From the NCBI RefSeq assembly GCF_002975275.1, contig NZ_PCOQ01000010.1:62001-126000 (forward strand): a DNA stretch of 64,000 nucleotides, given 5' to 3'. Below are positions 1 through 64,000 of this stretch, piece after piece. This stretch comes from Achromobacter sp. MYb9 (GTDB lineage Bacteria; Pseudomonadota; Gammaproteobacteria; Burkholderiales; Burkholderiaceae_B). The notes beneath the pieces were generated by a model. That model was not told the DNA's origin. It saw only the letters and a program-made list of their open reading frames with translations, and did no database searches. A program made the translations under genes and the position numbers. The stretch's first letter is position 1. Every line of letters begins with the position of its first letter.

Positions 1-1850
1 CGACGGATATCGCGACGCTGTTCGTCGACCGGAAAATGCGCATCCAGTGGTTCACGCCACGCGCCTCCGATATTTTCAATGTCATCGCCAGCGACGCGGG
101 CCGGTCGCTGCTGGACATCACGCATCGTCTGGACTACCCCGACCTGGCCAAGGACGCGGCCGGCGTGTTTGAATCGCTGCGGCCCGTGGAGCGCGAGGTG
201 CACAGCAGCACCGACCGCTGGTTCCTGGCGCGCTTGCTGCCGTATCGTAGCGCCGAGCACCGCATCGAGGGCGCCGTCCTGACGTTCATCGATATCACGG
301 GCCGGCGCAAGGCGGAAGATCGCGTCCTGCTTGGCGAGGCGCACTTGAAGCTGATGACCGAAAGCGCACGGAACTTCGGGATTTTGACGCTGGACAGCGA
401 AGGCATCATCACCAACTGGAATATCGGCGCGGAAACGCTGTTCGGGTACACCGCCGCCGAAGCCATCGGGAAGTCCTTTTCGTTGATCTTCACCGAGGCG
501 GATATCGGCGCGGGGGAACCGGGCAAGGAACTGGAACGCGCCAAGAAAATCGGCTATGCCGCGGACGACCGCTGGCATCGGCGCAGGGACGGCAGCCTGG
601 TGTATTGCACGGGCGGGGTCAACCGGATGGACGACCCGGCCTACCAGGGATACGCCAAGATCGTGCGCGACGTCACCGACTTGAAGTTGCGCGACGTCGA
701 GCAGGAATCCCGGCTGGATCGCGCGCGCGCCGACAGCGTGCTGAAAGACGAGTTCTTCGCGATGATGTCGCACGAACTGAAGCATCCGCTCAACTTGATC
801 CAGTTGAACGCGGAACTGCTTGCGCGCACGAGCTCGGTCCGCGATTCGCCGGCGGCTGCCCGCGCCGCCGACCTGATCCAGCGGGCCGTGAAAGGCCAGG
901 CGCGCATCATTGACGATTTGCTCGACCTGTCGCGGGTACGCACCGGCAAACTGGCGTTGAACCGATCGATCGTCGACATCACCGCCATCGCCCGGAATAT
1001 CCTGGATGTGCTGCACCCGGTGGCGACCGCGGCCGGCCTGGTGTTGCGCAGCGAATTCGATTCCGACCACGCCATCCATCTGAACGCCGACCCGTTGCGC
1101 GTGGAGCAAGTCATCTGGAACCTGCTCAACAACAGCATCAAGTTCACACCGCCAGGGGGCTCGGTCACGCTGGCGCTGGCGGTGGAAGATGAGTCCTTGC
1201 AGCTGGATGTCACCGATACGGGCCGCGGCATCGAGGCGGCGTTCCTGGACCGCGTGTTCGACATGTTCAGTCAGGCGGACATGCGCCAACGGGCTTTCGC
1301 CAATGCGGGGTTGGGCATCGGCCTGGCCGTCGCAAGCGAACTCGTCAAGGCGCATGGCGGCACGATCAAGGCATACTCGGACGGCCTGGGCAAGGGCGCG
1401 CGGTTTACGGTGCGGCTGGCGCTGGCCGGCGCGGAGCAATCGCCCGGTCAAGTTTCGTCGGAGCCGGACAGCCCCTTGAAGGGGCTGCGGGTGCTGATGG
1501 TCGACGATGCCGAAGACATCCTCATGATCATGGGCACGTTGCTTGAAATGGAAGATGCCCGCGTCACGACGGTCTCCAGCGGCCAGCAGGCGCTTGACGC
1601 CTTCGACAAGTCATCCTTCGATCTGTTGCTGTCCGATATCGGCATGCCGGGAATCGACGGATATCAGTTGATCCGGGCCATCCGCGAAAAATATCCCGAC
1701 AGCGATATCCCCGCCATTGCGTTGACGGGGTTCGGGTCCAAGGAAGACGTGAACAAGGCGATAGAAGCGGGCTTTTCCGCGCACATCAGCAAGCCTGTCG
1801 CCCTTGAGAACCTGCTGGATATCGTTCGGCATTTGCGCAGGCCATCGTGA
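1..1850 (+). CDS. CheR/PAS-type hybrid histidine kinase with receiver domain (5' end outside window)
   Basis: The reading frame is open from base 3, so the gene starts left of the window. The first visible ATG is at 36. Visible order: a PAS domain of the kind that follows CheB-CheR modules (IATLFVDRKMRIQWFTP, then the VLTFIDITGRRKAE ending), a second PAS domain (about residues 100-215 counted from base 36), HisKA with the phospho-acceptor in MSHELKHPL (His246), an HATPase with N-box NLLNNSIKF and G-box DTGRGI and GLGIGL, and a C-terminal receiver domain with the phospho-acceptor in LLSDIGMPG (Asp534) and Lys in HISKP. All catalytic residues are present. Family knowledge: such proteins are often CheB-CheR-PAS-HK-REC fusions that sense stress. 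Its place beside the sigma-54 gene cluster makes it a candidate sensor for that cluster, which is inference only. Confidence 0.9.
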   Translation, partial: TDIATLFVDRKMRIQWFTPRASDIFNVIASDAGRSLLDITHRLDYPDLAKDAAGVFESLRPVEREVHSSTDRWFLARLLPYRSAEHRIEGAVLTFIDITGRRKAEDRVLLGEAHLKLMTESARNFGILTLDSEGIITNWNIGAETLFGYTAAEAIGKSFSLIFTEADIGAGEPGKELERAKKIGYAADDRWHRRRDGSLVYCTGGVNRMDDPAYQGYAKIVRDVTDLKLRDVEQESRLDRARADSVLKDEFFAMMSHELKHPLNLIQLNAELLARTSSVRDSPAAARAADLIQRAVKGQARIIDDLLDLSRVRTGKLALNRSIVDITAIARNILDVLHPVATAAGLVLRSEFDSDHAIHLNADPLRVEQVIWNLLNNSIKFTPPGGSVTLALAVEDESLQLDVTDTGRGIEAAFLDRVFDMFSQADMRQRAFANAGLGIGLAVASELVKAHGGTIKAYSDGLGKGARFTVRLALAGAEQSPGQVSSEPDSPLKGLRVLMVDDAEDILMIMGTLLEMEDARVTTVSSGQQALDAFDKSSFDLLLSDIGMPGIDGYQLIRAIREKYPDSDIPAIALTGFGSKEDVNKAIEAGFSAHISKPVALENLLDIVRHLRRPS

Positions 1851-1903
1851 CGCGCGTGGCGGGCGGCTGACACCACTCGTGCGCGCCGCCACAGCGGGGC
1901 GTC

Positions 1904-2236
1904 TCATGCCGCCATCTTGTCGCACAGGTCGGCGCATTCCTTACACGTGCGCGCACAATCTTCCATTCCGTCGAGGCCCTCGCAGCTGCGGGCGCAGTCG
2001 CGGCACAGGACGGCGCATGCGCCGCAGACTGCGTTATGGTTTTCTACCCCGGCCAGCATGACATGGGCGGCCGCCCGGCATAACTCGGCGCATGCCATCA
2101 TCAGACGGAAGTGGGTGGGTTCCACATGCCTTCCGCCAGCTTCCAGGCAGTGCCCCATCGCAGTTTGCATGCACCGCCGGTAGCAGGCGATGCAACTGTC
2201 GACACAACGATCCAATTCTTTCGACGCAGGTTTCAT
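1904..2236 (-). CDS. Four-helix-bundle copper-binding protein (Csp/DUF326-like)
   Basis: A 110-residue protein with 16 cysteines (positions 11, 15, 18, 22, 30, 49, 53, 71, 74, 78, 81, 85, 94, 98, 101, 105). They are spaced three or four residues apart, as in the helices of copper-storage Csp proteins, where they line the core of a four-helix bundle and bind many Cu(I) ions. There is no signal peptide, so the protein is probably a cytosolic Csp3-type store. A sigma-54-type promoter lies about 40 bases upstream of the ATG, and a GGAGT Shine-Dalgarno sequence is present. It is convergent with the kinase gene and divergent from the VOC gene. Copper storage may link to the copper-dependent oxidase encoded nearby, which is inference. 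Confidence 0.85.
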   Translation of the reverse strand: MKPASKELDRCVDSCIACYRRCMQTAMGHCLEAGGRHVEPTHFRLMMACAELCRAAAHVMLAGVENHNAVCGACAVLCRDCARSCEGLDGMEDCARTCKECADLCDKMAA

Positions 2237-2273
2237 GACGACTCCTTATGGGTGATGGGTGGGCATGCGCCAC

Positions 2274-2289
2274 AGCACATTCCGTGCCC
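2274..2289 (-). promoter_or_regulatory. Sigma-54 promoter for the Csp-like gene
   Basis: Minus-strand GGGCACGGAATGTGCT: -24 GG and -12 GC separated by exactly 10 bases, 38 bases from the ATG at 2236. The -12 element is GTGC rather than TTGC. Confidence 0.75.
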
Positions 2290-2314
2290 GTCGCGCGGGG
2301 CGGCGTGGCCGTTT

Positions 2315-2337
2315 CCGCATGCTTTTCCGGCATGCGG
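2315..2337. repeat. Inverted repeat CCGCATGC/GCATGCGG overlapping a sigma-54 promoter
   Basis: Perfect 8-base arms at 2315-2322 and 2330-2337 with a 7-base spacer. The right arm covers the -24 region of the VOC promoter. It could be an operator, or partly a by-product of the GGCATG in the -24 element. Confidence 0.45.
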
Positions 2338-2343
2338 TTTGCG
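2328..2343 (+). promoter_or_regulatory. Sigma-54 promoter for the VOC gene
   Basis: CGGCATGCGGTTTGCG, with GG-N10-GC spacing, 55 bases upstream of the start at 2398. Confidence 0.75.
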
Positions 2344-2397
2344 GGCTTTCTTTATTCGGGGGGGCTTCGGGGGCTTTCGATACAGGAGGATCCTGGC

Positions 2398-2799
2398 ATG
2401 TATACGCATATTCAACTGGGCGCTCGAGATTGGCCGCGGCTTGTGGCCTTCTACGACGTGGTCCTGCGGCCGCTTGGCCTGACGCGTTGCAACGGCGTCG
2501 ATGACGCCGGCCCCGCTGGTGTCATATGGCGTTGCGGGGATCGGCGCTGGCCGTCGTTCGTCGTGGCGCCGCCGTTCAATGGATTGCCCGCGACGTGGGG
2601 CAATGGCAGCCAGGTCAGTTTTCAAGCGGAAACCTGCGCGGCGGTGCGGGAATGCTGGAGCAGGGCGCTGGAGCTGGGCGGTGTCGATGAGGGGCCACCT
2701 GGCCTGCGCCCCCGCTATGCGCCGGACTTTTTCGCGGCCTATTGTCGGGATCCCGAGGGCAATAAGCTTGCCTTTGTGTGTTCGGTCGCTATCGAATAG
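2398..2799 (+). CDS. VOC (glyoxalase/dioxygenase superfamily) protein
   Basis: A 133-residue protein starting MYTHIQLG. The beta-alpha-beta-beta-beta pattern and the end motif FFAAYCRDPEGNKLAFV are typical of vicinal-oxygen-chelate proteins related to glyoxalase I and bleomycin resistance proteins. The substrate cannot be deduced. The frame is open further upstream, but the start at 2398 follows an AGGAGG Shine-Dalgarno sequence at ideal spacing and lies downstream of a sigma-54 promoter. A second VOC protein of the same general type is encoded at 35876-36244. Family assignment is firm and function open. Confidence 0.85.
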   Translation: MYTHIQLGARDWPRLVAFYDVVLRPLGLTRCNGVDDAGPAGVIWRCGDRRWPSFVVAPPFNGLPATWGNGSQVSFQAETCAAVRECWSRALELGGVDEGPPGLRPRYAPDFFAAYCRDPEGNKLAFVCSVAIE

Positions 2800-2816
2800 C
2801 AGCGTGACGGGGGCCC

Positions 2817-2832
2817 GGGAACGCCATTTGCT
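2817..2832 (+). promoter_or_regulatory. Sigma-54 promoter for galU
   Basis: GGGAACGCCATTTGCT, with GG-N10-GC spacing, 58 bases upstream of the galU ATG. Confidence 0.8.
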
Positions 2833-2889
2833 CAGTGCGGTTGCGCCCCAGTAGATCAGGGCGCGGACCATAACGATACAGAGGCTTTT

Positions 2890-3723
2890 ATGCTCCCGAT
2901 ACGCAAAGCGGTATTCCCCGTTGCTGGCCTGGGCACGCGGTTCCTGCCGGCCACGAAAGCCATGCCCAAAGAGATGTTGCCGATCGTCGACAAACCGCTC
3001 ATCCAATACGCCGTCGAAGAGGCCGTAGCGGCTGGCGTCACCGAACTGATTTTTGTGACGGGCCGGAACAAGCGGGCGATAGAGGATCACTTTGACCGGG
3101 TTCCTGAACTGGAACTGGAGCTGGAGTCGAAGAACAAGGTGGCATTGCTGGATACCGTGCGCAGCGTCATCCCTTCTCATGTCAAGTGCGTCTACACGCG
3201 CCAACCGGCCGCCCTGGGGTTGGGGCATGCCGTGCTATGCGCGGCGCCTATCGTGGGCGATGAACCGTTTGCCGTGCTGTTGGCGGACGACCTTATCGAT
3301 GCGGATTCCCCCGTCATCGGTGAAATGATGAAGGTGGCGAAAGAGTTCCAAGGTAGCGTCCTGGCGGTTCAGCGCGTGCCGAAGGCCGCGACGCGCCAAT
3401 ATGGCATTGTGTCAGGCACCAAGGCGTCGGCCCATGTCATGCGGGTGTCCGGCATCGTCGAAAAACCGGATCCGGCCGACGCGCCTTCCGACATGGCGGT
3501 GGTCGGCCGCTATGTGTTGGACCCGGAAATATTCACCGTGTTGTCCAACACGCAGCCTGGCGTGGGGGGCGAGATCCAGTTGACGGATGCCATTGCCAGC
3601 CTGATGCGATCCAAGGCCGTATTCGGGTATGAATACGACGGCAAGCGTTATGACTGCGGCAGCAAGGAAGGGTTCTACCAGGCCACGATGGAAATAGGCA
3701 GGAAATACCACGGTCTGGCGTGA
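2890..3723 (+). CDS. galU: UTP-glucose-1-phosphate uridylyltransferase
   Basis: A 277-residue protein, full length for bacterial GalU, which makes UDP-glucose from UTP and glucose-1-phosphate in the cytoplasm. Visible signatures: the nucleotide-binding start [20 protein letters not shown], the Lys-containing [25 protein letters not shown] (metal-binding Asp region), and GEIQLTDAI near the C terminus. The start follows an AGAGG sequence. Its own sigma-54 promoter suggests stress-induced supply of UDP-sugars, perhaps for envelope polysaccharide, rather than housekeeping use. The gene ends at the remnant of a UDP-glucuronate-decarboxylase-type gene, a natural partner that consumes a UDP-glucose derivative. 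A second housekeeping galU elsewhere is likely but not visible. Confidence 0.95.
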
Positions 3724-3736
3724 CCCGATCCTTCCC

Positions 3737-4213
3737 TACGGGCCGCACATGTCGCCGGACGACAGCCGCGTGGTGTCCAATTTCATCGTGCAGGCGTTGT
3801 CGGGCCAACCGTTGACCATCTATGGCAATGGCACGCAGACCCGCTCTTTCTGCTACGTGGATGACCTTATCGATGGGCTTGTGCGGTTGATGGAAAGCCC
3901 GGAGGCGGTTGCGTGTCCCGTGAACCTGGGCAATCCGGCCGAACTGACGATGCTGGAAATGGCCGACATGGTGCGGGGGCTGACCGGCGCCCACGTGCCG
4001 CTGGTTCATCGCGACCTGCCGGTGGGCGACCCGACCCATCGCTGCCCCGATATTTCACTGGCGCGCCGCAGCCTGGGGTGGTGGCCCCGAATCGGTCCCG
4101 AAGAGGGCATCGCCCGCACGGTGGCCTATTTCTGCGCCGACCGCCAACAAGCCGGGCGGCACACGGCTTGCTGGACCCCGGCGACCGCCGCGGCGCCGGT
4201 CGCGCCGCTGTAG
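3737..4213 (+). pseudogene. C-terminal fragment of a UDP-glucuronate decarboxylase/NAD-dependent epimerase
   Basis: From about 3737 the frame reads YGPHMSPDDSRVVSNFIVQAL, then GTQTRSFCYVDDLIDGLVRL and NLGNPAELTMLEMA. These match the second half of extended SDRs that convert UDP-glucuronate to UDP-xylose (about 310-340 residues). The Rossmann N-terminal half with GxxGxxG, and the Ser and YxxxK catalytic residues, are absent: upstream is directly the galU stop. The first ATG (3749) lies inside the domain. It is therefore read as the residue of a deletion that joined galU to the 3' part of its neighbour. The fragment may still be translated, but it cannot bind NAD or catalyse. A sigma-54 promoter for the next gene lies inside its 3' end. 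Confidence 0.8.
4157..4172 (+). promoter_or_regulatory. Sigma-54 promoter for the 4233 gene and udgX
   Basis: CGGCACACGGCTTGCT, with GG-N10-GC spacing, inside the end of the epimerase fragment and 61 bases upstream of the ATG at 4233. Confidence 0.7.
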
Positions 4214-4232
4214 ACACGCGGAGGACGCCGCC

Positions 4233-4442
4233 ATGAGCACCCAGCCCCATTCGCATCAAGACACCCCTGCGGAAGCCCCGCACAAACCCGTGCCCGAACG
4301 TGAGCGCACGCTGTCCGACCGCCCGGCGGACCCCAACCGAACCGGGGCCGGACGCCAGATTCCCCCCGGCATGGATCCCGAAGACGTGTGGGACCCGGGC
4401 CGAGCCACGCCAGGGGTGCCGCCCGTGGACAACCGGTCCTGA
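4233..4442 (+). CDS. Small Pro-rich hydrophilic protein of unknown function
   Basis: A 69-residue protein starting MSTQPHSHQDTP, rich in Pro, Arg, Asp and Glu, with no membrane segment, signal peptide or recognised domain. It is probably disordered. A GGAGGA sequence precedes the ATG at 4233, and a sigma-54 promoter lies about 60 bases upstream. The stop is 21 bases before the udgX start, so the two genes are probably one transcription unit. Similar short hydrophilic products occur at 16228-16488 and 22647-22871, each directly behind a sigma-54 promoter. Confidence 0.65.
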   Translation: MSTQPHSHQDTPAEAPHKPVPERERTLSDRPADPNRTGAGRQIPPGMDPEDVWDPGRATPGVPPVDNRS

Positions 4443-4463
4443 GCGGCGTGACGGTGCGCCGGC

Positions 4464-5096
4464 ATGAATGCCACGCCGAGTTCTCCCGGGCACGATGAGG
4501 GGGATGTCGATCCCGATCAGCGCCCGAAAACGCTCGGCGCGTGTCGGCGCTGCGGCCTGTGGCGCAACGCCACGCAGGCGGTAGGGGGCGAGGGCAAGCG
4601 CCACGCCGCCATCATGCTGCTGGGCGAACAACCGGGCGACAAGGAAGACCTGGCGGGCCACCCATTCGTGGGGCCTGCCGGTGCGCTGTTGGACAAGGCG
4701 TTGGCGCAAGCGGGCGTCAGCCGCGACGCGGTTTACATCACCAATGCCGTGAAGCACTTCAAGTGGGAATTGCGCGGCAAACGCCGGATGCATAAATCCC
4801 CTGCGCAAGCCGAAATCCACGCGTGCGAGTATTGGCTGGACCAGGAGCTTGATGATGTCCAGCCGCACGTCATCATCGCCCTGGGCGCCACGGCGTTAAG
4901 CGCGCTGATGCGGGATCGCAAGCACACGCTGAAGGCTTCGCTGGGCAAGACCCTGGAACGGGGTGACAGCCGTGTTCTGGCGGCCTATCACCCGTCGTTT
5001 GCGTTAAGAAGCCCGAATCGCGAAAGCCGGGAAGCGGCCTTTCAGACCATCGTGGCTGCGTTGAAACGCGCGCGCGGATTGATCGACAAGGGCTAG
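4464..5096 (+). CDS. udgX: UdgX-type uracil-DNA-binding protein (family 4 UDG-like)
   Basis: A 210-residue protein of the uracil-DNA glycosylase superfamily. Motif A is GEQPGDKEDLAGHPFVGPAG (about residues 55-73). It carries the extra loop GKRRMH (residues 105-110) that marks UdgX, in which the His (here His110) becomes covalently bonded to uracil in DNA after excision. Usual UdgX proteins have KRRIH; here Ile is Met. Fe-S ligand candidates are Cys27, Cys30 and Cys121, with His98 where family 4 enzymes have the remaining Cys. The late motif AAYHPSFALR is present. Role: tight capture of uracil in DNA, hence repair or damage tolerance. It sits in the sigma-54 stress cluster behind a small unknown gene. 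Confidence 0.9.
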   Translation: MNATPSSPGHDEGDVDPDQRPKTLGACRRCGLWRNATQAVGGEGKRHAAIMLLGEQPGDKEDLAGHPFVGPAGALLDKALAQAGVSRDAVYITNAVKHFKWELRGKRRMHKSPAQAEIHACEYWLDQELDDVQPHVIIALGATALSALMRDRKHTLKASLGKTLERGDSRVLAAYHPSFALRSPNRESREAAFQTIVAALKRARGLIDKG

Positions 5097-5146
5097 CCGC
5101 CCATCGGAAAAAAGTGCCCGTGCGGTGGAGATCCTGCCGTGTGTCC

Positions 5147-5165
5147 GGCATGGGCGCGCCATGCC
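5147..5165. repeat. Inverted repeat GGCATG/CATGCC upstream of a sigma-54 promoter
   Basis: 6-base arms at 5147-5152 and 5160-5165 with a GC-rich 7-base spacer, about 40 bases upstream of the -24 element at 5205. A possible activator site; no second copy with the same spacing was found. Confidence 0.3.
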
Positions 5166-5203
5166 GCGGACGGCGCGCCGCGCGGTTCGCCGGCGGCGAT
5201 GCC

Positions 5204-5219
5204 GGGCATGCGGTTTGCT
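5204..5219 (+). promoter_or_regulatory. Sigma-54 promoter upstream of the 5263 mini-ORF
   Basis: GGGCATGCGGTTTGCT, with GG-N10-GC spacing, 44 bases upstream of the ATG at 5263. Confidence 0.8.
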
Positions 5220-5262
5220 GGATTGGCCTTGCCTATCGCGCTATCCAGAAAGGAGCCACGCC

Positions 5263-5313
5263 ATGAAACCGAAAACAGCAAAGCCCAACCCCGCATCCTA
5301 CGCGAACGGGTGA
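5263..5313 (+). CDS. 16-codon mini-ORF behind a sigma-54 promoter, possibly a truncated gene start
   Basis: ATG at 5263 is preceded by AAAGGAG at good spacing and by a sigma-54 promoter. It encodes [16 protein letters not shown] and then stops. The sequence directly downstream, in another frame, is the tail of apaH. The best reading is that a promoter, ribosome-binding site and gene start were joined by deletion to an unrelated 3' fragment, leaving a short leader-like peptide. A genuine short peptide cannot be excluded. Confidence 0.35.
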
Positions 5314-5560
5314 GCTGGCGCCCACCGCAAAATCCACGCCAGGCAGCTGGCCGTGCGGCACGCTGCCCTGGTTCGACGTGCCGGGCAGGCTGGCCGGCGG
5401 CACGCCCATCGTGTTTGGGCATTGGGCGACGTTGGGGCTGCTGGTGCGGTCGGATGTTGCCTGCTTGGACACCGGTTGCGTGACGGGCGGCGTGCTGACA
5501 GCCCTGAGATTGGGTGATCGCAAGTTGCTTCAAGTGGGTCGCGAGCCCCTGTCGTCGCCC
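5312..5560 (+). pseudogene. apaH: 3' fragment of apaH (diadenosine tetraphosphatase)
   Basis: In the frame through 5312 the translation contains [20 protein letters not shown], then [20 protein letters not shown], then [17 protein letters not shown]. These are the C-terminal signatures of symmetrical Ap4A hydrolase (GHW and LDTGCVWGG metal and substrate motifs). The first 180 or so residues of the roughly 275-residue enzyme are missing, and the frame has no start with a ribosome-binding site. Homology ends near 5560, though the frame stays open to 5653. It is a gene fragment, not a functional phosphatase. ApaH degrades alarmone-like Ap4A, so its presence in a stress cluster fits, but here it is inactive. 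Confidence 0.8.
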
Positions 5561-5631
5561 GAGGAGACGCCGGTGGCCACGCCGATCCGCCGCAATTGGC
5601 CCGTGGGCGGGGCGCGCAGCGCCTGGCCGTT

Positions 5632-5919
5632 TCAGGCGGCCAGCAGCCGATAGGCCAGGGCCAGTGTCAGCAAGACCAGCGCCCCCATCGCCCACAGCAT
5701 GGCCGCCAACGCGATGGCAAGCGGGACTTGCAGCAGTGGGATCGGCCCCGTTTCGCCTGCCCCGGACGCCAGCCCCTGCGGCGGCGGCAGGATGTCGTCA
5801 TTGGCTGCGACGCGCGGTTCGGCCATCGGACCGACCGCGCTTTGCGGCGCCAAGTAGACAATCCTGACATTGCCGGCCGGGGCCGACGTCAAGACAGGTT
5901 GGGGGGAATGCATGGCCAT
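5632..5919 (-). CDS. Small protein with one C-terminal membrane segment, unknown function
   Basis: A protein of about 95 residues starting at ATG 5919 (a GTG at 5922 is also possible). Residues 1-60 are hydrophilic and Pro-rich; about residues 65-92 form one hydrophobic helix ([20 protein letters not shown]), so this is probably a tail-anchored inner-membrane protein. It lies 25 bases downstream of the DUF4142 stop and reads in the same direction, so it is probably the second gene of that unit. No family was recognised. Confidence 0.6.
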
Positions 5920-5944
5920 CACCGTGTGAGGGGGCTGTTCGCGG

Positions 5945-6502
5945 TCAGGGGGCCTTCTTTACGCCCTGGTCCAGCGTCTTGGCCATTTGAAGGTGCTGTT
6001 CAAGCGTCGGCAGCGTTTCCGTGGCGAATTGCTTGACCTCGGGGTCCTTGGCTTCGTTCGCGGCCTGCTGGAACAGCTTTACCGCGTCCTCGTGGGCCGA
6101 CACGCCGATGCTTTCGGCGTAGGCCTTGTCGAACCCATCGTCGCGCAGGCCAAGCGTCTTCAATTTTGCTTGCTGCACCAGAGAGGGTTCAGTCGGGGCG
6201 TCATAGCCCTTTTTCTTGGCCAGGGCAGCCAGTTGCTGGCCTGCCTTGCCGTGGTCATCGACCATTTTCTGCGCGAAGGCCTTGACCTCGGCATTGCGCG
6301 ATTTCTCAAGCGCAAGTTTGCTTCCTTCCACTTCCATGTGCCCGGCCTGCGCGGCATTTTCCAGAAAGTCGCGATCGTTGCCGTCCAGCTTCGACTCAGC
6401 CGCCATTGGCGCGGCGGGGGTGGTGGTCTGGGCCATGGCGATTTGTCCGGCTCCAAGCGCCGCAGCGGCAAGGAGGGCGGCGGTGAGGTAGCGAGGTTTC
6501 AT
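5945..6502 (-). CDS. DUF4142 periplasmic protein
   Basis: A 185-residue protein starting at ATG 6502 after CAGGAGATC. A signal peptide (MKPRYLTAALLAAAALGAGQ, cleavage after AMA) is followed by a long helical DUF4142 domain with DRDFLENAAQAGHMEVEGSK, AFAQKMVDDHGKA and FKQ-type helices ending LEQHLQMAK. The family is ferritin-like in fold and widespread in stress gene clusters; its biochemical role is not established. The upstream frame is open to 6616, but the signal peptide fixes this start. The leader of over 100 bases contains a 13-base tandem repeat. A sigma-54 promoter lies at 6612-6627. Confidence 0.9.
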   Translation of the reverse strand: MKPRYLTAALLAAAALGAGQIAMAQTTTPAAPMAAESKLDGNDRDFLENAAQAGHMEVEGSKLALEKSRNAEVKAFAQKMVDDHGKAGQQLAALAKKKGYDAPTEPSLVQQAKLKTLGLRDDGFDKAYAESIGVSAHEDAVKLFQQAANEAKDPEVKQFATETLPTLEQHLQMAKTLDQGVKKAP

Positions 6503-6577
6503 GAAGATCTCCTGGGAAAGGCGCCGAGCGCCGTTGAGGTAACGGGTTGGAGGTAGTGCGTCCGGGGTAATGCGTGT

Positions 6578-6603
6578 GGGCCATGCGTTCGGGCCATGCG
6601 TTC
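6578..6603. repeat. Perfect 13-base tandem repeat in the DUF4142 leader
   Basis: Two copies of GGGCCATGCGTTC (6578-6590 and 6591-6603), between the DUF4142 start codon and its promoter. They lie 41-66 bases upstream of the -24 element of the divergent promoter at 6644. Possible activator-binding site, or chance duplication. Confidence 0.6.
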
Positions 6604-6611
6604 GGACATCC

Positions 6612-6627
6612 AGCAAACCGCGTTCCC
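6612..6627 (-). promoter_or_regulatory. Sigma-54 promoter for the DUF4142 operon
   Basis: Minus-strand GGGAACGCGGTTTGCT, with GG-N10-GC spacing. It faces away from the promoter at 6644, with 16 bases between them. Confidence 0.85.
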
Positions 6628-6643
6628 GCGCCTCGCCTCACGC

Positions 6644-6659
6644 GGGAATGGGGTTTGCT
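6644..6659 (+). promoter_or_regulatory. Sigma-54 promoter for the 6693 gene
   Basis: GGGAATGGGGTTTGCT, with GG-N10-GC spacing, 34 bases upstream of the ATG at 6693. Confidence 0.85.
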
Positions 6660-6692
6660 GGTCTTTTCACCGACCTACCAAGGGGGACGATC

Positions 6693-7064
6693 ATGAGGAC
6701 TCAACGCCACTTTCTGCCGCGCAACCCGGGACGATTACTGGGGGCGGTGATCATCGCGATGGCGTCCGCCGTGGCCGGCGCGGCGCAGCCGCCGGCCCAG
6801 GGCGGAGCGGGCCAGGGCGCGGACGAGCGGACGGGCAAGGCGCCGCCGTCGCCTCCTTCCGGCGCGTCGCCGGGGCCATCCAAGAAAGACCCGACCGCGC
6901 CGCCGCCGACCGTGCCCCGATCCGCGCCCGAAAAGGCGCCTGCGCAGCCCACGCCCGGTCAAGGGACCGTGGAGGGATCCAGCGCCAATCCGGCGCCGGA
7001 CGGCACCATCCCGGGCGGCAGGGCGGGCTCTGGGGGGCATAAGTCCGGGGAGTTCGGAAGATAG
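6693..7064 (+). CDS. Secreted Pro/Gly/Ala-rich protein of unknown function
   Basis: A 123-residue protein starting after AAGGGGGAC. The N terminus has a basic stretch and a hydrophobic core (LLGAVIIAMASAVAGAAQ), consistent with a signal peptide. The rest is low-complexity, rich in Pro, Gly, Ser and Lys, and predicted disordered. No domain was recognised. It is driven by its own sigma-54 promoter, divergent from the DUF4142 operon, and convergent with the oxidase operon downstream. Confidence 0.65.
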   Translation: MRTQRHFLPRNPGRLLGAVIIAMASAVAGAAQPPAQGGAGQGADERTGKAPPSPPSGASPGPSKKDPTAPPPTVPRSAPEKAPAQPTPGQGTVEGSSANPAPDGTIPGGRAGSGGHKSGEFGR

Positions 7065-7105
7065 GCCTGCGCCTCTCGGTCATGCGACCCCGAGCGGGCC
7101 GCCCT

Positions 7106-7453
7106 CTACCTGCAAGCCGGCATCAGGAAGACGGGCACCGTTTCCCAAATGACTGCCAGTGCCGATAGCAGACACAACGCCGCCGTGAGCCAGGTGTGGA
7201 AGGCCGATGCACGGGTTGCCGACATGCGTTGCCGTTGGCGCTGACGCCAGGTGGCTGCCGCCATGCCGGCCAATGCCAGCGCGCTGCCGGCCACGATGAC
7301 CCATGATGATGCGGGAAGCCCCAGCCATTGGCCTGCCCAGGCCGCCCGCGCGCAGGCCACCGCATTCACGGTGTAGATGAACAGGTAATGCACCAGCCAG
7401 ATCGCGGGGCCGGCGATCAGGAACAGCAGTTCGATCCCGAAATGCGTTTTCAT
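7106..7453 (-). CDS. Small multi-spanning membrane protein of the oxidase operon
   Basis: A 115-residue protein starting MKTHFGIELLFLIAGPAIWL with three hydrophobic segments (about residues 8-30, 48-66, 87-108). It follows the ctaD-ctaE stop by 3 bases, so it is translated as the last gene of the cytochrome oxidase operon. Related small membrane proteins accompany caa3-type oxidase genes in other proteobacteria and may be small subunits or assembly factors; the exact role is unknown. A longer overlapping minus frame through this region has no start context and is rejected. Confidence 0.75.
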   Translation of the reverse strand: MKTHFGIELLFLIAGPAIWLVHYLFIYTVNAVACARAAWAGQWLGLPASSWVIVAGSALALAGMAAATWRQRQRQRMSATRASAFHTWLTAALCLLSALAVIWETVPVFLMPACR

Positions 7454-7456
7454 GCT

Positions 7457-9994
7457 CTAACCCGTCAAGCGCGGAAAGACGTGGACCAGCGCCAGCGCCA
7501 CCAGGCCCTGCGCCGTGGTGTAGCGCCACATCATCATCGTGGTGTCGAAAGCCGCGCGCCGAGTGGCGGTGAGCCGGCCGGCCAGCGAGCGCGCCACGGT
7601 AAACACCCCCATCACGCCTGCCAGCGCTGCAAAGGCGGCCTGCAGGCCGGCCACCGCGTAGACCGCCGCCGCATAGGCTGACACCTGGGGCCGCAGCCCG
7701 GATTGCCAGTGCGAGAGGATCTCCACCGCCGCCGATGCGCCCACCAATACGATGGCCGCCGACAGGCTCGCCCGCAAGAAGGTTTGCCTGGCTTGCGCCA
7801 GGCGGCGTCCGGCACCCTCCACCAACGCGACCGCGCCCAGCAGCAAACCGGCGGACAACATCGGCCAGGCTGCCGAGGGCAGTCCGCCAGGTTGCGGCCA
7901 TGCATCAGGATGGACGGTCCACAGGAACAGGTAGCCGAACATCATTGACCCGAAAATGCTGGTGCAGACGATGATCAGCAGGACCATGGCCCACGACGCA
8001 TGGGACGCACTACCCGAGCACATCATGGGGACGCGCAGGCCGCTACCGATGTACACCGGCGGGTGGTCCGGCCCCGTGTCGGCGTCCCACAGCCAGCGCC
8101 ACAACGCGGCCAGCGCCAGCACGCCGAACGCGGCGGCAAGCGCAAACAGTTTGAAGGTCAGTAGCAGGAAGAAACCGGCCGTGCCCAGCGCGGCAAGCAG
8201 CGGCGACCATGCCGGTCCGGGAAGCACCAGCACGTAGTCGGGACGGGCGTCGAGCGCGGTGGTCACCAGCGTCGATCGCAGTCCGCCCGGCGCGTGGGGC
8301 AGGAAATGGCCGCCGGCTTCCACTTCTTGCTCCAGGCCGGGCTGCGCCCACAAGGGCTCGCGGCTGGTCACGGCGGGTACGCTGCGCAGGCCGTGGGTTC
8401 CACTGGGCAGCCATTCCAACGTGCCGGCTCGCCAGATGTTGCCGGCGTTCTGATTGACGTCGGGCCTGAAGTTGCGCGCCACGTCGACGAGAAACACCAG
8501 GACCCCGGCGGCAATCAGGTAGGCGCCCACGGTAGACAGCATGTTCAGTGGCCCCAGCCCCTGGCTTTCCGCGTAGGTGTAGACCCGGCGTGGCATGCCA
8601 GCCAGGCCGGTGAAGTGCATCGGGAAGAAGGCCACGTTGAAACCGATGAACATCAGCCAGAACGCCCAACGCCCCAGTCGTTCCGACAAGGCCCGCGCGC
8701 TGACGAATGGCATCCAGTAGTAGAACGCCGCGAACAGCGGAAACACCATGCCCCCGAACAGCACGTAGTGCAGGTGGGCCACGATGAAATAGGTGTCGTG
8801 CGCCTGGAGGTCGAAAGGAATGACGGCGACCATGACGCCGGTGAGTCCGCCGATGACGAACACGAAGAAAAAGCCCAGGATGAACAGCATGGGGGTTTTC
8901 AGTGGCCGCAGCCGCTCGGCCGCGGCGATCGTGGCAATCCAGGCGAATATCTGGATCGCGGTCGGCACCGAAACCGCCATGCTTGCGGCCGACGCGAAAC
9001 TGAGCGAGAGCCGTGGGATGCCCGTGGCGAACATGTGATGCACCCACAGGCCAAAACTGAGAAAACCGGTCGAGACCACCGCGAGCACCACCAGGCGATA
9101 TCCGACCAGGGGCGTGCCCGTCATGGCCGGAATGATCATCGACACCATGCCGGCCGCCGGCAGGAAAATGATGTAGACCTCGGGATGCCCGAAAAACCAG
9201 AAAAGGTGTTGCCACAGCAACGGGTCGCCGCCACGGTCGGCAATGAAGAACGGCATGTCGAAGGCGCGTTCCAGCTCCAGCAGCGCGGTGGCCACGATGA
9301 CGGCCGGAAACGCAATGATCACCATGCCGCAGAACACCAGCATCACCCATGCGAACACGGGCATCTTCTCCAGTGTCATGCCCGGTGCGCGCGTGCGCAG
9401 GATGCCGACGGCAAGCTCGATCGCGCCGGCGATCGCCGATATCTCGATGAACCCGATGCCCAGCAGCCACAGATCCGCATTCATCGCCGGCGAATAGCGG
9501 GTGCTGGTCAGTGGCGGATACATGAACCAGCCGCCGTCGGGCGCCAGGCCCACGAAGATGCTGCAAAAAAAGACCAGGCCGCCGATCGCGTAGGCCCAAT
9601 AGGCATAGGCCGACAGCCGTGGGAACGGCAAGTCGCGCGCGCCCAGCATATTGGGCAATAGCAGCACGGCCACCGCTTCGACCGCCGGCACGGCAAAGAG
9701 AAACATCATGACCGTGCCGTGCATGGTGAACAGCTGGTTGTAGAGCGTATGTCCGATCAAATCACTGTCCGGCATCGCCAGCTGCGTGCGCATCATCAAG
9801 GCCAAAATGCCGGCCAGCAAGAAAAACAGCAACGCGGTGCCGATATAGAGCAGGCCGATGGAGGTGTTGTTGACGACCGTGATGGCGCGGAATCCCGTGG
9901 GGCGCCGCCAGGCAAGCTGAAGCTGCTTGAACTCGCCATCGGGGCGCGGGAGCGGATTCGGAAGCGGAGGGGGCGCGGGTGTCTCGGTGGTCAC
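7457..9994 (-). CDS. ctaD: Cytochrome c oxidase subunit I-III fusion
   Basis: An 845-residue protein from GTG 9994, whose start overlaps the ctaC stop as GTGA. Residues about 1-560 are a complete heme-copper oxidase subunit I. Low-spin heme ligand region: TMHGTVMMFLF. CuB His and cross-linked Tyr: WFFGHPEVY. CuB pair: WVHHMFATG. Heme ligands: DTYFIVAHLHYVLFGG. After a loop of about 90 residues, the C-terminal 230 residues form a subunit III-like helical bundle (from SHASWAMVLLIIVCTSIFG). Function: reduces O2 to water and pumps protons in the inner membrane. The I-III fusion is known for caa3/ba-type oxidases. The Glu usually found in subunit III helix III was not seen. Confidence 0.95.
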   Translation of the reverse strand: MTTETPAPPPLPNPLPRPDGEFKQLQLAWRRPTGFRAITVVNNTSIGLLYIGTALLFFLLAGILALMMRTQLAMPDSDLIGHTLYNQLFTMHGTVMMFLFAVPAVEAVAVLLLPNMLGARDLPFPRLSAYAYWAYAIGGLVFFCSIFVGLAPDGGWFMYPPLTSTRYSPAMNADLWLLGIGFIEISAIAGAIELAVGILRTRAPGMTLEKMPVFAWVMLVFCGMVIIAFPAVIVATALLELERAFDMPFFIADRGGDPLLWQHLFWFFGHPEVYIIFLPAAGMVSMIIPAMTGTPLVGYRLVVLAVVSTGFLSFGLWVHHMFATGIPRLSLSFASAASMAVSVPTAIQIFAWIATIAAAERLRPLKTPMLFILGFFFVFVIGGLTGVMVAVIPFDLQAHDTYFIVAHLHYVLFGGMVFPLFAAFYYWMPFVSARALSERLGRWAFWLMFIGFNVAFFPMHFTGLAGMPRRVYTYAESQGLGPLNMLSTVGAYLIAAGVLVFLVDVARNFRPDVNQNAGNIWRAGTLEWLPSGTHGLRSVPAVTSREPLWAQPGLEQEVEAGGHFLPHAPGGLRSTLVTTALDARPDYVLVLPGPAWSPLLAALGTAGFFLLLTFKLFALAAAFGVLALAALWRWLWDADTGPDHPPVYIGSGLRVPMMCSGSASHASWAMVLLIIVCTSIFGSMMFGYLFLWTVHPDAWPQPGGLPSAAWPMLSAGLLLGAVALVEGAGRRLAQARQTFLRASLSAAIVLVGASAAVEILSHWQSGLRPQVSAYAAAVYAVAGLQAAFAALAGVMGVFTVARSLAGRLTATRRAAFDTTMMMWRYTTAQGLVALALVHVFPRLTG

Positions 9995-10971
9995 TTCAGG
10001 CTTTCCAGATAGCGGGCCACGGCCCGCAGGTCTTCGCCGGGCCATTGGTCAAAGGCCGGCATGGCGTTGCCCGGTTTGATATGTTGCCCGCCGGCGATCC
10101 ACCCGGCCAGCGCGCCCACGTTATTGGGCAGCACGCCGGCCGCCAGCGATGGACGGCCGCCCAGATGGGTCAGGTCGGGCCCCATCGTTCCCGTGGCGGG
10201 CGTTCCCCGCACGGCATGGCACTGCGCGCAGGCTTGTTGGAACAGTTGTTCGCCGTGCCGAAGTTCCGGTCCCGCCAACCGGGCCGGTTGGCGTTGCTGC
10301 CGCAGCCATTCGTCAAACTGCGCCGGCGCCAGCACCTGCACGTCGAACCGCATCTGGGCGTGCTGCGCCCCGCAGTACTCGGCGCATTGCCCCCGGAAGA
10401 CGCCGGGCGCGCTCGCCATCACGCGCAGGCGGTTCACGCGGCCGGGCATCATGTCGAGCTTCCCTGCCAGCTCGGGGATCCAGAAACTGTGGATCACATT
10501 GTCGGACCGCAGCAGGAATTCCACCGTCTGTCCGGCGGGCAGGCGCACATCGTTCGCGGTTTCGAAAAGCAGCGTGCCGGAACGGTCCAGGTAGCGGACG
10601 CGCCACCACCATAGTTCTCCGGTGACTTCAATGCGCACCGCGGCCATTCCGCTGCTGCGCGCGGCCAGTGGGCCGGGGCCCAGCACCCAGAGCAAAAGCG
10701 CCGTCAGCGCCAGGACGGGAAAGGCGACGCCGGCTGCCACGATCAGCGCGGGGTTGGCCAACGCCCGGCGCACGCGTTCCGGCCCGTGCATGGCCAGCGC
10801 CATGACCAGGGCCACCATGAGGAAGATGCCGGCGCCGCCGATGTAAAGCACCGTGCTGATCTGATCGATGCGGCCAATGTCGTCCCCGTCCGCCGGCGCG
10901 CCGTGCCGGGGTTGCGCCCAGGCTGCGGTGGACATCGTGGCGGCAAGCACCAGGGGGAGGAGAGACGGCAT
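9991..10971 (-). CDS. ctaC: Cytochrome c oxidase subunit II with fused cytochrome c domain (caa3 type)
   Basis: A 326-residue protein from ATG 10971. A signal peptide (MPSLLPLVLAATMSTAAWAQ) and two membrane helices are followed by the CuA cupredoxin domain, with VIHSFWIPEL (first His) and CAEYCGAQHAQM (two Cys, His, Met). A C-terminal cytochrome c domain follows, with CAQCH and a likely distal Met in GNAMPAF. The fused heme marks a caa3-type oxidase that accepts electrons directly or through small cytochromes c. First gene of the operon ctaC-ctaD/E-7106. A sigma-54 promoter lies at 11036-11051. Confidence 0.95.
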   Translation of the reverse strand: MPSLLPLVLAATMSTAAWAQPRHGAPADGDDIGRIDQISTVLYIGGAGIFLMVALVMALAMHGPERVRRALANPALIVAAGVAFPVLALTALLLWVLGPGPLAARSSGMAAVRIEVTGELWWWRVRYLDRSGTLLFETANDVRLPAGQTVEFLLRSDNVIHSFWIPELAGKLDMMPGRVNRLRVMASAPGVFRGQCAEYCGAQHAQMRFDVQVLAPAQFDEWLRQQRQPARLAGPELRHGEQLFQQACAQCHAVRGTPATGTMGPDLTHLGGRPSLAAGVLPNNVGALAGWIAGGQHIKPGNAMPAFDQWPGEDLRAVARYLESLK

Positions 10972-11035
10972 GTACGTTTCTGCGGGAATTCCGGCGTAGG
11001 GCAGGCCGGGGATTGGACTGCGGCCGCCGCGCGTC

Positions 11036-11051
11036 AGCATGTGGCGTGCCC
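11036..11051 (-). promoter_or_regulatory. Sigma-54 promoter for the caa3 oxidase operon
   Basis: Minus-strand GGGCACGCCACATGCT, with GG-N10-GC spacing, 65 bases upstream of ctaC. The -12 element is ATGC rather than TTGC. Confidence 0.7.
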
Positions 11052-11071
11052 ACGTTCCCACCCGCCCGGGG

Positions 11072-11087
11072 TGGAACGAAAATTGCG
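11072..11087 (+). promoter_or_regulatory. Sigma-54 promoter for the cytochrome c genes
   Basis: TGGAACGAAAATTGCG, with GG-N10-GC spacing, 29 bases upstream of the TTG start at 11116 and back to back with the ctaC promoter (20 bases apart). Confidence 0.8.
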
Positions 11088-11115
11088 GGTCGCGGGGGTA
11101 TTCACGGAGGACCCT

Positions 11116-11541
11116 TTGCGCCGGATCGACCGACCCATCCGCCTGTTGCTGATTTTCGCTGCGTCGGTCATGACGGGGGCGTGCGGAGAGAGTCGTCCGC
11201 CGCTTTCGCCTCCCGCCCTGGCGGCCGGGAAGGGCCTGGATGCCGACCCGGCGCGAGGGCGTCGGCTGATCGCCGAGCGCGGATGCGTGGCCTGCCACAC
11301 CGTCACGGGGGTGAGGGGGCCAGCGTCCAACGTGGGGCCGCCGCTGCACGAGCTGTGGCGGCAAGCCTATCTGGCAGGCGTCTTGCCCAACACCTCGGAC
11401 GATCTTGTGCGCTGGCTGCTGGACCCGCCCGCCATCAATCCCCGCACCGCCATGCCCGCAACGGGCTTGCAGAAGGCCGACGCCGAGGATATTGCCGCCT
11501 TTCTGTTGTCGCCTGACGGCGCACGCGGGAGGGCGCCATGA
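11116..11541 (+). CDS. Lipoprotein cytochrome c (mono-heme)
   Basis: A 141-residue protein starting at TTG 11116. The start is chosen because GGAGG lies 5 bases upstream, and the product then begins with a basic stretch, a hydrophobic core and a lipobox-like TGAC (Cys23). One heme motif, CVACH, lies at residues 57-61, with a distal Met in TAMPATGL. Likely role: membrane-anchored periplasmic electron carrier feeding the divergently encoded caa3 oxidase. The stop overlaps the next start as ATGA, so the two cytochromes are translationally coupled. Confidence 0.85.
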   Translation: MRRIDRPIRLLLIFAASVMTGACGESRPPLSPPALAAGKGLDADPARGRRLIAERGCVACHTVTGVRGPASNVGPPLHELWRQAYLAGVLPNTSDDLVRWLLDPPAINPRTAMPATGLQKADAEDIAAFLLSPDGARGRAP

Positions 11542-12389
11542 TCAGGGCGGCGCGCATCGCGGTGTTGGCCGTTGCGACCGCGGGCGCTCTCGCCGGACTG
11601 GCGGGCGGCGCGGTGGTCTACTTCGGCTGGTATGACGTCAGCGCAACGTCCCCCCACACGATGGCGGTGCATCATCTGATCGATACCGCGATGGCGCGCT
11701 CGGTAAAAGCGCGCGCGGCCGATGTGCAAGCGCCCGATCTGAACGGCGAGGCGCGTATCCAGAATGGGGCCCGCCTATACCGTACGCACTGCGTGCAATG
11801 CCACGGCGCCCCGGGGATTGCGCCGCAACCTTACGCGCTGGGTTTGAATCCGGCGCCGGCCGCGCTGGTCGCGACCGCCCGGACGCGCCCGGCCGCCGAG
11901 ATATTCTGGATTACCCAGCAGGGGATCAAGATGACCGGCATGCCCGCCTGGCAGTATCGCTTGACGGACGACCAGATCTGGGATGTGGTGGCCTTCCTGC
12001 GCGTGCTTCCCTTGCTGTCCCCGGCGGACTACCGGGATCGCGATGACGGCCTGCCGCCTGCCGAGCCGACGCCCGTGGCGCCCGGGTCGCTGCGTATCGG
12101 AGACGCCGCGGCAGGCAAAAAGGCCCTGCAACAATATCTGTGCGTGACGTGCCATGCCATCCCCGGCGTGACCGGCGCCTGGAACCATGTCGGGCCATCT
12201 TTGGCCGGCATGGCCGACCGTCCGTATATCGCTGGCGTGATGGTCAATACGCCAGAGAACCTGCAACGGTGGCTGCGCGAGCCCGGCGCCGTCAAAGCGG
12301 GGACGGCCATGCCGGACGTCGGGGTGTCCGAGCAGGACGCGCGCGACATCGCGCAGTTCCTGAACACGCTGTCCGACGATCACCGCTGA
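11538..12389 (+). CDS. Di-heme cytochrome c, membrane-anchored
   Basis: A 283-residue protein with an uncleaved N-terminal membrane anchor (about residues 8-30) and two cytochrome c domains: CVQCH (residues 85-89, Met in TGMPAW) and CVTCH (202-206, Met in TAMPDV). The second domain resembles the product of the preceding gene, including the PxxIAGVxxNTxENLxRWLxxP segment, which suggests duplication. Likely an electron carrier between periplasmic dehydrogenases and the caa3 oxidase. The partner could include the sorbosone-type dehydrogenase at 17060, but that is inference. Translationally coupled to the upstream lipoprotein cytochrome. Confidence 0.88.
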   Translation: MIRAARIAVLAVATAGALAGLAGGAVVYFGWYDVSATSPHTMAVHHLIDTAMARSVKARAADVQAPDLNGEARIQNGARLYRTHCVQCHGAPGIAPQPYALGLNPAPAALVATARTRPAAEIFWITQQGIKMTGMPAWQYRLTDDQIWDVVAFLRVLPLLSPADYRDRDDGLPPAEPTPVAPGSLRIGDAAAGKKALQQYLCVTCHAIPGVTGAWNHVGPSLAGMADRPYIAGVMVNTPENLQRWLREPGAVKAGTAMPDVGVSEQDARDIAQFLNTLSDDHR

Positions 12390-12444
12390 AGGCCGCGCGG
12401 CAGGGCCCTTTTCAGGGCAGGCCCCTTGGGCCACCGCCTCGGCG

Positions 12445-12702
12445 TCATTCGAAGTCGCCCGCCCCCAGTTGGATGGCCCCGTCCGCCGGGACCCATTGGG
12501 CGCGGTGCACCGCCTCCTGGATCGCCTGCGCGCCGCTTTCGAACGCCCGCAGCAGTTCCGCGCCCGTCTCGTTCGCTGCGCCGAAGCGGCGGCGCAGCAC
12601 GTCGCCCGAGATCTCGAATTGGCGGGTCACGCCGGCGGTCTCCAACTGGAAGACCACGGCATCGCCGCGTGCCTGCGCTTGCGTGGCTTTCGTGAATTTC
12701 AT
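12445..12702 (-). CDS. DUF1488-like small protein
   Basis: An 85-residue protein starting MKFTKATQAQARGDAVVFQL after a strong AAAGGAGGA ribosome-binding site. Its beta-rich N-terminal half with VTRQFEISGDVLRRRFG and a C-terminal helix (LLRAFESGAQAIQEAV) resemble DUF1488, a small family of unknown function. The gene stands alone between two convergent or divergent units and has its own sigma-54 promoter 67 bases upstream. Family assignment is by pattern and moderately certain. Confidence 0.7.
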   Translation of the reverse strand: MKFTKATQAQARGDAVVFQLETAGVTRQFEISGDVLRRRFGAANETGAELLRAFESGAQAIQEAVHRAQWVPADGAIQLGAGDFE

Positions 12703-12768
12703 GGCTATTCCTCCTTTTCAGCGGCCGGGCCGGAGCATCCGTCCCCAGCCTTCTTTCTCGCCTTGCGC

Positions 12769-12784
12769 AGCAAACTATGTGCCG
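12769..12784 (-). promoter_or_regulatory. Sigma-54 promoter for the DUF1488 gene
   Basis: Minus-strand CGGCACATAGTTTGCT, with GG-N10-GC spacing, 67 bases upstream of the ATG at 12702. Confidence 0.8.
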
Positions 12785-13012
12785 CACCCGCTTTCCTTGC
12801 CCTTTGCGCCGCAAAGTAAAAACGGCAGGGCAGGTATTTTTTACTCCCGGCGGCATCGGGTCCCGTCTGGTGGCCGCGCAGGCGCAATGCCTGCGCGGGC
12901 GTCGACGCGGGAGGGCGAATGGTGGAACGCGGCATGCTGCATCGGCGATTCGCCGTGCTCGCGGGAAAGCCAGCCTACCCAGCCCGCACGCTAAAGACCC
13001 ACATCCCTTCCC

Positions 13013-13042
13013 AAAAAAATGCCCCGCTTCCAAGAACGGGGC
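13013..13042 (-). terminator. Rho-independent terminator of the flavoprotein gene
   Basis: On the minus strand, stem GCCCCG/CGGGGC (extended by TTC/GAA with one bulged base) is followed directly by seven T residues. It lies about 125 bases after the stop at 13167. Confidence 0.75.
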
Positions 13043-13166
13043 CAATCCACGGATAGAGCATCGGCGCCGCAGCGGCGGAGGGGGGAGACAGCCATGCTGG
13101 ATCGGGCACGACGGTTTGCCGCTGCGGCGCCCCGATCTCCGCACGTTCCGTGCCCGCCCCCGATTC

Positions 13167-14249
13167 CTATTTCGGCCTGGGGGCGCGTATGTGGCGGTCC
13201 GGAGTCGCCAGTTCGCCTTGCCGCAATCTGGGCAGGCATGCGGCCATGGCCCGCGCGACATTGCGCACTTCCTGTTGCACCGCCTCGTCGCGGTCGAGTT
13301 CGTCGTGGCTGGTGGCGTAGGGTTGGTAGTACCCAATGTACCGGTCCAGTTGGGACGTCGTGCTGGCGTCCACCAGCCCCATCCAGTCCAGCCAGTCGGC
13401 CAGCGCGCGCCGCTGCGCTTCGATGCCGGCGACGTCGCCGTGCACCACCAGGCCATAGGCGCGGCCTGCCAGGTGTTTGGGATAGGGCCATCCGGCCAGT
13501 TCGACCTGCTTGGCCTTCAGCGGGTCTTTCCCACCGGTCAACGTGGGGTCGGGATTGCCGCCGTCGGCGCATACCAGCCGGTCGATCATCAGCTTCAAGG
13601 GGCTGGGCGACTGGTACCAGTAGGTAGGGGCCACCACGATCACCCCATGGGCCGACACCCATTGCTCATAGATGCCGTTCATGGCGTCGTTGACCTGCCC
13701 CAGCGCATGGTTGGGATAGCAACTGCACGGCCAATGGCACAGGGGCATCGCCGTCGAAACGCAGCCCTTGCACGGATGGATCTGATATTGGTATTCGGAA
13801 ACCAGGCGACTCAAATCCAGTTCGTCCGTCTGCACGGCGGCAGCCCGCAGTTCGTTCAGGACGATGCGCGCCAGCCGCCAGCTCTTGGAGATTTCGCCCG
13901 GACAGGTGCCGTCGTTGCGCGACGCGCCAATAATCACCAGCACGCGCGAGGGCGTGTCCGCGTCCTGCTGGACTTTCGCGGCGCGCTCAAGCGCGTCGCG
14001 CGCTTGCTTCCATTGCACCGAAAGGTCATAACCCGGGTCGGCGTAGCCCGGCCCGGCCTTGACGGTGACCGGCGCCTTGCGGCCTTCCTGGTATGCCTCC
14101 CAGGCGATCGCTTCAAGCCGTTCCAACGCAGGGCGCTCGCCCTGGAAGGCAGGATCGTAAAAGCGCTGCATGAAGCGCGCCCGGAATGTCTCACGGGTAA
14201 GCGGGCCGGCATATTGCCCTTTGCGGACCATCGGCACGGGGTCGGTCAT
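13167..14249 (-). CDS. NAD(P)H-dependent FMN oxidoreductase (flavodoxin fold)
   Basis: A 360-residue protein from ATG 14249, after GGAGACGCC. The N-terminal 110 residues are an extension without a recognised fold. The flavodoxin-like domain follows: VLVIIGASRNDGTCPGE (FMN phosphate loop), HPCKGCVSTAMPLCHWPCSC (Cys-rich), and VIVVAPTYWYQSPSPLKLMI (flavin-binding PTYW motif typical of NADPH-dependent FMN reductases). Function: reduction of quinones, azo compounds or metals with NAD(P)H; the substrate cannot be predicted. The CxxC and CxC cysteines are unusual and may bind a metal or form disulfides. Its sigma-54 promoter is back to back with that of the SDR gene. Confidence 0.85.
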   Translation of the reverse strand: MTDPVPMVRKGQYAGPLTRETFRARFMQRFYDPAFQGERPALERLEAIAWEAYQEGRKAPVTVKAGPGYADPGYDLSVQWKQARDALERAAKVQQDADTPSRVLVIIGASRNDGTCPGEISKSWRLARIVLNELRAAAVQTDELDLSRLVSEYQYQIHPCKGCVSTAMPLCHWPCSCYPNHALGQVNDAMNGIYEQWVSAHGVIVVAPTYWYQSPSPLKLMIDRLVCADGGNPDPTLTGGKDPLKAKQVELAGWPYPKHLAGRAYGLVVHGDVAGIEAQRRALADWLDWMGLVDASTTSQLDRYIGYYQPYATSHDELDRDEAVQQEVRNVARAMAACLPRLRQGELATPDRHIRAPRPK

Positions 14250-14280
14250 CTGGCGTCTCCAATTAGAGCGCCCGCCGTTC

Positions 14281-14296
14281 AGCAAGCCGCATGCCC
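14281..14296 (-). promoter_or_regulatory. Sigma-54 promoter for the flavoprotein gene
   Basis: Minus-strand GGGCATGCGGCTTGCT, with GG-N10-GC spacing, 32 bases upstream of ATG 14249. Only 7 bases separate it from the divergent promoter at 14304. Confidence 0.8.
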
Positions 14297-14303
14297 CGCC
14301 TCT

Positions 14304-14319
14304 GGGTATGTTCCTTGCT
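14304..14319 (+). promoter_or_regulatory. Sigma-54 promoter for the SDR gene
   Basis: GGGTATGTTCCTTGCT, with GG-N10-GC spacing, 49 bases upstream of ATG 14368. Confidence 0.8.
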
Positions 14320-14367
14320 GCCTGTTCATCGCGTCGCGATCCTTCGGCGCGAAACCGGGAGTCTCCA

Positions 14368-15360
14368 ATGAAACTGAGCCTGAAACCACTACGCGACCAA
14401 GTCATCGTCATCACCGGCGCCGGCAGCGGCATTGGCGCCGCCACGGCAAGGATGGCGGGCGAGCGCGGCGCCAAAGTCGTCCTGGCCGGGCGCCAGGAAG
14501 AAGCCCTGGCGCGCATCGTCGAGGAGGTCATTCGCGGGGGCGGCGCGGCCGTCAGCGTGGTGGCGGACGTGGGGATAGAAGCAGACCATCAGCGGATACT
14601 GGACCACGCGATACAAAGCTATGGCCGCGTTGACACATGGGTCAACAATGCGGGGGTCTCGATATACGGCAGCCTGGAACAGGTGCCGATCGAAGACCAG
14701 CGAAAGCTGTTCGACACGGACTATTGGGGCGTGGTTTACGGATCGCTGACCGCGGTGCGCCACATGAAGCAATCGGGCGGCGCCTTGATCAATGTGGGCA
14801 GCGAAGTGTCGGATCGCGCCATACCCTTGCAAGGCACGTATTCGGCGGCCAAGCATGCCGTGAAGGGCTTCACCGACGCGCTGCGGATGGAGTTGAAGGA
14901 AGAGAAAGCACCGATATCGGTCACGCTGATCAAGCCTGCGTCGGTTGCCACCGGCTTCACCGTCCATGCGCGTAATTACATGGACGTCGAACCCGATCTG
15001 CCGCCTCCCGTGTATGCCGCCGAAACGGTCGCGGATGCCATTCTGCATGCCGCCCAACACCCCACCCGAGACCTCTTCGTAGGGTCCGCCTCACGCGCCA
15101 TTGCAACGCTTGGCCAGAACGTTCCGTCGCTGGCCGATCGGATGTCGGGCTGGCTATACCGGCACCAGCGGGGCGAGGCGCCCGCGGCAGGGGGATCGGA
15201 CTCGCTCTACACGGCCGGTGGGGAACATTCCGCCGTGCAGCGCCGCGGACGCAGGCATAGCGTCTATACGCAGATGGTGACGCACCCCCGGTCGTCGTTG
15301 GCCACGACCGCCATATTGAGCGGAGCCGTGCTGTGGGCGCTAAGCCGGCGCGGGCGGTGA
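14368..15360 (+). CDS. SDR-family oxidoreductase with C-terminal membrane segment
   Basis: A 330-residue protein from ATG 14368 (GGGAG upstream). Classical SDR features: TGAGSGIGAATARM (cofactor loop), NNAGVSIYG, the catalytic Ser in NVGSEVSDRAIP, and YSAAKHAVKGF (Tyr-x3-Lys). About 80 extra residues follow the catalytic domain, ending in a hydrophobic stretch (ATTAILSGAVLWALS), so membrane association is likely. The substrate is unknown. This longer, tail-anchored SDR type is often encoded in stress clusters. Alone in its transcription unit. Confidence 0.88.
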   Translation: MKLSLKPLRDQVIVITGAGSGIGAATARMAGERGAKVVLAGRQEEALARIVEEVIRGGGAAVSVVADVGIEADHQRILDHAIQSYGRVDTWVNNAGVSIYGSLEQVPIEDQRKLFDTDYWGVVYGSLTAVRHMKQSGGALINVGSEVSDRAIPLQGTYSAAKHAVKGFTDALRMELKEEKAPISVTLIKPASVATGFTVHARNYMDVEPDLPPPVYAAETVADAILHAAQHPTRDLFVGSASRAIATLGQNVPSLADRMSGWLYRHQRGEAPAAGGSDSLYTAGGEHSAVQRRGRRHSVYTQMVTHPRSSLATTAILSGAVLWALSRRGR

Positions 15361-15373
15361 CGCTGCGGCGTCG

Positions 15374-15947
15374 ATCACGGCGATGGGGGCCGCAGCCAGG
15401 CCGAGCATCCGCCCGGCGCCGTGGCGCCGCTGACATACAGCGCGCCCGCGCCATACAGGGCGCGTAGCGACACGGACGAGGCGTCGGCCAGCACCCAGAC
15501 GCCACCCGTTGCAATAGGCCAAACAACGCCAGCCAAGCCAACTCCCACGGCAAGGGGTCAGGCACGTCCATGCGCAGCCGGTGGATGCCAGTGAGCCAGT
15601 GCGACAGCACGGCGTCGACCACGTGCCATATGCCAAATCCCAGCAGGAAGTGCCAGCAAGGTTTTTCGTGAAGGCTGCGACGCGCCGCGCGAGCGGTACA
15701 AGCTCCATAATCCTGCGCCGGCCACCGCATACATCAGCGCGTGGAAAACGCCATCGGCCACGACTTGCACCCGCAGGTCGGCAAGCGTCGCGGCGCTCAG
15801 GCCGGAAAGAAGGTGATGCCATTGCAAAATCTGATGCAGCAAAATGCCGTCAAAGAAGCCGCCCATGCCGAACCCCAACAGGTAGCCCGCCCACGGACGG
15901 CGGCGTGGCAAGGCGACGGCAGCGCGGGCGTGCAGGGCATCGGTCAT
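15374..15947 (-). pseudogene. Frameshifted DUF2243 membrane protein
   Basis: From ATG 15947 the frame reads MTDALHARAAVALPRRRPWA, GFGMGGFFDGILLHQILQWH and VVADGVFHALMYAVAGAG, which is DUF2243. Near 15670-15690 homology passes to another frame (LLGFGIWHVVDAVLSHWL, IHRLRMDVPDPLPWELAW, LALFGLLQR). That frame in turn loses homology near 15506 and yields no family-like C terminus. At least one +1/-2 frameshift and a damaged 3' end are therefore present. The start overlaps the preceding stop as ATGA, so it was the third gene of the 16488-15944 operon. DUF2243 proteins are small polytopic membrane proteins of unknown function. A sequencing error could explain one shift but less easily both. Confidence 0.75.
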
Positions 15948-16231
15948 TTCGGGCTCGGGCCAGCACGTTTTGGCAATACGGAAGGCGTGTCGTCCGCAGG
16001 TTTGAAGGCGTCTGCTTCGGTGTCGCGCTCAGGCGCCGGGGGGGCGTTCATGTCCTGCTCCGGTGGTTCGGGGGTAACGATCGAAACCGTCTCGTTCGGG
16101 TATTCGGCGCGGGCGGCTTCAACCGCGGCCTCGCTGCTGGGATACGCGCGGGGATCCTGCACGACGCCCAGCATCGCAAGCCGCCGAAAGCTCCACATGC
16201 CGTCGGCGCGCTGAAACGCTTCCACGATCAT
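15944..16231 (-). CDS. Conserved hypothetical hydrophilic protein
   Basis: A 95-residue protein starting MIVEAFQRADGMWSFRRLAM. The first half has a compact beta-alpha character (WSFRRLAMLGVVQDPRAYPS, then AVEAARAEYPNETVSIV), reminiscent of DUF2188-like small domains; the C-terminal half is acidic, Pro-rich and probably disordered. No confident family assignment. The start overlaps the upstream stop, and its stop overlaps the DUF2243 start, both as ATGA, so the three genes are coupled. Confidence 0.65.
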   Translation of the reverse strand: MIVEAFQRADGMWSFRRLAMLGVVQDPRAYPSSEAAVEAARAEYPNETVSIVTPEPPEQDMNAPPAPERDTEADAFKPADDTPSVLPKRAGPSPK

Positions 16232-16488
16232 TTTGTTGGCCGCCGGTCAGACGGCGCAGGCCGCGTGTCATTCGAACCGGGCAGCGTGCCGCTTCGGGCC
16301 TCGGCTTCTTCCTGGGCCTCGGCCCGGTCAAAGCCTGCCCCTTCGTGGCTTTTCGCCGCCGAGGGATGGTCGATGTCGGGAACCCGTTCGGCCTCCCCGG
16401 AGCGAGACGACGGTCGCAAGGCGCCCGCGTTCACATCCGGCTGATCAGGGATGGACTTGCGCGATTGATCGGTTGGTGGCTGGGGCAT
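16228..16488 (-). CDS. Small hydrophilic protein of unknown function, first gene of the DUF2243 operon
   Basis: An 86-residue protein from ATG 16488 after AGGAGATCC. It is rich in Arg, Ser, Pro, Asp and Glu (for example DQSRKSIPDQPDVNAGALRP), with no membrane segment, and is predicted disordered. It resembles in composition the products at 4233 and 22871. It is transcribed from the sigma-54 promoter at 16526-16541, and its stop overlaps the next start. No function can be assigned. Confidence 0.6.
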   Translation of the reverse strand: MPQPPTDQSRKSIPDQPDVNAGALRPSSRSGEAERVPDIDHPSAAKSHEGAGFDRAEAQEEAEARSGTLPGSNDTRPAPSDRRPTK

Positions 16489-16525
16489 GGGGATCTCCTG
16501 GCGTGCTTCGGGGTGCCGGACACCG

Positions 16526-16541
16526 AGCAATTCGCGTTCCC
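16526..16541 (-). promoter_or_regulatory. Sigma-54 promoter for the 16488-15944-DUF2243 operon
   Basis: Minus-strand GGGAACGCGAATTGCT, with GG-N10-GC spacing, 38 bases upstream of ATG 16488. Confidence 0.8.
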
Positions 16542-16580
16542 GTCGCGTCACGGGAACCCGCGCCGCCACGGTGCCGTCGC

Positions 16581-16596
16581 TGGCACGGTGCTTGCT
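16581..16596 (+). promoter_or_regulatory. Sigma-54 promoter for the DUF2231 and sorbosone dehydrogenase genes
   Basis: TGGCACGGTGCTTGCT, an exact match to the sigma-54 consensus TGGCACG-N4-TTGCW, 39 bases upstream of GTG 16635. Confidence 0.92.
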
Positions 16597-16634
16597 GCGC
16601 GGCGGTCCCGCCCGCTACCCAGGAGCGATCAAAA

Positions 16635-17063
16635 GTGACCTCAATCCGTGAACCCCGGTATGGCCTGTGCGTGCACCCGGTACAGGCAATATTTCTGGCA
16701 GGGATGCTTCCCTTGTTCATCGGCGCAGCCGTCGCCGACGCCGCCTATGCGAAGTCGTTCGACATCCAGTGGAATAACTTCGCCTCGTGGCTGCTGGTGG
16801 GCGGCCTGCTGTTTGGCGGCATTGCGCTGGTGTTCGCCATCATCGACCTGTTCCGAGCGAGTCAGCGAACGCGCCGGACCCTCCCGTATGTCCTGGCGTT
16901 GCTGGCGGCGTGGATCGTGGGCATTTTCAACGCGCTGATCCATGCGCGCGACGCGTGGGCAAGCATGCCTGCTGGGTTGGTCCTGTCGATCATCGTCGTG
17001 GTGCTTTCCTGCGCCGCAATATGGCTTGGTTTTCGCACCCCGCACATCAGAGGCGCCGTATGA
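16635..17063 (+). CDS. DUF2231 membrane protein
   Basis: A 142-residue protein from GTG 16635 (AGGAGCG upstream). Four hydrophobic helices (about residues 17-40, 49-70, 83-103, 114-135), the HPVQAIFLAGMLPLFIG start and an Asp/Trp-rich first loop are typical of DUF2231, an integral membrane family that may bind heme or be linked to respiratory enzymes. The stop overlaps the sorbosone dehydrogenase start as ATGA. The tight coupling suggests a membrane partner for that periplasmic dehydrogenase, possibly as electron acceptor, which is inference. Confidence 0.85.
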   Translation: MTSIREPRYGLCVHPVQAIFLAGMLPLFIGAAVADAAYAKSFDIQWNNFASWLLVGGLLFGGIALVFAIIDLFRASQRTRRTLPYVLALLAAWIVGIFNALIHARDAWASMPAGLVLSIIVVVLSCAAIWLGFRTPHIRGAV

Positions 17064-18415
17064 AACACATCCGATGGATCGCCACCGTGTCGCTGACCGC
17101 CGTGACGGGCGTAAGCGCCGGCCAAACCGGGCCCTCGCAGGTCGGCCCCTCGCCCGATCTGCCCACGCCCAAAACGGGACTGCTTCCCGAGATGGTGATC
17201 GCGAAGCCGGCCGAGTGGGGCGACAAGGCCCCGACAGTGCCAGACGGGTACACGATTACCGCCATCGCCACGGGCCTGAAGATTCCCCGGCAGACGCTGG
17301 TATTGCCCAATGGCGACATCCTGGTCGCGGAAGGCAAGGGCGGCAATGCCCCCCAGCTGAAACCCAAGGACGTGATTGCGGGCATGATCAAGGCCAAAGG
17401 CACCAGCCCGGTAAAGGGCGGCAACCGTCTGACGCTGCTGCGAGATGCCGAAGGCGACGGCACCTACGAGGCATCGACGTTCGCCGAAAACCTCAATGCG
17501 CCGTATGGTCTGGCATTGGTGGGCGATGATCTTTATGTGGCCAACCAGGACGCCGTGGTGCGATTCGACTATCAGCCGGGGCAGACCAAGGCGGGCGGCC
17601 CGCCTGAAACCGTGGCGCCGCTGCCATCGGAAGTCAACCACCACTGGACCAAGGCCATGACCGCCAGCGCCGATGGCCAATATCTGTATGTGGGTATCGG
17701 CTCCAACAGCAACATCACGGAACGCGGCATGGCGGTGGAAGCCGACCGAGCCCGCATCTGGCGCATCAACGCCCGCACCGGCGAATCCAAGGCGTACGCC
17801 ACGGGGCTGCGCAATCCCACCGCCCTGACTATCCAACCCGATACTGGCCAATTGTGGGCGGTCGTGAATGAACGCGATGAGCTTGGCCCTGACCTGGTTC
17901 CCGACTATCTGACGGCCGTCCAGGAAGGCGCGTTCTATGGCTGGCCGTACAGCTATTGGGGCCAAAACATCGATGACCGGGTCCGGCCGCAAGACCCCAA
18001 AAAAGTCGCTGCTGCGATCAAGCCCGATTACAGCCTGGGGGCGCACGTCGCGGCGTTGGGCGTGGATTTTTCGACGGAGACCATGGGGGGAGCGTTTGCC
18101 AACGGGGTCTTTGTTGGCGAACACGGCAGCTGGAACCGCAGCGATCCGGTCGGCTACAAGGTGGTCTTTGTTCCGTTCCGGGAAGGCCGGCCGTCGGGTC
18201 CGCCCGTCGATTTCGTGGGTGGGTTCCGCGATAGCAATGGCACGACGCGCGGCCGCCCGGTAGGCGTGACGGTCGATCCCAAGGGCGCCCTGATCGTTGC
18301 CGACGACCTATCGAACACGATTTGGCGCATCACGCCGACGCGGCCGGCGCAGATAAAACAGCCGGTCGCGGCGGCGCAGGACGCCGTCGCCGTTCAGCCG
18401 GCGCCCGCCAGATAG
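17060..18415 (+). CDS. PQQ-type L-sorbosone/glucose dehydrogenase-like beta-propeller, periplasmic
   Basis: A 451-residue protein with a signal peptide (MKHIRWIATVSLTAVTGVSA) and a six-bladed soluble quinoprotein fold. Seen: IATGLKIPRQTLVLPNGDIL, LNAPYGLALVGDDLYVAN, HHWTKAMTASADGQYLYVGI, ATGLRNPTALTIQP, VNERDELGPDLVPDYL and VFVGEHGSWNRS. The His, Arg and Asn positions match the PQQ and Ca2+ site pattern of the sorbosone dehydrogenase family. Probably oxidises an aldose or aldehyde in the periplasm and passes electrons to the respiratory chain. The physiological substrate is unknown. Coupled to DUF2231 and under sigma-54 control. Confidence 0.88.
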   Translation: MKHIRWIATVSLTAVTGVSAGQTGPSQVGPSPDLPTPKTGLLPEMVIAKPAEWGDKAPTVPDGYTITAIATGLKIPRQTLVLPNGDILVAEGKGGNAPQLKPKDVIAGMIKAKGTSPVKGGNRLTLLRDAEGDGTYEASTFAENLNAPYGLALVGDDLYVANQDAVVRFDYQPGQTKAGGPPETVAPLPSEVNHHWTKAMTASADGQYLYVGIGSNSNITERGMAVEADRARIWRINARTGESKAYATGLRNPTALTIQPDTGQLWAVVNERDELGPDLVPDYLTAVQEGAFYGWPYSYWGQNIDDRVRPQDPKKVAAAIKPDYSLGAHVAALGVDFSTETMGGAFANGVFVGEHGSWNRSDPVGYKVVFVPFREGRPSGPPVDFVGGFRDSNGTTRGRPVGVTVDPKGALIVADDLSNTIWRITPTRPAQIKQPVAAAQDAVAVQPAPAR

Positions 18416-18453
18416 CCTGCGCAAACCAGACGCCACTGACGGCGCGTTTGTGG

Positions 18454-18481
18454 GTAGCGGGAATCGTAGGTAGCGGGAATC
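18454..18481. repeat. Direct repeat of GTAGCGGGAATC between convergent genes
   Basis: Two perfect 12-base copies at 18454-18465 and 18470-18481, period 16, overlapping the stop of the DUF2269 gene. Function unknown. Confidence 0.5.
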
Positions 18482-18944
18482 AGGACGGTTTGAAGACCAT
18501 CAGCCAGAAGATCGCCAGAAAGGCGCCCAACGCCGGAAAGCCCAGCACGAACCACAGCGTGAAGTACCGCTTGAAGGCCGGCGACAGCGGCAGCCCGGCG
18601 AGCGCCGACGCCTGGGCGTCGTCGCGCATGAGCATTTGAAGCCTGACAACCGGCAGCCAGCATGCGATGGCGATGGCATACAGCACAAGCGACCCCATCA
18701 ACCAGGGTGTCGAAAATGGAATCTGCATCAGGCGCGCCAGATACCAGCCGGTGAGCGGCTGCGCAATGGCAGTGGTTGCCGTGAACAGCCAATCGGCCAA
18801 CACCACGACACGGGCAACTTGCGCCACCACTTTTACGTCGCGTCGCAGGACGACGCACAGCAGATAGAAGGCAGATCCGATTCCCGTCCCGAAAAGCAGG
18901 GTCGACGACAAGATGTGCAGCAGCTTTACCCAAAGGTACTCCAT
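18480..18944 (-). CDS. DUF2269 membrane protein
   Basis: A 154-residue protein with four to five membrane helices (starts MEYLWVKLLHILSSTLLFGT, ends FLAIFWLMVFKP). The conserved HxxS near the N terminus, a mid-protein DWLFTATTAIAQPLTGWYL segment and the length fit DUF2269, a family of predicted integral membrane proteins. The ATG overlaps the stop of the upstream SDR-DoxX gene as ATGA, so the pair is coupled and probably forms one membrane complex. Function is not established. Confidence 0.85.
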   Translation of the reverse strand: MEYLWVKLLHILSSTLLFGTGIGSAFYLLCVVLRRDVKVVAQVARVVVLADWLFTATTAIAQPLTGWYLARLMQIPFSTPWLMGSLVLYAIAIACWLPVVRLQMLMRDDAQASALAGLPLSPAFKRYFTLWFVLGFPALGAFLAIFWLMVFKPS

Positions 18945-20236
18945 CAATGCCTCCGGTCCTCGTGCAGGTAAAACAACAGCAATACGGCCAGCATGGGCAG
19001 GTTTTTGGAGATGGGTCCGAACGGGTGCAGCCATTGCTCGGACAAACGCCAGGTGATGATCCCGGTATAGGCAAGTATCAACGCCATCTGTGCAAGCCAT
19101 AACCACCGCACTGACCGTCCGCGCCACACGACGGTCAGTATTCCAAATAGAAGGTCCAGGCCAGCGGCCCCGTATAGCGCAAACGTTGCATAGGCTGCCG
19201 GAACGCCGCTGCGTTGCAGCAGCGCCAAACTGTCCGGTATGGGGTACAAGCCCAGCGATACGATGGCGGTCCAGAGCCACACGGCGGCGACGCTCGCCCG
19301 CAGTAGCGGCAACAGGTTGTCCAATGTTGCGGCCGCCCGATATGCGTGGCGCTCGCGCTGGGCGACAAAGCGCCGCGGCGGGCGTGGGGCGCCGCCCAGC
19401 AGCACGGAAAATGCCGTGGCGTCGCCGGTATTTCCGCGCTCGAGCATGGACAGGCTTTCCGGTCCAATCAGGCTTCCCGGTAGTGCGTCGGCCACGCGGG
19501 CGGCCAAGCGGGCGCATGCGCCGGGAACCGCGACGATGCGCTGGCGCGCGCAATAGCCCAGCCCCGTCCGCAGCGTGGCAAGGTAGTCCCGAAGGGGCAG
19601 CGCGTCGGGCCCGCAAAAGGCAATGGTCACGGCATCCTGGGTGGGCCGGCCGAGCAGTGCCCGGACGCCTGCGACCACGTCGGCAATGTGTACGGGCTGA
19701 ACGCGTTGCGTGCCGCCGCCGGGCAGCGGCAGCAGCGGCCAGGCCGCCAGACGGTTGAACAGCGCGGCGCTTGCGCCGCCAGCGCCATAGACAAGAGACG
19801 GCTGAACGATGAAGGCCGGTATCCCCTGCGCGCGGAGCCCGTCGTCCGCGGCGCGCTTGCTGGTATGAAATGCGGATTGCGCATTCCGGTCCGCACCCAA
19901 CGCTGAAAACTGGATCACCAATGCGCGCCGCTGGCGGGCCGCCTTGAACAGCGCCAGGGGAACGGTTTCATGGATGCGCTGGAAACTTTGCCCGCGTTCC
20001 TCGCGAAATATGCCGACCGTGTTAATGACCACGTCGACGCCATCCAGCAGCGGCAACCAATCCTCGGGACGCACGCAGGACGCGAAGTCCACAGGCACGA
20101 ATATTGCTCTGGCATCGTCCGACGCGTCGTGCGGGGCGGCACGTACCGGGCAGACAAGCCGATGGTGGTCGGAAAGTAGTGCCTCGGCAAGATGGCCGCC
20201 GATAAAGCCTCGCGCACCGGTCAACAGGATTTTCAC
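18944..20236 (-). CDS. NAD(P)-binding SDR/epimerase fused to a DoxX-like membrane domain
   Basis: A 430-residue protein from GTG 20236, chosen for GGAGATCC upstream and because the Rossmann motif then sits at the N terminus (KILLTGARGFIGGHLAEALL). Residues 1-290 are an atypical extended SDR (NmrA-like) that lacks a clear YxxxK. Residues about 300-430 are a hydrophobic DoxX-like domain with four helices (AAVWLWTAIVSLGLYPIPDS, FALYGAAGLDLLFGILTVVW). This SDR-DoxX fusion is known in many proteobacteria; the reaction is unknown. It forms a two-gene unit with DUF2269 and has a sigma-54 promoter 51 bases upstream. Confidence 0.85.
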   Translation of the reverse strand: MKILLTGARGFIGGHLAEALLSDHHRLVCPVRAAPHDASDDARAIFVPVDFASCVRPEDWLPLLDGVDVVINTVGIFREERGQSFQRIHETVPLALFKAARQRRALVIQFSALGADRNAQSAFHTSKRAADDGLRAQGIPAFIVQPSLVYGAGGASAALFNRLAAWPLLPLPGGGTQRVQPVHIADVVAGVRALLGRPTQDAVTIAFCGPDALPLRDYLATLRTGLGYCARQRIVAVPGACARLAARVADALPGSLIGPESLSMLERGNTGDATAFSVLLGGAPRPPRRFVAQRERHAYRAAATLDNLLPLLRASVAAVWLWTAIVSLGLYPIPDSLALLQRSGVPAAYATFALYGAAGLDLLFGILTVVWRGRSVRWLWLAQMALILAYTGIITWRLSEQWLHPFGPISKNLPMLAVLLLFYLHEDRRH

Positions 20237-20286
20237 GCCAGGATCTCCATCCCGCCCCTGCATGGTCGGCGCGGATGGCGAGGGTC

Positions 20287-20302
20287 AGCAAAATCCATAC
20301 CC
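20287..20302 (-). promoter_or_regulatory. Sigma-54 promoter for the SDR-DoxX/DUF2269 operon
   Basis: Minus-strand GGGTATGGATTTTGCT, with GG-N10-GC spacing, 51 bases upstream of GTG 20236. Confidence 0.8.
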
Positions 20303-20331
20303 ATGCGCAACCTTGTAGAGGGAGACGTGAC

Positions 20332-20892
20332 ATGAGGGCGTGGCGCAAGGCATTTCTTGCCGGTCTACGTAGCGGCGCTGCCGCCAGCTTGCTGTCGACC
20401 GCGATGTTGCTGGCTGTCGGCAGGAAAGAGACCGGCTGGTTATTCGCGCCGACCAATGCGACCAGCCAATGGGTATGGGGCGAGAAGGCGCTTCGGGCGC
20501 ATCGCCTGACATGGCGCCATACCGCCACCGGCTACCTGATCCATCATGCGGCGTCGGTATTCTGGGCGACGCTGCATGCGCGCGCCGTCGCCGAGTCATC
20601 GGCGCCGGTCACGCGCTCGCGGGCGTTGACTGAAGGGCTGGTCACGGCTGCGGTGGCGTGCTTCGTCGATTACCAATTGACGCCTCGGCGGCTGACGCCC
20701 GGTTTCGAACACAGATTGTCTCGGCGGGCCATGTGTTGCGTGTATGCCGCGTTTGGTCTGGGCATCGCGATCATGGCCTATACGCGTCCGTCCGGCAGGC
20801 AAGGAAGGGACGCGATCTCGCCGGAAAAAGCGGACAAGAGGTCATCAATCGCCGGCGCTTCGGGCCGCGGTTCATCCCGGTTCATGCGTTAG
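20332..20892 (+). CDS. Membrane protein of unknown function
   Basis: A 186-residue protein from ATG 20332 after GAGGGAGACG. Three to four moderately hydrophobic segments (about residues 12-28, 62-80, 95-110, 132-150) suggest an inner-membrane protein; several His and Arg lie between them (RAHRLTWRHTATGYLIHHAA). No family was recognised. The C-terminal 35 residues are hydrophilic. It is divergent from the SDR-DoxX operon, and no sigma-54 motif was found on its own side. Its 3' end overlaps the end of the FUSC gene by 11 bases. Confidence 0.6.
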   Translation: MRAWRKAFLAGLRSGAAASLLSTAMLLAVGRKETGWLFAPTNATSQWVWGEKALRAHRLTWRHTATGYLIHHAASVFWATLHARAVAESSAPVTRSRALTEGLVTAAVACFVDYQLTPRRLTPGFEHRLSRRAMCCVYAAFGLGIAIMAYTRPSGRQGRDAISPEKADKRSSIAGASGRGSSRFMR

Positions 20893-22015
20893 GCCGGCCC
20901 TTTGCATGCCGACGTTGGCGTTCAGGGTCGGAATCCTCTATGTCGGGGTCTTCGGACATACAGGCGCACAGCCGGTCCAGTTCCCGGCTGACTTCGTTCC
21001 ATACCCAGCGGATCAATTCGACGGTTTCCCGCTCGGCGCCATCGTAGGATCCCTCGCGTGATGTCCTGTCAAGAACGTTATTAAACCGGCTAAGCGGTTC
21101 GGCGGTTCGGCAAGGCATAGGCTTGACATGCTTGTTGCGCAACGCGACCGCCAGATCCGAGAGTTGTTGCCTGGCCGCCACCGCAACGCGATAGAGGGTG
21201 GGGCCGATCCGCTGGCGAACATTCTCCGTCAACGCGAGTCCACTGGCGCGCTCAAGCAGGGGTACGGTGCGCCATAGTCCGTCAACGCGGTCGTGCAGTC
21301 GATACGCCGCGACGTCCCAGCTTGCGTTGCGCAGCGGAAAAGCGCGGGATTGCGAGGCCATATCGCTGGCGCGCCATCTTGCCCGTTGCAGCGCAGGCCG
21401 ATCCATCGAAGAGGAAAGGGCGCGGCCTTCGTTCAATTCCGAGGCCCATTCGACCAGCAGTTCACCATAAATTTCAATTGAAATTGCCGTATTGACGCGC
21501 ATGCTGTGACGCGCCGACAGCGGCAGCAGACAAACGGCGGAAAGCATGCCGGCAACCGATCCGATGATGATGGCTACCGCTTTCTGGTAGGCGCCCACCA
21601 GGAGGTTGTCACCCGGGGTCACCGTCAATATGGTTACCGTGACAAGGCTGTAGCTCAACGTGGGATGCCGCAGGGAGAGATAGGCGGCGGTCGTTACGCC
21701 AACCGCGATGCTCCAGAGCGCGGGCAGATCGGCGGTCTGGGCAAGCAGGACCAACCCCACGCCGAGTGCAACGCCCAGCATCGCGCCGGCGATCCGCGCG
21801 ACCGCCTCGCTGATCGTGCCTTCCACGCTGGCACGTACAACGAAGAGCGCCGAGAACGTGCCCCATGCCACCTCGGGGATATGCAGCCACGTCATGAAGC
21901 CGTATGCGATAAGCACTGCGGCGACCGTCTGGGCGGGAAGGCGGAATCCATCCCGATTCGCGACCATGCGCCAACCGGCGGCATGCTTCTGCAGGCGATG
22001 AACGGCGGTTCTCAA
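20882..22015 (-). CDS. FUSC-family membrane protein (aromatic acid exporter-like)
   Basis: A 377-residue protein, taken from TTG 22015 (ATG 21967 is an alternative). The N-terminal half has six hydrophobic helices with the FUSC signature (IPEVAWGTFSALFVVRASVE, RIAGAMLGVALGVGLVLLAQ, HPTLSYSLVTVTILTV). The C-terminal half is cytoplasmic and helical. Related to AaeB and YccS, which export aromatic acids or unknown solutes; AaeB-type proteins are longer (about 650 residues), so this is a half-size member. It follows the DUF421 gene by 30 bases and is probably in the same unit. Confidence 0.8.
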   Translation of the reverse strand: MRTAVHRLQKHAAGWRMVANRDGFRLPAQTVAAVLIAYGFMTWLHIPEVAWGTFSALFVVRASVEGTISEAVARIAGAMLGVALGVGLVLLAQTADLPALWSIAVGVTTAAYLSLRHPTLSYSLVTVTILTVTPGDNLLVGAYQKAVAIIIGSVAGMLSAVCLLPLSARHSMRVNTAISIEIYGELLVEWASELNEGRALSSSMDRPALQRARWRASDMASQSRAFPLRNASWDVAAYRLHDRVDGLWRTVPLLERASGLALTENVRQRIGPTLYRVAVAARQQLSDLAVALRNKHVKPMPCRTAEPLSRFNNVLDRTSREGSYDGAERETVELIRWVWNEVSRELDRLCACMSEDPDIEDSDPERQRRHAKGRPNA

Positions 22016-22045
22016 ATTTGCACCCGGTCCCCAAGCCGTCCCAAA

Positions 22046-22549
22046 TCAGGATTCGCGGCCAGATTGCCGGCACTTGATTACGCTGACATCGCCATCCGGC
22101 TCCATGTAGGCCCGGCTGACTTCACTGATCTTGGCAACCCCCTTCAGGCGCAATTGGCTCATGAGTTCTTCTTCGGTCAGATACTCGCGCCGAAGGTTCC
22201 TTTTGGAGATCACGCCATTGCGGACAAGGCAAACTCTGTTGGCTTCCAGCAGGCGGCCGATCGGCTCGACGAAGTAGCTGACGCGATCCACCAGCACCGT
22301 CCACCCGACGATGGTGGATACCAGGACGAGGCCGTCGACGATCGACTTGTACTCGCCCGCCATGGCGTTTTGGGCGGCGTCGGCAATAAGCACCAGAACA
22401 AGCATGTCCGCAACGCCCAGCGATCCAATATCACGTCTTCCTGCCACGCGAAGCAGCGCGAAGATGAACCAATAGACGATCGAGCCGCGGATGAAAATCT
22501 CTATTGGCGAGATCGAAAACGTGAACATCCCCGACCAGTCCGGTGTCAT
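22046..22549 (-). CDS. DUF421 (YetF-like) membrane protein
   Basis: A 167-residue protein from ATG 22549 after AAAGGAGTT. Three N-terminal membrane helices (FIRGSIVYWFIFALLRVAGR and following), then a soluble domain with the family's NGVISKRNLRREYLTEEELM and LRLKGVAKISEVSRAYMEPDG segments. DUF421/YetF proteins are widespread; some affect sporulation or stress, but the biochemical role is open. Located between the 22871 gene and FUSC, in the same direction, with no sigma-54 site of its own, so it is probably read from the promoter at 22923. Confidence 0.88.
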   Translation of the reverse strand: MTPDWSGMFTFSISPIEIFIRGSIVYWFIFALLRVAGRRDIGSLGVADMLVLVLIADAAQNAMAGEYKSIVDGLVLVSTIVGWTVLVDRVSYFVEPIGRLLEANRVCLVRNGVISKRNLRREYLTEEELMSQLRLKGVAKISEVSRAYMEPDGDVSVIKCRQSGRES

Positions 22550-22646
22550 GGCAACTCCTTTCAGTCTATCCAGCGATGAGGGATCCGCGCGGCAGGATCC
22601 CCCGCCGGCCTGGCTGGCGCAGGGGACACCGCATGCGGGCGTGGGG

Positions 22647-22871
22647 TTACTCGGAATCGCGGTCCTTTTGTTTCGGCTCGCGGCCATAGGCGTCTTTGCC
22701 GCGCGGAGCCTGGGAACCGCCAGCCGGGTAGCCGGAATTCGTGTTCGGGTCGCGGTTGACTTCGCCTTCGGGCGGACCCTCGGCGGTGGGTTGCCCCGTG
22801 AATCCGCGGGCGGCGCGATCGGCGTGCTGCGGGGCAGCGGGAGGGCGGCGATTCGATGTGGAGTCGTTCAT
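22647..22871 (-). CDS. Small hydrophilic protein of unknown function
   Basis: A 74-residue protein starting MNDSTSNRRPPAAPQHADRA, rich in Pro, Gly, Arg, Lys, Asp and Glu, with no hydrophobic segment; probably intrinsically disordered. The Shine-Dalgarno is weak. It is called because a sigma-54 promoter lies 52 bases upstream and because similar short hydrophilic products lead other units of this cluster. Followed after 97 bases by the DUF421 gene. Confidence 0.5.
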   Translation of the reverse strand: MNDSTSNRRPPAAPQHADRAARGFTGQPTAEGPPEGEVNRDPNTNSGYPAGGSQAPRGKDAYGREPKQKDRDSE

Positions 22872-22922
22872 GTCGGCACCATTGCGTTTGCCCGTTTATC
22901 GCGGGGCAGGAGCTTCGACATC

Positions 22923-22938
22923 AGCAAATGTCATGCCT
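22923..22938 (-). promoter_or_regulatory. Sigma-54 promoter for the 22871-DUF421-FUSC genes
   Basis: Minus-strand AGGCATGACATTTGCT, with GG-N10-GC spacing, 52 bases upstream of ATG 22871. Confidence 0.8.
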
Positions 22939-23044
22939 GGACCAGGGTGCGGCCGGTTCAGGCGTGTGCAAGTCGGCACGCCGCATGCTGCTCGACGACC
23001 GGGCCTTGCCGCAAGAGGCCAAACGGAGCTGAAAGATGAAAACG

Positions 23045-23492
23045 CAGAATTCTTCTTGTACAAGTCTGGCCCGGCTTGTAGCTGCGCGCGATGCGTGATC
23101 ACGAACGACGGGTCTATCTGTTTGTCGGCGATGCGCTTGAGGAGATCGTCGGTCCAGCGGCGGACGTGGGTTTGTCCCCTGCGCCAGGTCAATCCCTTGT
23201 TCATCGACGCGCCAAACGGGATCTTGTCGATCATCCCGCCGTACACGCCGGGAATCGACAGCGTTTCCCCCGGATGGCAGACATAATCATTTCGCGCAGA
23301 ACATGCGGCCGATCTGTTTCCGATGTCGCCGGATTTCATTCCGGGCATGAATCCATCGAAAAGATGCAGGTCCGAACCACATATGGCTCAGGCGCGGACC
23401 TTGATGATGGCGTCGCGCGGGTCTTCCAGAATGGGGTCGGGAACGGTGTCGTAGCGCACATCGTGCTTGCCGTGCCAGCAAAGTGCTTTCAT
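23045..23492 (-). pseudogene. Zinc-dependent alcohol/formaldehyde dehydrogenase remnant
   Basis: From ATG 23492 the frame gives [20 protein letters not shown] and [12 protein letters not shown], then an in-frame TGA (codon 35). It continues AICGSDLHLFDGFMPGMKSG DI, the start of the roughly 390-residue zinc alcohol dehydrogenases of the formaldehyde dehydrogenase type, including the catalytic Cys in CGSDLH. After DI about 250 codons are missing, and the sequence resumes with the C-terminal GETLSIPGVYGGMIDKIPFG, MNKGLTWRRGQTHV and IDPSFVITHRAQL. Homology ends near 23045. So there is one nonsense codon plus one large deletion that removes the cofactor domain. The sigma-54 promoter upstream is intact. 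Confidence 0.88.
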
Positions 23493-23544
23493 GAGAATCC
23501 CCTAAAAACGGCGTTCGCGTGGTTGCGATCGCGTCAGGCGGCCA

Positions 23545-23560
23545 CGCAACTATCGTGCCG
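23545..23560 (-). promoter_or_regulatory. Sigma-54 promoter in front of the dehydrogenase pseudogene
   Basis: Minus-strand CGGCACGATAGTTGCG, with GG-N10-GC spacing, 53 bases upstream of ATG 23492. Confidence 0.75.
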
Positions 23561-23596
23561 CGTCCGGCACGGTGGGGCACGGCGTCCAAGCGCGGC

Positions 23597-23612
23597 GGGT
23601 ACGCAACTTGCT
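23597..23612 (+). promoter_or_regulatory. Sigma-54 promoter for the low-affinity iron permease gene
   Basis: GGGTACGCAACTTGCT, with GG-N10-GC spacing, 33 bases upstream of ATG 23645. Confidence 0.78.
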
Positions 23613-23644
23613 ATGTGCGGTGCGTTCCAATCCCAAGGGTGTAC

Positions 23645-24151
23645 ATGTACAGACCCGGAAAATCTAAAACGGCCGATGAAAAGGCCGTCGCGGTATCTCC
23701 GCCCGTCAAGCGCATGGGCGCGCTCTCGCGGTTCTTCGATCACTTCGCGGCGCAAGTCACCAACTGGGCGGGCTCACCCGTCGCGTTCGGATGCGCGGTG
23801 CTGGCGGTAGGCGGTTGGGCCGCGACCGGCCCGGCGTTTGGATACTCGGAAACGTGGCAACTCGTCATCAACACCGGCACCACGATCATTACGTTCCTGA
23901 TGGTATTTTTGATTCAACAAAGTCAAAACAAGAACAGCCGTGCCCTCCACTTGAAGTTGGACGAGTTGCTGATCGCGTTGAAGGGGGCCGACGAGGCGTT
24001 CGTGGATGCAGAGCAACTGGATGAAGATAAGCTGCGCGCGCTGGCCACGGCCTGCACGGCGCGCGCGCATAAGCTGGCACGACGCTCGCGCAAAGAAGGG
24101 CGGAAGGGGGCCAGGCAACGCACGGCACGCCGTGCCCCCACCCGGTCCTGA
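23645..24151 (+). CDS. Low-affinity iron permease family protein
   Basis: A 168-residue protein from ATG 23645 (AAGGG upstream); a later in-frame ATG at about 23714 is an alternative. Two membrane helices with the family's conserved GSPVAFGCAVLAVGGWAATG, YSETWQLVINTGTTIITFLM and VFLIQQSQNKNSRALHLKLD, then an acidic helix (DEAFVDAEQLDEDKLRAL) and a basic tail. Named after yeast Fet4, but bacterial members are short and transport has not been proven for them. A member of the sigma-54 cluster. The stop is 1 base from the end of the convergent DUF892 fragment. Confidence 0.85.
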   Translation: MYRPGKSKTADEKAVAVSPPVKRMGALSRFFDHFAAQVTNWAGSPVAFGCAVLAVGGWAATGPAFGYSETWQLVINTGTTIITFLMVFLIQQSQNKNSRALHLKLDELLIALKGADEAFVDAEQLDEDKLRALATACTARAHKLARRSRKEGRKGARQRTARRAPTRS

Positions 24152-24152
24152 A

Positions 24153-24540
24153 TTACTTGGCCTTTCCCGCGCGCGCCGCTTCGGCGTTTGTCTGTTGCAA
24201 CGCAAGCATGCTCAGCTTTTCGTCTGTCGCCTTTTCTTCGGCTAGCGTTTCCTTCAGCAGCGTCAACGCCTGCGTTTCGCCCAACTGCTTGGCGAAGGTG
24301 CAAAGCGTTCCGTAGCTGGCAATTTCGTAATGCTCGACTTTCTGCGCTGCGGCGATTAGCGCCGCATCGCATACGGGCCCCTTTTCCACTTCGTCGATAA
24401 CGTCGTTGCCCTCTTCGACCAGGCCTTCCATGGCCGCGCACTTAATGCGCTTGAGACGGAATTGCGCGGCTTCGACGATTTTGTCGATGCGCTCCACCTG
24501 CCCCCGTGTTTCCTCCAGATGAACGGTGAACGCCCACCGC
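24153..24540 (-). pseudogene. DUF892 (YciE-type) ferritin-like gene truncated at its 5' end
   Basis: The frame reads AFTVHLEETRGQVERIDKIV, AAMEGLVEEGNDVIDEVEKG, AALIAAAQKVEHYEIASYGT and LLKETLAEEKATDEKLSMLA. These are the second to fourth helices of the YciE family, including Glu and His metal ligands. The first 50 or so residues of the roughly 165-residue protein are missing: upstream of AFTVHLEE the sequence is unrelated and soon meets a stop (24564), beside the 3' end of the LysR gene. A GTG at 24497 could start a shortened 114-residue protein, but without the first helix the di-iron bundle is incomplete. The break near 24540 marks the edge of the stress cluster. Confidence 0.8.
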
Positions 24541-24560
24541 GGATGGCGGTCTACGCGGGC

Positions 24561-25463
24561 TCACAACGCCGCTTCGGCAAGGCTGGCGATGAACGCCTTG
24601 GCGGCGTCCGGCATGATGCGTCCCGCCAGCGTCTGCACTTCAAAGTGACGCTCGTTCATTTCGCGGTCGCGTAGCGGCACCGCGACGATCCTGCCCCATC
24701 GCAGGCGGTGGCGGATCGCCAGTTCGCCGCAGAAGGCAACGCCGCCGCCGGCGCTGGCGAAGCCGACCAGCGCGTCGATGCTGCGGCTGGTGAAGGCCGG
24801 CTCGCAATGTAGCTGCTGGCGGCTGCAGCTGATGTCGATCAGTTGGCGTAGCGTGGAATCGGGGCTGGGCAAGGCCAGCGGGTAGGCGATCAACTGAGGC
24901 AGTGCCACGTCGCGCCGGCCCGCCAGCGGATGGTCGGCGGCCAGTATCGCGCGGACCGGCGCGGGCACGCGGACTTCCACCCGGATGTCCCGCTGCGACG
25001 TCAGGCTGAGCGTGACGCCGATGTCGGCCGAGCCGTCGCGGATCCGCTGGGGAATCTCTTGTTGCGAACACACGTCCAGCGAAAACCGGATGCCCGAAAA
25101 TTGCTGTCGGAATTGGGCGATGGCGGCGGGCACGAATTCCGACGCATAGCCTTCCGTGCTGGCGATGCGCACATGGCCCTGCCGCAAGCCGCGCAGCGCC
25201 TGGATATCGCCGGCCACGCGCTCCACGTCCTGTTGCATCCGTTTGGCGTGCGCCGCCAGCAGTTCGCCAGCGGCGTTAGGGGTCATGCCCCGGGCCTGTC
25301 GTTCGAACAACAGCGTATCCAGCTCGCGCTCCATCCGGGCGATCTGGCGGCTTACGGCTGACGGGGCCACGTCCAGCCGGGCCGCCGCCGCGCTGACCGA
25401 GCCGGTGCGCACGACTTCCAAAAAGTAGCGTAGCGAGATTTCCTGCAGGACTTGAGGATTCAT
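24561..25463 (-). CDS. LysR-family regulator, likely of the dsdA locus
   Basis: A 300-residue protein from ATG 25463. N-terminal winged helix-turn-helix (LRYFLEVVRTGSVSAAAARL, then VAPSAVSRQIARMERELDTL), then a periplasmic-binding-protein-like effector domain (GHVRIASTEGYASEFVPAAI, IGVTLSLTSQRDIRVEV, AGGGVAFCGELAIRHRL). It is divergent from dsdA with 117 bases between, which hold a TTTGCG-N5-CGCAAA palindrome. By position it is probably the activator of D-serine use, as DsdC is in E. coli, though it need not be a DsdC orthologue. Confidence 0.88.
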   Translation of the reverse strand: MNPQVLQEISLRYFLEVVRTGSVSAAAARLDVAPSAVSRQIARMERELDTLLFERQARGMTPNAAGELLAAHAKRMQQDVERVAGDIQALRGLRQGHVRIASTEGYASEFVPAAIAQFRQQFSGIRFSLDVCSQQEIPQRIRDGSADIGVTLSLTSQRDIRVEVRVPAPVRAILAADHPLAGRRDVALPQLIAYPLALPSPDSTLRQLIDISCSRQQLHCEPAFTSRSIDALVGFASAGGGVAFCGELAIRHRLRWGRIVAVPLRDREMNERHFEVQTLAGRIMPDAAKAFIASLAEAAL

Positions 25464-25476
25464 GGTGGCGTACAGG

Positions 25477-25493
25477 TTTGCGGAAAGCGCAAA
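25477..25493. promoter_or_regulatory. Palindrome TTTGCG-N5-CGCAAA, candidate LysR site
   Basis: Perfect 6-base arms at 25477-25482 and 25488-25493 between the LysR and dsdA genes. A second shorter palindrome (TTGCTGCAA) lies at 25515-25523. Spacing and place fit LysR-type recognition and activation sites. Confidence 0.55.
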
Positions 25494-25580
25494 GCAGAAT
25501 TCTATCCGTTGATATTGCTGCAAAGCTATCCCGAACCCTAGGATGTGGCATTCCCTGCGCCAATGGTGGGTACCACAGCC

Positions 25581-26930
25581 ATGTTTCAATCCAACGATCC
25601 TTCCCTGTCCCCCGTTCTTGAATCGTTGCGGGGCGCGCGGCCGCTGCTATGGACGACGCCGGCCTCGATGGCCGCCGCTCCGTCCTCGGGCGCGCCGTTC
25701 TCGATGGATCAGGTGCTGTCCGCGCAGGAGCGCTTTGCGCGATTCGCGCCATTGCTGGCCGAGCTGTTTCCCGAACTTGCCGCGACGGCGGGCGTGATCG
25801 AATCGCCGCTATTGCCGGCCGCCGGCATGCAGGCGGCCATCGCCTTGCCGCCCGAGATGGGCCGCTTGTGGATTAAGGCCGACCATGCGCTGCCGGTGGC
25901 AGGCTCGATCAAGGCGCGGGGCGGCTTGCATGAGGTGCTTGAATTTGCGGAATCGCTGGCGATAGGGCAGGGCTTGCTGCGCCAGGGGGACGACTACCGC
26001 AAGCTGGCGGGAGCCGCGGCGCGCACCTGCTTTGGCCGGTATCAGGTGGCAGTCGGGTCCACGGGAAATCTGGGCCTGTCCATCGGCGTGATCGCCTCGG
26101 CGCTGGGATTCCGGTCGGCGGTGCATATGTCGGCCGATGCCAAGGCCTGGAAGAAAGCGCGGCTGCGCGCGCGCGGGGTGGATGTTGTAGAGCACGCGGG
26201 CGACTACGAAAAGGCCGTGGCGGCAGGGCGTGCGCAGGTCGAAGCCGACCCTTGCGGCTACTTCGTGGACGACGAACGTTCCGCCTCGTTGTTCCTGGGC
26301 TATGCAGCTGCGGCGCTGCACCTGCGTGCCCAACTGGCGCAGGCCGGCGTGCGCGTGGATGCCGAGCACCCGCTTTTCGTCTACCTGCCATGCGGCGTGG
26401 GCGGCGCGCCCGGCGGCATCGCGTTCGGCCTGACCCAGCTTTATGGTCCGCACGTCCATTGTTTCTTTGCAGAGCCCGTGCAGTCACCTTGTTTTCTGGC
26501 GCGCATGATGGCCGGCTGCGGGCAATTGCCCGGCCTGCCGGTGCCGCCGTCGGTGTACGACCTGGGGCTGACCAACCAGACGGAGGCCGACGGCCTGGCA
26601 GTGCCCTGCGCGTCCGAATTGGCCTATGCGGCGGTGGGCGCCCACCTGCGCGGCGTGGTCACGGTGGAAGACGACACCCTGTACGCCGATCTGGCGCGTT
26701 TGCACGACAGCGAAGGCTTACGCATCGAGCCATCCGCCGCCGCAGGTTTCAGCGGGCCCCGTCACCTTTGCGGCAGCGTCGCCGGCCAGGCGTGGTTGCG
26801 CACGCAGGGACTGCAGGCGCACCTGCCTCGCGCCACTCATTTGGCCTGGACCACGGGCGGGCTGTTCGTGCCCGACGAAGAATATGACCGATTCCTGAGC
26901 CGCGGGCGCCCGCTTGCGGCCGGTTCCTAG
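25581..26930 (+). CDS. dsdA: D-serine ammonia-lyase (D-serine dehydratase)
   Basis: A 449-residue protein. The PLP-binding Lys is Lys111 in [11 protein letters not shown]. The phosphate or substrate loop is [11 protein letters not shown]. Further DsdA signatures: [35 protein letters not shown] and [15 protein letters not shown]. It converts D-serine to pyruvate and ammonia in the cytoplasm. The frame is open to a GTG at 25545 and an ATG at 25563; ATG 25581 is preferred because the family's N terminus begins about here. Followed by a Bug receptor (48 bases) and an amidase, suggesting one operon for uptake and breakdown of a D-serine-containing or amide compound. Confidence 0.92.
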
Positions 26931-26978
26931 GCGCCGCCAGACGCGCCGCACTTTCCACCTATCTCATCGAGCACAGCC

Positions 26979-27959
26979 ATGAACACTTCGCTTCTTGCAG
27001 TCAGTCTCGCCTTTGCCAGCGTCATGGGCGCCGTTGCGCCCGCAGCGGCGCAGGACGCTTACCCCAGCCGTCCGTTGACGATGGTCGTGCCCTTTCCACC
27101 CGGCGGCGCCACCGATGTGCTGGGGCGCGTGGTCGCGCAGAAACTTGGGCAGGAGTTGGGACGCACGGTGGTAGTGGAAAACCGCGCCGGCGCGGGCACC
27201 GTGATCGGCGCCAGCTTCGTGGCAAAGGCTGCGCCTGACGGCTACACGCTGCTGGTCAGTTCCGGCACGACCTTCACGGTGAATCCGGCCATCCAGAAGA
27301 ACCTGCCGTATGACCCGGTAAAGAGTTTCGAGCCCATCGGCATCGTGGGCCGCACGGGCCTGGCGCTGCTGGCCAACCCCAAGGTGCCGGTCAAGGACCT
27401 GAAGGAGTTCGTCGCCTATGTGAAGGATCACGCCCAGGAACAGCCGCCATACGGCTCGTTCGGCACCGGCACCACCGCGCATTTCGTGGGCGAAGCCTTC
27501 ATGGCGGCGGCGAAGCTGAAGATGACGCACGTGCCCTACAAGGGCAGCGCCCCTGCGATGACGGACCTGATCGGCGGCCAGATTCCGTTCTCGGTCGACA
27601 CCGTGGCCGCGGCGCTGCCGCAAAGCAAGCAGGGCAAGGTGCGGGTCCTGGCGATTTCCAGCCCCGCGCGCTCGGCCTTTTTCCCGGATGTGCCCACGTT
27701 CGCGGAACAGGGCTATCCCTCGGTGGCGATGGACACGTGGCTGATGGTGGCCGCGCCGCGCGGCTTGCCCGCCAATGTGAAAAGCCGGCTGGAGCAGGCG
27801 CTGCGCGCCACGGTTGAATCGCCCGAAGTGAAAAAGAGCCTGGAGGCCCAGGGTTTCGAGGCGGCCTTTGCCAGCGCCGCCGACGGCGAGGCGCTGATTC
27901 AGCGGGAATTGCCGGTGATGAAAGACGTCGCGCAACGCGCGAACATCAAGATCGATTGA
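26979..27959 (+). CDS. Bug/TctC-family tripartite tricarboxylate-type periplasmic receptor
   Basis: A 326-residue protein with a signal peptide ending near APAAAQDA, then the Bug signature YPSRPLTMVVPFPPGGATDV and the second ligand loop APDGYTLLVSSGTTFTVNP. The binding cleft region includes YGSFGTGTTAHFVGE and HVPYKGSAPAM. Such receptors bind small carboxylates or amides in the periplasm, often as orphans without the TctAB membrane parts, as here. Located between dsdA and an amidase, so the ligand may be an amide or amino acid derivative handled by them. Confidence 0.9.
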   Translation: MNTSLLAVSLAFASVMGAVAPAAAQDAYPSRPLTMVVPFPPGGATDVLGRVVAQKLGQELGRTVVVENRAGAGTVIGASFVAKAAPDGYTLLVSSGTTFTVNPAIQKNLPYDPVKSFEPIGIVGRTGLALLANPKVPVKDLKEFVAYVKDHAQEQPPYGSFGTGTTAHFVGEAFMAAAKLKMTHVPYKGSAPAMTDLIGGQIPFSVDTVAAALPQSKQGKVRVLAISSPARSAFFPDVPTFAEQGYPSVAMDTWLMVAAPRGLPANVKSRLEQALRATVESPEVKKSLEAQGFEAAFASAADGEALIQRELPVMKDVAQRANIKID

Positions 27960-27973
27960 GAAGGAGCGCGACG

Positions 27974-29497
27974 ATGACATTGGACGACACCCTGGTCTCC
28001 CTGACCGCCGTGGAGCTGCGGCGCATGATAGGCGCGCGGCAGCTTTCCCCGGTGGAGTTGCTGGAGGCGTGCATCGCGCGTATCGAAGCGGTCAATCCCT
28101 ACGTGAATGCCGTTACCGCCAGGGCCTATGAGCGTGCCAGGGCCGAGGCGCGCGCCGCCGAACGCGCCGTGATGGCGGGCGAGCCGCTGGGCCTGTTGCA
28201 TGGCCTGCCAATGGGCGTGAAGGACCTGGAACCTACCGCCGGGGTGCTGACGACCTACGGCTCGGCGCTGTATCGCGGCTATGTGCCCGACGAGGATGTC
28301 GAACTGGTGGCCCGCCTGCGGCGCGCCGGCGCCATCGTCGCCGCCAAGACCAACGTGCCGGAGATGGGCGCAGGGGCCAATTCACGCAATACGGTGTGGG
28401 GCGCGACGGGCAACCCGTTCAACCCCAACCTGAACGCGGGTGGCTCGTCCGGGGGATCCGCGGCCGCGCTGGCCTGCGACATGCTGCCCGTAAGCACCGG
28501 ATCGGACACCGGCGGTTCGCTGCGCATCCCCGCATCCAAGTGCGGTGTGGTGGGATTCCGGCCGTCGCCGGGCATCGTTCCCAGCGTGCGCAAGCTGCTG
28601 GGCTGGACGCCGATCTCCGTGGTCGGGCCGATGGGGCGCACGGTGGCGGACGCCTGCCTGCAGATGGCCGCGTCGGCCGGCCCGCACGCTGGCGATCCGC
28701 TCAGCTATCCGCTCGATCCGCTGCAGTTCCTGCATCCGGGCGTGGCCGACCTGGGTTCGCTGCGCGTGGCCTACACCGAAGACTTCGGCTGCTGCGCCGT
28801 CGATGACGGTATCCGCGCCGTGTTCAGGAAGAAGATCGCCGCCATGGGGCATCTGTTCGCGGCGTGCGATCCGATCGAGCTGGACCTGGGCGACGCCCAC
28901 CGCTGTTTTGACGTGCTGCGGGCCGAGGCCTTCGTCGCCGGCATGCGCGATGCCTACGAAAAGGACCCCGCAAGCCTCGGGCCCAACACCCGCGCCAACT
29001 TCGAAATGGGCGCGGCCATGAGCCTGAAGGACTGCGCCTGGGCGCAGTCCGAGCAGACCCGCCTGATCAAGCGCTTCCAGCGGGCCTATGACGACTACGA
29101 CCTGATTCTGTCGCCCACCACGCCGGTCTCGCCATTTCCCTGGACGCAGTTGTATGCCGACACCATCAACGGCGTCGCGCAGGAGAACTACTACCGTTGG
29201 CTGGCGCTGACGTACGTCATCACGCTGACGACGCATCCGGCCTTGACGCTGCCTTGTGGGCGCGACGACCAGGGCATGCCGTTTGGCCTGCAAATCGTGG
29301 GGCGCTTCCGGGGCGACCGAGAGGTGCTGGAGGCCGCCCAGGCAATGGAGCTGGCCTTTGCCGGCCAGGAGGCCCTGCGGCGTCCGCGCCCGGACCTGGC
29401 CGCGCTACGCACGGCGGAACCCGCCTTGACGTCAATCGTGACGACCCCGCCGCAATTGCAAGGCCAGGGTCAGTCTGGGGAGGTGTCGGCCGTATAG
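27974..29497 (+). CDS. Amidase-signature-family amidohydrolase
   Basis: A 507-residue protein from ATG 27974 after AAGGAG. Ser-cisSer-Lys triad seen as Lys in GLPMGVKDLEP, and the Gly/Ser-rich signature NAGGSSGGSAAALACDMLPV followed by GSDTGGSLRIPASKCG. Hydrolyses an amide to acid and ammonia; related to GatA-type and N-carbamoyl or aliphatic amidases, without a clear subtype. Fourteen bases behind the Bug receptor, so it is in the dsdA operon. It may release D-serine or another acid from an amide taken up via the receptor, which is inference. Confidence 0.9.
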   Translation: MTLDDTLVSLTAVELRRMIGARQLSPVELLEACIARIEAVNPYVNAVTARAYERARAEARAAERAVMAGEPLGLLHGLPMGVKDLEPTAGVLTTYGSALYRGYVPDEDVELVARLRRAGAIVAAKTNVPEMGAGANSRNTVWGATGNPFNPNLNAGGSSGGSAAALACDMLPVSTGSDTGGSLRIPASKCGVVGFRPSPGIVPSVRKLLGWTPISVVGPMGRTVADACLQMAASAGPHAGDPLSYPLDPLQFLHPGVADLGSLRVAYTEDFGCCAVDDGIRAVFRKKIAAMGHLFAACDPIELDLGDAHRCFDVLRAEAFVAGMRDAYEKDPASLGPNTRANFEMGAAMSLKDCAWAQSEQTRLIKRFQRAYDDYDLILSPTTPVSPFPWTQLYADTINGVAQENYYRWLALTYVITLTTHPALTLPCGRDDQGMPFGLQIVGRFRGDREVLEAAQAMELAFAGQEALRRPRPDLAALRTAEPALTSIVTTPPQLQGQGQSGEVSAV

Positions 29498-29566
29498 CGG
29501 CCCGGTCGAAGACGATCGGCGCGGAACGCCGGGCAAGCGTTTGCCGTCATCAAGGGCCGACGCAGC

Positions 29567-30568
29567 CTACACCATCTTCACCACGACCTTGCCCTTGGCT
29601 CGGCCCGTCTCCGCGTAGGCCAGCGCGCGGTGCGTGTCGTTGAACGGGAGTACGCGGTCAATGACCGGGGTGATGGCGCCGGACTCGACCAGCGACGTGA
29701 TCTCACGCAACTGCGCGCCGTCGGCCCGCATGAAGACGAAGCGGTACTCGACGCCCTTCCGGCGGGCTTTGCGGCGGATGCCGCGACTGAGCAGGCGCAA
29801 TACCAGCTTGAGCGGCCAGGCCAGCCCGCGCGCGGCGGCGAATGCCGGGGTAGGGGGGCCGGAAATGGAAACCAGACGCCCACCCGGCTTGAGAATCTGC
29901 AGAGACCGGGTCAGATCGTCTTTGCCTAGGCTGTTGAGGACGACGTCGTAGTCGCGAAGCACGGTGGCGAAATCCTGCCGCTTGTAGTCGATGACAACGT
30001 CCGCCCCAAGGGCTTTGACCCATGCGACATTGGCCGTACTTGTGGTCGTGGCGACGAAGGCGCCAAGATGTTTGGCCAACTGGATGGCAATGGTGCCCAC
30101 ACCGCCGGAGCCCGCCTGGATGAACACGCGCTGCCCCTTTTTCAGTTGCGCGGTTTCCACCAGCGCCTGCCACGCGGTCAGGGCCACCAGTGGAAGGGAC
30201 GCGGCTTCGTCCATGCCAAGATTGCCGGGCTTGAGCGCGACCGAAGACGCCTTGACGGCGATGCGCTCGGCGAACGTGCCGATACGGTCATCGTCGGGGC
30301 GCGCATACACCTCGTCGCCCGGCTTGAATTGGCGCGCCCCCGCTCCCACTTGCACGACCGTGCCCGCCACGTCGTTGCCCAAAATGAGGGGAAGGCGATA
30401 AGGCAAGATCAACTTGAACTCGCCCCGTCTGATCTTGGCGTCCAGCGCGTTGACGCTGGCGGCATGGACCTGGATCAGGACGTCGTCCTCGCGCAAGACC
30501 GGCTCCGGCATGTCCGCGATGCGGCCGGTTTCGTTCTTGCCATAGCGATCGATGATGAAGGCTTTCAT
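29567..30568 (-). CDS. Zinc-independent MDR/quinone oxidoreductase
   Basis: A 333-residue medium-chain dehydrogenase/reductase of the quinone reductase (zeta-crystallin) type. Seen: catalytic domain ASVNALDAKIRRGEFK and LILGNDVAGTVVQVGAGA; NADP-binding QAGSGGVGTIAIQLAKHLGA; LNSLGKDDLTRSLQILKPGG. No structural or catalytic zinc ligands are seen, which fits an NADPH-dependent quinone or enone reductase. The ATG overlaps the stop of the upstream SDR gene as ATGA. Third gene of the OYE-SDR-MDR unit, which a TetR regulator faces. Confidence 0.9.
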   Translation of the reverse strand: MKAFIIDRYGKNETGRIADMPEPVLREDDVLIQVHAASVNALDAKIRRGEFKLILPYRLPLILGNDVAGTVVQVGAGARQFKPGDEVYARPDDDRIGTFAERIAVKASSVALKPGNLGMDEAASLPLVALTAWQALVETAQLKKGQRVFIQAGSGGVGTIAIQLAKHLGAFVATTTSTANVAWVKALGADVVIDYKRQDFATVLRDYDVVLNSLGKDDLTRSLQILKPGGRLVSISGPPTPAFAAARGLAWPLKLVLRLLSRGIRRKARRKGVEYRFVFMRADGAQLREITSLVESGAITPVIDRVLPFNDTHRALAYAETGRAKGKVVVKMV

Positions 30569-31386
30569 GCGCGGGGGGGCTCGGCCTGGAGGGCAGCGCG
30601 TGGGGCAGGGCGATATCGGTCCGCGGCCTGCATCTGGCGGATATCCGAGAGCAGCCCCTGGCGCGCGACGTCCAGCGCGTCCCAGCGCGCCGCCACATGC
30701 AGCGGGGGGATGGTCACGGCCTCGCGGCGATCAAACCCGATCAGGGCGGCATCCACCAGTTCACCCACGTCCATCACTTCGGACAAAGTGCTGATGTCGA
30801 TGCCAGCTCGTTCCCAGATTTCAGTGCGCGTGGCGGCGGGCAAAACGGCCTGCAGGTAGACGCCCTTCGGCGCCAGTTCCAGGCTTAGCCCCTGCGACAG
30901 GAACAGCACGAAGGCTTTGGTCGCGCCGTAGACCGACATGCCGAATTCCGGCGCAAAACCAACCACCGAACCGATGTTCACGATCGCGCCTTCGCCGGCT
31001 TTGGCCAGTCGCGGCGCGATGGCGGCGGCCAGGCGCGTGAGCGCGGTAATGTTCAAGGTCACCAGCCGTTCGATGCTGTCAGCCGATTGGTCGACAAAGC
31101 CACCGGACTGGGCGATGCCCGCATTGTTGATCAGGATGCCGATGCGGGCATCGTCGCGCAGGCGCGCCTCAACGGCGGCCAGGTCATCGCGCTGAGTGAG
31201 GTCGGCCGGTAGCGTCTGGACCTCGACGCCGGTTTCCTGGTGCAGGCGGGCGGCCAGGGCTTCCAGTCGCGCCCGATCGCGCGCAACCAGCACAAGATCG
31301 TGGCCGCGCCGGGCAAAGCGTTCGGCATAAACAGCACCGATGCCGCTGGAGGCGCCGGTGATGAGGACGGTGGGATGAACGTTCAT
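30565..31386 (-). CDS. SDR-family oxidoreductase
   Basis: A 273-residue classical SDR from ATG 31386. TVLITGASSGIGAVYAERFA (cofactor loop), INNAGIAQSG, the catalytic Ser in NIGSVVGFAPE, and MSVYGATKAFVLFLSQGL (Tyr-x3-Lys). The substrate is unknown. The longer upstream frame to 31545 lacks a start signal. It lies 97 bases behind the OYE gene and is coupled to the MDR gene, so the three reductases probably act together on electrophilic enones or quinones. Confidence 0.9.
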   Translation of the reverse strand: MNVHPTVLITGASSGIGAVYAERFARRGHDLVLVARDRARLEALAARLHQETGVEVQTLPADLTQRDDLAAVEARLRDDARIGILINNAGIAQSGGFVDQSADSIERLVTLNITALTRLAAAIAPRLAKAGEGAIVNIGSVVGFAPEFGMSVYGATKAFVLFLSQGLSLELAPKGVYLQAVLPAATRTEIWERAGIDISTLSEVMDVGELVDAALIGFDRREAVTIPPLHVAARWDALDVARQGLLSDIRQMQAADRYRPAPRAALQAEPPRA

Positions 31387-31483
31387 GGCGTGCTTCTCTA
31401 AAGATAGGTGCAAATGATGGGATGGATTGCGTGCCGGGCCGACGAGGGCGCGGCCGCATGGCCCCGGGCCCTTGTCAACGGGA

Positions 31484-32578
31484 CTACAGCGCCCGGGCGT
31501 CGCGCAATGTCGGATAGTCGATGTAGCCGTTGGCGCCTCCGCCATACAGCGTGGCGGGGTTCAACGCCGCCAGGGGCGCGCCGGTCTTGAAGCGTTCGAC
31601 CAGATCGGGGTTGCTGATGAATGCTCGGCCAAAGGCGAACAGGTCTGCCTTGCCGTCGGCCAGATGCGCGGCGGCCAGGTCCAGGTCGTAGCCGTTGTTG
31701 GCCAGGTAGGTGCCCTTGAAACGGCGGCGCAGGCCAACGAAGTCGAACGGCGCGACATCGCGTGGGCCACCCGTGGCGCCTTCGACCACATGCAGGTAGA
31801 CGATGCCCAGCGTGTTGAGCTGATCGACGATGTAGTCGTATTGCGGCTGCGGGTCGCTGATGGAAATGGCGTTGGCCGGCGATACCGGCGAGATCCGCAC
31901 GCCGGTGCGATCCGCACCGATTTCCGCCGCCACGGCGGCGGTGACTTCCAGCAACAGGCGGGCGCGGTTCTCGATGGTGCCGCCGTAGGCGTCAGTGCGC
32001 TGGTTGGCGCCGTCCTTGATGAACTGTTCCAGCAAGTAGCCGTTGGCGCCGTGGATTTCCACGCCATCGAAACCCGCCGCCATCGCGTTGGCGGCGGCCT
32101 GCCGGAAATCGTTCACGATGCCCGGAAGCTCGTCGATGTTGAGCGCGCGCGGTTCAGAAACTTCGACAAAACCATTGTGGACGAAGGTCTTGGTCTGGGC
32201 GCGGATTGCCGACGCCGACACCGGCGCGGCGCCGCCCGGTTGCAGGTCAACGTGCGAGATGCGGCCAACGTGCCACAACTGCACGAAGATGCGCCCGCCC
32301 TGGGCGTGGACGGCGTCAGTGACGTTGCGCCAACCTTTGATCTGGTCCTGCGTGTACAGGCCCGGCGTGTCCTGGTAGCCCTGGGCCTGGGCCGAGACCT
32401 GGGTGGCCTCGGAGATGATCAGGCCAGCCGAGGCGCGCTGGGCGTAATAGGTCGCGGCCAGCGCGCTGGGCACCAGGCCGGCGTCGGCACGGTTGCGTGT
32501 CAGCGGCGCCATGACGATGCGGTTGGCAAGGGTAAGGGGGCCAAGGGCGTAGGGCTGGAAGAGTGTCGTATGGGGCAT
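31484..32578 (-). CDS. Old yellow enzyme family alkene reductase (NemA-like)
   Basis: A 364-residue protein from ATG 32578 (MPHTTLFQPYALGPLTLANR). FMN-binding and catalytic features: RIVMAPLTRNRA, LIISEATQVSAQAQGYQDTP, QLWHVGRISHVDLQ (His-Val-Gly-Arg), EIHGANGYLLEQFIKDGANQ and FGRAFISNPDLVERF. Reduces activated C=C bonds, nitro compounds or quinones with NAD(P)H. The TetR regulator is divergent with 169 bases between. No clear Shine-Dalgarno was seen. As with E. coli nemRA, induction by electrophiles is likely, which is inference. Confidence 0.93.
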   Translation of the reverse strand: MPHTTLFQPYALGPLTLANRIVMAPLTRNRADAGLVPSALAATYYAQRASAGLIISEATQVSAQAQGYQDTPGLYTQDQIKGWRNVTDAVHAQGGRIFVQLWHVGRISHVDLQPGGAAPVSASAIRAQTKTFVHNGFVEVSEPRALNIDELPGIVNDFRQAAANAMAAGFDGVEIHGANGYLLEQFIKDGANQRTDAYGGTIENRARLLLEVTAAVAAEIGADRTGVRISPVSPANAISISDPQPQYDYIVDQLNTLGIVYLHVVEGATGGPRDVAPFDFVGLRRRFKGTYLANNGYDLDLAAAHLADGKADLFAFGRAFISNPDLVERFKTGAPLAALNPATLYGGGANGYIDYPTLRDARAL

Positions 32579-32678
32579 GTCGGTGGCGTGAGGAAACGTG
32601 AAGGGGACGCAGCAATTGCGCAGGATTCGGTCGGTAAGGCTCAATGATGATGGGCGTAATCTATGCTGTCAATGGTTT

Positions 32679-32694
32679 GATGATGAATATCATC
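32679..32694. promoter_or_regulatory. Palindrome GATGAT-N4-ATCATC, candidate TetR operator
   Basis: Perfect 6-base arms around GAAT in the OYE/TetR intergenic region, 9 bases upstream of a TATAGT -10-like element (32704-32709) reading toward the TetR gene. A placement suited to autorepression. Confidence 0.6.
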
Positions 32695-32747
32695 TATCCA
32701 TGGTATAGTTCGGCTGTTCCATCGTTGGACGTCAAGCGACTTAAGGT

Positions 32748-33320
32748 ATGAAAGTCTCCAAGGCACAAGCGCAGGCAAACCGCGCGCATATCGTGGAAAC
32801 CGCCGCCTCCCTGTTCCGGGAGCGGGGCTACGATGGCGTGGGCGTGGCTGACCTGATGGCAGCCGCCGGCTTTACCCACGGCGGCTTCTACAAGCATTTC
32901 GGCTCCAAGACCGACCTGATGGCGGAGGCGGCAAGCTGTGGTCTGGCGCAGTCCGCCGAGGTCGCAGCCGGCATGGACCTGGCGGGTTTCCTGACGTACT
33001 ACCTCTCTCGGCAACACAGGGATACGCCTGGCGATGGCTGCACGATGGCGGCGCTATGCGCCGATGCCTCGCGTCAGCCGGAATCGGTAAAAGCGGCTTT
33101 CGCGGCGGGTATCGAGGCTCAGTTGTCGCGCCCGGATCCTCAGGACGGCCAGCCGGAAGCGGGCGCGGACGACGAGGGGCGCGCGCGTCGCATCGCCTTG
33201 ATGGCGCAGGCCGTTGGCGCGCTGGTGCTCTCAAGGTCCTGCCCTGACGATGCGCCGCTGGCGGACGAAATTCTGGACGTCTGCCGCGCTGACGTTCTGG
33301 CGCGTTTATCGCCTGAATGA
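32748..33320 (+). CDS. TetR/AcrR-family regulator
   Basis: A 190-residue protein. N-terminal helix-turn-helix ANRAHIVETAASLFRERGYD, VGVADLMAAAGFTHGGFYKH and FGSKTDLMAEAA, with the ligand domain after it. It contains cysteines (in GDGCTMAALCADAS) near the start of the ligand domain, as in NemR-like regulators that sense electrophiles through thiols, but this is not proof. Divergent from the OYE-SDR-MDR operon and probably its repressor. Confidence 0.9.
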   Translation: MKVSKAQAQANRAHIVETAASLFRERGYDGVGVADLMAAAGFTHGGFYKHFGSKTDLMAEAASCGLAQSAEVAAGMDLAGFLTYYLSRQHRDTPGDGCTMAALCADASRQPESVKAAFAAGIEAQLSRPDPQDGQPEAGADDEGRARRIALMAQAVGALVLSRSCPDDAPLADEILDVCRADVLARLSPE

Positions 33321-33323
33321 GGG

Positions 33324-33341
33324 GCCCGGATATCTCCGGGC
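33324..33341. terminator. Short hairpin directly after the TetR gene
   Basis: GCCCGG/CCGGGC perfect 6-base stem with a 6-base loop, 4 bases after the stop. There is no T tract, so termination is uncertain. Confidence 0.35.
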
Positions 33342-33374
33342 AAGCGTGGGATCAGGGCGAACCTTGCTGGTGCG

Positions 33375-33767
33375 TCAGCGGCGCTCGCTGAGCAACCACC
33401 ACGCGGCCACTCCCACGGCTAACCACAGCGCCACGATCAGCACCGCGCCGGCCCAGCTGCGAGGCTTCGCTTTCCTAGCCGTCATCCAGGCTTCCGCCTG
33501 GCCTCTGCATTCCAACAGCACGTCGGATGGCAGCAGTTTGATGGTCAACCAAATGGCAGCGGGCAGTAAAAGAACGTCATCCGCGTACCCCAGCACGGGG
33601 ATGAAGTCGGGTATCAGATCGATCGGACTTAGCGCATAGGCGACCACGAACCACGCCAGGGCTTTTACATACCATGGGGTTCGGGGATGCTTGCAGGCGA
33701 ACCACAGGGTGATGCCGTCCCGTCGTATCCGCGTGGCCCAGGTCTTCAGGCGTTCAGTGACGTTCAT
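33375..33767 (-). CDS. DUF1232 (YkvA-like) membrane protein
   Basis: A 130-residue protein with the family signature VAYALSPIDLIPDFIPVLGY and ADDVLLLPAAIWLTIKLLP, and a C-terminal membrane helix (AVLIVALWLAVGVAAWWLL). YkvA/DUF1232 proteins are small membrane proteins of unknown function found across bacteria. Convergent with the TetR gene and in the same direction as the cytochrome c gene upstream, 105 bases apart. Confidence 0.88.
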   Translation of the reverse strand: MNVTERLKTWATRIRRDGITLWFACKHPRTPWYVKALAWFVVAYALSPIDLIPDFIPVLGYADDVLLLPAAIWLTIKLLPSDVLLECRGQAEAWMTARKAKPRSWAGAVLIVALWLAVGVAAWWLLSERR

Positions 33768-33872
33768 GAGCGGCGCGAGGCTCTCGCGGACGGTGGAAGG
33801 GCTTCAATTCTAAGATGGGCGAGCGCGCTTGGGGGCCGCAGCCCGGCGCAGACAGCGGCTTGTGACGCAACG

Positions 33873-34256
33873 CTAGCGGCTTTTTGAAATTACATCGCTC
33901 ATGTATTTGTTCAAATCGCGAAAATCCTGAACCGTCCAGGAATGCGGCGGTACCTTTACGCCGTTTTCCCGCAAGGTTCTGGGAATCAGGTCGCCATTCG
34001 GGCGAAGTATCACCGATGAAACGATCACGCCCGGATAATCGCTAAGCCGCTTTTTGAATGCGGCGGTTGTCAGGTCAGGGGTGGGCGGATTGCTTTTCCT
34101 GGCCAATGGCCCGGTCCCTTTGATATCCGCGCCGTGGCACATGGCGCATCGCTGGGTAAAGAGGTTCTTTCCATTCAGGTTTTGCGCGAAGGATGGCGAT
34201 GCTTGCGTCAGCATCACAGCGCCTAGCAAAGCGATGCATAGTGCCCTTACTTTCAT
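33873..34256 (-). CDS. Periplasmic cytochrome c, mono-heme
   Basis: A 127-residue protein from ATG 34256 with a signal peptide (MKVRALCIALLGAVMLTQAS, cleavage near SFA). One heme motif, CAMCH, followed by GADIKGTGPLARKSNPPTPD as in small class I cytochromes c. A likely distal Met was not clearly identified near the C terminus (LNKYMSDVI is a candidate). Redox partner unknown. It stands alone between DUF1232 and the esterase pseudogene. Confidence 0.85.
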   Translation of the reverse strand: MKVRALCIALLGAVMLTQASPSFAQNLNGKNLFTQRCAMCHGADIKGTGPLARKSNPPTPDLTTAAFKKRLSDYPGVIVSSVILRPNGDLIPRTLRENGVKVPPHSWTVQDFRDLNKYMSDVISKSR

Positions 34257-34333
34257 GTGGTCTTGTCGAAGTCGGATCGTGATCGGGAGCGAATTATCGC
34301 AGACGGCAAAACTGCGGTCTGACACCTTATTTC

Positions 34334-35127
34334 TTATAAGCCGAAAGGCCATGTCTCCGGCGTGCCAGCGCCCTGCGGCCCGGGCAGGGGCTCGACGGCG
34401 TGCGTCTGGTCCATCCACAGATACGCGTCGAACTGCTGGGGCAATGAGGCTTTCGCGTAATGACTTTGCCGTTCGGTTTCAGGGCGATAGATGACCCCGA
34501 TGAAGCGTTCCAGCCGAGGCGTCTCCAGGCGTTGACGCAAACCTGCGTCCGCATCGCGCAAATGCGTCCGGCATAGTCCAGGCGCTTTTCCAGCAACGCC
34601 CGTAGTTGGGCCATGACGGCTTGCTCGCAGTCCTCGTGCCGGCGCGTCAGCACGGCCATGCCATAAGCGGCCGGGTCTTGCCGCCAAGGGTCCAGGCAGC
34701 CATAGCGTTGGCGGGCGATGCCCGCCGCCTCGTGGTCGACGTTGTCCAGATAGGCCAGCACGGCCGCCATGGACTGCGCCATGCTGTAGATGTCGAGCCC
34801 GTAGAAACGGGTCTGCCGCGCAGGAGGTTGGCGGACATTGTGTTCGGCCAGCCACCGCACGAAATCCGCCACATCGGTATTGCGCCACATCCAGGTAGGA
34901 AAGCGTTCGAAGGCCGGGTAGGGGGCGTCGACCGAGCCGCGGCCGCCTATCAGCCGGTCCACGGCCGCGGCGTCCGGCCAATCGGCCTCCACCGCCACGA
35001 TGTTGAAGCCATGTTCGCGGATCAGATGGCGGGTGATGGCGGCCCGTGCACGGTAAAAGTCCGTCCACGGCTGCGCGGCAGCCCGCAGCTGCGCCAGCAT
35101 CGATTCATCGACCGTCGTCTGGCCCAT
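34334..35127 (-). pseudogene. Erythromycin-esterase-family protein with internal deletions
   Basis: From ATG 35127 the frame reads FYRARAAITRHLIREHGFNI, VAVEADWPDAAAVDRLIGG, FPTWMWRNTDVADFVRWLAE and FYGLDIYSMAQSMAAVLAYL, which is the N-terminal half of the family. Near 34550 it jumps, with a frame change, to the extreme C terminus, read in the other frame as LERFIGVIYRPETERQSHYA and FDAYLWMDQTHAVEPL. About 200 central residues, and the GEATHG catalytic-His loop normally just before FYRARA, are missing. The roughly 430-residue enzyme is therefore inactive. The start overlaps the pcm stop by 23 bases. A pcm-esterase arrangement of this kind occurs in stress clusters of other bacteria. Confidence 0.85.
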
Positions 35128-35791
35128 GGTTGCTTTCCCCGTCTGGATGCCAGGCCTGCTCGCCAATCAGCGGCACGAATGCCACCATTCCAAGGGCCTC
35201 TTCCCGATACTCTGATTCTTCCTTACGCAAAATCCGGATCAGCTGCTGCAGGCCTGGGGACGCGCCGATGGGCATGACCAGCCGGCCGCCAATGGCAAGC
35301 TGTTCCCGCCAGGCCGGAGGCACAATGGGGCCGGATGCCGCCGCCACGATGGCATCAAACGGTGCGCAGCGCGGCAGTCCCAAGGTGCCGTCGCCGGTGT
35401 GGACCACGACATTGTCGTAGCCAAGCTGTTGCAGCCGTTCGCGCGCCTCACGCGCAAGACGCTCGTGCCTTTCCACGGTGTGGACGACGCGGACCATCCG
35501 CGCCATCACCGCCGCGGCATAGCCGGATCCCGTGCCGATTTCCAGCACTTGGTTGCCCGGCTGAAGCGCCGCGGATTGCAACATCAACGCCACGATGTAG
35601 GGCTGGGATATGGTCTGTCCGCAACCGATAGCCAGCGCGCTATCGTCGTAGGCCAGCGCCCGCGTGTCATCTGGCACGAACGCGTGGCGCGGCACCTCGC
35701 GCATGGCGGCCAGCACGGCAGGGTCATGCAGGCCGCGAGCGATAAGCTGGCGCTGCACCATATTTTCACGCAGGTCCTGGTGTTCGTGCAT
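35105..35791 (-). CDS. pcm: Protein-L-isoaspartate O-methyltransferase
   Basis: A 228-residue protein. Family features: VQRQLIARGLHDPAVLAAMR, VPRHAFVPDDTRALAYDDSA, GQTISQPYIVALMLQSAAL, the SAM motif VLEIGTGSGYAAAVMARM, and DGTLGLPRCAPFDAIVAAA. Repairs isoaspartyl residues in aged proteins using SAM, in the cytoplasm. The C-terminal 15 residues are extra. A consensus sigma-54 promoter lies 50 bases upstream, so this copy belongs to the same regulon as the 2-24 kb cluster although it lies 11 kb away. Confidence 0.93.
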   Translation of the reverse strand: MHEHQDLRENMVQRQLIARGLHDPAVLAAMREVPRHAFVPDDTRALAYDDSALAIGCGQTISQPYIVALMLQSAALQPGNQVLEIGTGSGYAAAVMARMVRVVHTVERHERLAREARERLQQLGYDNVVVHTGDGTLGLPRCAPFDAIVAAASGPIVPPAWREQLAIGGRLVMPIGASPGLQQLIRILRKEESEYREEALGMVAFVPLIGEQAWHPDGESNHGPDDGR

Positions 35792-35840
35792 GACGGCCGT
35801 CCATAACGCAAGCGGTGGCTCCCGCTACCCCTTGCTCCTC

Positions 35841-35856
35841 AGCAAAGGCCGTGCCG
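35841..35856 (-). promoter_or_regulatory. Sigma-54 promoter for pcm
   Basis: Minus-strand CGGCACGGCCTTTGCT, with GG-N10-GC spacing, near-consensus, 50 bases upstream of ATG 35791. Confidence 0.85.
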
Positions 35857-35875
35857 ACCGCGCCTCATTCGGCCG

Positions 35876-36244
35876 TCAATTTTCCGGCTGGTGGCAGACG
35901 GCTTCCACGTTGTGCCCATCCGGGCTGCGCACGAACGCGGCGTAATAGTTGGGATGGTAATGGGGACGCAAACCGGGCGCGCCGTTGTCCTGTCCGCCGG
36001 CCGCGAGAGCGGCTTCGTAAAACGCATCCACGTCCGCTCGGGTGGGGGCGGAAATGGCGATATGCAAGGGCGGCGTCACGGCAGACGTGGCGTACAGCCA
36101 AAGTGAAGGTTTGCCCTGCCTGCCCAACCCGACACTGTCGGGCCCCTCCATGGCAAGGCCGACGCCCAACGGGCCTAGCGCGCGGAGAAAAAACGTTTGG
36201 CTTTCATCAATATTGCTGACGCCAAAACCAATGTGATCGAACAT
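35876..36244 (-). CDS. VOC-family (glyoxalase-like) protein
   Basis: A 122-residue protein starting MFDHIGFGVSNIDESQTFFL, with the metal-binding-type His near the start, GLRPHYHPNYYAAFVRSPDG and HNVEAVCH at the end, typical of glyoxalase/bleomycin-resistance superfamily members. The substrate is unknown. The downstream pcm promoter lies just beyond its stop, so it is a separate unit. Divergent from the PanE-like gene, with an AT-rich 200-base spacer holding an inverted repeat. Confidence 0.88.
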   Translation of the reverse strand: MFDHIGFGVSNIDESQTFFLRALGPLGVGLAMEGPDSVGLGRQGKPSLWLYATSAVTPPLHIAISAPTRADVDAFYEAALAAGGQDNGAPGLRPHYHPNYYAAFVRSPDGHNVEAVCHQPEN

Positions 36245-36279
36245 GATGCATCTCCGTTAAATCTCTCTAAGGCATTGAT

Positions 36280-36308
36280 ATTGAAGGCGTCTGGCATCTT
36301 CCTTCAAT
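36280..36308. repeat. Inverted repeat ATTGAAGG/CCTTCAAT between divergent genes
   Basis: Perfect 8-base arms at 36280-36287 and 36301-36308, 21 bases centre to centre (two helical turns), upstream of the VOC gene. Candidate operator; the regulator is unknown. Confidence 0.45.
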
Positions 36309-36447
36309 GGACGTTGGCTATCACTTCTTCTTATTGCAATCGATCACTGCCCGGTTTTTGTCATATCCGGTCTTGCGATAGATCGCTTTAACATCTTAAG
36401 GTGTCAGACTACGTTTTGGCCGCGCGCGCCAGGAAGGAATCCAACCC

Positions 36448-37344
36448 ATGAGTACCGCAACAGATACCGCCATCGCCATCGTCGGCCCCGGCGCCATCGG
36501 CACCACGGTGGCGGCCGCGCTGCACGAAGTCGGCCGGACGCCCCTTTTGTGTGGCCGCACGCCCCGCAGCCAGCTGACGCTGCAGGATGGCGATCGCCAC
36601 GTGGTCGTTCCGGGGCCCGTGCGGACGGATCCCGGCCAGGTCGATCGCAAGATGGGACTCGTTTTTCTGGCGGTCAAGGCGACCCAGACCGAGACGGCAT
36701 CAGGATGGCTTGCGGCATTGTGCGGTCCCGATACCGTCGTGTGCGTGCTGCAGAATGGCGTCGAGCAGATGGAAAGGGTCGCGATGCACGCTCCGCCAGC
36801 GCGGATCGTCCCGGCCGTCGTGTGGTTCCCTGCGCAAGCACAAGCCGACGGCTCGGTACGCTTGCGGGGGGATGCGCGCCTGAGTCTGCCCGACGTGCCG
36901 GCATCCCGCGTGGTGGCAGAGGCGCTTTCGGGAACGCAGTGCGCCGTGGATATCACGGCGGATTTTTCGTCCGTGGCTTGGCGCAAGCTGCTGCAGAACG
37001 CAGTGGCGGGCCTGATGGCCCTTACGCATCGCCGCGCCGGCATGTTCGCCCGGCCCGACATCGCCCAGCTTTCGCTGGCGTACTTGCAAGAATGCCTGGC
37101 CGTGGCGCGCGCCGAAGGAGCCAGACTGGGCGACGACGTGCCGCAGGAAATCCTGGCCAAGTTTCAAGCCTCTTCCGCCGACTTAAGCACCTCCATCCTG
37201 ACCGACCGCGAAGCCGGCCGGCCACTCGAATGGGATATCCGAAACGGTGTCGTCTCGCGCCGCGCCCGGGCTCACGGCATACCGACGCCGATCAGCGACA
37301 TCGTCGTGTCTCTGCTGGCCGCCGCTAGCGACGGCCCGGGCTGA
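36448..37344 (+). CDS. Ketopantoate reductase-like (PanE/ApbA family) oxidoreductase
   Basis: A 298-residue protein with the N-terminal NADP loop AIVGPGAIGTTVAAALHEVG, then LVFLAVKATQTETASGWLA, VCVLQNGVEQME (Asn-Gly), and VAWRKLLQNAVAGLMALTHR (catalytic Lys). The C-terminal helical domain has TDREAGRPLEWDIRNGVVSR. The family includes 2-dehydropantoate 2-reductase and less specific paralogues, so the true substrate is open. Single gene, followed by a convergent LysR gene. Confidence 0.88.
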   Translation: MSTATDTAIAIVGPGAIGTTVAAALHEVGRTPLLCGRTPRSQLTLQDGDRHVVVPGPVRTDPGQVDRKMGLVFLAVKATQTETASGWLAALCGPDTVVCVLQNGVEQMERVAMHAPPARIVPAVVWFPAQAQADGSVRLRGDARLSLPDVPASRVVAEALSGTQCAVDITADFSSVAWRKLLQNAVAGLMALTHRRAGMFARPDIAQLSLAYLQECLAVARAEGARLGDDVPQEILAKFQASSADLSTSILTDREAGRPLEWDIRNGVVSRRARAHGIPTPISDIVVSLLAAASDGPG

Positions 37345-37378
37345 TGCCGCGGCCTACGCGACGGGCATCAGTAGAAGG

Positions 37379-38272
37379 TCAAGACGCCAAACCCTGCGCT
37401 TCGTGAAGTATCCATTCTGCAAATGCGTGTAATGGCCCTTCGCTCAATTCGATCGGCTCGGGAAGCACGAGGCAGAAGTTCTTGGCGATCGCTTTGCCGT
37501 CCGGCCAAGGCGCGACCAGACGTCCTTGTTCAAGCTCTGCCTCAACGTAAAGACGCGGCACCAAGGCAACCCCCAAGCCGGCCACCGCCGCCGCGATCAG
37601 CATGGAATGCAGATCGTAGCGTGCGCCTACCGCCGAATTGGTCAAGACGATGCCGGCCTCTTGCGCATAAAGCTGCCACGCATCCGGATTTTGCCGCCTG
37701 TGAAGGCGCGGCAGCTCGTCCAGCGACACGTTGGCACCGGCGTCCGCAAGAAGTGCCGGACTACAGACGGGCACAAGCACCTCTTCCAGCAGGTGATGTA
37801 AATGCATACCCGCCCATGCCGGATGCTCGAAGTGGATGGCGGCATCGAAACCGCTACCGGCAAGAATGAAGGGCTCCATGCGCTCGGCGATGTGCACCGT
37901 AATGTTGGGATGCGCATCTTGAAAGCGTTTCAGCCGAGGGATAAGCCAGCGCGTGGCGAAGGTGGGAATGGCGGCGATATCAATGGTTCCGCCTTCAATG
38001 GGCTGCCCCATCAAATAAAGGCTATCCCGCTCTAGCCGATCCAGAATCTCGCGAACCTGCAGCGCGTATCGCATGCCGTTGGGCGCAAGCCGTACCCGAT
38101 TCCCCACACGCTCAAAGAGCGCGACGTTTAAAAACGCCTCCAGGCGACCAATCTGACGACTGATCGCGCCTTCGGTCAGCGCCAGTTCCTCCGCCGCGCG
38201 GGCGAAGCTGCCATGTCGTGCCGCTGCCTCAAAAGCGAGGAGCGCCGAATTGCTTGGAATCTTGCGTCGCAT
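37379..38272 (-). CDS. LysR-family regulator (GcvA type)
   Basis: A 297-residue protein starting MRRKIPSNSALLAFEAAARH, with the helix-turn-helix GSFARAAEELALTEGAISRQ typical of the GcvA/AmpR branch. The effector domain has IDIAAIPTFATRWLIPRLKR and AVAGLGVALVPRLYVEAEL. Divergent from the 38437-40185 operon and probably its regulator. The 164-base gap contains an ATCAC-N6-GTGAT palindrome. Confidence 0.9.
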   Translation of the reverse strand: MRRKIPSNSALLAFEAAARHGSFARAAEELALTEGAISRQIGRLEAFLNVALFERVGNRVRLAPNGMRYALQVREILDRLERDSLYLMGQPIEGGTIDIAAIPTFATRWLIPRLKRFQDAHPNITVHIAERMEPFILAGSGFDAAIHFEHPAWAGMHLHHLLEEVLVPVCSPALLADAGANVSLDELPRLHRRQNPDAWQLYAQEAGIVLTNSAVGARYDLHSMLIAAAVAGLGVALVPRLYVEAELEQGRLVAPWPDGKAIAKNFCLVLPEPIELSEGPLHAFAEWILHEAQGLAS

Positions 38273-38316
38273 GGAGTCTCTTTGATCGCGGTGCGTTTTA
38301 GCCAGCTTGAGTAAAT

Positions 38317-38332
38317 ATCACTGAAGGGTGAT
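38317..38332. promoter_or_regulatory. Palindrome ATCAC-N6-GTGAT, candidate LysR site
   Basis: 5-base arms in the AT-rich stretch between the LysR gene and the 38437 operon, 45 bases upstream of the LysR ATG. Confidence 0.45.
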
Positions 38333-38436
38333 TTTATATCGCTATATGCACGGTAAAGGTCAGCTTAGCATTACGTAACTGCAATGAAATGGGTTCGGGC
38401 GCCGACGGCGCCTTGCCCCCTACGAAGGATGTTTTG

Positions 38437-38964
38437 ATGATCTATACCGTGGAATGCAGCTTCGCCGATCCCGGCAGCGAAGCCGAATGGAACCACTTCT
38501 ACAGCGCCGAAAAATTGCCCGCGCTCATCTCGGTTACAGGCTTTCATACGTCGCAGCGCTTCAAGGCGTTAAGCCACGGTTGCCCGATCTACCTGGCCGT
38601 CCACACGATTGATAGCCTGGATGTCCTGACGGGAGAGGAATATCGCCAGAAAGGCGGCGGCAATTTTGCAAGGTGGCAGCAGCACATCACCGACTGGCAC
38701 CGGAACCTGTATTGCGATATCGGGCTTGCGCCGGCGGTCAATGAAGACGAACTGCTGGCGCTGTGTGCAAGCGGCCCTGAACCTCTGATTCAGATGGGGC
38801 TTGCTCCCCTGGCCATGCGGGCGGTTGCGCTGGAGAAGTTTCCGGAACGCCGGTGGCTGGCAAAACTGCCCCGGCGGCAGGCTGCGCTTGTCGAGAGCCA
38901 GTCCGAAGGCATCTACCTGTATTCGCCCATGACGGAACAACTGACAAGTTCCCGCGCCGTGTAA
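38437..38964 (+). CDS. Hypothetical protein, probable dimeric alpha-beta barrel fold
   Basis: A 175-residue protein from ATG 38437 (AAGGA upstream). The start MIYTVECSFADPGSEAEWNH and FYSAEKLPALISVTGFHTSQ, then RFKALSHGCPIYLAVHTIDS, follow the beta-alpha-beta pattern of dimeric ferredoxin-like barrels such as EthD-like or antibiotic biosynthesis monooxygenase proteins; similarity is at pattern level only. The C-terminal third is unassigned. First gene of a three-gene unit with a tautomerase and a metallo-hydrolase, facing a LysR regulator, so probably catabolic. Confidence 0.7.
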   Translation: MIYTVECSFADPGSEAEWNHFYSAEKLPALISVTGFHTSQRFKALSHGCPIYLAVHTIDSLDVLTGEEYRQKGGGNFARWQQHITDWHRNLYCDIGLAPAVNEDELLALCASGPEPLIQMGLAPLAMRAVALEKFPERRWLAKLPRRQAALVESQSEGIYLYSPMTEQLTSSRAV

Positions 38965-38989
38965 ACCGAACAGGGAAAAGAGGACCGCT

Positions 38990-39316
38990 ATGCCCAACGT
39001 CACGATATACATTCCGTCGGCACAAATGCCGTCGGATGAGAGGCTTGCCGAGCTTTCAGGCGACTGCATCAACCTCTGCACGGGCATTCTTGCCGCGGCA
39101 CTCGAGAACATTCATGTCATTTATGTCGGCGTCCGGCATGGCCACGGGCATCCCGTCTTCGCGGAAGTCCAATATCGCCTTGAGACGTTTCGCACGCCCC
39201 CGGTAATGAACCGGTTCATGGATGCCCTGGATGACGCCATCACGCGTTGCACCGATCTCAAGGCGCGCATCCGCTGCTTCGGTTATGCCGCGCCGAACAT
39301 CCACGCCCGAAATTGA
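38990..39316 (+). CDS. Tautomerase-superfamily protein
   Basis: A 108-residue protein starting MPNVTIYIPSAQMPSDERLA. Removal of Met would expose Pro1, the catalytic base of 4-oxalocrotonate tautomerase relatives. HVIYVGVRHGHGHPVFAEVQ and a second helix follow. The length lies between 4-OT (62) and the cis-CaaD, MSAD or MIF groups (115-150). The reaction, whether tautomerisation, dehalogenation or decarboxylation, cannot be predicted. Middle gene of the LysR-regulated unit, 25 bases after the 38437 gene. Confidence 0.8.
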   Translation: MPNVTIYIPSAQMPSDERLAELSGDCINLCTGILAAALENIHVIYVGVRHGHGHPVFAEVQYRLETFRTPPVMNRFMDALDDAITRCTDLKARIRCFGYAAPNIHARN

Positions 39317-39336
39317 AAAGTCCCCCGGAGAAAGTT

Positions 39337-40185
39337 GTGTCCGCCATTCCGTTTCCCAGTCAGCAAGCCGGAGATTTCACGGTCACCGCCATCAGCGACG
39401 GCTATCTCACCGCCAGCCTGGATTTCCTGTCGAATATCGACCCATGCGAGGCGTCCAGAATGCAAAATGAGGCAGGCCAGAAGGCGCCTGCGTCCGTGCA
39501 CATCAACTGCTACCTGGTCCGCGGAGCGGGCCGCACCATCCTCATCGACGGCGGGGCAGGGGGGATCAAACAATGGGGCGGCCGCCTGATATCCAATTTA
39601 TCGCTTGCCGGCGTTGAACCCTCCGACATTGACACCATCCTGCTGACACACGCCCACCCCGATCACGTCGGCGGACTGGTGGACGCAGCCGGACACATTA
39701 CCTTTCCGAATGCGGAGCTTGTTGCCCGTCAGCAAGAGCTTGCGTTCTGGCAGGACGACGGAAACTTAAGCCGCGCCGCAGAGCGCGCACGCGGCAACTT
39801 CCAGATCGCGCGTCAAGTGTTCGACGGCTACCGCGACACGCTTCGTACCTTCGATGAAGGGGAGGTGCTTCCGGGGATCCGGGCGATGCCGCTACCGGGA
39901 CACACAGATGGCCACACCGGATATCTTTTCGAATCCCGTGATCAAAGCCTGGTCGTGTGGGGAGACATCGTTCATTTTCCGCACATCCAGATCGAGCGGC
40001 CGGACGTGTCGATTGCCTTTGACCAGGATCCTTCCCTGGCTGCCGCGACACGATCGAAACTTCTGGACCTGGTCAGTTCAGAGGGACTTTTGATCGCCGG
40101 CATGCACTTGGGAGAACTCGGCTTCGCGCGAATCAAGCAAAGCCGCGGGCGCTACGGCCTGGTCTACGAAACGCCCCCGGCTTGA
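39337..40185 (+). CDS. Metallo-beta-lactamase-fold hydrolase
   Basis: A 282-residue protein from GTG 39337 (GGAGAAAG upstream). Metal ligands: THAHPDHVGG (HxHxDH), His in PLPGHTDGHTGY, Asp in VVWGDIVHFP and His in IAGMHLGELGF. It resembles the lactonase or quorum-quenching-like MBL group in order and length. Probably opens a lactone or ester produced in the pathway of the LysR-controlled unit. The last 22 bases overlap the convergent monooxygenase-like gene. Confidence 0.88.
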   Translation: MSAIPFPSQQAGDFTVTAISDGYLTASLDFLSNIDPCEASRMQNEAGQKAPASVHINCYLVRGAGRTILIDGGAGGIKQWGGRLISNLSLAGVEPSDIDTILLTHAHPDHVGGLVDAAGHITFPNAELVARQQELAFWQDDGNLSRAAERARGNFQIARQVFDGYRDTLRTFDEGEVLPGIRAMPLPGHTDGHTGYLFESRDQSLVVWGDIVHFPHIQIERPDVSIAFDQDPSLAAATRSKLLDLVSSEGLLIAGMHLGELGFARIKQSRGRYGLVYETPPA

Positions 40186-40496
40186 TTCAACGGATGCTCG
40201 AGACGGCCGTCGCCATAGAAGGTAATGACCTCTGCAATGACGACCTGATAGCCGCGTAACCAATTGGCTTGCTGTTGCTTGGCCTTGAGGTGGTCTTTAT
40301 GTTCCACCAGCGCTTTAAGCGCTTCCATCGTGCTCCAGTAGTAGACGTTGGAGACGGCGCCGGTGACTGGATTTTCCCAGGCTTCCTCACCCAGGTAGCC
40401 GGGGATCGACCTGGCGATAGTTGCGATGGTGTTGTCCAGCGCATGGAAGTCATCGTCGTAGGTGCCAGGCAGGAACGTAAAGGTCGAGGTGTACAT
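40164..40496 (-). CDS. Antibiotic biosynthesis monooxygenase-like protein
   Basis: A 110-residue protein starting MYTSTFTFLPGTYDDDFHAL, with GYLGEEAWENPVTGAVSNVY and YWSTMEALKALVEHKDHLKA, matching the dimeric ferredoxin-like fold of the ABM superfamily. Members oxidise quinol-type substrates or degrade heme, or have no known activity. Convergent with the metallo-hydrolase gene, with a 22-base overlap; it is not clear whether it belongs to that pathway. Confidence 0.8.
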   Translation of the reverse strand: MYTSTFTFLPGTYDDDFHALDNTIATIARSIPGYLGEEAWENPVTGAVSNVYYWSTMEALKALVEHKDHLKAKQQQANWLRGYQVVIAEVITFYGDGRLEHPLNQAGGVS

Positions 40497-40641
40497 GGGC
40501 TTTCAGGAATCAACGCCAAGGTGGCCAGGGAAGGGCGGGACTATCGCCTGAATCTGGCGCAATGAAAATGTCCAGTTTTAGCATTTTAGTTAAGGCCAGT
40601 TGAAGACTTTCCATCAGGCCCCCGACCCATCGCATCCAGTC

Positions 40642-42350
40642 CTAGAACATCATTCTGAACCCGGCTGTCGCAGTGACGATATAGCTGCCGGAAAAATCCA
40701 CATCGGCGTCGACCTGGCCGTAGATCGCATAGCGCTCCCCCCAACCGTAATTTGCGCCCGCGCCCACGCCGCCCCAGGTTCGCGCCATGCGACTGGCCGA
40801 GGGCACGTCGGCCACGCGCACACGCGTTCCGTCCAGGAACTCATGTTTGTCGTTGAAGCTGTCAAAGCGCGTCGATACGTAGGTCAGTTGCGCCCGCGGG
40901 ATCAGGGCCAGTCGCTCGCTCAACCCGAACGCCTTGCCCGCTTCGATACCCAGCCCATAGCTCTGGGCCTGGCGCCCGCCCTTCAACTTGCCGGCCAGCC
41001 GGGAATTCAGGTCGCTGTCGAACCAGGTCGCCTGGGCCTGCGTATCGATATAGACCCCGTTCTTGCCGTACCAGGTCAGCGTCGGCGTCAGGCCATAGGC
41101 GGTGGTGTCGATCGTGCCGTTGCCATACGCCGAGAACACGTGCGTATCGGCCTTGCCATAATGAAACGCCATGCCGCCCACCAGGCGAGATCCTTCTTCT
41201 TTACCCGCCAGGATACGGTCGACACCAAACTGGGCCTTCCAGCTATCGATGTCCTGGCGCGCGCCCGTGGTGGACAGGGAAGGTTCGAGCCGGCTTGTCG
41301 TGCCCTCCATGCGGCCCCATACGCCGTTGCGGCCGACGTCCGCCGAATCATAGAGGCGATTGCCCACGCGTTGGCGCAACGTGGGCATCCGGCTCAGGTT
41401 AAGCAGCGTGTTCGCGTAGGCTTCATAAACCGGCACACCGGGCTGATAAAGCAAGGGCGGTTCGGTGCCCGGCGACCCGCCGCCGATCGGGGGTGTGCCC
41501 GGACCGGTTGGGGGCGTGCCGGGATCGGTCAGGGACGATCGCAGATACCAGCCGCCGTCGGCCGAGCGCCGATGAGGTTCAGCGTACCGGTGGCCGTGCC
41601 GCTGACGGTCAGCCACGTATCGCTGTTGGCGACCGCCTGCCCGCCCTTGTCGATGGTCAACGTGCCCGTGCCTGCCGAGCCGACTTCGATACGGTCGCTT
41701 GCGGTAAGCGTCGAGATATCGGCCGTAGTGCTCGATACGATTACCGTCCCGATGCTGCCCGCGCTCCTGCCGAGGTAAACCGTTGCAGCGGCGCCTGGCG
41801 CAGGCGATCCAACGGTGCTCACCGTGGCGCCTTCCAGGACGTGCAAGTCGCCAACGCCGTCGAGACCCACGTAAATATTGTCGAATGGGTCCCAGGCGGA
41901 TGTCCGCCCCGATACCGTCACGCTGCCCTCGCTTCCAGCGACCCAGCCGATTACCGCTTGGCCGCTATGCACCGCACCGCCATTGTCGATACGCAGCGTG
42001 GCCTTGCCGCTCCCACCGATCTCGAACGTGCTGTTCGGGGAAAGATTCCATGTCGACCCCGGCCCGGAAACGAGCACGCTGCCGATGCTGCCGTTAGCAA
42101 AGCCAATATTGTCCGAATCGCTTTGTGCCATGCCCCCATCCAGGATGTGCAGTGTGCCGTCGCTGCCGGGGTGGTTGCAGATATAGACCGCGCCAAGGCT
42201 GGTCCAGGCGGACGCAGTGCCACTGCCGTCACGGCCTGACACCGTCACGAAACCCCTGCCACCACTGAGATCGGAGCGTACGTGGGGTTCGTGAAGTTGG
42301 CCGCGAATGCGACTAGGACGATCCATTTTGAGCGCCCCGCGAGCTTGCAA
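40642..42350 (-). pseudogene. Degenerate autotransporter (passenger repeats plus beta-barrel, frameshifted)
   Basis: The 5' part (42350-41529) encodes passenger repeats of the type GTLHILDGGMAQSDSDNIGF, SIGSVLVSGPGSTWNLSP and SEGSVTVSGRTSAWDPFDNI but starts without a signal peptide. The 3' part (41616-40642), in another frame, encodes a Pro/Gly linker (TDPGTPPTGPGTPPIGGG), then LYQPGVPVYEAYANTLLNLS and a complete beta-domain ending FSGSYIVTATAGFRMMF with the terminal Phe typical of barrels. Joining the frames near 41560 restores a continuous autotransporter. So there is one frameshift, and the N terminus is missing. It is a remnant of a larger surface protein. Confidence 0.85.
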
Positions 42351-42468
42351 TTCTTGTTGGCCAAGACAATTCCTCCCAGGTAGATGCGAACGACACGCTA
42401 TCGATACGGCACCCGGGTTGCTTGTCTTTATAGGTATTTACCCGCAAAGGGCGCCAAGGAATTCTTGT

Positions 42469-43677
42469 TCATGCGCAGTATTTTTCCCTGTCCACGTTGT
42501 CACTGAACGTGGATCGGGCATGTACGGTGGCGCCTGGCGCGTCGCTCGCGACCGTGCAGTTCCGTCCTCGTCGTTTCGCGGCGTAGAGCAAGTCGTCTGC
42601 GCGCTTTAGTGCGATGGCGAAAGGCTCTTCCGCTTCCAGCAGGGTCACTCCCATGCTGGCCGTGAAACGCGAGTTGGGAGCGTGCGGGGCCCACCGCTGC
42701 GCTACGAAATTCGCACGAATTTCCTCGGCGATGGCAGTCGCGCTTTGCAGGTTTTCCGTGGGCAGCATCAACAGGAACTCTTCTCCGCCCAGGCGGGCGG
42801 CGCAAATCTGGGTGCCAGCTTCTGGTCGAAGCAGGGCGCCAAATCGCGCCAGCACCATGTCGCCAAACGGGTGGCCGAAGACATCGTTGATGCGTTTGAA
42901 ATTATCGATATCGGCCATGATCAGCGCGGTCGGCGTTGCCCCATCCGAAAGCGAACGCCCGGAAACGGAGGCAAGAAAGCCATCCAGCCCCTGCCGGTTC
43001 AACAGCCCCGTCAACGCGTCGGTATGCGCCTGGCGACGGTATTTCTCTATGGCGTCGCAGCTTGTCGCGATGAAGACCGCGAAGGTCAGGACAATGCTTC
43101 CGAGCAGCCCGGTGTATTGGATCAAGGTCCCCCAGACGGACGTTCTCCATTCGCCCGCTGCAAGAATGGGTGTGGGGGCGGCAAGGTACAGAACGCATTG
43201 GCCCGTCAACACGAGCGCGATAAAGAGAAACGCGGCGATGAGAACCTTGTCCGACGTGGTTGCGACGTGCCTTGCAAAAGAGAACGTGGTCCGCCAGATC
43301 ACCAGCGCGCAACAGGCCTGGACGAAGAACGATTCCAGCTTGGCGCTGGCAAACAGCACAACCGAGACGATGACCATTGCGGTCGAGGCCAGCAGGACCG
43401 CAATATCAATGTAGCGAGGGGGCAGCGTGCCGCGCCGGCCCTGCAGCGCGCGACAGGCCAACATGACGCCGCCAAGAATGAAAGCATCCTCAACCACTTG
43501 TTTATAAGGGGAAAGCTCACTGGCCTGCACAAGCATGATGGCGTAGCCCGTGCCCAGGCAGCCAAGGGCATAACCCCATCGGAGCGTGTTGAAGCCAACG
43601 AAGCGCGCGGCGCAGAGCCCGATGGCGCACAACAGGATCGCCGCGGGCACAGACCATTCGAGCAGGGTTGCAGGCAT
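42469..43677 (-). CDS. Membrane diguanylate cyclase (GGDEF)
   Basis: A 402-residue protein from ATG 43677. Six to seven N-terminal membrane helices (from LLEWSVPAAILLCAIGLCAA to SIVLTFAVFIATSCDAIEKY) form a sensor of unrecognised type. The GGDEF domain starts at HTDALTGLLNRQGLDGFL, with IMADIDNFKRINDVFGHPFG and the active-site ARLGGEEFLLML. The signature is intact, so cyclic di-GMP synthesis is expected. No RxxD inhibitory site precedes GGEEF. The frame is open further upstream, but the hydrophobic N terminus favours this start. Single gene. Confidence 0.9.
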   Translation of the reverse strand: MPATLLEWSVPAAILLCAIGLCAARFVGFNTLRWGYALGCLGTGYAIMLVQASELSPYKQVVEDAFILGGVMLACRALQGRRGTLPPRYIDIAVLLASTAMVIVSVVLFASAKLESFFVQACCALVIWRTTFSFARHVATTSDKVLIAAFLFIALVLTGQCVLYLAAPTPILAAGEWRTSVWGTLIQYTGLLGSIVLTFAVFIATSCDAIEKYRRQAHTDALTGLLNRQGLDGFLASVSGRSLSDGATPTALIMADIDNFKRINDVFGHPFGDMVLARFGALLRPEAGTQICAARLGGEEFLLMLPTENLQSATAIAEEIRANFVAQRWAPHAPNSRFTASMGVTLLEAEEPFAIALKRADDLLYAAKRRGRNCTVASDAPGATVHARSTFSDNVDREKYCA

Positions 43678-43882
43678 AGATGGGCGAGTACGTGGGAAAG
43701 GGTCTTGAGGCGTAGAGCCATTCTGGCGATAGCCTTCCAGCCCCCGTACCGCATGGTCTAACGCCCCAGCGCCGACCGACGAACGCCGTACGTGTTGGAG
43801 AAGATTACAGTGTGTCGCAATGTATCTCCAGCGCGCAACAGTCAAGCATTGTCAAGCGATGCAGGTGCCCCGACCGCGCCTC

Positions 43883-44551
43883 TTAACCCAACAGATTGTC
43901 TCGTACATGCAGCAGATGCCGCCGCACGGCATCCATGGCCCGTACGGAGTCGCGGTCCCGCAGCGCTTCGACGATTTCGCGGTGCTCGATTTGGTAGGCC
44001 GCTCGCCGTTCCGGCGTGAGGCTTTTCCGCTTGAGTGCGCCCCACGTGGCCTGCGAACGCGCAGCCGTCATCAGCAAAAACACTTTTTCGATGAAGACGT
44101 TGTGAGTGGCCTTGGCCATCAGCTCGTGTAGTTGCGCGTCCCAGACTTCGAAGGCTTCGAAGCTGGTGGCGGCTTCGGCCTCGTCACAAGCGTGCTGCAT
44201 GGCCGCAAAGTCGGAGGGGGTGCCGTGCTGAACGACCAGTGCTGCGATTGCCGGCTCCAGGACCAGCCGCGCTGCCATGAGTTCAGCGGGGCTGGTGGCC
44301 AGCACTTCCGTGCGCAACAGCGTTTCGGCCTGCGCCAGCCCGGACGGCGCGTTGGCATAGGTGCCGCTGCCTACACGCTGAGAGATCAGGCCTTCTTCCT
44401 TCAGTTCAGATAGCGTCCGGCGAACTGTGGAGCGGCTGATGCTGAATTGTTCGCTCAGGGCCCGTTCTGTTGGCAGGCGGTGCCCGACTGGCCAAGTGCC
44501 GGATTTCAGGTTTTCGATGATAACCGCGCGCATGGCGGACGCTTTGTCCAT
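43883..44551 (-). CDS. GntR/FadR-family regulator
   Basis: A 222-residue protein from ATG 44551. Winged helix-turn-helix HRLPTERALSEQFSISRSTV and RRTLSELKEEGLISQRVGSG, then an all-helical FCD effector domain (ARLVLEPAIAALVVQHGTPS, with His and Asp in WDAQLHELMAKATHNVF as metal-site candidates, and HREIVEALRDRDSVRAMDAV). Divergent from the FAH-receptor-hydrolase-amidohydrolase operon and probably its repressor. The intergenic region has three TTGGTAT heptamers. Confidence 0.92.
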   Translation of the reverse strand: MDKASAMRAVIIENLKSGTWPVGHRLPTERALSEQFSISRSTVRRTLSELKEEGLISQRVGSGTYANAPSGLAQAETLLRTEVLATSPAELMAARLVLEPAIAALVVQHGTPSDFAAMQHACDEAEAATSFEAFEVWDAQLHELMAKATHNVFIEKVFLLMTAARSQATWGALKRKSLTPERRAAYQIEHREIVEALRDRDSVRAMDAVRRHLLHVRDNLLG

Positions 44552-44575
44552 GGAAATACCCTGGATGGATGAGGA

Positions 44576-44695
44576 TTGGATGATACCAAATAAGGCCAAT
44601 AGGGCTCACTTGAATATCGAAAACCCTGACTGTTAATTGGTTTTTTTGGTATATCATTTTCCGAAATTGGGCCTTTTTAATCGGACAATTGGTAT
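44576..44695. promoter_or_regulatory. Divergent control region with three TTGGTAT heptamers
   Basis: TTGGTAT occurs at 44646-44652 and 44689-44695 on the plus strand and at 44583-44589 on the minus strand. The minus-strand copy is part of a TTGG-N6-CCAA inverted repeat (44576-44589). The AT-rich context and the position between the GntR gene and its presumed target operon fit GntR operators. Confidence 0.5.
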
Positions 44696-44742
44696 TTAAT
44701 GGTTTAAACAGCAAGGTGGCTGCGGCCGCCCAGGGAGCAAGC

Positions 44743-45612
44743 ATGAAGATCGCGGTATTTCGAAGCGAAGGCGAACGGCGGGTCGGGGTGGTCTCCGAGG
44801 ATGGCGGTACGGTAACCGCCCTGGATTTTCCGCGTGAACTCGCGGCGATCGGCGCGCTGGCAGCCGTGGAGCTGTTGGCCGAAGGGCGGGCGCTGCCGGC
44901 CAAAGTGGGCCCCGCCTATCGCTGGGACCAGGTGGAGCTCGAGGCGCCTTTGCCGGCACAGCGGCGCAATCTCTTTTGTGTGGGGCGCAACTATCATGCC
45001 CATGCGAAAGAGCTGCGCGAATCCGTGTTCAAGGACAACGACGCGAACCCGGAATCTTGGCCCATCGTGTTCACCAAGGTGCCGCAGACGGTCGTGGGGC
45101 CCTGGGCGGATGTGCTTTTACCCGTGGGCGTGTCCGACAAGATCGACTACGAAGCTGAACTGGCGGTGGTGATCGGCAAGGGTGGGCGCAACATTTCACG
45201 CGCAGAGGCCATGAGCCATGTAATCGCCTACACCGTCGTTAATGACGTCACGGCGCGCGATGTGCAAATGCGCCACCAGCAATGGGACCTGGGAAAGTCC
45301 TTCGACACCTTCTGCCCCATGGGTCCCTGGCTGGTGACGGCCGACGAGCTGGATGGGCGACAGACACGGGTGCGCTGCTGGGTGAACGGCGAGCTTCGTC
45401 AGGAAGGCAATACCGAAGACCTGATCTTCGATATCCCCACGTTGATCGAGACCTGCTCACGCGGCATCACGCTGTATCCGGGCGACGTCATCGCGACCGG
45501 CACCCCGGCGGGCGTGGGCCAGGGGCTCAATCCGCCGCGATATCTGAAGAACGGTGACACGGTGCGGATCGAGATCGACGGCATCGGGAGGATCGAAAAC
45601 CGGTTCATCTGA
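44743..45612 (+). CDS. Fumarylacetoacetate hydrolase family protein
   Basis: A 289-residue protein from ATG 44743 (GGGAG upstream). Family signatures: NLFCVGRNYHAHAKE, IVFTKVPQTVVGP, DYEAELAVVIGKGGRNIS (acidic metal ligands), NDVTARDVQMRHQQWDLGKS and TGTPAGVGQG. Cleaves C-C bonds of, or decarboxylates or hydrates, acylpyruvate-like intermediates in catabolic pathways. First gene of the operon facing the GntR regulator. Confidence 0.92.
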   Translation: MKIAVFRSEGERRVGVVSEDGGTVTALDFPRELAAIGALAAVELLAEGRALPAKVGPAYRWDQVELEAPLPAQRRNLFCVGRNYHAHAKELRESVFKDNDANPESWPIVFTKVPQTVVGPWADVLLPVGVSDKIDYEAELAVVIGKGGRNISRAEAMSHVIAYTVVNDVTARDVQMRHQQWDLGKSFDTFCPMGPWLVTADELDGRQTRVRCWVNGELRQEGNTEDLIFDIPTLIETCSRGITLYPGDVIATGTPAGVGQGLNPPRYLKNGDTVRIEIDGIGRIENRFI

Positions 45613-45670
45613 CGGACCGCGCCGCAGGCTCCGGCGCAACGCAGCACATAAATCAATAATGGAGTGAGAC

Positions 45671-46642
45671 ATGAATCTGCGCTGCAAACAGGTAGCCGCG
45701 GCTGCCTTGCTATGGCTGACGGCCGGCCCGGCGATGGCTGCCGATTATCCCGAGCGTCCTGTCACGATGGTGGTGCCATTCCCGCCTGGCGGGGTTGCCG
45801 ACACCATCGCACGACCCTTGGCACAGGCGGTCGGCGCCAAGCTGGGCCAGGCCATCGTCATCGAAAACAAGGGCGGTGCCGGCGGCGCCATCGGCATCGG
45901 CCAAGCGGGGCGGGCCAAGCCGGATGGTTACACGTTGCTGATGAGTCTATCGGCGATTTCAATCTTGCCCGCTGCGGATCGCCTGCTGGAGCGCAAACCC
46001 GCCTATCAGTTGGACCAGTTCGTTCCCATCGCGCGAATCACTGCCGACCCCACCGTGCTGGTGGTGCGGGCGGACGCCCCTTACAAGACGCTGCAGGAAT
46101 TCATCGACGCGGCCAAAGGTCAGACCGGCAAGCTCAGTTATGGCACCTCTGGTCTCTACGGCACGATGCATGTGCCTATGGAAATGCTGCAGAACGCCGC
46201 CAGCATCAAGATGATGCATGTCCCATTCACGGGGGCTGGGCCGGCCGTGCAGGCGTTGATTGGCGGGCAAGTCGATGCGCTTGCCACCGGTCCCTCCAGC
46301 GTCATGCAATTGATCCAGGCGGGGCGGGTCAGGCCGCTGGCGCATTGGGGCGAGGGCACGCTTGACGGCCTGCCGCAAGTGCCGTCCTTCAAATCCCAAG
46401 GCTACGACATCAGCTTCGTGCAATGGTCGGGGGTGTTCGCGCTGGCAGGCACGCCGCCAGCCGTCATGGAAACGTTGCGAAAGGCCATCAAGGAAGTTGC
46501 CAGCGATCAGGAATTCCGGTCGCGGATCGCCGCCACCGGCAGTCCTGTTCAGTATCTGGACGCGCCCGCGTTCGATCAGTACTGGAAGAGCGATTCCGTC
46601 TCGCTCGAGCGGGCAGTGAGCCGAATTGGGAAAGTCGACTGA
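45671..46642 (+). CDS. Bug/TctC-family periplasmic receptor
   Basis: A 323-residue protein with a signal peptide (MNLRCKQVAAAALLWLTAGP, cleavage after AMA) and the Bug signatures YPERPVTMVVPFPPGGVADT, AKPDGYTLLMSLSAISILPA, YGTSGLYGTMHVPMEML and HVPFTGAGPAVQALIGGQVD. Binds a small carboxylate or related compound in the periplasm for uptake or sensing. Second gene of the GntR-controlled operon, so the ligand is likely the pathway's substrate. Confidence 0.92.
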   Translation: MNLRCKQVAAAALLWLTAGPAMAADYPERPVTMVVPFPPGGVADTIARPLAQAVGAKLGQAIVIENKGGAGGAIGIGQAGRAKPDGYTLLMSLSAISILPAADRLLERKPAYQLDQFVPIARITADPTVLVVRADAPYKTLQEFIDAAKGQTGKLSYGTSGLYGTMHVPMEMLQNAASIKMMHVPFTGAGPAVQALIGGQVDALATGPSSVMQLIQAGRVRPLAHWGEGTLDGLPQVPSFKSQGYDISFVQWSGVFALAGTPPAVMETLRKAIKEVASDQEFRSRIAATGSPVQYLDAPAFDQYWKSDSVSLERAVSRIGKVD

Positions 46643-46720
46643 TGCCGCAGCGCCGGCTGTTCGGTCGCGCCATGGCATCGCCATATCCGGCCTGTGCCGG
46701 CTGTCAAACGAGGTGAGTAT

Positions 46721-47500
46721 ATGAGTTCGAAGATCATCAACGGCCTGTGGGTCGAAGACTCCGGCAATGGCAAAGATGCCGTGCTGGCCATCCACGGCTT
46801 GGGCGGCAGCTCCAATTTCTGGCACCCGGTGCTGCCTGCGTTTGGCGAACGTCGGGTGATTCGGCCCGACTTGGCAGGCGCCGCGCGCAGCACCGAAGCG
46901 CCCGAAGGATTGAGCATCGGCCAGCATGTGGCAGCCCTGGTTGGCTTGCTGGACGAGCTGGGCCTGGAAAGTGTCGATGTGGTGGCGCACTCCATGGGCA
47001 CCATCATCGCCCAAGACCTGGCTGTCAGGTATCCCCAACGGGTGCGATCCCTGGCGTTGTTCGGTCCGCTTGCTGCGCCAGCCGACGCCGCCCGTGAACC
47101 CACGCGCAACCGAGCCCGACTGGCCCGCTCCGGCATGGCCGCCATGCAGGAAATCGCCGACGCTATCTGCAAGGCTGCCACCAGCGCGCAGACAAAAGCC
47201 GAACGCCCGGCCGTGCTTGCGCTGATTCGCGAATCCATCATGCGCCAGCCACCGGAAGGTTATGCGCGCAACTGCGAAGCGCTGGCAGAAGCGGTGGCTG
47301 CCGAGGTCGAACTGCTGGCCATTCCGGCGTTGCTGGTCACGGGCGACGAAGACGGGATCGGCACGCCCGCTGGAACCGCGGCGCTTGCTGAACGTCTGAA
47401 AACGCGCAACACCTTTGTGCTGCAAGGCTGCGGCCACTGGACGGTCTACGAAAAGCCATTCGAGTGCCTGCGCATTCTTACCGATTTTTATAAGCCCTGA
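46721..47500 (+). CDS. Alpha/beta hydrolase
   Basis: A 259-residue protein. HGLGGSSNFW (oxyanion region), nucleophile Ser in VVAHSMGTIIAQDLA, a catalytic Asp candidate in LLVTGDEDGIGTP and His in VLQGCGHWTVYEKP. It resembles 3-oxoadipate enol-lactonase and C-C hydrolase type enzymes, but the substrate cannot be fixed. Third gene of the operon, AGGTGAG upstream. Could open a lactone or ester ring before the FAH-type step. Confidence 0.9.
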   Translation: MSSKIINGLWVEDSGNGKDAVLAIHGLGGSSNFWHPVLPAFGERRVIRPDLAGAARSTEAPEGLSIGQHVAALVGLLDELGLESVDVVAHSMGTIIAQDLAVRYPQRVRSLALFGPLAAPADAAREPTRNRARLARSGMAAMQEIADAICKAATSAQTKAERPAVLALIRESIMRQPPEGYARNCEALAEAVAAEVELLAIPALLVTGDEDGIGTPAGTAALAERLKTRNTFVLQGCGHWTVYEKPFECLRILTDFYKP

Positions 47501-47528
47501 AGGCAATTCGTCCCAAAGGAGACAAGAC

Positions 47529-48911
47529 ATGAGCAGAATCGCCATTACCAATGTGACCATCTTTGATGGATCCGGCGCCGATCCCTACCCAGGGGAAGTG
47601 CTGGTGGACGGCAACCGTATCGTCTCGCTGGCGCGTCAGGGAGAGTATCTGGACACCGGTGATGCGCGCATCATCGATGGCCATGGCGCCTTCCTGATGC
47701 CGGGCATGACGGAAGCGCACACGCATTTTTCGTGGAACGACCAACCGAGCTTGTCGGCGATCCAGTTCATGCCCCCCGAGGAGCACATCTTGTGGTGTGT
47801 CCGGGTTGCCAAGCGTTATCTGGAGATGGGGTGGACCAGTGCATTGGGTGCCGCTACCGCCAAGCCGCGCCTGGATGTGGTGACTCGCAATGTCATCGAA
47901 GCCGGCGCGTTTCCAGGGCCCCGCTATCTGGCCGGTAGCCAGGAAATCACGACAGCAGGCGGCCTGGGGGACAACACCCTCCCGCATCTGCCCTACGAGG
48001 CGATGAACTTCGGCGCCGTGTGCAGTGGACCGGAGGATATGCGTCGCATCGTGCGCATGTTCGTCAAGTATGGCGTTGACCATCTAAAGATCAACCTGTC
48101 TGGCGAGTACATCGCGGGCATACCCGCCGAAGCCAATCCATTTTCCCAGGAAGAAATAGCCATGCTGGCTGCCGAGGCCAGGCTAGCCGGAAAGCGGGTC
48201 GCGGCACACGCGAGGTCCAATGAGTCCGTCAAGACCTGTGTCCAGCAGGGCTTTGAACTGATCTTCCATGCCAGTTTCGCCGACGAAGAGGCGCTGGATA
48301 TGCTGGAGGCCAACAAGGACAAGCACTTTGTCGCGCCGGGTATCGGCTGGCTGGTCAACACCCTTTACAACGCCTCCGAATATGGAGTAACCGAAGCCAT
48401 CGCGACCAAGATGGGCTACAAGCGCGAACTGGAGGCTGCGGCCGAGACGCTTGCCAAGATGCACAAGCGCGGTATTCGCATCCTGCCCGGGGGCGATTAC
48501 GGTTTTGCCTGGATGCCGCATGGCACCAACGCACGAGACCTTGAATACTTCGTCAAATATATCGGCATGACACCCAAGGAAGCCCTGCTGGCCGCCACGC
48601 GGTTGGGGGGCGAATTGATGATGCGGCCTGACGAACTTGGCCAACTCAAGGAAGGGTTTCTGGCCGACCTGATCATGGTCGACGGCGATCCATTGCAGAA
48701 CTTGGCGGTGCTGCAGGACCCGGCCAAGATTCTGATGGTGATGAAGGATGGCGAAATCTATAAGAATTCGCGCACGCTGTTGCCACCGCGCGGCGTGATT
48801 CGCTCTGTCTATGGCGGCAATCCGCTCGTCGAGGTCGGAGCCCGGCGAGCGCAACCCGTGGATCCGATGAACTCGAAGCAGATCGAAGCCCAAGGCCGGA
48901 ACACGGCCTGA
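47529..48911 (+). CDS. Amidohydrolase-superfamily metal-dependent hydrolase
   Basis: A 460-residue protein from ATG 47529 after AAAGGAGAC. Composite N- and C-terminal beta-sandwich parts enclose a TIM barrel: MPGMTEAHTHFSW (HxH), Lys in VDHLKINLSGEY (possible carboxylated Lys), His in VAAHARSNESVK, His in LIFHASFADEEAL, and Asp in ILPGGDYGFAWMP. The C terminus has LADLIMVDGDPLQNLAVL, typical of imidazolonepropionase and prolidase-like members. Hydrolyses a cyclic amide, ester or related bond; exact substrate unknown. Last gene of the GntR-regulated operon. Confidence 0.9.
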   Translation: MSRIAITNVTIFDGSGADPYPGEVLVDGNRIVSLARQGEYLDTGDARIIDGHGAFLMPGMTEAHTHFSWNDQPSLSAIQFMPPEEHILWCVRVAKRYLEMGWTSALGAATAKPRLDVVTRNVIEAGAFPGPRYLAGSQEITTAGGLGDNTLPHLPYEAMNFGAVCSGPEDMRRIVRMFVKYGVDHLKINLSGEYIAGIPAEANPFSQEEIAMLAAEARLAGKRVAAHARSNESVKTCVQQGFELIFHASFADEEALDMLEANKDKHFVAPGIGWLVNTLYNASEYGVTEAIATKMGYKRELEAAAETLAKMHKRGIRILPGGDYGFAWMPHGTNARDLEYFVKYIGMTPKEALLAATRLGGELMMRPDELGQLKEGFLADLIMVDGDPLQNLAVLQDPAKILMVMKDGEIYKNSRTLLPPRGVIRSVYGGNPLVEVGARRAQPVDPMNSKQIEAQGRNTA

Positions 48912-48950
48912 CATTCCCTTCCGCCCAGCGGCCGGCGTCACGTGTGCACG

Positions 48951-49937
48951 TCATTCGGGTTCGATTCCGGCCGCCTTGATGACACTGCCCCACTTCTGAG
49001 TCTCGGCAGCCTGAAACTGATTAAGCTCGGCAGACGTCGTCGTCCACGCCTGGGTTGCCGAATTCCGAAAGAATGCCTGCGCGCCGTCGCTGGCGACCGC
49101 CTTGATCAATAACTGTCTCATCTCCGCGACTATTGGCGCGGCCGTGCCGGCCGGTACGTAGGCGGCGAACCAGTAACCCATGTCATAGCCTTTAATGCCG
49201 GCCTCGTCGAGGGTAGGTAAATTCGGCAGTTGAATCAGGCGTTCTTGGGTTGACGCGCCAAGTGGGCGCAGTTTGCCTGCTTCGATCTGCGACAAACCCG
49301 TCACGGTGTCGATCACCATCATGTCGATGTGACCGCCCAGCAGATCGTTAAGCGCATTGGGATTGCTGTTGTAGCCGACCCAGACGATATCGGTACCGGT
49401 CAGTTGCTTGAACATTTCACCTGCCATGCGGCTGGACGAATTTCCGCTGCCGAAGCTCAGTTTTCCCGGCGCTTGCTTGGCCGCGCGAATAAGGTCATCT
49501 GCGGTGCGGTAGGGCGAGTCCGCCTTCACCACTAGAATCTGGCCGCCGCGTCCCAATCCCGTCAGTGGCGTGAAATCCGCTACCGGGTCGTAGGGGAGTT
49601 TCTTGAAAAGATGCGGATTGGCGGCTTGCGTCGTGTTGGTGGTGATCAAGACCGTGTAGCCGTCGGGGGCGGCTCGGGCAACGTGCTGCGCGGCGATCAT
49701 GCCGCTCGCGCCAGGCCGGTTCTCGACGACGACGGCTTGCCCCGTTTGCTGTGTGAGCGACGCTGACAATGCGCGTGCCAACAAATCGGTTGCGCTGCCA
49801 GCGCCGAACGGCACGACAAACGTCACGGGTTTTGCAGGGTAGCCAGCGGCATGCGCCGATACGGCCCAGGTAAGGCCCACCACGGCCAACATCGACGCCG
49901 CCACGCGGATGATATAGGCAGTAATGCGGATTCTCAT
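48951..49937 (-). CDS. Bug/TctC-family periplasmic receptor
   Basis: A 328-residue protein with a signal peptide ending near SAHA, then YPAKPVTFVVPFGAGSATDL and APDGYTVLITTNTTQAANPH, and cleft residues FGSGNSSSRMAGEMF. Convergent with the amidohydrolase operon. It is the last gene of a minus-strand group with enoyl-CoA hydratase and CoA-transferase genes (83 bases behind the hydratase start region), so it may serve that pathway, which probably handles a carboxylic acid activated as CoA ester. Confidence 0.88.
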   Translation of the reverse strand: MRIRITAYIIRVAASMLAVVGLTWAVSAHAAGYPAKPVTFVVPFGAGSATDLLARALSASLTQQTGQAVVVENRPGASGMIAAQHVARAAPDGYTVLITTNTTQAANPHLFKKLPYDPVADFTPLTGLGRGGQILVVKADSPYRTADDLIRAAKQAPGKLSFGSGNSSSRMAGEMFKQLTGTDIVWVGYNSNPNALNDLLGGHIDMMVIDTVTGLSQIEAGKLRPLGASTQERLIQLPNLPTLDEAGIKGYDMGYWFAAYVPAGTAAPIVAEMRQLLIKAVASDGAQAFFRNSATQAWTTTSAELNQFQAAETQKWGSVIKAAGIEPE

Positions 49938-50020
49938 GTTCGTCTCCTGTTATTAGTCTGTTCCGGCATCAACGGCCAGCAGGCTTCGTGTGCCAGCCCT
50001 GGGGGGCGCGGTCAACGCGC

Positions 50021-50872
50021 TCAAGCGGGCTGCGAGGAAAGATCGCGTCGGGCGCGCTGTGCAAGAAACTCGCGCACGATGGCCTTGTGTTCATCGCCGC
50101 AAAGCAAAATCGCTTGCATGGCGGCAGCGTTCTCCAGCGCCATCGGCAAGGTCGACTCGGCGGCATCCAATACCAGGCGCTTTGCCATGCGCAAGGCTTG
50201 GGGCGGATTCGACGCAATGCGCCGGGCCAAGGCGGCGCTGGTTTCGTCCAAGGCCTGCGGCGCCACAACGCGGGATACCATGCCCAGTTGCAACGCCGTC
50301 GACGCGTCGACGAATTCGCTGGTCAGCGTCAACTCCAACGCCTTTGCCGTCCCCACGATCCGAGTCAGGAACCAGGCGCCGCCTATGCCGGATACCAGGC
50401 CTAGCCGCAGGAAGCTCTCGGCAAACGTCGCGCGTTCGCTGGCCACGCGCAGGTCGCACATGAGCGCCAAGTCGCAGCCGGCTCCGACTGCCGACCCATT
50501 GACCGCCGCAATGGACGGCATCTGCAATGCTTGCAATGCATGGGTGACTCGATGCAGCGTCGATTTCAGCCGGGCGTGGATTTGGGTGGCGGAGCCTTGC
50601 ATCAGGTCGGCTCCTTGCTCCATGTCTTTCACATTGCCGCCCGTGCAGAAGTGCTTGCCTGTGGCACGCAGCAAGACGCAATGAACGTTTGACAGCGTAT
50701 TGGCCTGCTCCAGGGCCTCGGCAAGCGCCTCGGCCATGCGCACCGACATGGCGTTGCCCGTGTCCGGGTCATTGAGGCTCAATGTAAGGACGCCGTGGGT
50801 AATGTCTTGCTGGATCAATAACTCGGGCGGGGCGGAGGCGGCCGATCCGGCGATGGATGCATGGGATGTCAT
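50021..50872 (-). CDS. Enoyl-CoA hydratase/isomerase family protein
   Basis: A 283-residue crotonase-fold protein. CoA-binding and oxyanion motifs GKHFCTGGNVKDME and AAVNGSAVGAGCDLALMCDL; FAESFLRLGLVSGIGGAWFL holds the usual second catalytic region. It lacks an obvious pair of hydratase Glu residues (Gly and Ser at the first position), so hydratase versus other crotonase activity is open. It starts 15 bases behind the CoA-transferase stop, suggesting one operon that activates and then converts an acid as its CoA thioester. Confidence 0.88.
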   Translation of the reverse strand: MTSHASIAGSAASAPPELLIQQDITHGVLTLSLNDPDTGNAMSVRMAEALAEALEQANTLSNVHCVLLRATGKHFCTGGNVKDMEQGADLMQGSATQIHARLKSTLHRVTHALQALQMPSIAAVNGSAVGAGCDLALMCDLRVASERATFAESFLRLGLVSGIGGAWFLTRIVGTAKALELTLTSEFVDASTALQLGMVSRVVAPQALDETSAALARRIASNPPQALRMAKRLVLDAAESTLPMALENAAAMQAILLCGDEHKAIVREFLAQRARRDLSSQPA

Positions 50873-50887
50873 CGGTGTTTCCTTGGC

Positions 50888-52105
50888 TCATGTGGAAAAT
50901 GGATCGGGCTTGCCCAGTACGCCGCTCGCGAACATGGTGTCGATCTCGGCTGTGTCATAGCCGCATTCATTCAGGATCTGGCGGCTGTGCTGGCCCAGCG
51001 TTGGCGCGGCCGTGATGGGGCCGTGCGCGGTAGCGGCGTGAGCAGGCCCCGGCGCAAAGCCCGGCATGCGCACTTTTCCGGCGATTGGATGGTCGACCCA
51101 ACTGTCGATGCCGCTTTCCGCGTACGCTTGCGATCGGACGACATCGTGGTAGTCCGCTACCGGTGCACACAGGATGTCCAGCTCGGCAAGCCGATTCACC
51201 CACACGTCGGTGGCTCGTTGACGAAACAACGGAGTCAGTTCCCGGCGCAGCGCGTCGCGGTGCGCGACACGGCATTCGTTAGTGCAAAAACGCGGATCAT
51301 GTTCCAGTTCCCCAGCACCCAATACGGCGCACAAGGCTTGCCAGCGCTTGGGGTGGTAGGCAGCCACCATGATCCATCCATCAAGGGTCTGGTAGGCCTC
51401 GTTGGGGGCGGCGTAGGGGGCGGCGCTGCCCGCCTTGGCGGGGGCGGTGTCCGAGGCAAAGTACGACGCGTAACCGATCTGCTGCAGCATCAGCGTTGCG
51501 TTGTACAGGCTGATGTCAAGGTGTTCGCCCTGGCCGCTGCGTTGCGCCGCGTGGTATGCGGCCAGAATGGCAATCGTAGCCATATAGGCCGTGGCCATGT
51601 CGGCGACCGGAGTAGCGACTTTTACCGGCTCGCCGTCCGCGACGCCCAAGGTGCTCATCAAGCCGCTGGCGGCCTGGATGATGCCGTCTACACCGGGCCG
51701 GCCACGCAGCGGGCCAGTTTGTCCGTATGCGGAAATTGAGCAAAACACCAATCTGCGGTTGCTGGCGGCCAGCGTGTCGTAGTCCAGACCAAACGCCTGC
51801 ATCACCCCTGGACGGTAGTTTTCAACCACCACGTCCGCACGGTCGATCAAGCGACGCGCGACTTCGCGGCCGCTGTCGCATTTCAGATCCAGCGCCATGC
51901 CGCGCTTGTTGCGATTCACGCTCAAGTACACGGCGCTTTCGCCCGCGATCCAGGGCGGGCCGATCTGCCGCCCAAGTTCCCCGCCGGGAGGTTCGATTTT
52001 GATAACGTCCGCGCCCATGTCCGCCAGCATCATGGTGCAGACAGGTCCCGCGAGTACGTGCGAGAAATCCACCACCCGCAGGCCTCGCAAGCTACGTTTG
52101 AACAT
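50888..52105 (-). CDS. Class III (CaiB/BaiF) CoA-transferase
   Basis: A 405-residue protein. LRVVDFSHVLAGPVCTMMLA, DMGADVIKIEPPGGELGRQI, NRNKRGMALDLKCDSGRE and ADVVVENYRPGVMQAFGLDY mark the family, with the catalytic Asp expected in RGRPGVDGIIQAASGLMS. Moves CoA between carboxylic acids in the cytoplasm. First gene of the unit, with a LysR gene upstream in the same direction after 148 bases. The substrate is unknown. Confidence 0.92.
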   Translation of the reverse strand: MFKRSLRGLRVVDFSHVLAGPVCTMMLADMGADVIKIEPPGGELGRQIGPPWIAGESAVYLSVNRNKRGMALDLKCDSGREVARRLIDRADVVVENYRPGVMQAFGLDYDTLAASNRRLVFCSISAYGQTGPLRGRPGVDGIIQAASGLMSTLGVADGEPVKVATPVADMATAYMATIAILAAYHAAQRSGQGEHLDISLYNATLMLQQIGYASYFASDTAPAKAGSAAPYAAPNEAYQTLDGWIMVAAYHPKRWQALCAVLGAGELEHDPRFCTNECRVAHRDALRRELTPLFRQRATDVWVNRLAELDILCAPVADYHDVVRSQAYAESGIDSWVDHPIAGKVRMPGFAPGPAHAATAHGPITAAPTLGQHSRQILNECGYDTAEIDTMFASGVLGKPDPFST

Positions 52106-52253
52106 GTCCTGTCTCCTGCACGATACGGCCTGATGGGTGACCGTGATCTCTTGTCATGCAGGCAGAATAGGTAGCGGTGCCAGACCCGGCAAACGACTTT
52201 ATCGATCGGATGCTTTGACTTTTTGTAAAAGGGTCAGCGCAGGCGCGCGCGGA

Positions 52254-53138
52254 TCAAACGGCGACGAGTGTGGACAGCCAATCGCGGAATAGACGCAACG
52301 CCCTGGATTGCGGCTTGCCCGTCGGCCAGGCAAAGTAATACGTGAAATCCTCATGATCCAGTATGCGATCCAGCGGCGCCACCAAGGTTCCGTCCGCCAG
52401 TTCTTTCTCGATTAGCGCCTTTTGGCCAATGGCGACGCCATGCCCTTCGATGGCTGCCTGGTAGGCAAGCAACGAGGTTTCGTACTTCATGCCATGCGCG
52501 GGGTTGACGTTGCGCAAGCCTGCCGCGCGCAGCCATAGCATCCAATCGTCGGGTCGCGCCATCGAATGCAGCAAGGTTTGCGTCGCCAGTTGTTCCTTGT
52601 GCGTCAGCCGCAGCGTGGGAGCCGCCACGGGCACCAACTCGTTGCGCACCAGCTGTAGCGTGCGCATTCCCGGCCAGCGGCCATCGCCCAGCTGTATGCC
52701 GGCGTCGATGTCTTCGCGCTGGAAATCCAGCGGCGCGAACGACGTCATGACTTGAACGTCGATGTCTTTATGCTTCTGATGAAAGCTCGCCAGTCGCGGA
52801 ATGAGCCAGCGCACGGCAAAGGTGGCGGGCGACCTGATGCGCAAGGTGTCGCGGCCCAGGCCGTTGCCGGACACTGCCAGCGTGGCCTCGCGCAGGGCCG
52901 CGAACAGCGGTATCAAGTCCGACAGGTAGCGTGCGCCTGCAGGCGTCAACTCCAGACCCCCGCGCACGCGCAAAAATAGCGGCGTGCCCAGATAGTTTTC
53001 CAGCGCGCGCACCTGCCTGCTGACCGCCGCAGGTGTCACGCACAATTCATCGGCTGCTTTGGAAATGCTCAGCAGGCGTCCGGTGGCTTCGAACGCGCGG
53101 GCGGGATTCAGTGGCGGAAGTAAGTCGCGGCGGGCCAT
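52254..53138 (-). CDS. LysR-family regulator (GcvA type)
   Basis: A 294-residue protein from ATG 53138 (MARRDLLPPLNPARAFEATG). Helix-turn-helix LLSISKAADELCVTPAAVSR, QVRALENYLGTPLFLR; effector domain with IRSPATFAVRWLIPRLASFH and IEGHGVAIGQKALIEKELAD. It lies between the CoA-transferase operon and the aldehyde dehydrogenase gene, all on the minus strand; it may control either. The frame upstream to 53171 lacks support. Confidence 0.88.
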   Translation of the reverse strand: MARRDLLPPLNPARAFEATGRLLSISKAADELCVTPAAVSRQVRALENYLGTPLFLRVRGGLELTPAGARYLSDLIPLFAALREATLAVSGNGLGRDTLRIRSPATFAVRWLIPRLASFHQKHKDIDVQVMTSFAPLDFQREDIDAGIQLGDGRWPGMRTLQLVRNELVPVAAPTLRLTHKEQLATQTLLHSMARPDDWMLWLRAAGLRNVNPAHGMKYETSLLAYQAAIEGHGVAIGQKALIEKELADGTLVAPLDRILDHEDFTYYFAWPTGKPQSRALRLFRDWLSTLVAV

Positions 53139-53197
53139 GGCAATGAGAGTCGTACGCTGACGCGACGCCACTATAGCGCCGAACCCGCCTTGCAGGT

Positions 53198-54577
53198 CTA
53201 GTATTCCAGGCCGCCCATCAGCACGTACTTGACCTCGACGTACTCTTCGATGCCGTAGTAGCTGCCCTCGCGACCGTAGCCTGACTGCTTGACGCCACCG
53301 AACGGCACGGAGGCGGTACCGACCGACCCGGAGTTCAGGATCACCATGCCTGCCTCGATATCGCGAGACAAGCGGAACGCCCGGCCAACATCGCGCGTGT
53401 AGGCGTACGCGACCAGACCATATTCGGTGTTGTTGGCCCTGTTTACGACCTCGCGCTCGTCGGAGAAGCGGTAGAAAGGAAACACGGGCCCGAAGATCTC
53501 GGTATGGGCGATTGGCATCTCGTCATTGAGACCAGCCAGTATGGTGGGCTCATAAAACAGTCCGCCCTTGGTGTGTGGATTCCCTCCAAGCAATACCGTG
53601 GCGCCACGCCGCTTAGTGTCTTCGATCAGTTGCATGACCTTGTCCAGGCCTGCCCGGTTGATGAGTGGCCCCACGACGAATTCTTCCTGCAGGCCTTGAT
53701 CCACCCGAATTTTGGATACCTTTTCCACGACGGCGGCGACAAAGCGGTCATAAATGCCGTCTTGTACGTAGATACGGTTGGGCGAAATGCAGACTTGACC
53801 GGAATTTCGCAGCTTGGCTGCCACCAGACCCGCGACGGCCTGATCAAGATTCGCGTCATCGAAAACAATGAAGGGGGCGTTGCCGCCCAATTCCAGCGTC
53901 ATCTTTTTCAGCGAGCGTCCGCTGGCTGCGGCCAGCAGTTTTCCCACGGCGGTCGATCCCGTAAACGAGATCTTGCGAATGCGATCATCGCCGGTGAAGC
54001 GCTCACCGATCTGTTGTGGATTGCCCGTCACCATCTCGAATACGCCCTCCGGAATGCCGGCTTTGCGGGCGTACTCCAGCAGCTTGTAGGCCGTCAGCGG
54101 CGTCTCTTCGGAGGGCTTGATGATCATGGTGCACCCTGCCGCCAGGGCCGTTGCCACTTTGCGCGTGACCATCATGAACGGGAAGTTCCAGGGGGTGATG
54201 GCGGCCGTGGGGCCGGCGGGCTCTTTCACGACCATGATGGCAGCGTTATCCGCGTGAGACGGAATCGTGTCGCCGTACACCCGCTTTGCTTCTTCGGCAT
54301 ACCACTCGATGAAACCCAGACCGTAGTCGATTTCACCCAAGGCTTCGGCCAGGCATTTGCCATTTTCCTTGACCATGATTTCGGCGAAGGCCTGCTTGTC
54401 TTCTCTGACGATCTCGAACCATCGGCGGAGTAGGTCGCCGCGGTCTTTGGCCAGTTTGCGCGACCAGGCGGGAAAGGCTGCGCACGTCCTATCTATAGCC
54501 GCCTGGACCTGCACGGCATCCATTTCAGGCGCTTGTCCGACGATAGTCCCGTCGGCGGGATTCAATACGTTGATCAT
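53198..54577 (-). CDS. NAD(P)-dependent aldehyde dehydrogenase (succinate-semialdehyde type)
   Basis: A 459-residue protein from ATG 54577. Full-length ALDH: ITPWNFPFMMVTRKVATALA, IIKPSEETPLTAYKLLEYAR, FTGSTAVGKLL, catalytic Glu in MTLELGGNAPFIVFDD, catalytic Cys in NSGQVCISPNRIYVQ, and EIFGPVFPFYRFSDE. The CISPNR Cys region and length resemble succinate-semialdehyde dehydrogenases, but that specificity is a guess. Divergent from an AraC regulator at 54777, whose probable site lies between. Confidence 0.93.
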   Translation of the reverse strand: MINVLNPADGTIVGQAPEMDAVQVQAAIDRTCAAFPAWSRKLAKDRGDLLRRWFEIVREDKQAFAEIMVKENGKCLAEALGEIDYGLGFIEWYAEEAKRVYGDTIPSHADNAAIMVVKEPAGPTAAITPWNFPFMMVTRKVATALAAGCTMIIKPSEETPLTAYKLLEYARKAGIPEGVFEMVTGNPQQIGERFTGDDRIRKISFTGSTAVGKLLAAASGRSLKKMTLELGGNAPFIVFDDANLDQAVAGLVAAKLRNSGQVCISPNRIYVQDGIYDRFVAAVVEKVSKIRVDQGLQEEFVVGPLINRAGLDKVMQLIEDTKRRGATVLLGGNPHTKGGLFYEPTILAGLNDEMPIAHTEIFGPVFPFYRFSDEREVVNRANNTEYGLVAYAYTRDVGRAFRLSRDIEAGMVILNSGSVGTASVPFGGVKQSGYGREGSYYGIEEYVEVKYVLMGGLEY

Positions 54578-54692
54578 GATGTTCGCAGCACTCCAATTGA
54601 TTTCCACACACCGCGTCGTCTGACACGCGGCTCAAATAAGAGATTGAATAATAGATAAAACAAGATCGGTCTTTCTACGGTAATTCATCTAT

Positions 54693-54715
54693 TATGATTG
54701 CCTAATCCTATGATT
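54693..54715. promoter_or_regulatory. Direct repeat TATGATT with 16-base period, candidate AraC site
   Basis: TATGATT at 54693-54699 and 54709-54715 in the AT-rich region between the aldehyde dehydrogenase and AraC genes. Direct repeats 1.5 helical turns apart suit AraC-type dimers. Confidence 0.4.
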
Positions 54716-54776
54716 ATCGATAGCTAAGGGCGCGTGGAGTGGTAAGCTGCGCAGCGTTTCTTAAGGAGGTTTCGCC

Positions 54777-55739
54777 ATGGCTCGGCCAAGTGACGATGCG
54801 GCACACGACACACGCGCGTTGGTAAGGCGCATGGTGTCAATGCTGGAGCGCTTGGCTCCAAGCGAGGGATACAACCTGACCCGTCTGCCCGACGTCAGAT
54901 TTCTGCGATCGAACCGCCCGTTAACTGCCGTGCCGGTCCTCTACGACCCCGGCATCGTCATCGTTTGCCAGGGCAGGAAGCGTGGATACTTCGGTGATCA
55001 GGTTTACTTGTACGACGATCAGCACTATCTGGCGGTTTCAGTTCCCGTGCCATTCACGATGGAAACAGACGCCAGCGCAGAAAAGCCGCTACTGGCCATA
55101 TACATGCACCTGGACTTCAAGCTGGCTGCCGATCTCATGCTGCAGATCGACCAGCATGGCGGCATGGAGCCCGCTCAACCGAGGGGCTTGATATCCACGC
55201 CGATGGACCGCCGATTGTGCGAGTCTCTGGTTCGTTTCCTGGAAGCCATGAGCCAGCCGCTAGAGGCCGGCACATTGGGGCCGACGCTGGTTCGGGAAAT
55301 CTATTTCCATGTACTGACGGGAGAACAGGGCGCGTCGATACGGGCGGCGCTAGCCATGCACGGGCAGTTTGGCAAGATCGCGCGCGCGCTGCGTCGCATC
55401 CATGCGTCGTTTGACGCAGATTTCAGCGTCGAGCAATTGGCACGCGAAGCGGGGATGAGCGTGCCGACTTTCCATATGCACTTCAAAGCGATAACCGAGA
55501 CGTCTCCCATGCAGTACGTGAAGTCGATACGCCTGCATCAGGCGCGCTTGCATATGGTGCGCAACGGCATGACGGCCGCGGCCGCCAGCGTGGAAGTGGG
55601 CTATGACAGTCCCTCGCAGTTCAGCCGAGAATTCAAACGCCTTTTCGGACGCAGCCCGGTTGAAGAAGTCAGACGGATGAAAGCGGAGTTCGCCATTCCC
55701 CCCGCACATACCCCCTCGGTCTTTGTGTCTTCACATTGA
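54777..55739 (+). CDS. AraC-family regulator (AraC_N plus HTH)
   Basis: A 320-residue protein after a strong TTAAGGAGG. The N-terminal ligand domain is of the AraC_N type (VPVLYDPGIVIVCQGRKRGY, YLAVSVPVPFTMETDASAEK). The C-terminal double helix-turn-helix has FDADFSVEQLAREAGMSVPT, FHMHFKAITETSPMQYVKSI and VGYDSPSQFSREFKRLFGRS. Divergent from the aldehyde dehydrogenase gene and likely its activator. Confidence 0.92.
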   Translation: MARPSDDAAHDTRALVRRMVSMLERLAPSEGYNLTRLPDVRFLRSNRPLTAVPVLYDPGIVIVCQGRKRGYFGDQVYLYDDQHYLAVSVPVPFTMETDASAEKPLLAIYMHLDFKLAADLMLQIDQHGGMEPAQPRGLISTPMDRRLCESLVRFLEAMSQPLEAGTLGPTLVREIYFHVLTGEQGASIRAALAMHGQFGKIARALRRIHASFDADFSVEQLAREAGMSVPTFHMHFKAITETSPMQYVKSIRLHQARLHMVRNGMTAAAASVEVGYDSPSQFSREFKRLFGRSPVEEVRRMKAEFAIPPAHTPSVFVSSH

Positions 55740-56110
55740 ATCGTTGAGCCCGAGCATTCAAAGCACCTGCCGGCCTCCTCCTGTCGCCCTACGATTTATC
55801 TTCCATCGTCTCTCCTTGTGTCGCTATGTGTTGGGCGGCCGGCATCGCCAAGTTCCGGCAGGCACTGATGACCGAGCCCGAATTGACCGCCGGCACATGG
55901 GCGGACGACGCGACGCTGGCGTTCATGCGGCAGGCGATGGGGGCACTGGCGAAGTAGCCAGCCCCGTGCAATGTGAGCAACGCGGCGCGGAAAGTAAGGG
56001 TGTTTCCAAGCCGAAGGAGCCAAGCCTAACGTCGCAGCAGTAAGCCATGGGGTCATCCGAAAACGACACGACGTGCATTGGGCAAGGAGGGGCCTTTTCT
56101 GGCAACAGGG
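55740..56110. other. Intergenic stretch with one possible gene remnant
   Basis: This 371-base region follows the AraC gene and precedes the 3' end of the MFS gene. The only coding-like stretch is plus 55826-55957, which reads MCWAAGIAKFRQALMTEPEL and ends FMRQAMGALAK with a stop. It has no ribosome-binding site and looks like the last 40 or so codons of a lost gene of unidentified family. No promoter or terminator was recognised. Confidence 0.4.
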
Positions 56111-57367
56111 TCACAGATGAATTGCGGAGGGTGCGGCTGCACCGATCGAAGGCGAGGGTACTTTTACGCGCATCCAGATGAAGAGGCCGGCAAGCAGCAT
56201 GAGACCCCCTCCTGCAACGAAAACGCCTTCAATGCCTCTCAGGCTGAACATTGCACCGCCTGCTGCTGCGCCTATGGCGATTGAGGACTGCACCGACGCT
56301 ACGACCATCCCGCCCGCGCTTTCGGCTTGGTCCGGCACGGCGCGCGCGACCCAGTTTGACCATGCAACGGGAACGCCTCCGAACGCAAGGCCCCATGCTG
56401 CGATCAGCGTTGCCTGACCCGGTATGGACGCAGGAAAAAGTGCCATCGCCAAAGCACTCCCACCGACGAGGGCCGGCATTAGAGCCAAGGTGACATATAA
56501 GCTACGCTGCATCAGCCAACCTGCGAGCATGGTGCCTACGAAATTCGCAATGCCGAAGCCAAGTAGCATCAGCGCCAGGCCGTTCGTTCCAACGCCGACA
56601 GTGCTTTCCAGGAACGGCCGGATATAGGTAAAGAGAGCGAAATGGCCTGTATGCGCCAGAATGCAGCCAAACATTCCAAGGGCAATTCCGGGCCGCAAGA
56701 GAACGTCCAAAATCGTTCTGAGCCGGGCGGGCCGACGCGGCGCCATGCGCGGTAACGTGAACCATTGGAACGCCAGGGTTAATACACCCACTGCCGCAGC
56801 TGCGACAAAGGCGCTGCGCCATCCAAATTGGCCGCCAAGATAGCTTCCTAACGGCACGGCGACCACTGTCCCCACGGCAATGCCGCTAAAGATGATGGAT
56901 AACGCGCGTGGCAGGAGGGCCGCCGGTACCAATCGCATGGCGACAGCTGCCGCCATGCTCCAGAACCCTCCTAAGGCGATCCCGAGCAGGACGCGCATCA
57001 AGAGCAGCACCCACATGTCCGACGACGCCGCGACCAGCAGGTTGGACACAATCATTAAAGTGGAAAAGCCCAGTAGAACCGTACGCCGATCGAGGCTGCG
57101 GGTAAGACCGGGCACGAGCAAGCCTGCGAAAAGCGCCACCACCGCAGTGACCGTCACTGCCTGCCCCGCCATTGCTTCTGATACGCGTAGAGCTTCCGCC
57201 ATGGGCGTCAGGAGACTTGCCGGCAAGTACTCCGCGGTCAATAGGCCGAATACACCCATCGCCAGCGAGAACACTGCTGTCCATGCCGCTGACACCGGCT
57301 CAATGTCCACCGGGCTGGCTGAACCTTCGGGGGTGGAAAGATCAACAAAACTACGCATTGCACTCAT
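56111..57367 (-). CDS. MFS transporter, DHA1 (drug:H+ antiporter) type
   Basis: A 418-residue protein with 12 predicted membrane helices. Motif A-like loop GLLVPGLTRSLDRRTVLLGF between helices 2 and 3, motif C-like region GIAVGTVVAVPLGSYLGGQF in helix 5, and FGWRSAF before helix 6. It fits the DHA1 exporters near NepI and AraJ-type efflux pumps; the substrate is unknown. Divergent from an AraC regulator, with 48 bases between and a 30-base inverted repeat covering its start codon. Confidence 0.9.
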   Translation of the reverse strand: MSAMRSFVDLSTPEGSASPVDIEPVSAAWTAVFSLAMGVFGLLTAEYLPASLLTPMAEALRVSEAMAGQAVTVTAVVALFAGLLVPGLTRSLDRRTVLLGFSTLMIVSNLLVAASSDMWVLLLMRVLLGIALGGFWSMAAAVAMRLVPAALLPRALSIIFSGIAVGTVVAVPLGSYLGGQFGWRSAFVAAAAVGVLTLAFQWFTLPRMAPRRPARLRTILDVLLRPGIALGMFGCILAHTGHFALFTYIRPFLESTVGVGTNGLALMLLGFGIANFVGTMLAGWLMQRSLYVTLALMPALVGGSALAMALFPASIPGQATLIAAWGLAFGGVPVAWSNWVARAVPDQAESAGGMVVASVQSSIAIGAAAGGAMFSLRGIEGVFVAGGGLMLLAGLFIWMRVKVPSPSIGAAAPSAIHL

Positions 57368-57388
57368 CCAAGAAAATCAGTGAGTGCA
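57359..57388. promoter_or_regulatory. Inverted repeat TGCACTCA/TGAGTGCA at the MFS start
   Basis: Perfect 8-base arms at 57359-57366 and 57381-57388. The left arm covers the MFS start codon, and the whole lies 28 bases before the AraC start. Candidate operator that would block MFS transcription or translation. Confidence 0.55.
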
Positions 57389-57415
57389 GTCTAGGACTTG
57401 TGATCGGGATGATCT

Positions 57416-58408
57416 ATGATGTTTCGTACTGAATCTTTGATAGAAAATCCGATGTCGTTGCCGCACGATTACGCTCTTCCTCCGCACTTGATCAGTGAGT
57501 TGCTTACCGGAATGCGTCTGCGCGGGGTGCAGTACCGGCGTGTGCAGACCGGCCCTAGTTTTGGACTGAGCTTTGAAGCGAAGGCTGGCCACGGTTTTTT
57601 CTACTACTTGGCTGTGGGCTCGGCCGTCCTACGCACCGTGGAGGGCGGCTTGCACAAATTGAGTGCCGGCAACGCGGTGTTTCTGCCTCATGGGCAAGCC
57701 CATCAATGGCTTTCCGCCGAGGACGCAGACTTGCAGGATATCGATACGCTTGAAGCCGCCTTGATCGGCAATTCCGTGACCGAAGTGGATACCTGTCCAA
57801 GTACCAGCATCGTACCCAGCGCAATCTTCTTTTACGGTTGCATGGAATTCGACCTTGGCGGCATGCGGGCTCTGGGGCAACTGATGCCGGATGTCATGTG
57901 CGTGGATGCCGACAGCGACCGCTTTCCTGGCATGGTCCCAATTCTGGGCGCGATGAAAGGCGAAATCTGTTCCAGACGCGTGGGGTTTGCGGACATTCTG
58001 GCCCGCTTAGCTGAAGTGGTCGCCGCGATGATTGTTCGGGGATGGGTCGAGTGCGGTTGCGACAATGCCTCCGGCCTGGCCGCAGCGCTGCGGGATCCAC
58101 GGCTTGCTCGCGCCATCCTTGCCTTGCACCGCCAACCAGCCCGCGATTGGAAATTGGCTGAGTTGGCGGGCGAGTGCCATATTTCTCGCTCTGTTTTTGC
58201 CGAGCGATTTCATGCCACGGTGGGAATGCCACCTTTGCGCTACGCCAACGAGTTGAAGATGCGTCTTGCCAGGCAATGGCTGACGCACGACAGGCTGCCG
58301 ATCGACACGGTAGCTGAGCGCTTGGGCTATACGTCGCAAGCAGCATTCAGCCGTGCTTTCAAGCGTGTTACCGGCCTTCCCCCAGGCTCTAGCCGAGATG
58401 CGCGTTGA
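57416..58408 (+). CDS. AraC-family regulator with cupin-like ligand domain
   Basis: A 330-residue protein; ATG 57416, 57419 or 57452 are possible starts. The N-terminal cupin_6-like domain (GHGFFYYLAVGSAVLRTVEG, SAGNAVFLPHGQAHQWLS) precedes the C-terminal HTH with DWKLAELAGECHISRSVFAE and LGYTSQAAFSRAFKRVTGLP. Divergent from the MFS exporter and probably its regulator, as is common for AraC/exporter pairs. Confidence 0.9.
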   Translation: MMFRTESLIENPMSLPHDYALPPHLISELLTGMRLRGVQYRRVQTGPSFGLSFEAKAGHGFFYYLAVGSAVLRTVEGGLHKLSAGNAVFLPHGQAHQWLSAEDADLQDIDTLEAALIGNSVTEVDTCPSTSIVPSAIFFYGCMEFDLGGMRALGQLMPDVMCVDADSDRFPGMVPILGAMKGEICSRRVGFADILARLAEVVAAMIVRGWVECGCDNASGLAAALRDPRLARAILALHRQPARDWKLAELAGECHISRSVFAERFHATVGMPPLRYANELKMRLARQWLTHDRLPIDTVAERLGYTSQAAFSRAFKRVTGLPPGSSRDAR

Positions 58409-58550
58409 GTTTCCACATAGAGGCGACGTATTCTCAAGGGATCGATCCAGTTGAAGGAATTATCGGCCCAGCCTTTGTTGATGCGCGAACCCGACTCCAC
58501 GACGCAAGGCGCTGGAAGAGGCGCACTGACGCAGGCGAAATGTCGTGGAC

Positions 58551-58588
58551 AAAAAAAGGCGCCGACGGGAAGTCATCCCGCCGGCGCC
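58551..58588 (-). terminator. Rho-independent terminator of the phosphonate operon
   Basis: A 12-base stem with one mismatch (58558-58569 with 58577-58588, starting GGCGCC) and a 7-base loop, followed on the minus strand by seven T residues. It lies 20 bases after the phnX stop. A short T run on the other side may also end the AraC transcript. Confidence 0.88.
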
Positions 58589-58607
58589 TTTCGATTCTGG
58601 CCGTGAC

Positions 58608-59447
58608 TCAGGGCGTTTCGCCGCGCGCCAGACGTTGCCTGATCTGTTCAATGACGGCGGGCAGGTCCGCCACGCTGTCGATGGCGTAGTGTGCGCCGGC
58701 CTGTGTCAGGCGGCGGGCGGCATGCGCCACGCGAGCCTGCACCTGGACGGGGTCTGCGGCGGCAAGGTCGGCTTGCGAGTATCCGACCTCGTTGCCGGAC
58801 AGCGTCAAGCCCACGCACCACATCCCGGCGTTGCGCCCTTCCTCGATGCCCGGCGTGGTGTCGTCCACCTTGATGCAACGGCGCACGTCTTGCGCGCCCA
58901 ACGCTAGCACGTTGGCCAGCGCCATGAAGGGGCCGGGCCGGCCACCCGCGGGCAGTTCGTCTCCGGCGACTACCCAGTCCGGCGCGATGCCATCGGCCGC
59001 GGCGTGCGGCAGCAGCACGTCCAGCACCTGGCGCGGATAGCCAGAGCATGACCCGATCTTGATGCCTTGTTCGCGCAGGGTCTGCAACGTCAGCACCGCG
59101 CCCGGAATCGGCTGCGAGTACGCGGCCACTTTTTCGATCTGCATCGGCATGAAACGCTGATAGATCGCGTCGATGTCTTCGTCCGTTGACGCGCGACCGA
59201 ACGTCTGGGTCCATTGCGCCTGGATGGACGGGTCGGCAAGCAGCGTGCGGATGTGATCGCGCTTGGACAAGCCCATGGGGCCGCGCGCCTGCTCCAGCGT
59301 GATGTGTACGCCGAAGGTCGCAAAGGCGTCGACAAAGATCTGGGTGGGCGCCAGCGAGCCGAAGTCCACCAGCGTGCCGGCCCAGTCAAAAATCACCGCT
59401 TCGATCGCGGGCAGCGGTTCGCCCTGGGGCGTGGAAACCTGATTCAT
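58608..59447 (-). CDS. phnX: Phosphonoacetaldehyde hydrolase
   Basis: A 279-residue HAD-superfamily enzyme from ATG 59447. Nucleophile Asp21 in VIFDWAGTLVDFGS. Schiff-base Lys62 in GPMGLSKRDHIRTLL, the residue that marks PhnX. GSCSGYPRQVLDVLLPHAA and KVDDTTPGIEEGRNAGMWCV (metal-binding Asp pair) follow. Splits phosphonoacetaldehyde to acetaldehyde and phosphate. Last gene of the operon before a strong terminator. A longer frame upstream overlaps the ADH gene and is not supported. Confidence 0.94.
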   Translation of the reverse strand: MNQVSTPQGEPLPAIEAVIFDWAGTLVDFGSLAPTQIFVDAFATFGVHITLEQARGPMGLSKRDHIRTLLADPSIQAQWTQTFGRASTDEDIDAIYQRFMPMQIEKVAAYSQPIPGAVLTLQTLREQGIKIGSCSGYPRQVLDVLLPHAAADGIAPDWVVAGDELPAGGRPGPFMALANVLALGAQDVRRCIKVDDTTPGIEEGRNAGMWCVGLTLSGNEVGYSQADLAAADPVQVQARVAHAARRLTQAGAHYAIDSVADLPAVIEQIRQRLARGETP

Positions 59448-59506
59448 GTTCAACAACCTGAGAAGGGAAGAAGTGCCGAAGTCGGCAAAGGGAGAGTCGG
59501 CGCGGC

Positions 59507-60598
59507 TCATTGCGCGCCGACAAAATTGCGGCCGCGCGGTCCCAGCAGTGCATCGGCCACGCGCTTGTCCCACTGGTCCGGCGCGACGCCATAGGCGGCG
59601 GGGTCCGTGCTGACGCCCAGGTCTTCAAGGAATGCCGTCAACACCTGGGTGGCATGGTCGGCGTCGCGCGCGTCGAATACGGACAGCAGCAGGGCGTCCA
59701 GTTCCGCATCTTTGCCAAATGCCATCCGCATGACACGCGGCAGGCTGAACGAGCAGGCAATGCCATGCGCGATGCCATGATCCAGCGTCAGTCCGTAGGA
59801 CAACGAATGCGCCAGCGCGGTCTTGGTGTTGGAAAACGCCAGGCCGGCCAGCGTGGCGGCCACGGCAACGCGTGAACGCAGCGCCTTGTTGGACAGATCT
59901 TGCATCAGCAGCGGCAAGGCCGCCAGCACCTGCCGCGCGGCCGACACGGCCAGGCTGGCCGAGACGGGATTGCGATGGACGTTCCATAGCGATTCCAGCG
60001 CATGCGACAGCGCGTCCAGGCCGCTTGCAAGCGTGGCGCCATACGGCAGGCTGAGCATCAGCGTGGGGTCGATCAAGGCCGCTTCGGGCCAGGTCCAGGG
60101 CAGATGCAAGGAGTACTTGCGGTTCTTCTGCTGGTCCCACAGCGTGGCCCACGGGGTGACTTCGCTGCCGGTGCCGGCCGTGGTCGGCAGCGCGATCAAG
60201 GCGCGCGCGCGGTCCGGCGGGCGGGTCATCGCCGCGCTGCCGGACAGGCAGGCCAGCAGCTCATCGAAGGTGCCCGACGGCGTGCGCGCCAGCATGGCCT
60301 TGGCGCAGTCAATCACGCTGCCCCCGCCCAGCGCGATGATGCATTCCACCTCGGGGTGCTCGCGCCACAGGCGCTCGTACATCGGCGCCAGCCAGGCGAC
60401 GTCCGGATTGGGGGGCACATCGGTCTCGATCGCCACCAGCTGTTGGCCCAGCATGGCCTGGATCCGGTCGCACAAGCCCAGCGCGCGCGCTTCGGGAAAT
60501 GCAATCAGGATCGCGCGCCGCGAACCCAGCCGCTGGGGTAGGCGCTCAAGCGCGCCGTCGCCCGCGTCGATGCCGACGGGATTATGAAAGTGCCACAT
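59507..60598 (-). CDS. Phosphonate-associated iron-containing alcohol dehydrogenase
   Basis: A 363-residue group III (iron-type) ADH. Cofactor region IIALGGGSVIDCAKAMLAR (GGGS), LIALPTTAGTGSEVTPWATL, and metal ligands expected in ASGLDALSHALESLWN and TLDHGIAHGIACSFSLP. Iron ADHs located between phn transport genes and phnX form a known subgroup and may interconvert phosphonoacetaldehyde and 2-hydroxyethylphosphonate; activity here is inferred from context. It lies 26 bases after phnE and 59 before phnX. Confidence 0.88.
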   Translation of the reverse strand: MWHFHNPVGIDAGDGALERLPQRLGSRRAILIAFPEARALGLCDRIQAMLGQQLVAIETDVPPNPDVAWLAPMYERLWREHPEVECIIALGGGSVIDCAKAMLARTPSGTFDELLACLSGSAAMTRPPDRARALIALPTTAGTGSEVTPWATLWDQQKNRKYSLHLPWTWPEAALIDPTLMLSLPYGATLASGLDALSHALESLWNVHRNPVSASLAVSAARQVLAALPLLMQDLSNKALRSRVAVAATLAGLAFSNTKTALAHSLSYGLTLDHGIAHGIACSFSLPRVMRMAFGKDAELDALLLSVFDARDADHATQVLTAFLEDLGVSTDPAAYGVAPDQWDKRVADALLGPRGRNFVGAQ

Positions 60599-60624
60599 GT
60601 CAGTCTCTGAAAAATGATGGGGAT

Positions 60625-61443
60625 TCAGCCACGCCCGTTCTCGCGGATCGCAACCCGCAGGCGATTGGAAATCAGGTCGGCTACGATCACCATGACGGTG
60701 ATGACAACGATGCAGGTCGCCGTTTCCTGATACTTGAACAGCTTCAGGCTGCTGACCAGTTCAAAGCCCAATCCGCCGGCGCCCACCATGCCAAGCACGG
60801 TGGCGGAACGCAGGTTGACTTCAAAGCGGTACAGAATCACCGCGATCCATGCCGTGATCACTTGCGGCAGCACGCCAAACACGATCACCTGCAACGGCCG
60901 CGCGCCGGTGGAACGCAGCGCTTGCAGCGGACCTTCGTCGATTTCCTCGATGCTCTCGGCAAAGAACTTGCCCAGCATCCCGACGCCATGCACGGCCAGC
61001 GCGAGCACGCCGGGGAAGGGGCCCAGCCCCACCGCCGCGACGAAGACCAGCGCCAATATCAATTCGTTGATACTGCGGATCACGTTCAGCATCTGGCGCG
61101 TGGCGCGATACAACCACGGGTTGACGTGCAGGTTGCGCGCGGCCAGGAACGACACGGGCAGGGCGCCCAGCACACCCAGCAAGGTGCCCCAGATGGCGAT
61201 TTGCACCGTTTCGATGGCCGGCGCCGTCAGTGAATTCAGGATGCGCCAGTCGGGGGGAAAGGTCCGGCTCAGGAAGTCGGCAATTTGCGGAATGCCGGCA
61301 GCCAGCTCGGCGGCGCTCAGTTGCGCGCCTTGGGCGCTCCATTGCAGCGCCGCCATCGTCAGCGCCAACGCCGCCATGACCCATGCCCAGCCCTTCACGC
61401 TGGTGGGCAAGGGCGCGACCCACAGGTATTTCTTGTCGTCCAT
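60625..61443 (-). CDS. phnE: Phosphonate ABC transporter permease
   Basis: A 272-residue protein with about six membrane helices; ETVQIAIWGTLLGVLGALPV starts the permease core, and the EAA-type loop is ALRSTGARPLQVIVFGVLPQ. NLRSATVLGMVGAGGLGFEL is the conserved PhnE end. Forms the inner-membrane channel with PhnC ATPase and PhnD receptor. Start ATG 61443 lies 1 base after the phnC stop, showing translational coupling. Confidence 0.94.
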   Translation of the reverse strand: MDDKKYLWVAPLPTSVKGWAWVMAALALTMAALQWSAQGAQLSAAELAAGIPQIADFLSRTFPPDWRILNSLTAPAIETVQIAIWGTLLGVLGALPVSFLAARNLHVNPWLYRATRQMLNVIRSINELILALVFVAAVGLGPFPGVLALAVHGVGMLGKFFAESIEEIDEGPLQALRSTGARPLQVIVFGVLPQVITAWIAVILYRFEVNLRSATVLGMVGAGGLGFELVSSLKLFKYQETATCIVVITVMVIVADLISNRLRVAIRENGRG

Positions 61444-61444
61444 C

Positions 61445-62254
61445 TCAGGCTCCTTTATGCGCGGCTTGCAGCGTTTCGGCGGAAAACGGCGCGTCGCCGC
61501 CGGCATGGGGCGCGCCGCCGACGGGCTCGGCACCGGGGTAGATGCGGGCAAGGTCGGCTTCCTGCATGGCGCCGGGCAGGCCGTCGTACACCACGCGACC
61601 GTGCGCCAGCCCCACGATGCGGTCGGCAAATTCCCTGGCGTAATCGACCTGGTGCAGGTTGCAGACGACGGTGATGCCAAGCTCACGCGTGGCGCAGTGC
61701 AGATAGCGCATGACCAGCCGCGCCGTCTTCGGGTCCAGGCTGGCGACGGGTTCGTCGGCCAGAATCACGCGCGGCCGTTGTGCCAGCGCTCGCGCAATGC
61801 CGACGCGCTGGCGCTGGCCGCCCGACAGGGAATCCGTGCGGGCTTGCGCCTTGTGCGCCAGGTCCACGCGCGCCAGGCATTCCTGCGCCAGCGCGACGTC
61901 GGCGCGGCTGAACAATTGCAGCACCGAAGTCAGCACCGGCACGGCGCCCAGCCGCCCGGTCAGCACATTGCGCAATACCGACAGGCGCGGCACCACGTCA
62001 TGGTGCTGGAAGATCATGGCCACCTGGCGCCGCAGCGCACGGGTGTCACGGTCGGCCATGGCGTTGATACCCGCCACGGTCATCTCGCCCGCGTCCGCCT
62101 GGACCAGGCGGTTCATGCAGCGCAACAGCGTCGACTTGCCCGCGCCGGACTGCCCCAGAATCACCAGGAATTCGCCGGCGTCCGCTTGCAGATCCACGCC
62201 GCGCAGCACGTCGTTGGCGCCGTAGCGCTTGGTCAGGCCGCGCAGCGTGATCAT
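61445..62254 (-). CDS. phnC: Phosphonate ABC transporter ATP-binding protein
   Basis: A 269-residue protein from ATG 62254, overlapping the phnD stop as ATGA. Walker A GQSGAGKSTLL, Q-loop MIFQHHDVVPRLSV, signature LSGGQRQRVGIARAL, Walker B RVILADEPVASLDP, and the switch His in CNLHQVDYARE. The C-terminal 40 residues are an extension. Energises phosphonate uptake with PhnE and PhnD. Confidence 0.95.
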   Translation of the reverse strand: MITLRGLTKRYGANDVLRGVDLQADAGEFLVILGQSGAGKSTLLRCMNRLVQADAGEMTVAGINAMADRDTRALRRQVAMIFQHHDVVPRLSVLRNVLTGRLGAVPVLTSVLQLFSRADVALAQECLARVDLAHKAQARTDSLSGGQRQRVGIARALAQRPRVILADEPVASLDPKTARLVMRYLHCATRELGITVVCNLHQVDYAREFADRIVGLAHGRVVYDGLPGAMQEADLARIYPGAEPVGGAPHAGGDAPFSAETLQAAHKGA

Positions 62255-63141
62255 TTCATGCTCCGCAGGTCCAGCTTGAGCACCTTGGCGGTGTCGCGCA
62301 CCACGTTGTAGGCGGCGTCGGTGGTCGGCTGGAATCCGTTGAGCATGCCTTGGTCGCCCCACGGCACGTCCTTGATGTTGGCAAGCGCGCGCGCCACCTT
62401 TTCCTTGACGGCGGGGTCCAGGTCCTTGCGCCAGACCATGGGCGATTCCGGGATGTCGCTGGACGTCCACACGACGCTCAACTCATCCTGGCGCAGCTGG
62501 CCCTTCGCGATGGCACTGGCGTAGATGCGGTCGGCGACGGCGGCGGCGTCAACTTTTTTATTGGCCACGGCCAACAGGCTGGCATCATGCGAGCCCGAGA
62601 ACACCACGCGCGAGAACAGCTTGGCGGGGTCATAACCGGCTTGCTCAAGCCCGGACTTGGGGAGCAGGTGGCCCGATGCCGAGCTGGGGTCGACAAACGC
62701 AAAGGTGTGGCCCTTCAGGCCTTCCACGCTATTGATGCCGCTGTCCTTTCGCACCACGATCAGGCTTTTATAGGCGCTTTTGCCGGACTTCTTGGTCACG
62801 GCGACCGAGAACGCCTCGACATCGGCGACGGACGCCGCCAGCACGTACGAGAACGGTCCCAGATACGCAACGTCCAGCTTCTTGGCGCGCAGGGCTTCGA
62901 TGATGCCGTTGTAGTCGGTTGCCACGAACGGCTTCACTTTCATGCCGGTCTGTTGCTGCAACTGCTCGATCACCTGTTTGCTGGATTCGATCATCGCCTG
63001 CGAATCCTCGGCGGGGATCAGCCCGATAGTGAGAGTGTCTTGCGCCGCGTGGGCGGCCGTGGCAGTCAAGACGCAAAGGGTGATCGCCGCGGCGGCGGCG
63101 GTGAATGAGCGGCGGGCGGTAAAGCGAAGGGGGGCTTTCAT
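62251..63141 (-). CDS. phnD: Phosphonate ABC transporter periplasmic-binding protein
   Basis: A 296-residue protein from ATG 63141 (an ATG at 63150 is in frame; CCAGGA favours 63141). A signal peptide ending TAAHA is followed by the PhnD pattern: LTIGLIPAEDSQAMIESSKQ, KPFVATDYNGIIEALRAKKL, VAYLGPFSYVLAA, FAFVDPSSASGHLLP and VVFSGSHDASLLAVANKKVD. Binds phosphonates such as 2-aminoethylphosphonate in the periplasm. First gene of the five-gene operon phnD-phnC-phnE-ADH-phnX. Confidence 0.95.
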   Translation of the reverse strand: MKAPLRFTARRSFTAAAAAITLCVLTATAAHAAQDTLTIGLIPAEDSQAMIESSKQVIEQLQQQTGMKVKPFVATDYNGIIEALRAKKLDVAYLGPFSYVLAASVADVEAFSVAVTKKSGKSAYKSLIVVRKDSGINSVEGLKGHTFAFVDPSSASGHLLPKSGLEQAGYDPAKLFSRVVFSGSHDASLLAVANKKVDAAAVADRIYASAIAKGQLRQDELSVVWTSSDIPESPMVWRKDLDPAVKEKVARALANIKDVPWGDQGMLNGFQPTTDAAYNVVRDTAKVLKLDLRSMK

Positions 63142-63239
63142 GGCAAGCATCCTGGCGTGGTGGAAGGGAATGCCAGGAAGCTTAGGGATGTCACATGTCC
63201 TTCATATTATCGATTTAGCATCCGTTTCATCACTCATCC

Positions 63240-63254
63240 ATAGATGGAATCTAT
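63240..63254. promoter_or_regulatory. Palindrome ATAGAT-GGA-ATCTAT abutting the LysR start codon
   Basis: A perfect 15-base palindrome with T-N11-A (63241 and 63253) directly before ATG 63255. Fits a LysR-type recognition site that would give autorepression and activation of the divergent phn operon. Confidence 0.65.
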
Positions 63255-64000
63255 ATGTCGGTTGCCCGCCTGCGCGCTTTTCTGGCCGTCGCGCGTCACG
63301 GAAGTTTCAGCGCGGGGGCCCGCGCGCTGGGCTTGGCGCAACCTACCTTGACCACGCAGATCCAGGCACTGGAAAAGCAGCATGGCGTGGAACTGTTCCA
63401 TCGCCGTGGACGCGGCGCGCAACTGACGCAGGTCGGGCTGGCGCTGCTGCCGGTGGCCCAGCAATTGGGCGCCTTGGAGTTGGACGCCTTCAACCTGCTG
63501 CATGACGCGGGCAAGCTCAATACCGGCAAACTGCGTATTGGCGCGGTGGGCCCGTTTCATGTCATTGAAATGGTGGACGCCTACCACCGTCTTTACCCGG
63601 GCGTGGACATGTCGATACGAGTGGGCAATTCCGCCGAGGTTCTCGCGGACCTCACGAACTACGTGACCGACATTGCGGTGCTGGCTGGCGCGCGCGACGA
63701 ACCTGGCCTGAGTGCCGAGCATTACGCCAGTCATGCCGTCATCTTGTTTGCGCCCGTGTCCCATCCTCTGGCGCGGTTCGACAGCGTGCCGCTGTCAGCC
63801 CTGCAGGATGCGCCCTTGTTGCAACGGGAAGCCGGATCGACCACACGCGCCGCCCTGGAGGCTGTCCTGGAGCAAGCCAATGTGCGGCCACGCCCCGTCA
63901 TGGAAGTCGGCAGCCGCGAAGCGCTGCGCGAGGCCGTGGCGCGGGGGCTGGGCCTGGGCACGGTGTCGGAGGCCGAGTTCATCCCGGATGCGCGGTTTCG
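63255..64000 (+). CDS. LysR-family regulator of the phosphonate operon (3' end outside window)
   Basis: 248 codons are visible and the frame is open at the window end. MSVARLRAFLAVARHGSFSA and GARALGLAQPTLTTQIQALE form the helix-turn-helix; KLRIGAVGPFHVIEMVDAYH starts the effector domain, with IAVLAGARDEPGLSAEHYAS and ALREAVARGLGLGTVSEAEF. It is divergent from phnD by 113 bases. LysR proteins in this position next to 2-aminoethylphosphonate genes are a known subgroup. The ATG directly follows a perfect palindrome. Confidence 0.92.
   Translation, partial: MSVARLRAFLAVARHGSFSAGARALGLAQPTLTTQIQALEKQHGVELFHRRGRGAQLTQVGLALLPVAQQLGALELDAFNLLHDAGKLNTGKLRIGAVGPFHVIEMVDAYHRLYPGVDMSIRVGNSAEVLADLTNYVTDIAVLAGARDEPGLSAEHYASHAVILFAPVSHPLARFDSVPLSALQDAPLLQREAGSTTRAALEAVLEQANVRPRPVMEVGSREALREAVARGLGLGTVSEAEFIPDARF

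Follow-up and report, generated by a model that had tools for sequence, protein, structure and literature searches.

A predicted sigma-54 promoter cluster in Achromobacter and a second sigma-54 factor as its probable reader

Sites and genes of the cluster

The window, the whole 64,000-nucleotide stretch of Achromobacter DNA analysed here, holds genes for respiratory, redox and repair proteins interspersed with short elements of the sigma-54 type (Table 1). Sites were scored at the 11 informative positions of xGG(C/A)A(C/T)GNNNNTTGCT, a consensus taken from the first-pass annotation, with a threshold of at least 10. In positions 2201-23700, 21 GG-N10-GC sites reach at least 10/11, and nine of them are perfect. 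The elements described earlier are thus present, their number at this threshold being 21 and not 18. They had all been placed upstream of gene starts, and 19 of the 21 do have a plausible start codon, picked by the analysts, 23-109 bp downstream; the sites at 20093 and 12923 depart from this arrangement. Three of the 19 (5204, 22974 and 23545) face merely tiny ORFs or gene remnants. The decayed dehydrogenase gene behind 23545 has an intact relative at locus L161, with a site 50 bp upstream. Back-to-back pairs comprise 16 of the 21 window sites. The site cluster extends beyond the bounds first drawn for it, with three extra sites directly upstream of the window (C10:56677, 56721 and 59616) and one at 35841..35856.

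Table 1 Predicted sigma-54 sites and associated genes in and beside the window.
Feature	Position	Strand	Context
C-terminal part of 1339-aa CheB-CheR-PAS-histidine kinase-receiver protein	36..1850	+	gene begins upstream of window
Site GGGAATGGAATTTGCT	outside window		200 bp before predicted start of 1339-aa kinase
Cys-rich 110-aa protein	1904..2236	-	no Pfam match; possible copper store
Site GGGCACGGAATGTGCT	2274..2289	-	37 bp before 1904-2236
Site CGGCATGCGGTTTGCG	2328..2343	+	54 bp before 2398-2799
Glyoxalase-like gene	2398-2799		slightly under Pfam cut-off
Site GGGAACGCCATTTGCT	2817..2832	+	57 bp before 2890-3723 (nucleotidyl transferase, GalU-like)
Site CGGCACACGGCTTGCT	4157..4172	+	60 bp before ORF 4233-4442; inside epimerase gene fragment
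UDG-superfamily (UdgX-like) gene	4464-5096		downstream of ORF 4233-4442
Site GGGCATGCGGTTTGCT	5204..5219	+	before 16-aa ORF and gene remnants
Site GGGAACGCGGTTTGCT	6612..6627	-	109 bp before DUF4142 gene 5945-6502; back-to-back with 6644
Site GGGAATGGGGTTTGCT	6644..6659	+	33 bp before 123-aa ORF (start 6693); 16-bp gap to 6612-6627
caa3-type oxidase genes (COX2-cytochrome c; 845-aa COX1)	7457..11040	-	Pfam; coxB start probably ATG at 10971
Site GGGCACGCCACATGCT	11036..11051	-	64 bp before coxB; back-to-back with 11072
Site TGGAACGAAAATTGCG	11072..11087	+	28 bp before 141-aa ORF (TTG 11116)
Gene with two cytochrome c stretches	11538-12389		follows 141-aa ORF (TTG 11116)
Site CGGCACATAGTTTGCT	12769..12784	-	66 bp before DUF1488 gene 12445-12702
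Site TGGAACGCGGCATGCT	12923..12938	+	no clear gene downstream
Site GGGCATGCGGCTTGCT	14281..14296	-	31 bp before FMN-reductase-like gene 13167-14249; 7-bp gap to 14304
Site GGGTATGTTCCTTGCT	14304..14319	+	48 bp before SDR gene 14368-15360
Site GGGAACGCGAATTGCT	16526..16541	-	37 bp before 86-aa ORF; back-to-back with 16581
Site TGGCACGGTGCTTGCT (classical consensus)	16581..16596	+	38 bp before DUF2231 gene 16635-17063
GSDH (sorbosone dehydrogenase-like) gene	17060-18415		also behind site 16581, with DUF2231 gene
Site AGGCACGAATATTGCT	20093..20108	+	within opposite-strand gene; probably a chance match
Site GGGTATGGATTTTGCT	20287..20302	-	23 or 50 bp before epimerase/DoxX gene 18944-20236
Site AGGCATGACATTTGCT	22923..22938	-	51 bp before small ORF 22647-22871; back-to-back with 22974
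Site CGGCACGCCGCATGCT	22974..22989	+	before 20-aa ORF and gene remnants
Site CGGCACGATAGTTGCG	23545..23560	-	52 bp before decayed dehydrogenase gene
Site GGGTACGCAACTTGCT	23597..23612	+	32 bp before low-affinity iron permease gene 23645-24151
Site CGGCACGGCCTTTGCT	35841..35856	-	49 bp before PCMT gene 35105-35791; outside the cluster as first drawn

Spacing and control counts

The reversed sequence of 2201-23700 yields one site of at least 10, and 200 Markov-1 surrogates of it yield a mean of 1.49 and a maximum of 5. The motifs are therefore non-random and exceed what shuffled sequence produces. The scan itself demands GG and GC, so their invariance is a selection criterion; the spacing is nevertheless real, since 0-3 sites are found at spacer changes of -4 to +7, instead of the 21 at native length. 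The window sites have the rigid 10-bp GG/GC spacing and the remainder of the consensus that mark sigma-54 promoters. In the remaining 40.3 kb of the window, four sites are found against five in the reversed control.

Genome-wide regulon

Genome-wide, GGMAYGNNNNTTGCT occurs 57 times, compared with seven in the control. Counting against a clean regulon, of the 32 non-T exact sites in the genome eight fall within a predicted gene, and no more than 18 have a start 15-150 bp ahead of them. The sequence GGGCATGGCGCTTGCT precedes katE, on contig C7, and the gene before katE. A second island of stress genes is located on contig C15, beside one of the rpoN genes. The predicted regulon is hence genome-wide, including the C15 island and katE, and is not confined to the cluster to which it had been assigned. 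The predicted set holds a long catalase of the KatE type, topoisomerase IB, PCMT, a UDG-family protein, SDRs and DUF4142. Judged by gene content and sites, it would bring unlike protective functions under one factor, as a general stress regulon does. In relatives, genes behind the sites include some that we take, from their N-termini, to be PoxB-, Ku- and CsbD-like. The names GlnA, GlnK, NirB, PoxB, Ku, CsbD, ApaH, PfpI and Csp in Achromobacter and Bordetella loci are likewise presumed from N-termini, barring those backed by Pfam.

Two classes of promoter

The sites of the stress genes and those of the nitrogen type differ at -26 and -11. Of 23 rpoN2 promoters, 17 have T at -26, as do 4 of 167 other sites; for A at -11 the figures, limited to sites perfect at all other positions, are 16 of 22 and 2 of 142. 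The Fisher tests of these differences, and the Mann-Whitney test on the related genomes described below, ignore relatedness and were never relied on alone. Stress sites carry mostly G, C or A at -26 and T or G at -11, unlike the classical consensus, whereas the promoter of rpoN2 itself is mostly of the nitrogen type. The site at 16581..16596, which had been singled out as an exact consensus match, is one, and it is atypical of its group because the group departs from the classical consensus. Exceptions counting against the division are a T at -26 in 3 of the 21 cluster sites and a non-T base in 6 of the 23 rpoN2 promoters. Site-anchored alignment found no enhancer (UAS), the information being confined to -27 to -10 apart from an isolated weak column at -107. 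A search for palindromes and enriched 8-mers, confounded by the orthologous coding DNA of the relatives, also found nothing.

RpoN2, its activators and kinases

The genome has two rpoN genes for sigma-54, a factor familiar mainly from nitrogen metabolism. The second, rpoN2 (locus L049), resides in the C15 island and encodes the domains PF00309, PF04963 and PF04552 and the ARRTVSKY RpoN box of a sigma-54 factor. Its neighbours are a hybrid histidine kinase with GAF/PAS domains and two activators, one an NtrC-type response regulator, the other without a receiver domain. Both have the AAA+ domain, GAFTGA-type loop and HTH of sigma-54 activators, with GSFTGA in place of GAFTGA. Among 15 activator matches in the genome, five are weak; of the ten convincing ones, two are these neighbours, seven have GAFTGA or GAYTGA, and one lacks a loop match. 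GSFTGA is found in both activators at all 23 named Achromobacter and Bordetella loci. In the 15 loci of other genera with an activator near rpoN2, it occurs 20 times and GAFTGA once; against this, 5 of 20 other-genus loci have no activator beside rpoN2. The RpoN2 clade is supported at 99/99. A residue of the recognition helix is G, S, N or H in 30 of 30 RpoN2-clade rows and Q in 20 of 20 RpoN1-clade rows; L151, beside the RpoN1 clade, counts against this with N instead of Q. Two further PAS kinases are encoded immediately upstream of the window cluster.

Distribution across related genomes

Across 200 genomes of the family, at least two sigma-54 genes are found in 90, one in 83 and none in 27. 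Site number tracks the presence of a second rpoN, and does so inside genera too, though not without exceptions. An excess of at least 12 sites is seen in 49 genomes, all with at least two sigma-54 genes. The pooled ratio of hits to control is 1.47 with one rpoN and 3.53 with two, and a within-genus permutation over 10 genera gives p=5e-5, two of the ten running in the opposite direction. Counting against the link, the excess is at most 4 in 12 of the 90 multi-sigma-54 genomes (genera g2, g9, g13, g29, g33, g36, g37 and g38). In 96 genomes outside the family, 509 hits were obtained versus 419 in the control.

Among the genera of the family examined, RpoN2 was found again in Achromobacter and Bordetella and in eight others. 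A Burkholderia multivorans replicon bears a similar rpoN2 island with UdgX, DUF4142, SDR, Ku and LigD, and with 8 sites versus 1 reversed. The betaproteobacterial wiring suggested by the first-pass annotation is accordingly not unique to the strain. Against the pattern, B. stagnalis has 2 sites versus 2 reversed, and no GSFTGA activator was found in the stretch examined from this species or in that from B. multivorans. Support from katE is mixed, a site of at least 10 lying upstream in two of six other Burkholderiales.

An RpoS-type system was set aside, as no rpoS gene was found in this genome and none of the 200 family genomes passed the cut-off, which was passed by 47 of 100 genomes of the order used as positive control. 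An EcfG-PhyR-NepR system was set aside on a search that covered NepR, which had no match in this genome and matched in the Caulobacter control. A strict, universal replacement of RpoS by RpoN2 was abandoned, since B. pseudomallei reportedly has both factors and many family genomes have one sigma-54 gene or none.

Proposed mechanism and alternatives

The spacing test, the genome-wide counts, the conservation in relatives and the linked rpoN paralogue support the original sigma-54 reading. Its placement of such promoters before stress-type genes holds; its generic RpoN gives way to what is likely RpoN2 with its own activators. We consider, with a probability of about 0.7, that the sites are -24/-12 promoters whose main reader is RpoN2, a paralogue dedicated to genes for general stress and stationary-phase survival. 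The set would then be co-regulated and serve in stress. The sites, the two rpoN genes, the activators, the two site classes and the co-occurrence across genomes are computed results, from which we go on to infer which sigma-54 reads which site, how kinases and regulators pair and what is sensed. Stress would be sensed by the hybrid histidine kinases, that beside rpoN2 and the two upstream of the cluster, which would phosphorylate the NtrC-type regulator adjoining rpoN2, the receiver-less activator adding to its action. The GSFTGA AAA+ activators would remodel RpoN2-polymerase waiting at the promoters. Many promoters stand back to back at a distance of a few bases, an arrangement proposed to induce the two flanking genes together. 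The classical RpoN1-type promoter of rpoN2 would place RpoN2 under RpoN1.

A rather unlikely alternative is that RpoN2 drives the set in response to a narrow signal (copper, nitrosative or envelope stress, low oxygen), giving a specific and not a general response. The caa3 oxidase, cytochromes c, Cys-rich protein and iron permease, and the PAS/GAF domains of the kinases, would suit such a signal, but catalase, topoisomerase IB, PCMT, UDG, SDRs and DUF4142 span DNA, protein and redox protection. The presumed PoxB-, Ku- and CsbD-like genes of relatives, and RpoS and NepR not being found in this genome, weigh in the same direction. Less probable still are ordinary promoters read by canonical RpoN1, with RpoN2 redundant or otherwise specialised and the -26/-11 differences reflecting activator or strength effects. 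The three cluster sites with T at -26, one of them the classical match at 16581, fit this, and in Ralstonia solanacearum an rpoN1 mutant regained growth on C4-dicarboxylates through RpoN2, which points to overlapping specificity there (PMC4676750). A single canonical RpoN was nevertheless set aside on the two rpoN genes, the -26 classes, the tracking of rpoN copy number with its lower pooled ratio for one gene, and the concurring within-genus test. It is highly improbable that another regulator binds these elements or that they are chance matches: GG and GC are frequent in G+C-rich DNA, and hits in the other 40.3 kb of the window do not outnumber those of the control, yet the reversal, surrogate and spacer controls rule out chance and base composition, and the orientation towards starts and the rpoN copy-number link argue likewise.

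A wider reading is somewhat less likely than not: in many members of this family, where no RpoS was found, a duplicated sigma-54 may have taken over the general stress response, with an altered promoter code, its own altered-loop activators, paired promoters without a fixed enhancer and ATP-driven opening at every promoter. If true, such a response would be a different solution, silent until the ATPase fires and layered under a nitrogen-type RpoN1. RpoN2, to which Ralstonia mutant studies, in the text available, attach no specific phenotype, would thereby gain a function. It would also offer a natural test of how paralogous sigma-54 factors divide promoters at -26 and -11.

Comparison with known systems

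The general stress responses known so far run on RpoS, sigma-B or EcfG. RpoS and EcfG are sigma-70-family factors that work without ATP-dependent activators. Targets of RpoS and of EcfG-PhyR-NepR include katE, poxB, DUF4142, Ku/LigD and SDRs, similar to the set described here. In the portion of the open-access literature (PMC) covered, no paper was found proposing RpoN2 as a general stress factor.

Cereibacter/Rhodobacter sphaeroides, with RpoN1-RpoN4, likewise has paralogous, specialised sigma-54 factors. Its RpoN1 and RpoN2 promoters are reported, in the sections available, to differ at -11 (PMC3162934); unlike here, RpoN2 there is reported to serve flagella (PMC7277832). In R. solanacearum, according to the available text, rpoN2 expression requires rpoN1 and the two factors are not interchangeable (PMC4371752, PMC4676750). 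That dependence resembles the RpoN1-type promoter of rpoN2 here; the difference is that these texts, as far as available, assign no phenotype to rpoN2 and do not mention stress. In B. pseudomallei, which is reported to have RpoS as well, the available portion of the study covers katE and a partial proteome, with no activators, distinct promoter class or general stress regulon (PMC4745423). The likeness lies in a second sigma-54 and a predicted RpoN box before katE, whose expression, present in the wild type late in growth, at 48-72 h, was reported absent in the rpoN2 mutant (PMC4745423). This was the one direct experiment found that bears on the proposed co-regulation and stress role. The proposed role of RpoN2, if true, would explain this isolated Burkholderia result.

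Sigma-54-type sites in the window and genome

Each 16-mer with GG at -25/-24 and GC at -13/-12 is compared with xGG(C/A)A(C/T)GNNNNTTGCT over 11 positions. In window 2201-23700, 21 sites reach at least 10 of 11 matches, nine of them perfect, against one site in the reversed sequence, a mean of 1.49 (maximum 5) in 200 Markov surrogates, and only 0-3 for each spacer altered by -4 to +7. The remaining 40.3 kb of the window contains 4 sites (5 reversed), and throughout the genome (6.68 Mb, 59 contigs) GGMAYGNNNNTTGCT occurs 57 times against 7 for the backwards control. The sigma-54-type elements described in the first-pass annotation are thereby confirmed, and from sequence it is close to certain that they are sigma-54 promoters. 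A plausible start codon lies 23-109 bp downstream of 19 of the 21 sites (in three, just tiny ORFs or remnants). The cluster exceeds the 22 kb originally assigned to it, beginning at C10:56677, ahead of the window (C10:62001-126000), with more site groups on contigs C15 and C8. In regions of two other genomes of the genus, picked for holding sites, a start lies 15-150 bp from 24/37 sites, and 20/37 precede relatives of the own-locus genes, including DUF4142, the caa3 oxidase gene coxB and a ferritin-like gene.

The second sigma-54 gene and the adjacent activators

A domain search identifies two genes with a sigma-54 DNA-binding domain, one on C22 and one, rpoN2, on C15, where the neighbourhood holds a run of the same site type as the window cluster. 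Adjoining rpoN2 are two activators, a histidine kinase, topoisomerase IB, an SDR and small proteins lacking informative Pfam matches. Both activators carry GSFTGA instead of GAFTGA in the sigma-contacting loop, in this genome and in 23/23 named Achromobacter and Bordetella loci. Seven of the eight other activators of this genome carry GAFTGA or GAYTGA, the remaining one giving no match to the regular expression used; the activator domain search had 15 matches, and its five weakest are left out of this count.

Features beside rpoN2, at the cluster and elsewhere
Feature	Position	Length	Remark
rpoN2	L049:18457-19911 (C15)	484 aa	all three sigma-54 domains (Pfam)
NtrC-type response regulator	beside rpoN2	459 aa	
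Second activator, without receiver domain	beside rpoN2	333 aa	
GAF/PAS hybrid histidine kinase	beside rpoN2	1001 aa	
Two hybrid histidine kinases, candidate stress sensors	L048:12875-14362; L048:14831-18850		upstream edge of cluster; one is a CheB-CheR-PAS fusion, site 200 bp upstream of its gene
Decayed dehydrogenase gene remnants	window 23030-23493		promoter-like site 23545 retained; locus L161 carries an intact relative, itself preceded by a site at 50 bp
Presumed pieces of an NAD-dependent epimerase gene and apparent ApaH C-terminus	window 3749-4213; about 5320-5653		between intact cluster genes
Two classical sites facing each other, 28 bp apart	G000:C2:309424-309483		TGGAACGGATCTTGCA (+) and TGGCATGGATCTTGCA (-); such pairs in 10/11 genomes of the genus
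Site overlapping its own near-inverse on the opposite strand	G000:C20:66899-66919		TGGCATGCAAATTGCA; the genus has the same pair in four further genomes

RpoN2 from 20 loci of Bordetella and eight further genera of the family, picked as presumed second sigma-54 copies, groups with Achromobacter RpoN2 (support 99/99). The RpoN1 clade (100/99) stands apart, and support for placing Burkholderia RpoN2 with the RpoN2 group is weak (83/41). An activator lies near rpoN2 in 15 of these 20 loci, its loop reading GSFTGA 20 times and GAFTGA once, and a T-26 site precedes rpoN2 with a score of at least 10 in 16/20 and at least 9 in 19/20. The annotated rpoN2 island of a B. multivorans replicon contains SDR, DUF4142, DUF892, UdgX, Ku, LigD, DUF1488 and a glutamine-amidotransferase-like gene, and 8 sites (1 reversed), back-to-back pairs among them; TGGCATGGAAGCTGCA (score 9) precedes its rpoN2. 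The scored stretch of B. stagnalis has no site excess (2 against 2 reversed). On the Comamonadaceae plasmid CP099607 (locus L136), a GSFTGA activator adjoins a distant sigma-54 gene of unsure, long-branched tree placement, in a metal-resistance and catabolic neighbourhood.

Two site classes

The base at -26 is G in 122, A in 27, C in 14 and T in 4 of the sites that lie away from rpoN2 at 23 named rpoN2 loci; at -11, in those perfect at the other scored positions, it is T in 104, G in 32, C in 4 and A in 2. The site of rpoN2 itself, about 50 bp upstream, has T at -26 in 17/23 loci and, in the 22 perfect elsewhere, A 16, T 5 and G 1 at -11. By these counts, which come from relatives and are not independent, the rpoN2 promoter is mostly of the classical nitrogen type and the neighbouring promoters are of another class. 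The 57 exact sites of the own genome divide into 25 with T and 32 with another base at -26. The T group lies ahead of rpoN2, some stress-cluster genes, and what we take from their N-termini to be glnA, glnK-amtB, nirB, an aldehyde dehydrogenase and transporters. The non-T group precedes DUF4142, topoisomerase IB, a ferritin-like gene plus katE, PfpI-like, PCMT and iron-permease-like genes, and others; 18/32 have a start at 15-150 bp and 8/32 fall within predicted genes.

Among the conserved differences between the two proteins is a recognition-helix residue, Q in 20/20 RpoN1-clade rows and G, S, N or H in 30/30 RpoN2 rows, which we infer to read -12/-11. It is N in L151, a sequence outside the RpoN1 clade yet nearest to it. 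Two sigma-54s of R. sphaeroides are reported to differ at promoter -11 (PMC3162934).

Back-to-back promoters

Eight back-to-back pairs account for 16 of the 21 window sites, with gaps of 7-39 bp in seven and 138 bp in one. The 23 loci, being relatives and not independent, contain 57 pairs pointing apart at distances up to 260 bp (3-48 bp in 56 of the pairs); convergent and tandem pairs number one each. A sigma-54 enhancer usually lies 100-200 bp upstream, a distance that would place it inside the neighbouring gene of such a pair. Alignment on the sites reveals no conserved upstream element; the activators may recognise variable sites or downstream ones, or may need no fixed enhancer.

Distribution across genomes

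The comparative sample comprises 200 genomes of the family, of which 27, 83 and 85 have 0, 1 and 2 sigma-54 genes and five have 3 or 5, counted by sigma-54 domains, an extra copy not implying RpoN2. The median of VGGMAYGNNNNTTGCT per Mb is 1.48, 1.79 and 4.09 for 0, 1 and 2 genes, with pooled hit/control ratios of 1.96, 1.47 and 3.53. Two or more genes are present in every one of the 49 genomes whose excess is 12 sites or higher; the excess is at most 4 in 12 of the 90 genomes having two or more. Within ten genera mixed in gene number the permutation p is 5e-5, two genera showing the opposite direction. The window's genus has two genes in 11/11 genomes. In g36, the genus including Bordetella, site numbers are 30-34 in four genomes that have the second gene and 1-7 in the four that have one, the exceptions being two genomes with extra copies and just 5 and 10 sites. 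Genomes of genera g2 and g9 with more than one sigma-54 gene show little or no excess; the additional copies may have another function. The 96 genomes from outside the family yield 509 hits against 419 in the control, and the promoter class, as written here, is therefore mainly a feature of this family. The largest excess among these 96 is in G226 (order sample, family f28), with 16 sites against 3 and RpoS present.

Probable stress role and comparison with known systems

RpoS exceeds the cut-off in none of the 200 family genomes, but the same search detects it in 47 genomes of a 100-genome sample from the order and is thus shown to work. A NepR search of the own genome came up empty, while its positive control matched. 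According to PMC4745423, a B. pseudomallei rpoN2 mutant lacks the katE transcript present in the wild type at 48-72 h. PMC4371752 and PMC4676750 describe R. solanacearum rpoN2 as induced in minimal medium, dependent on rpoN1, and without a phenotype specific to it in the assays performed. These findings fit a late, RpoN1-dependent, survival-type regulon, short of proof for Achromobacter sp. MYb9. In conclusion, RpoN2 is likely the main reader of the sites, and the regulon likely has a general stress role. As far as our literature searches reach, no published account brings together the regulon, its promoter class, the changed loop of the activators and the lack of RpoS among the sampled genomes of the family; paralogous sigma-54s are already known, and control of katE by RpoN2 is published.
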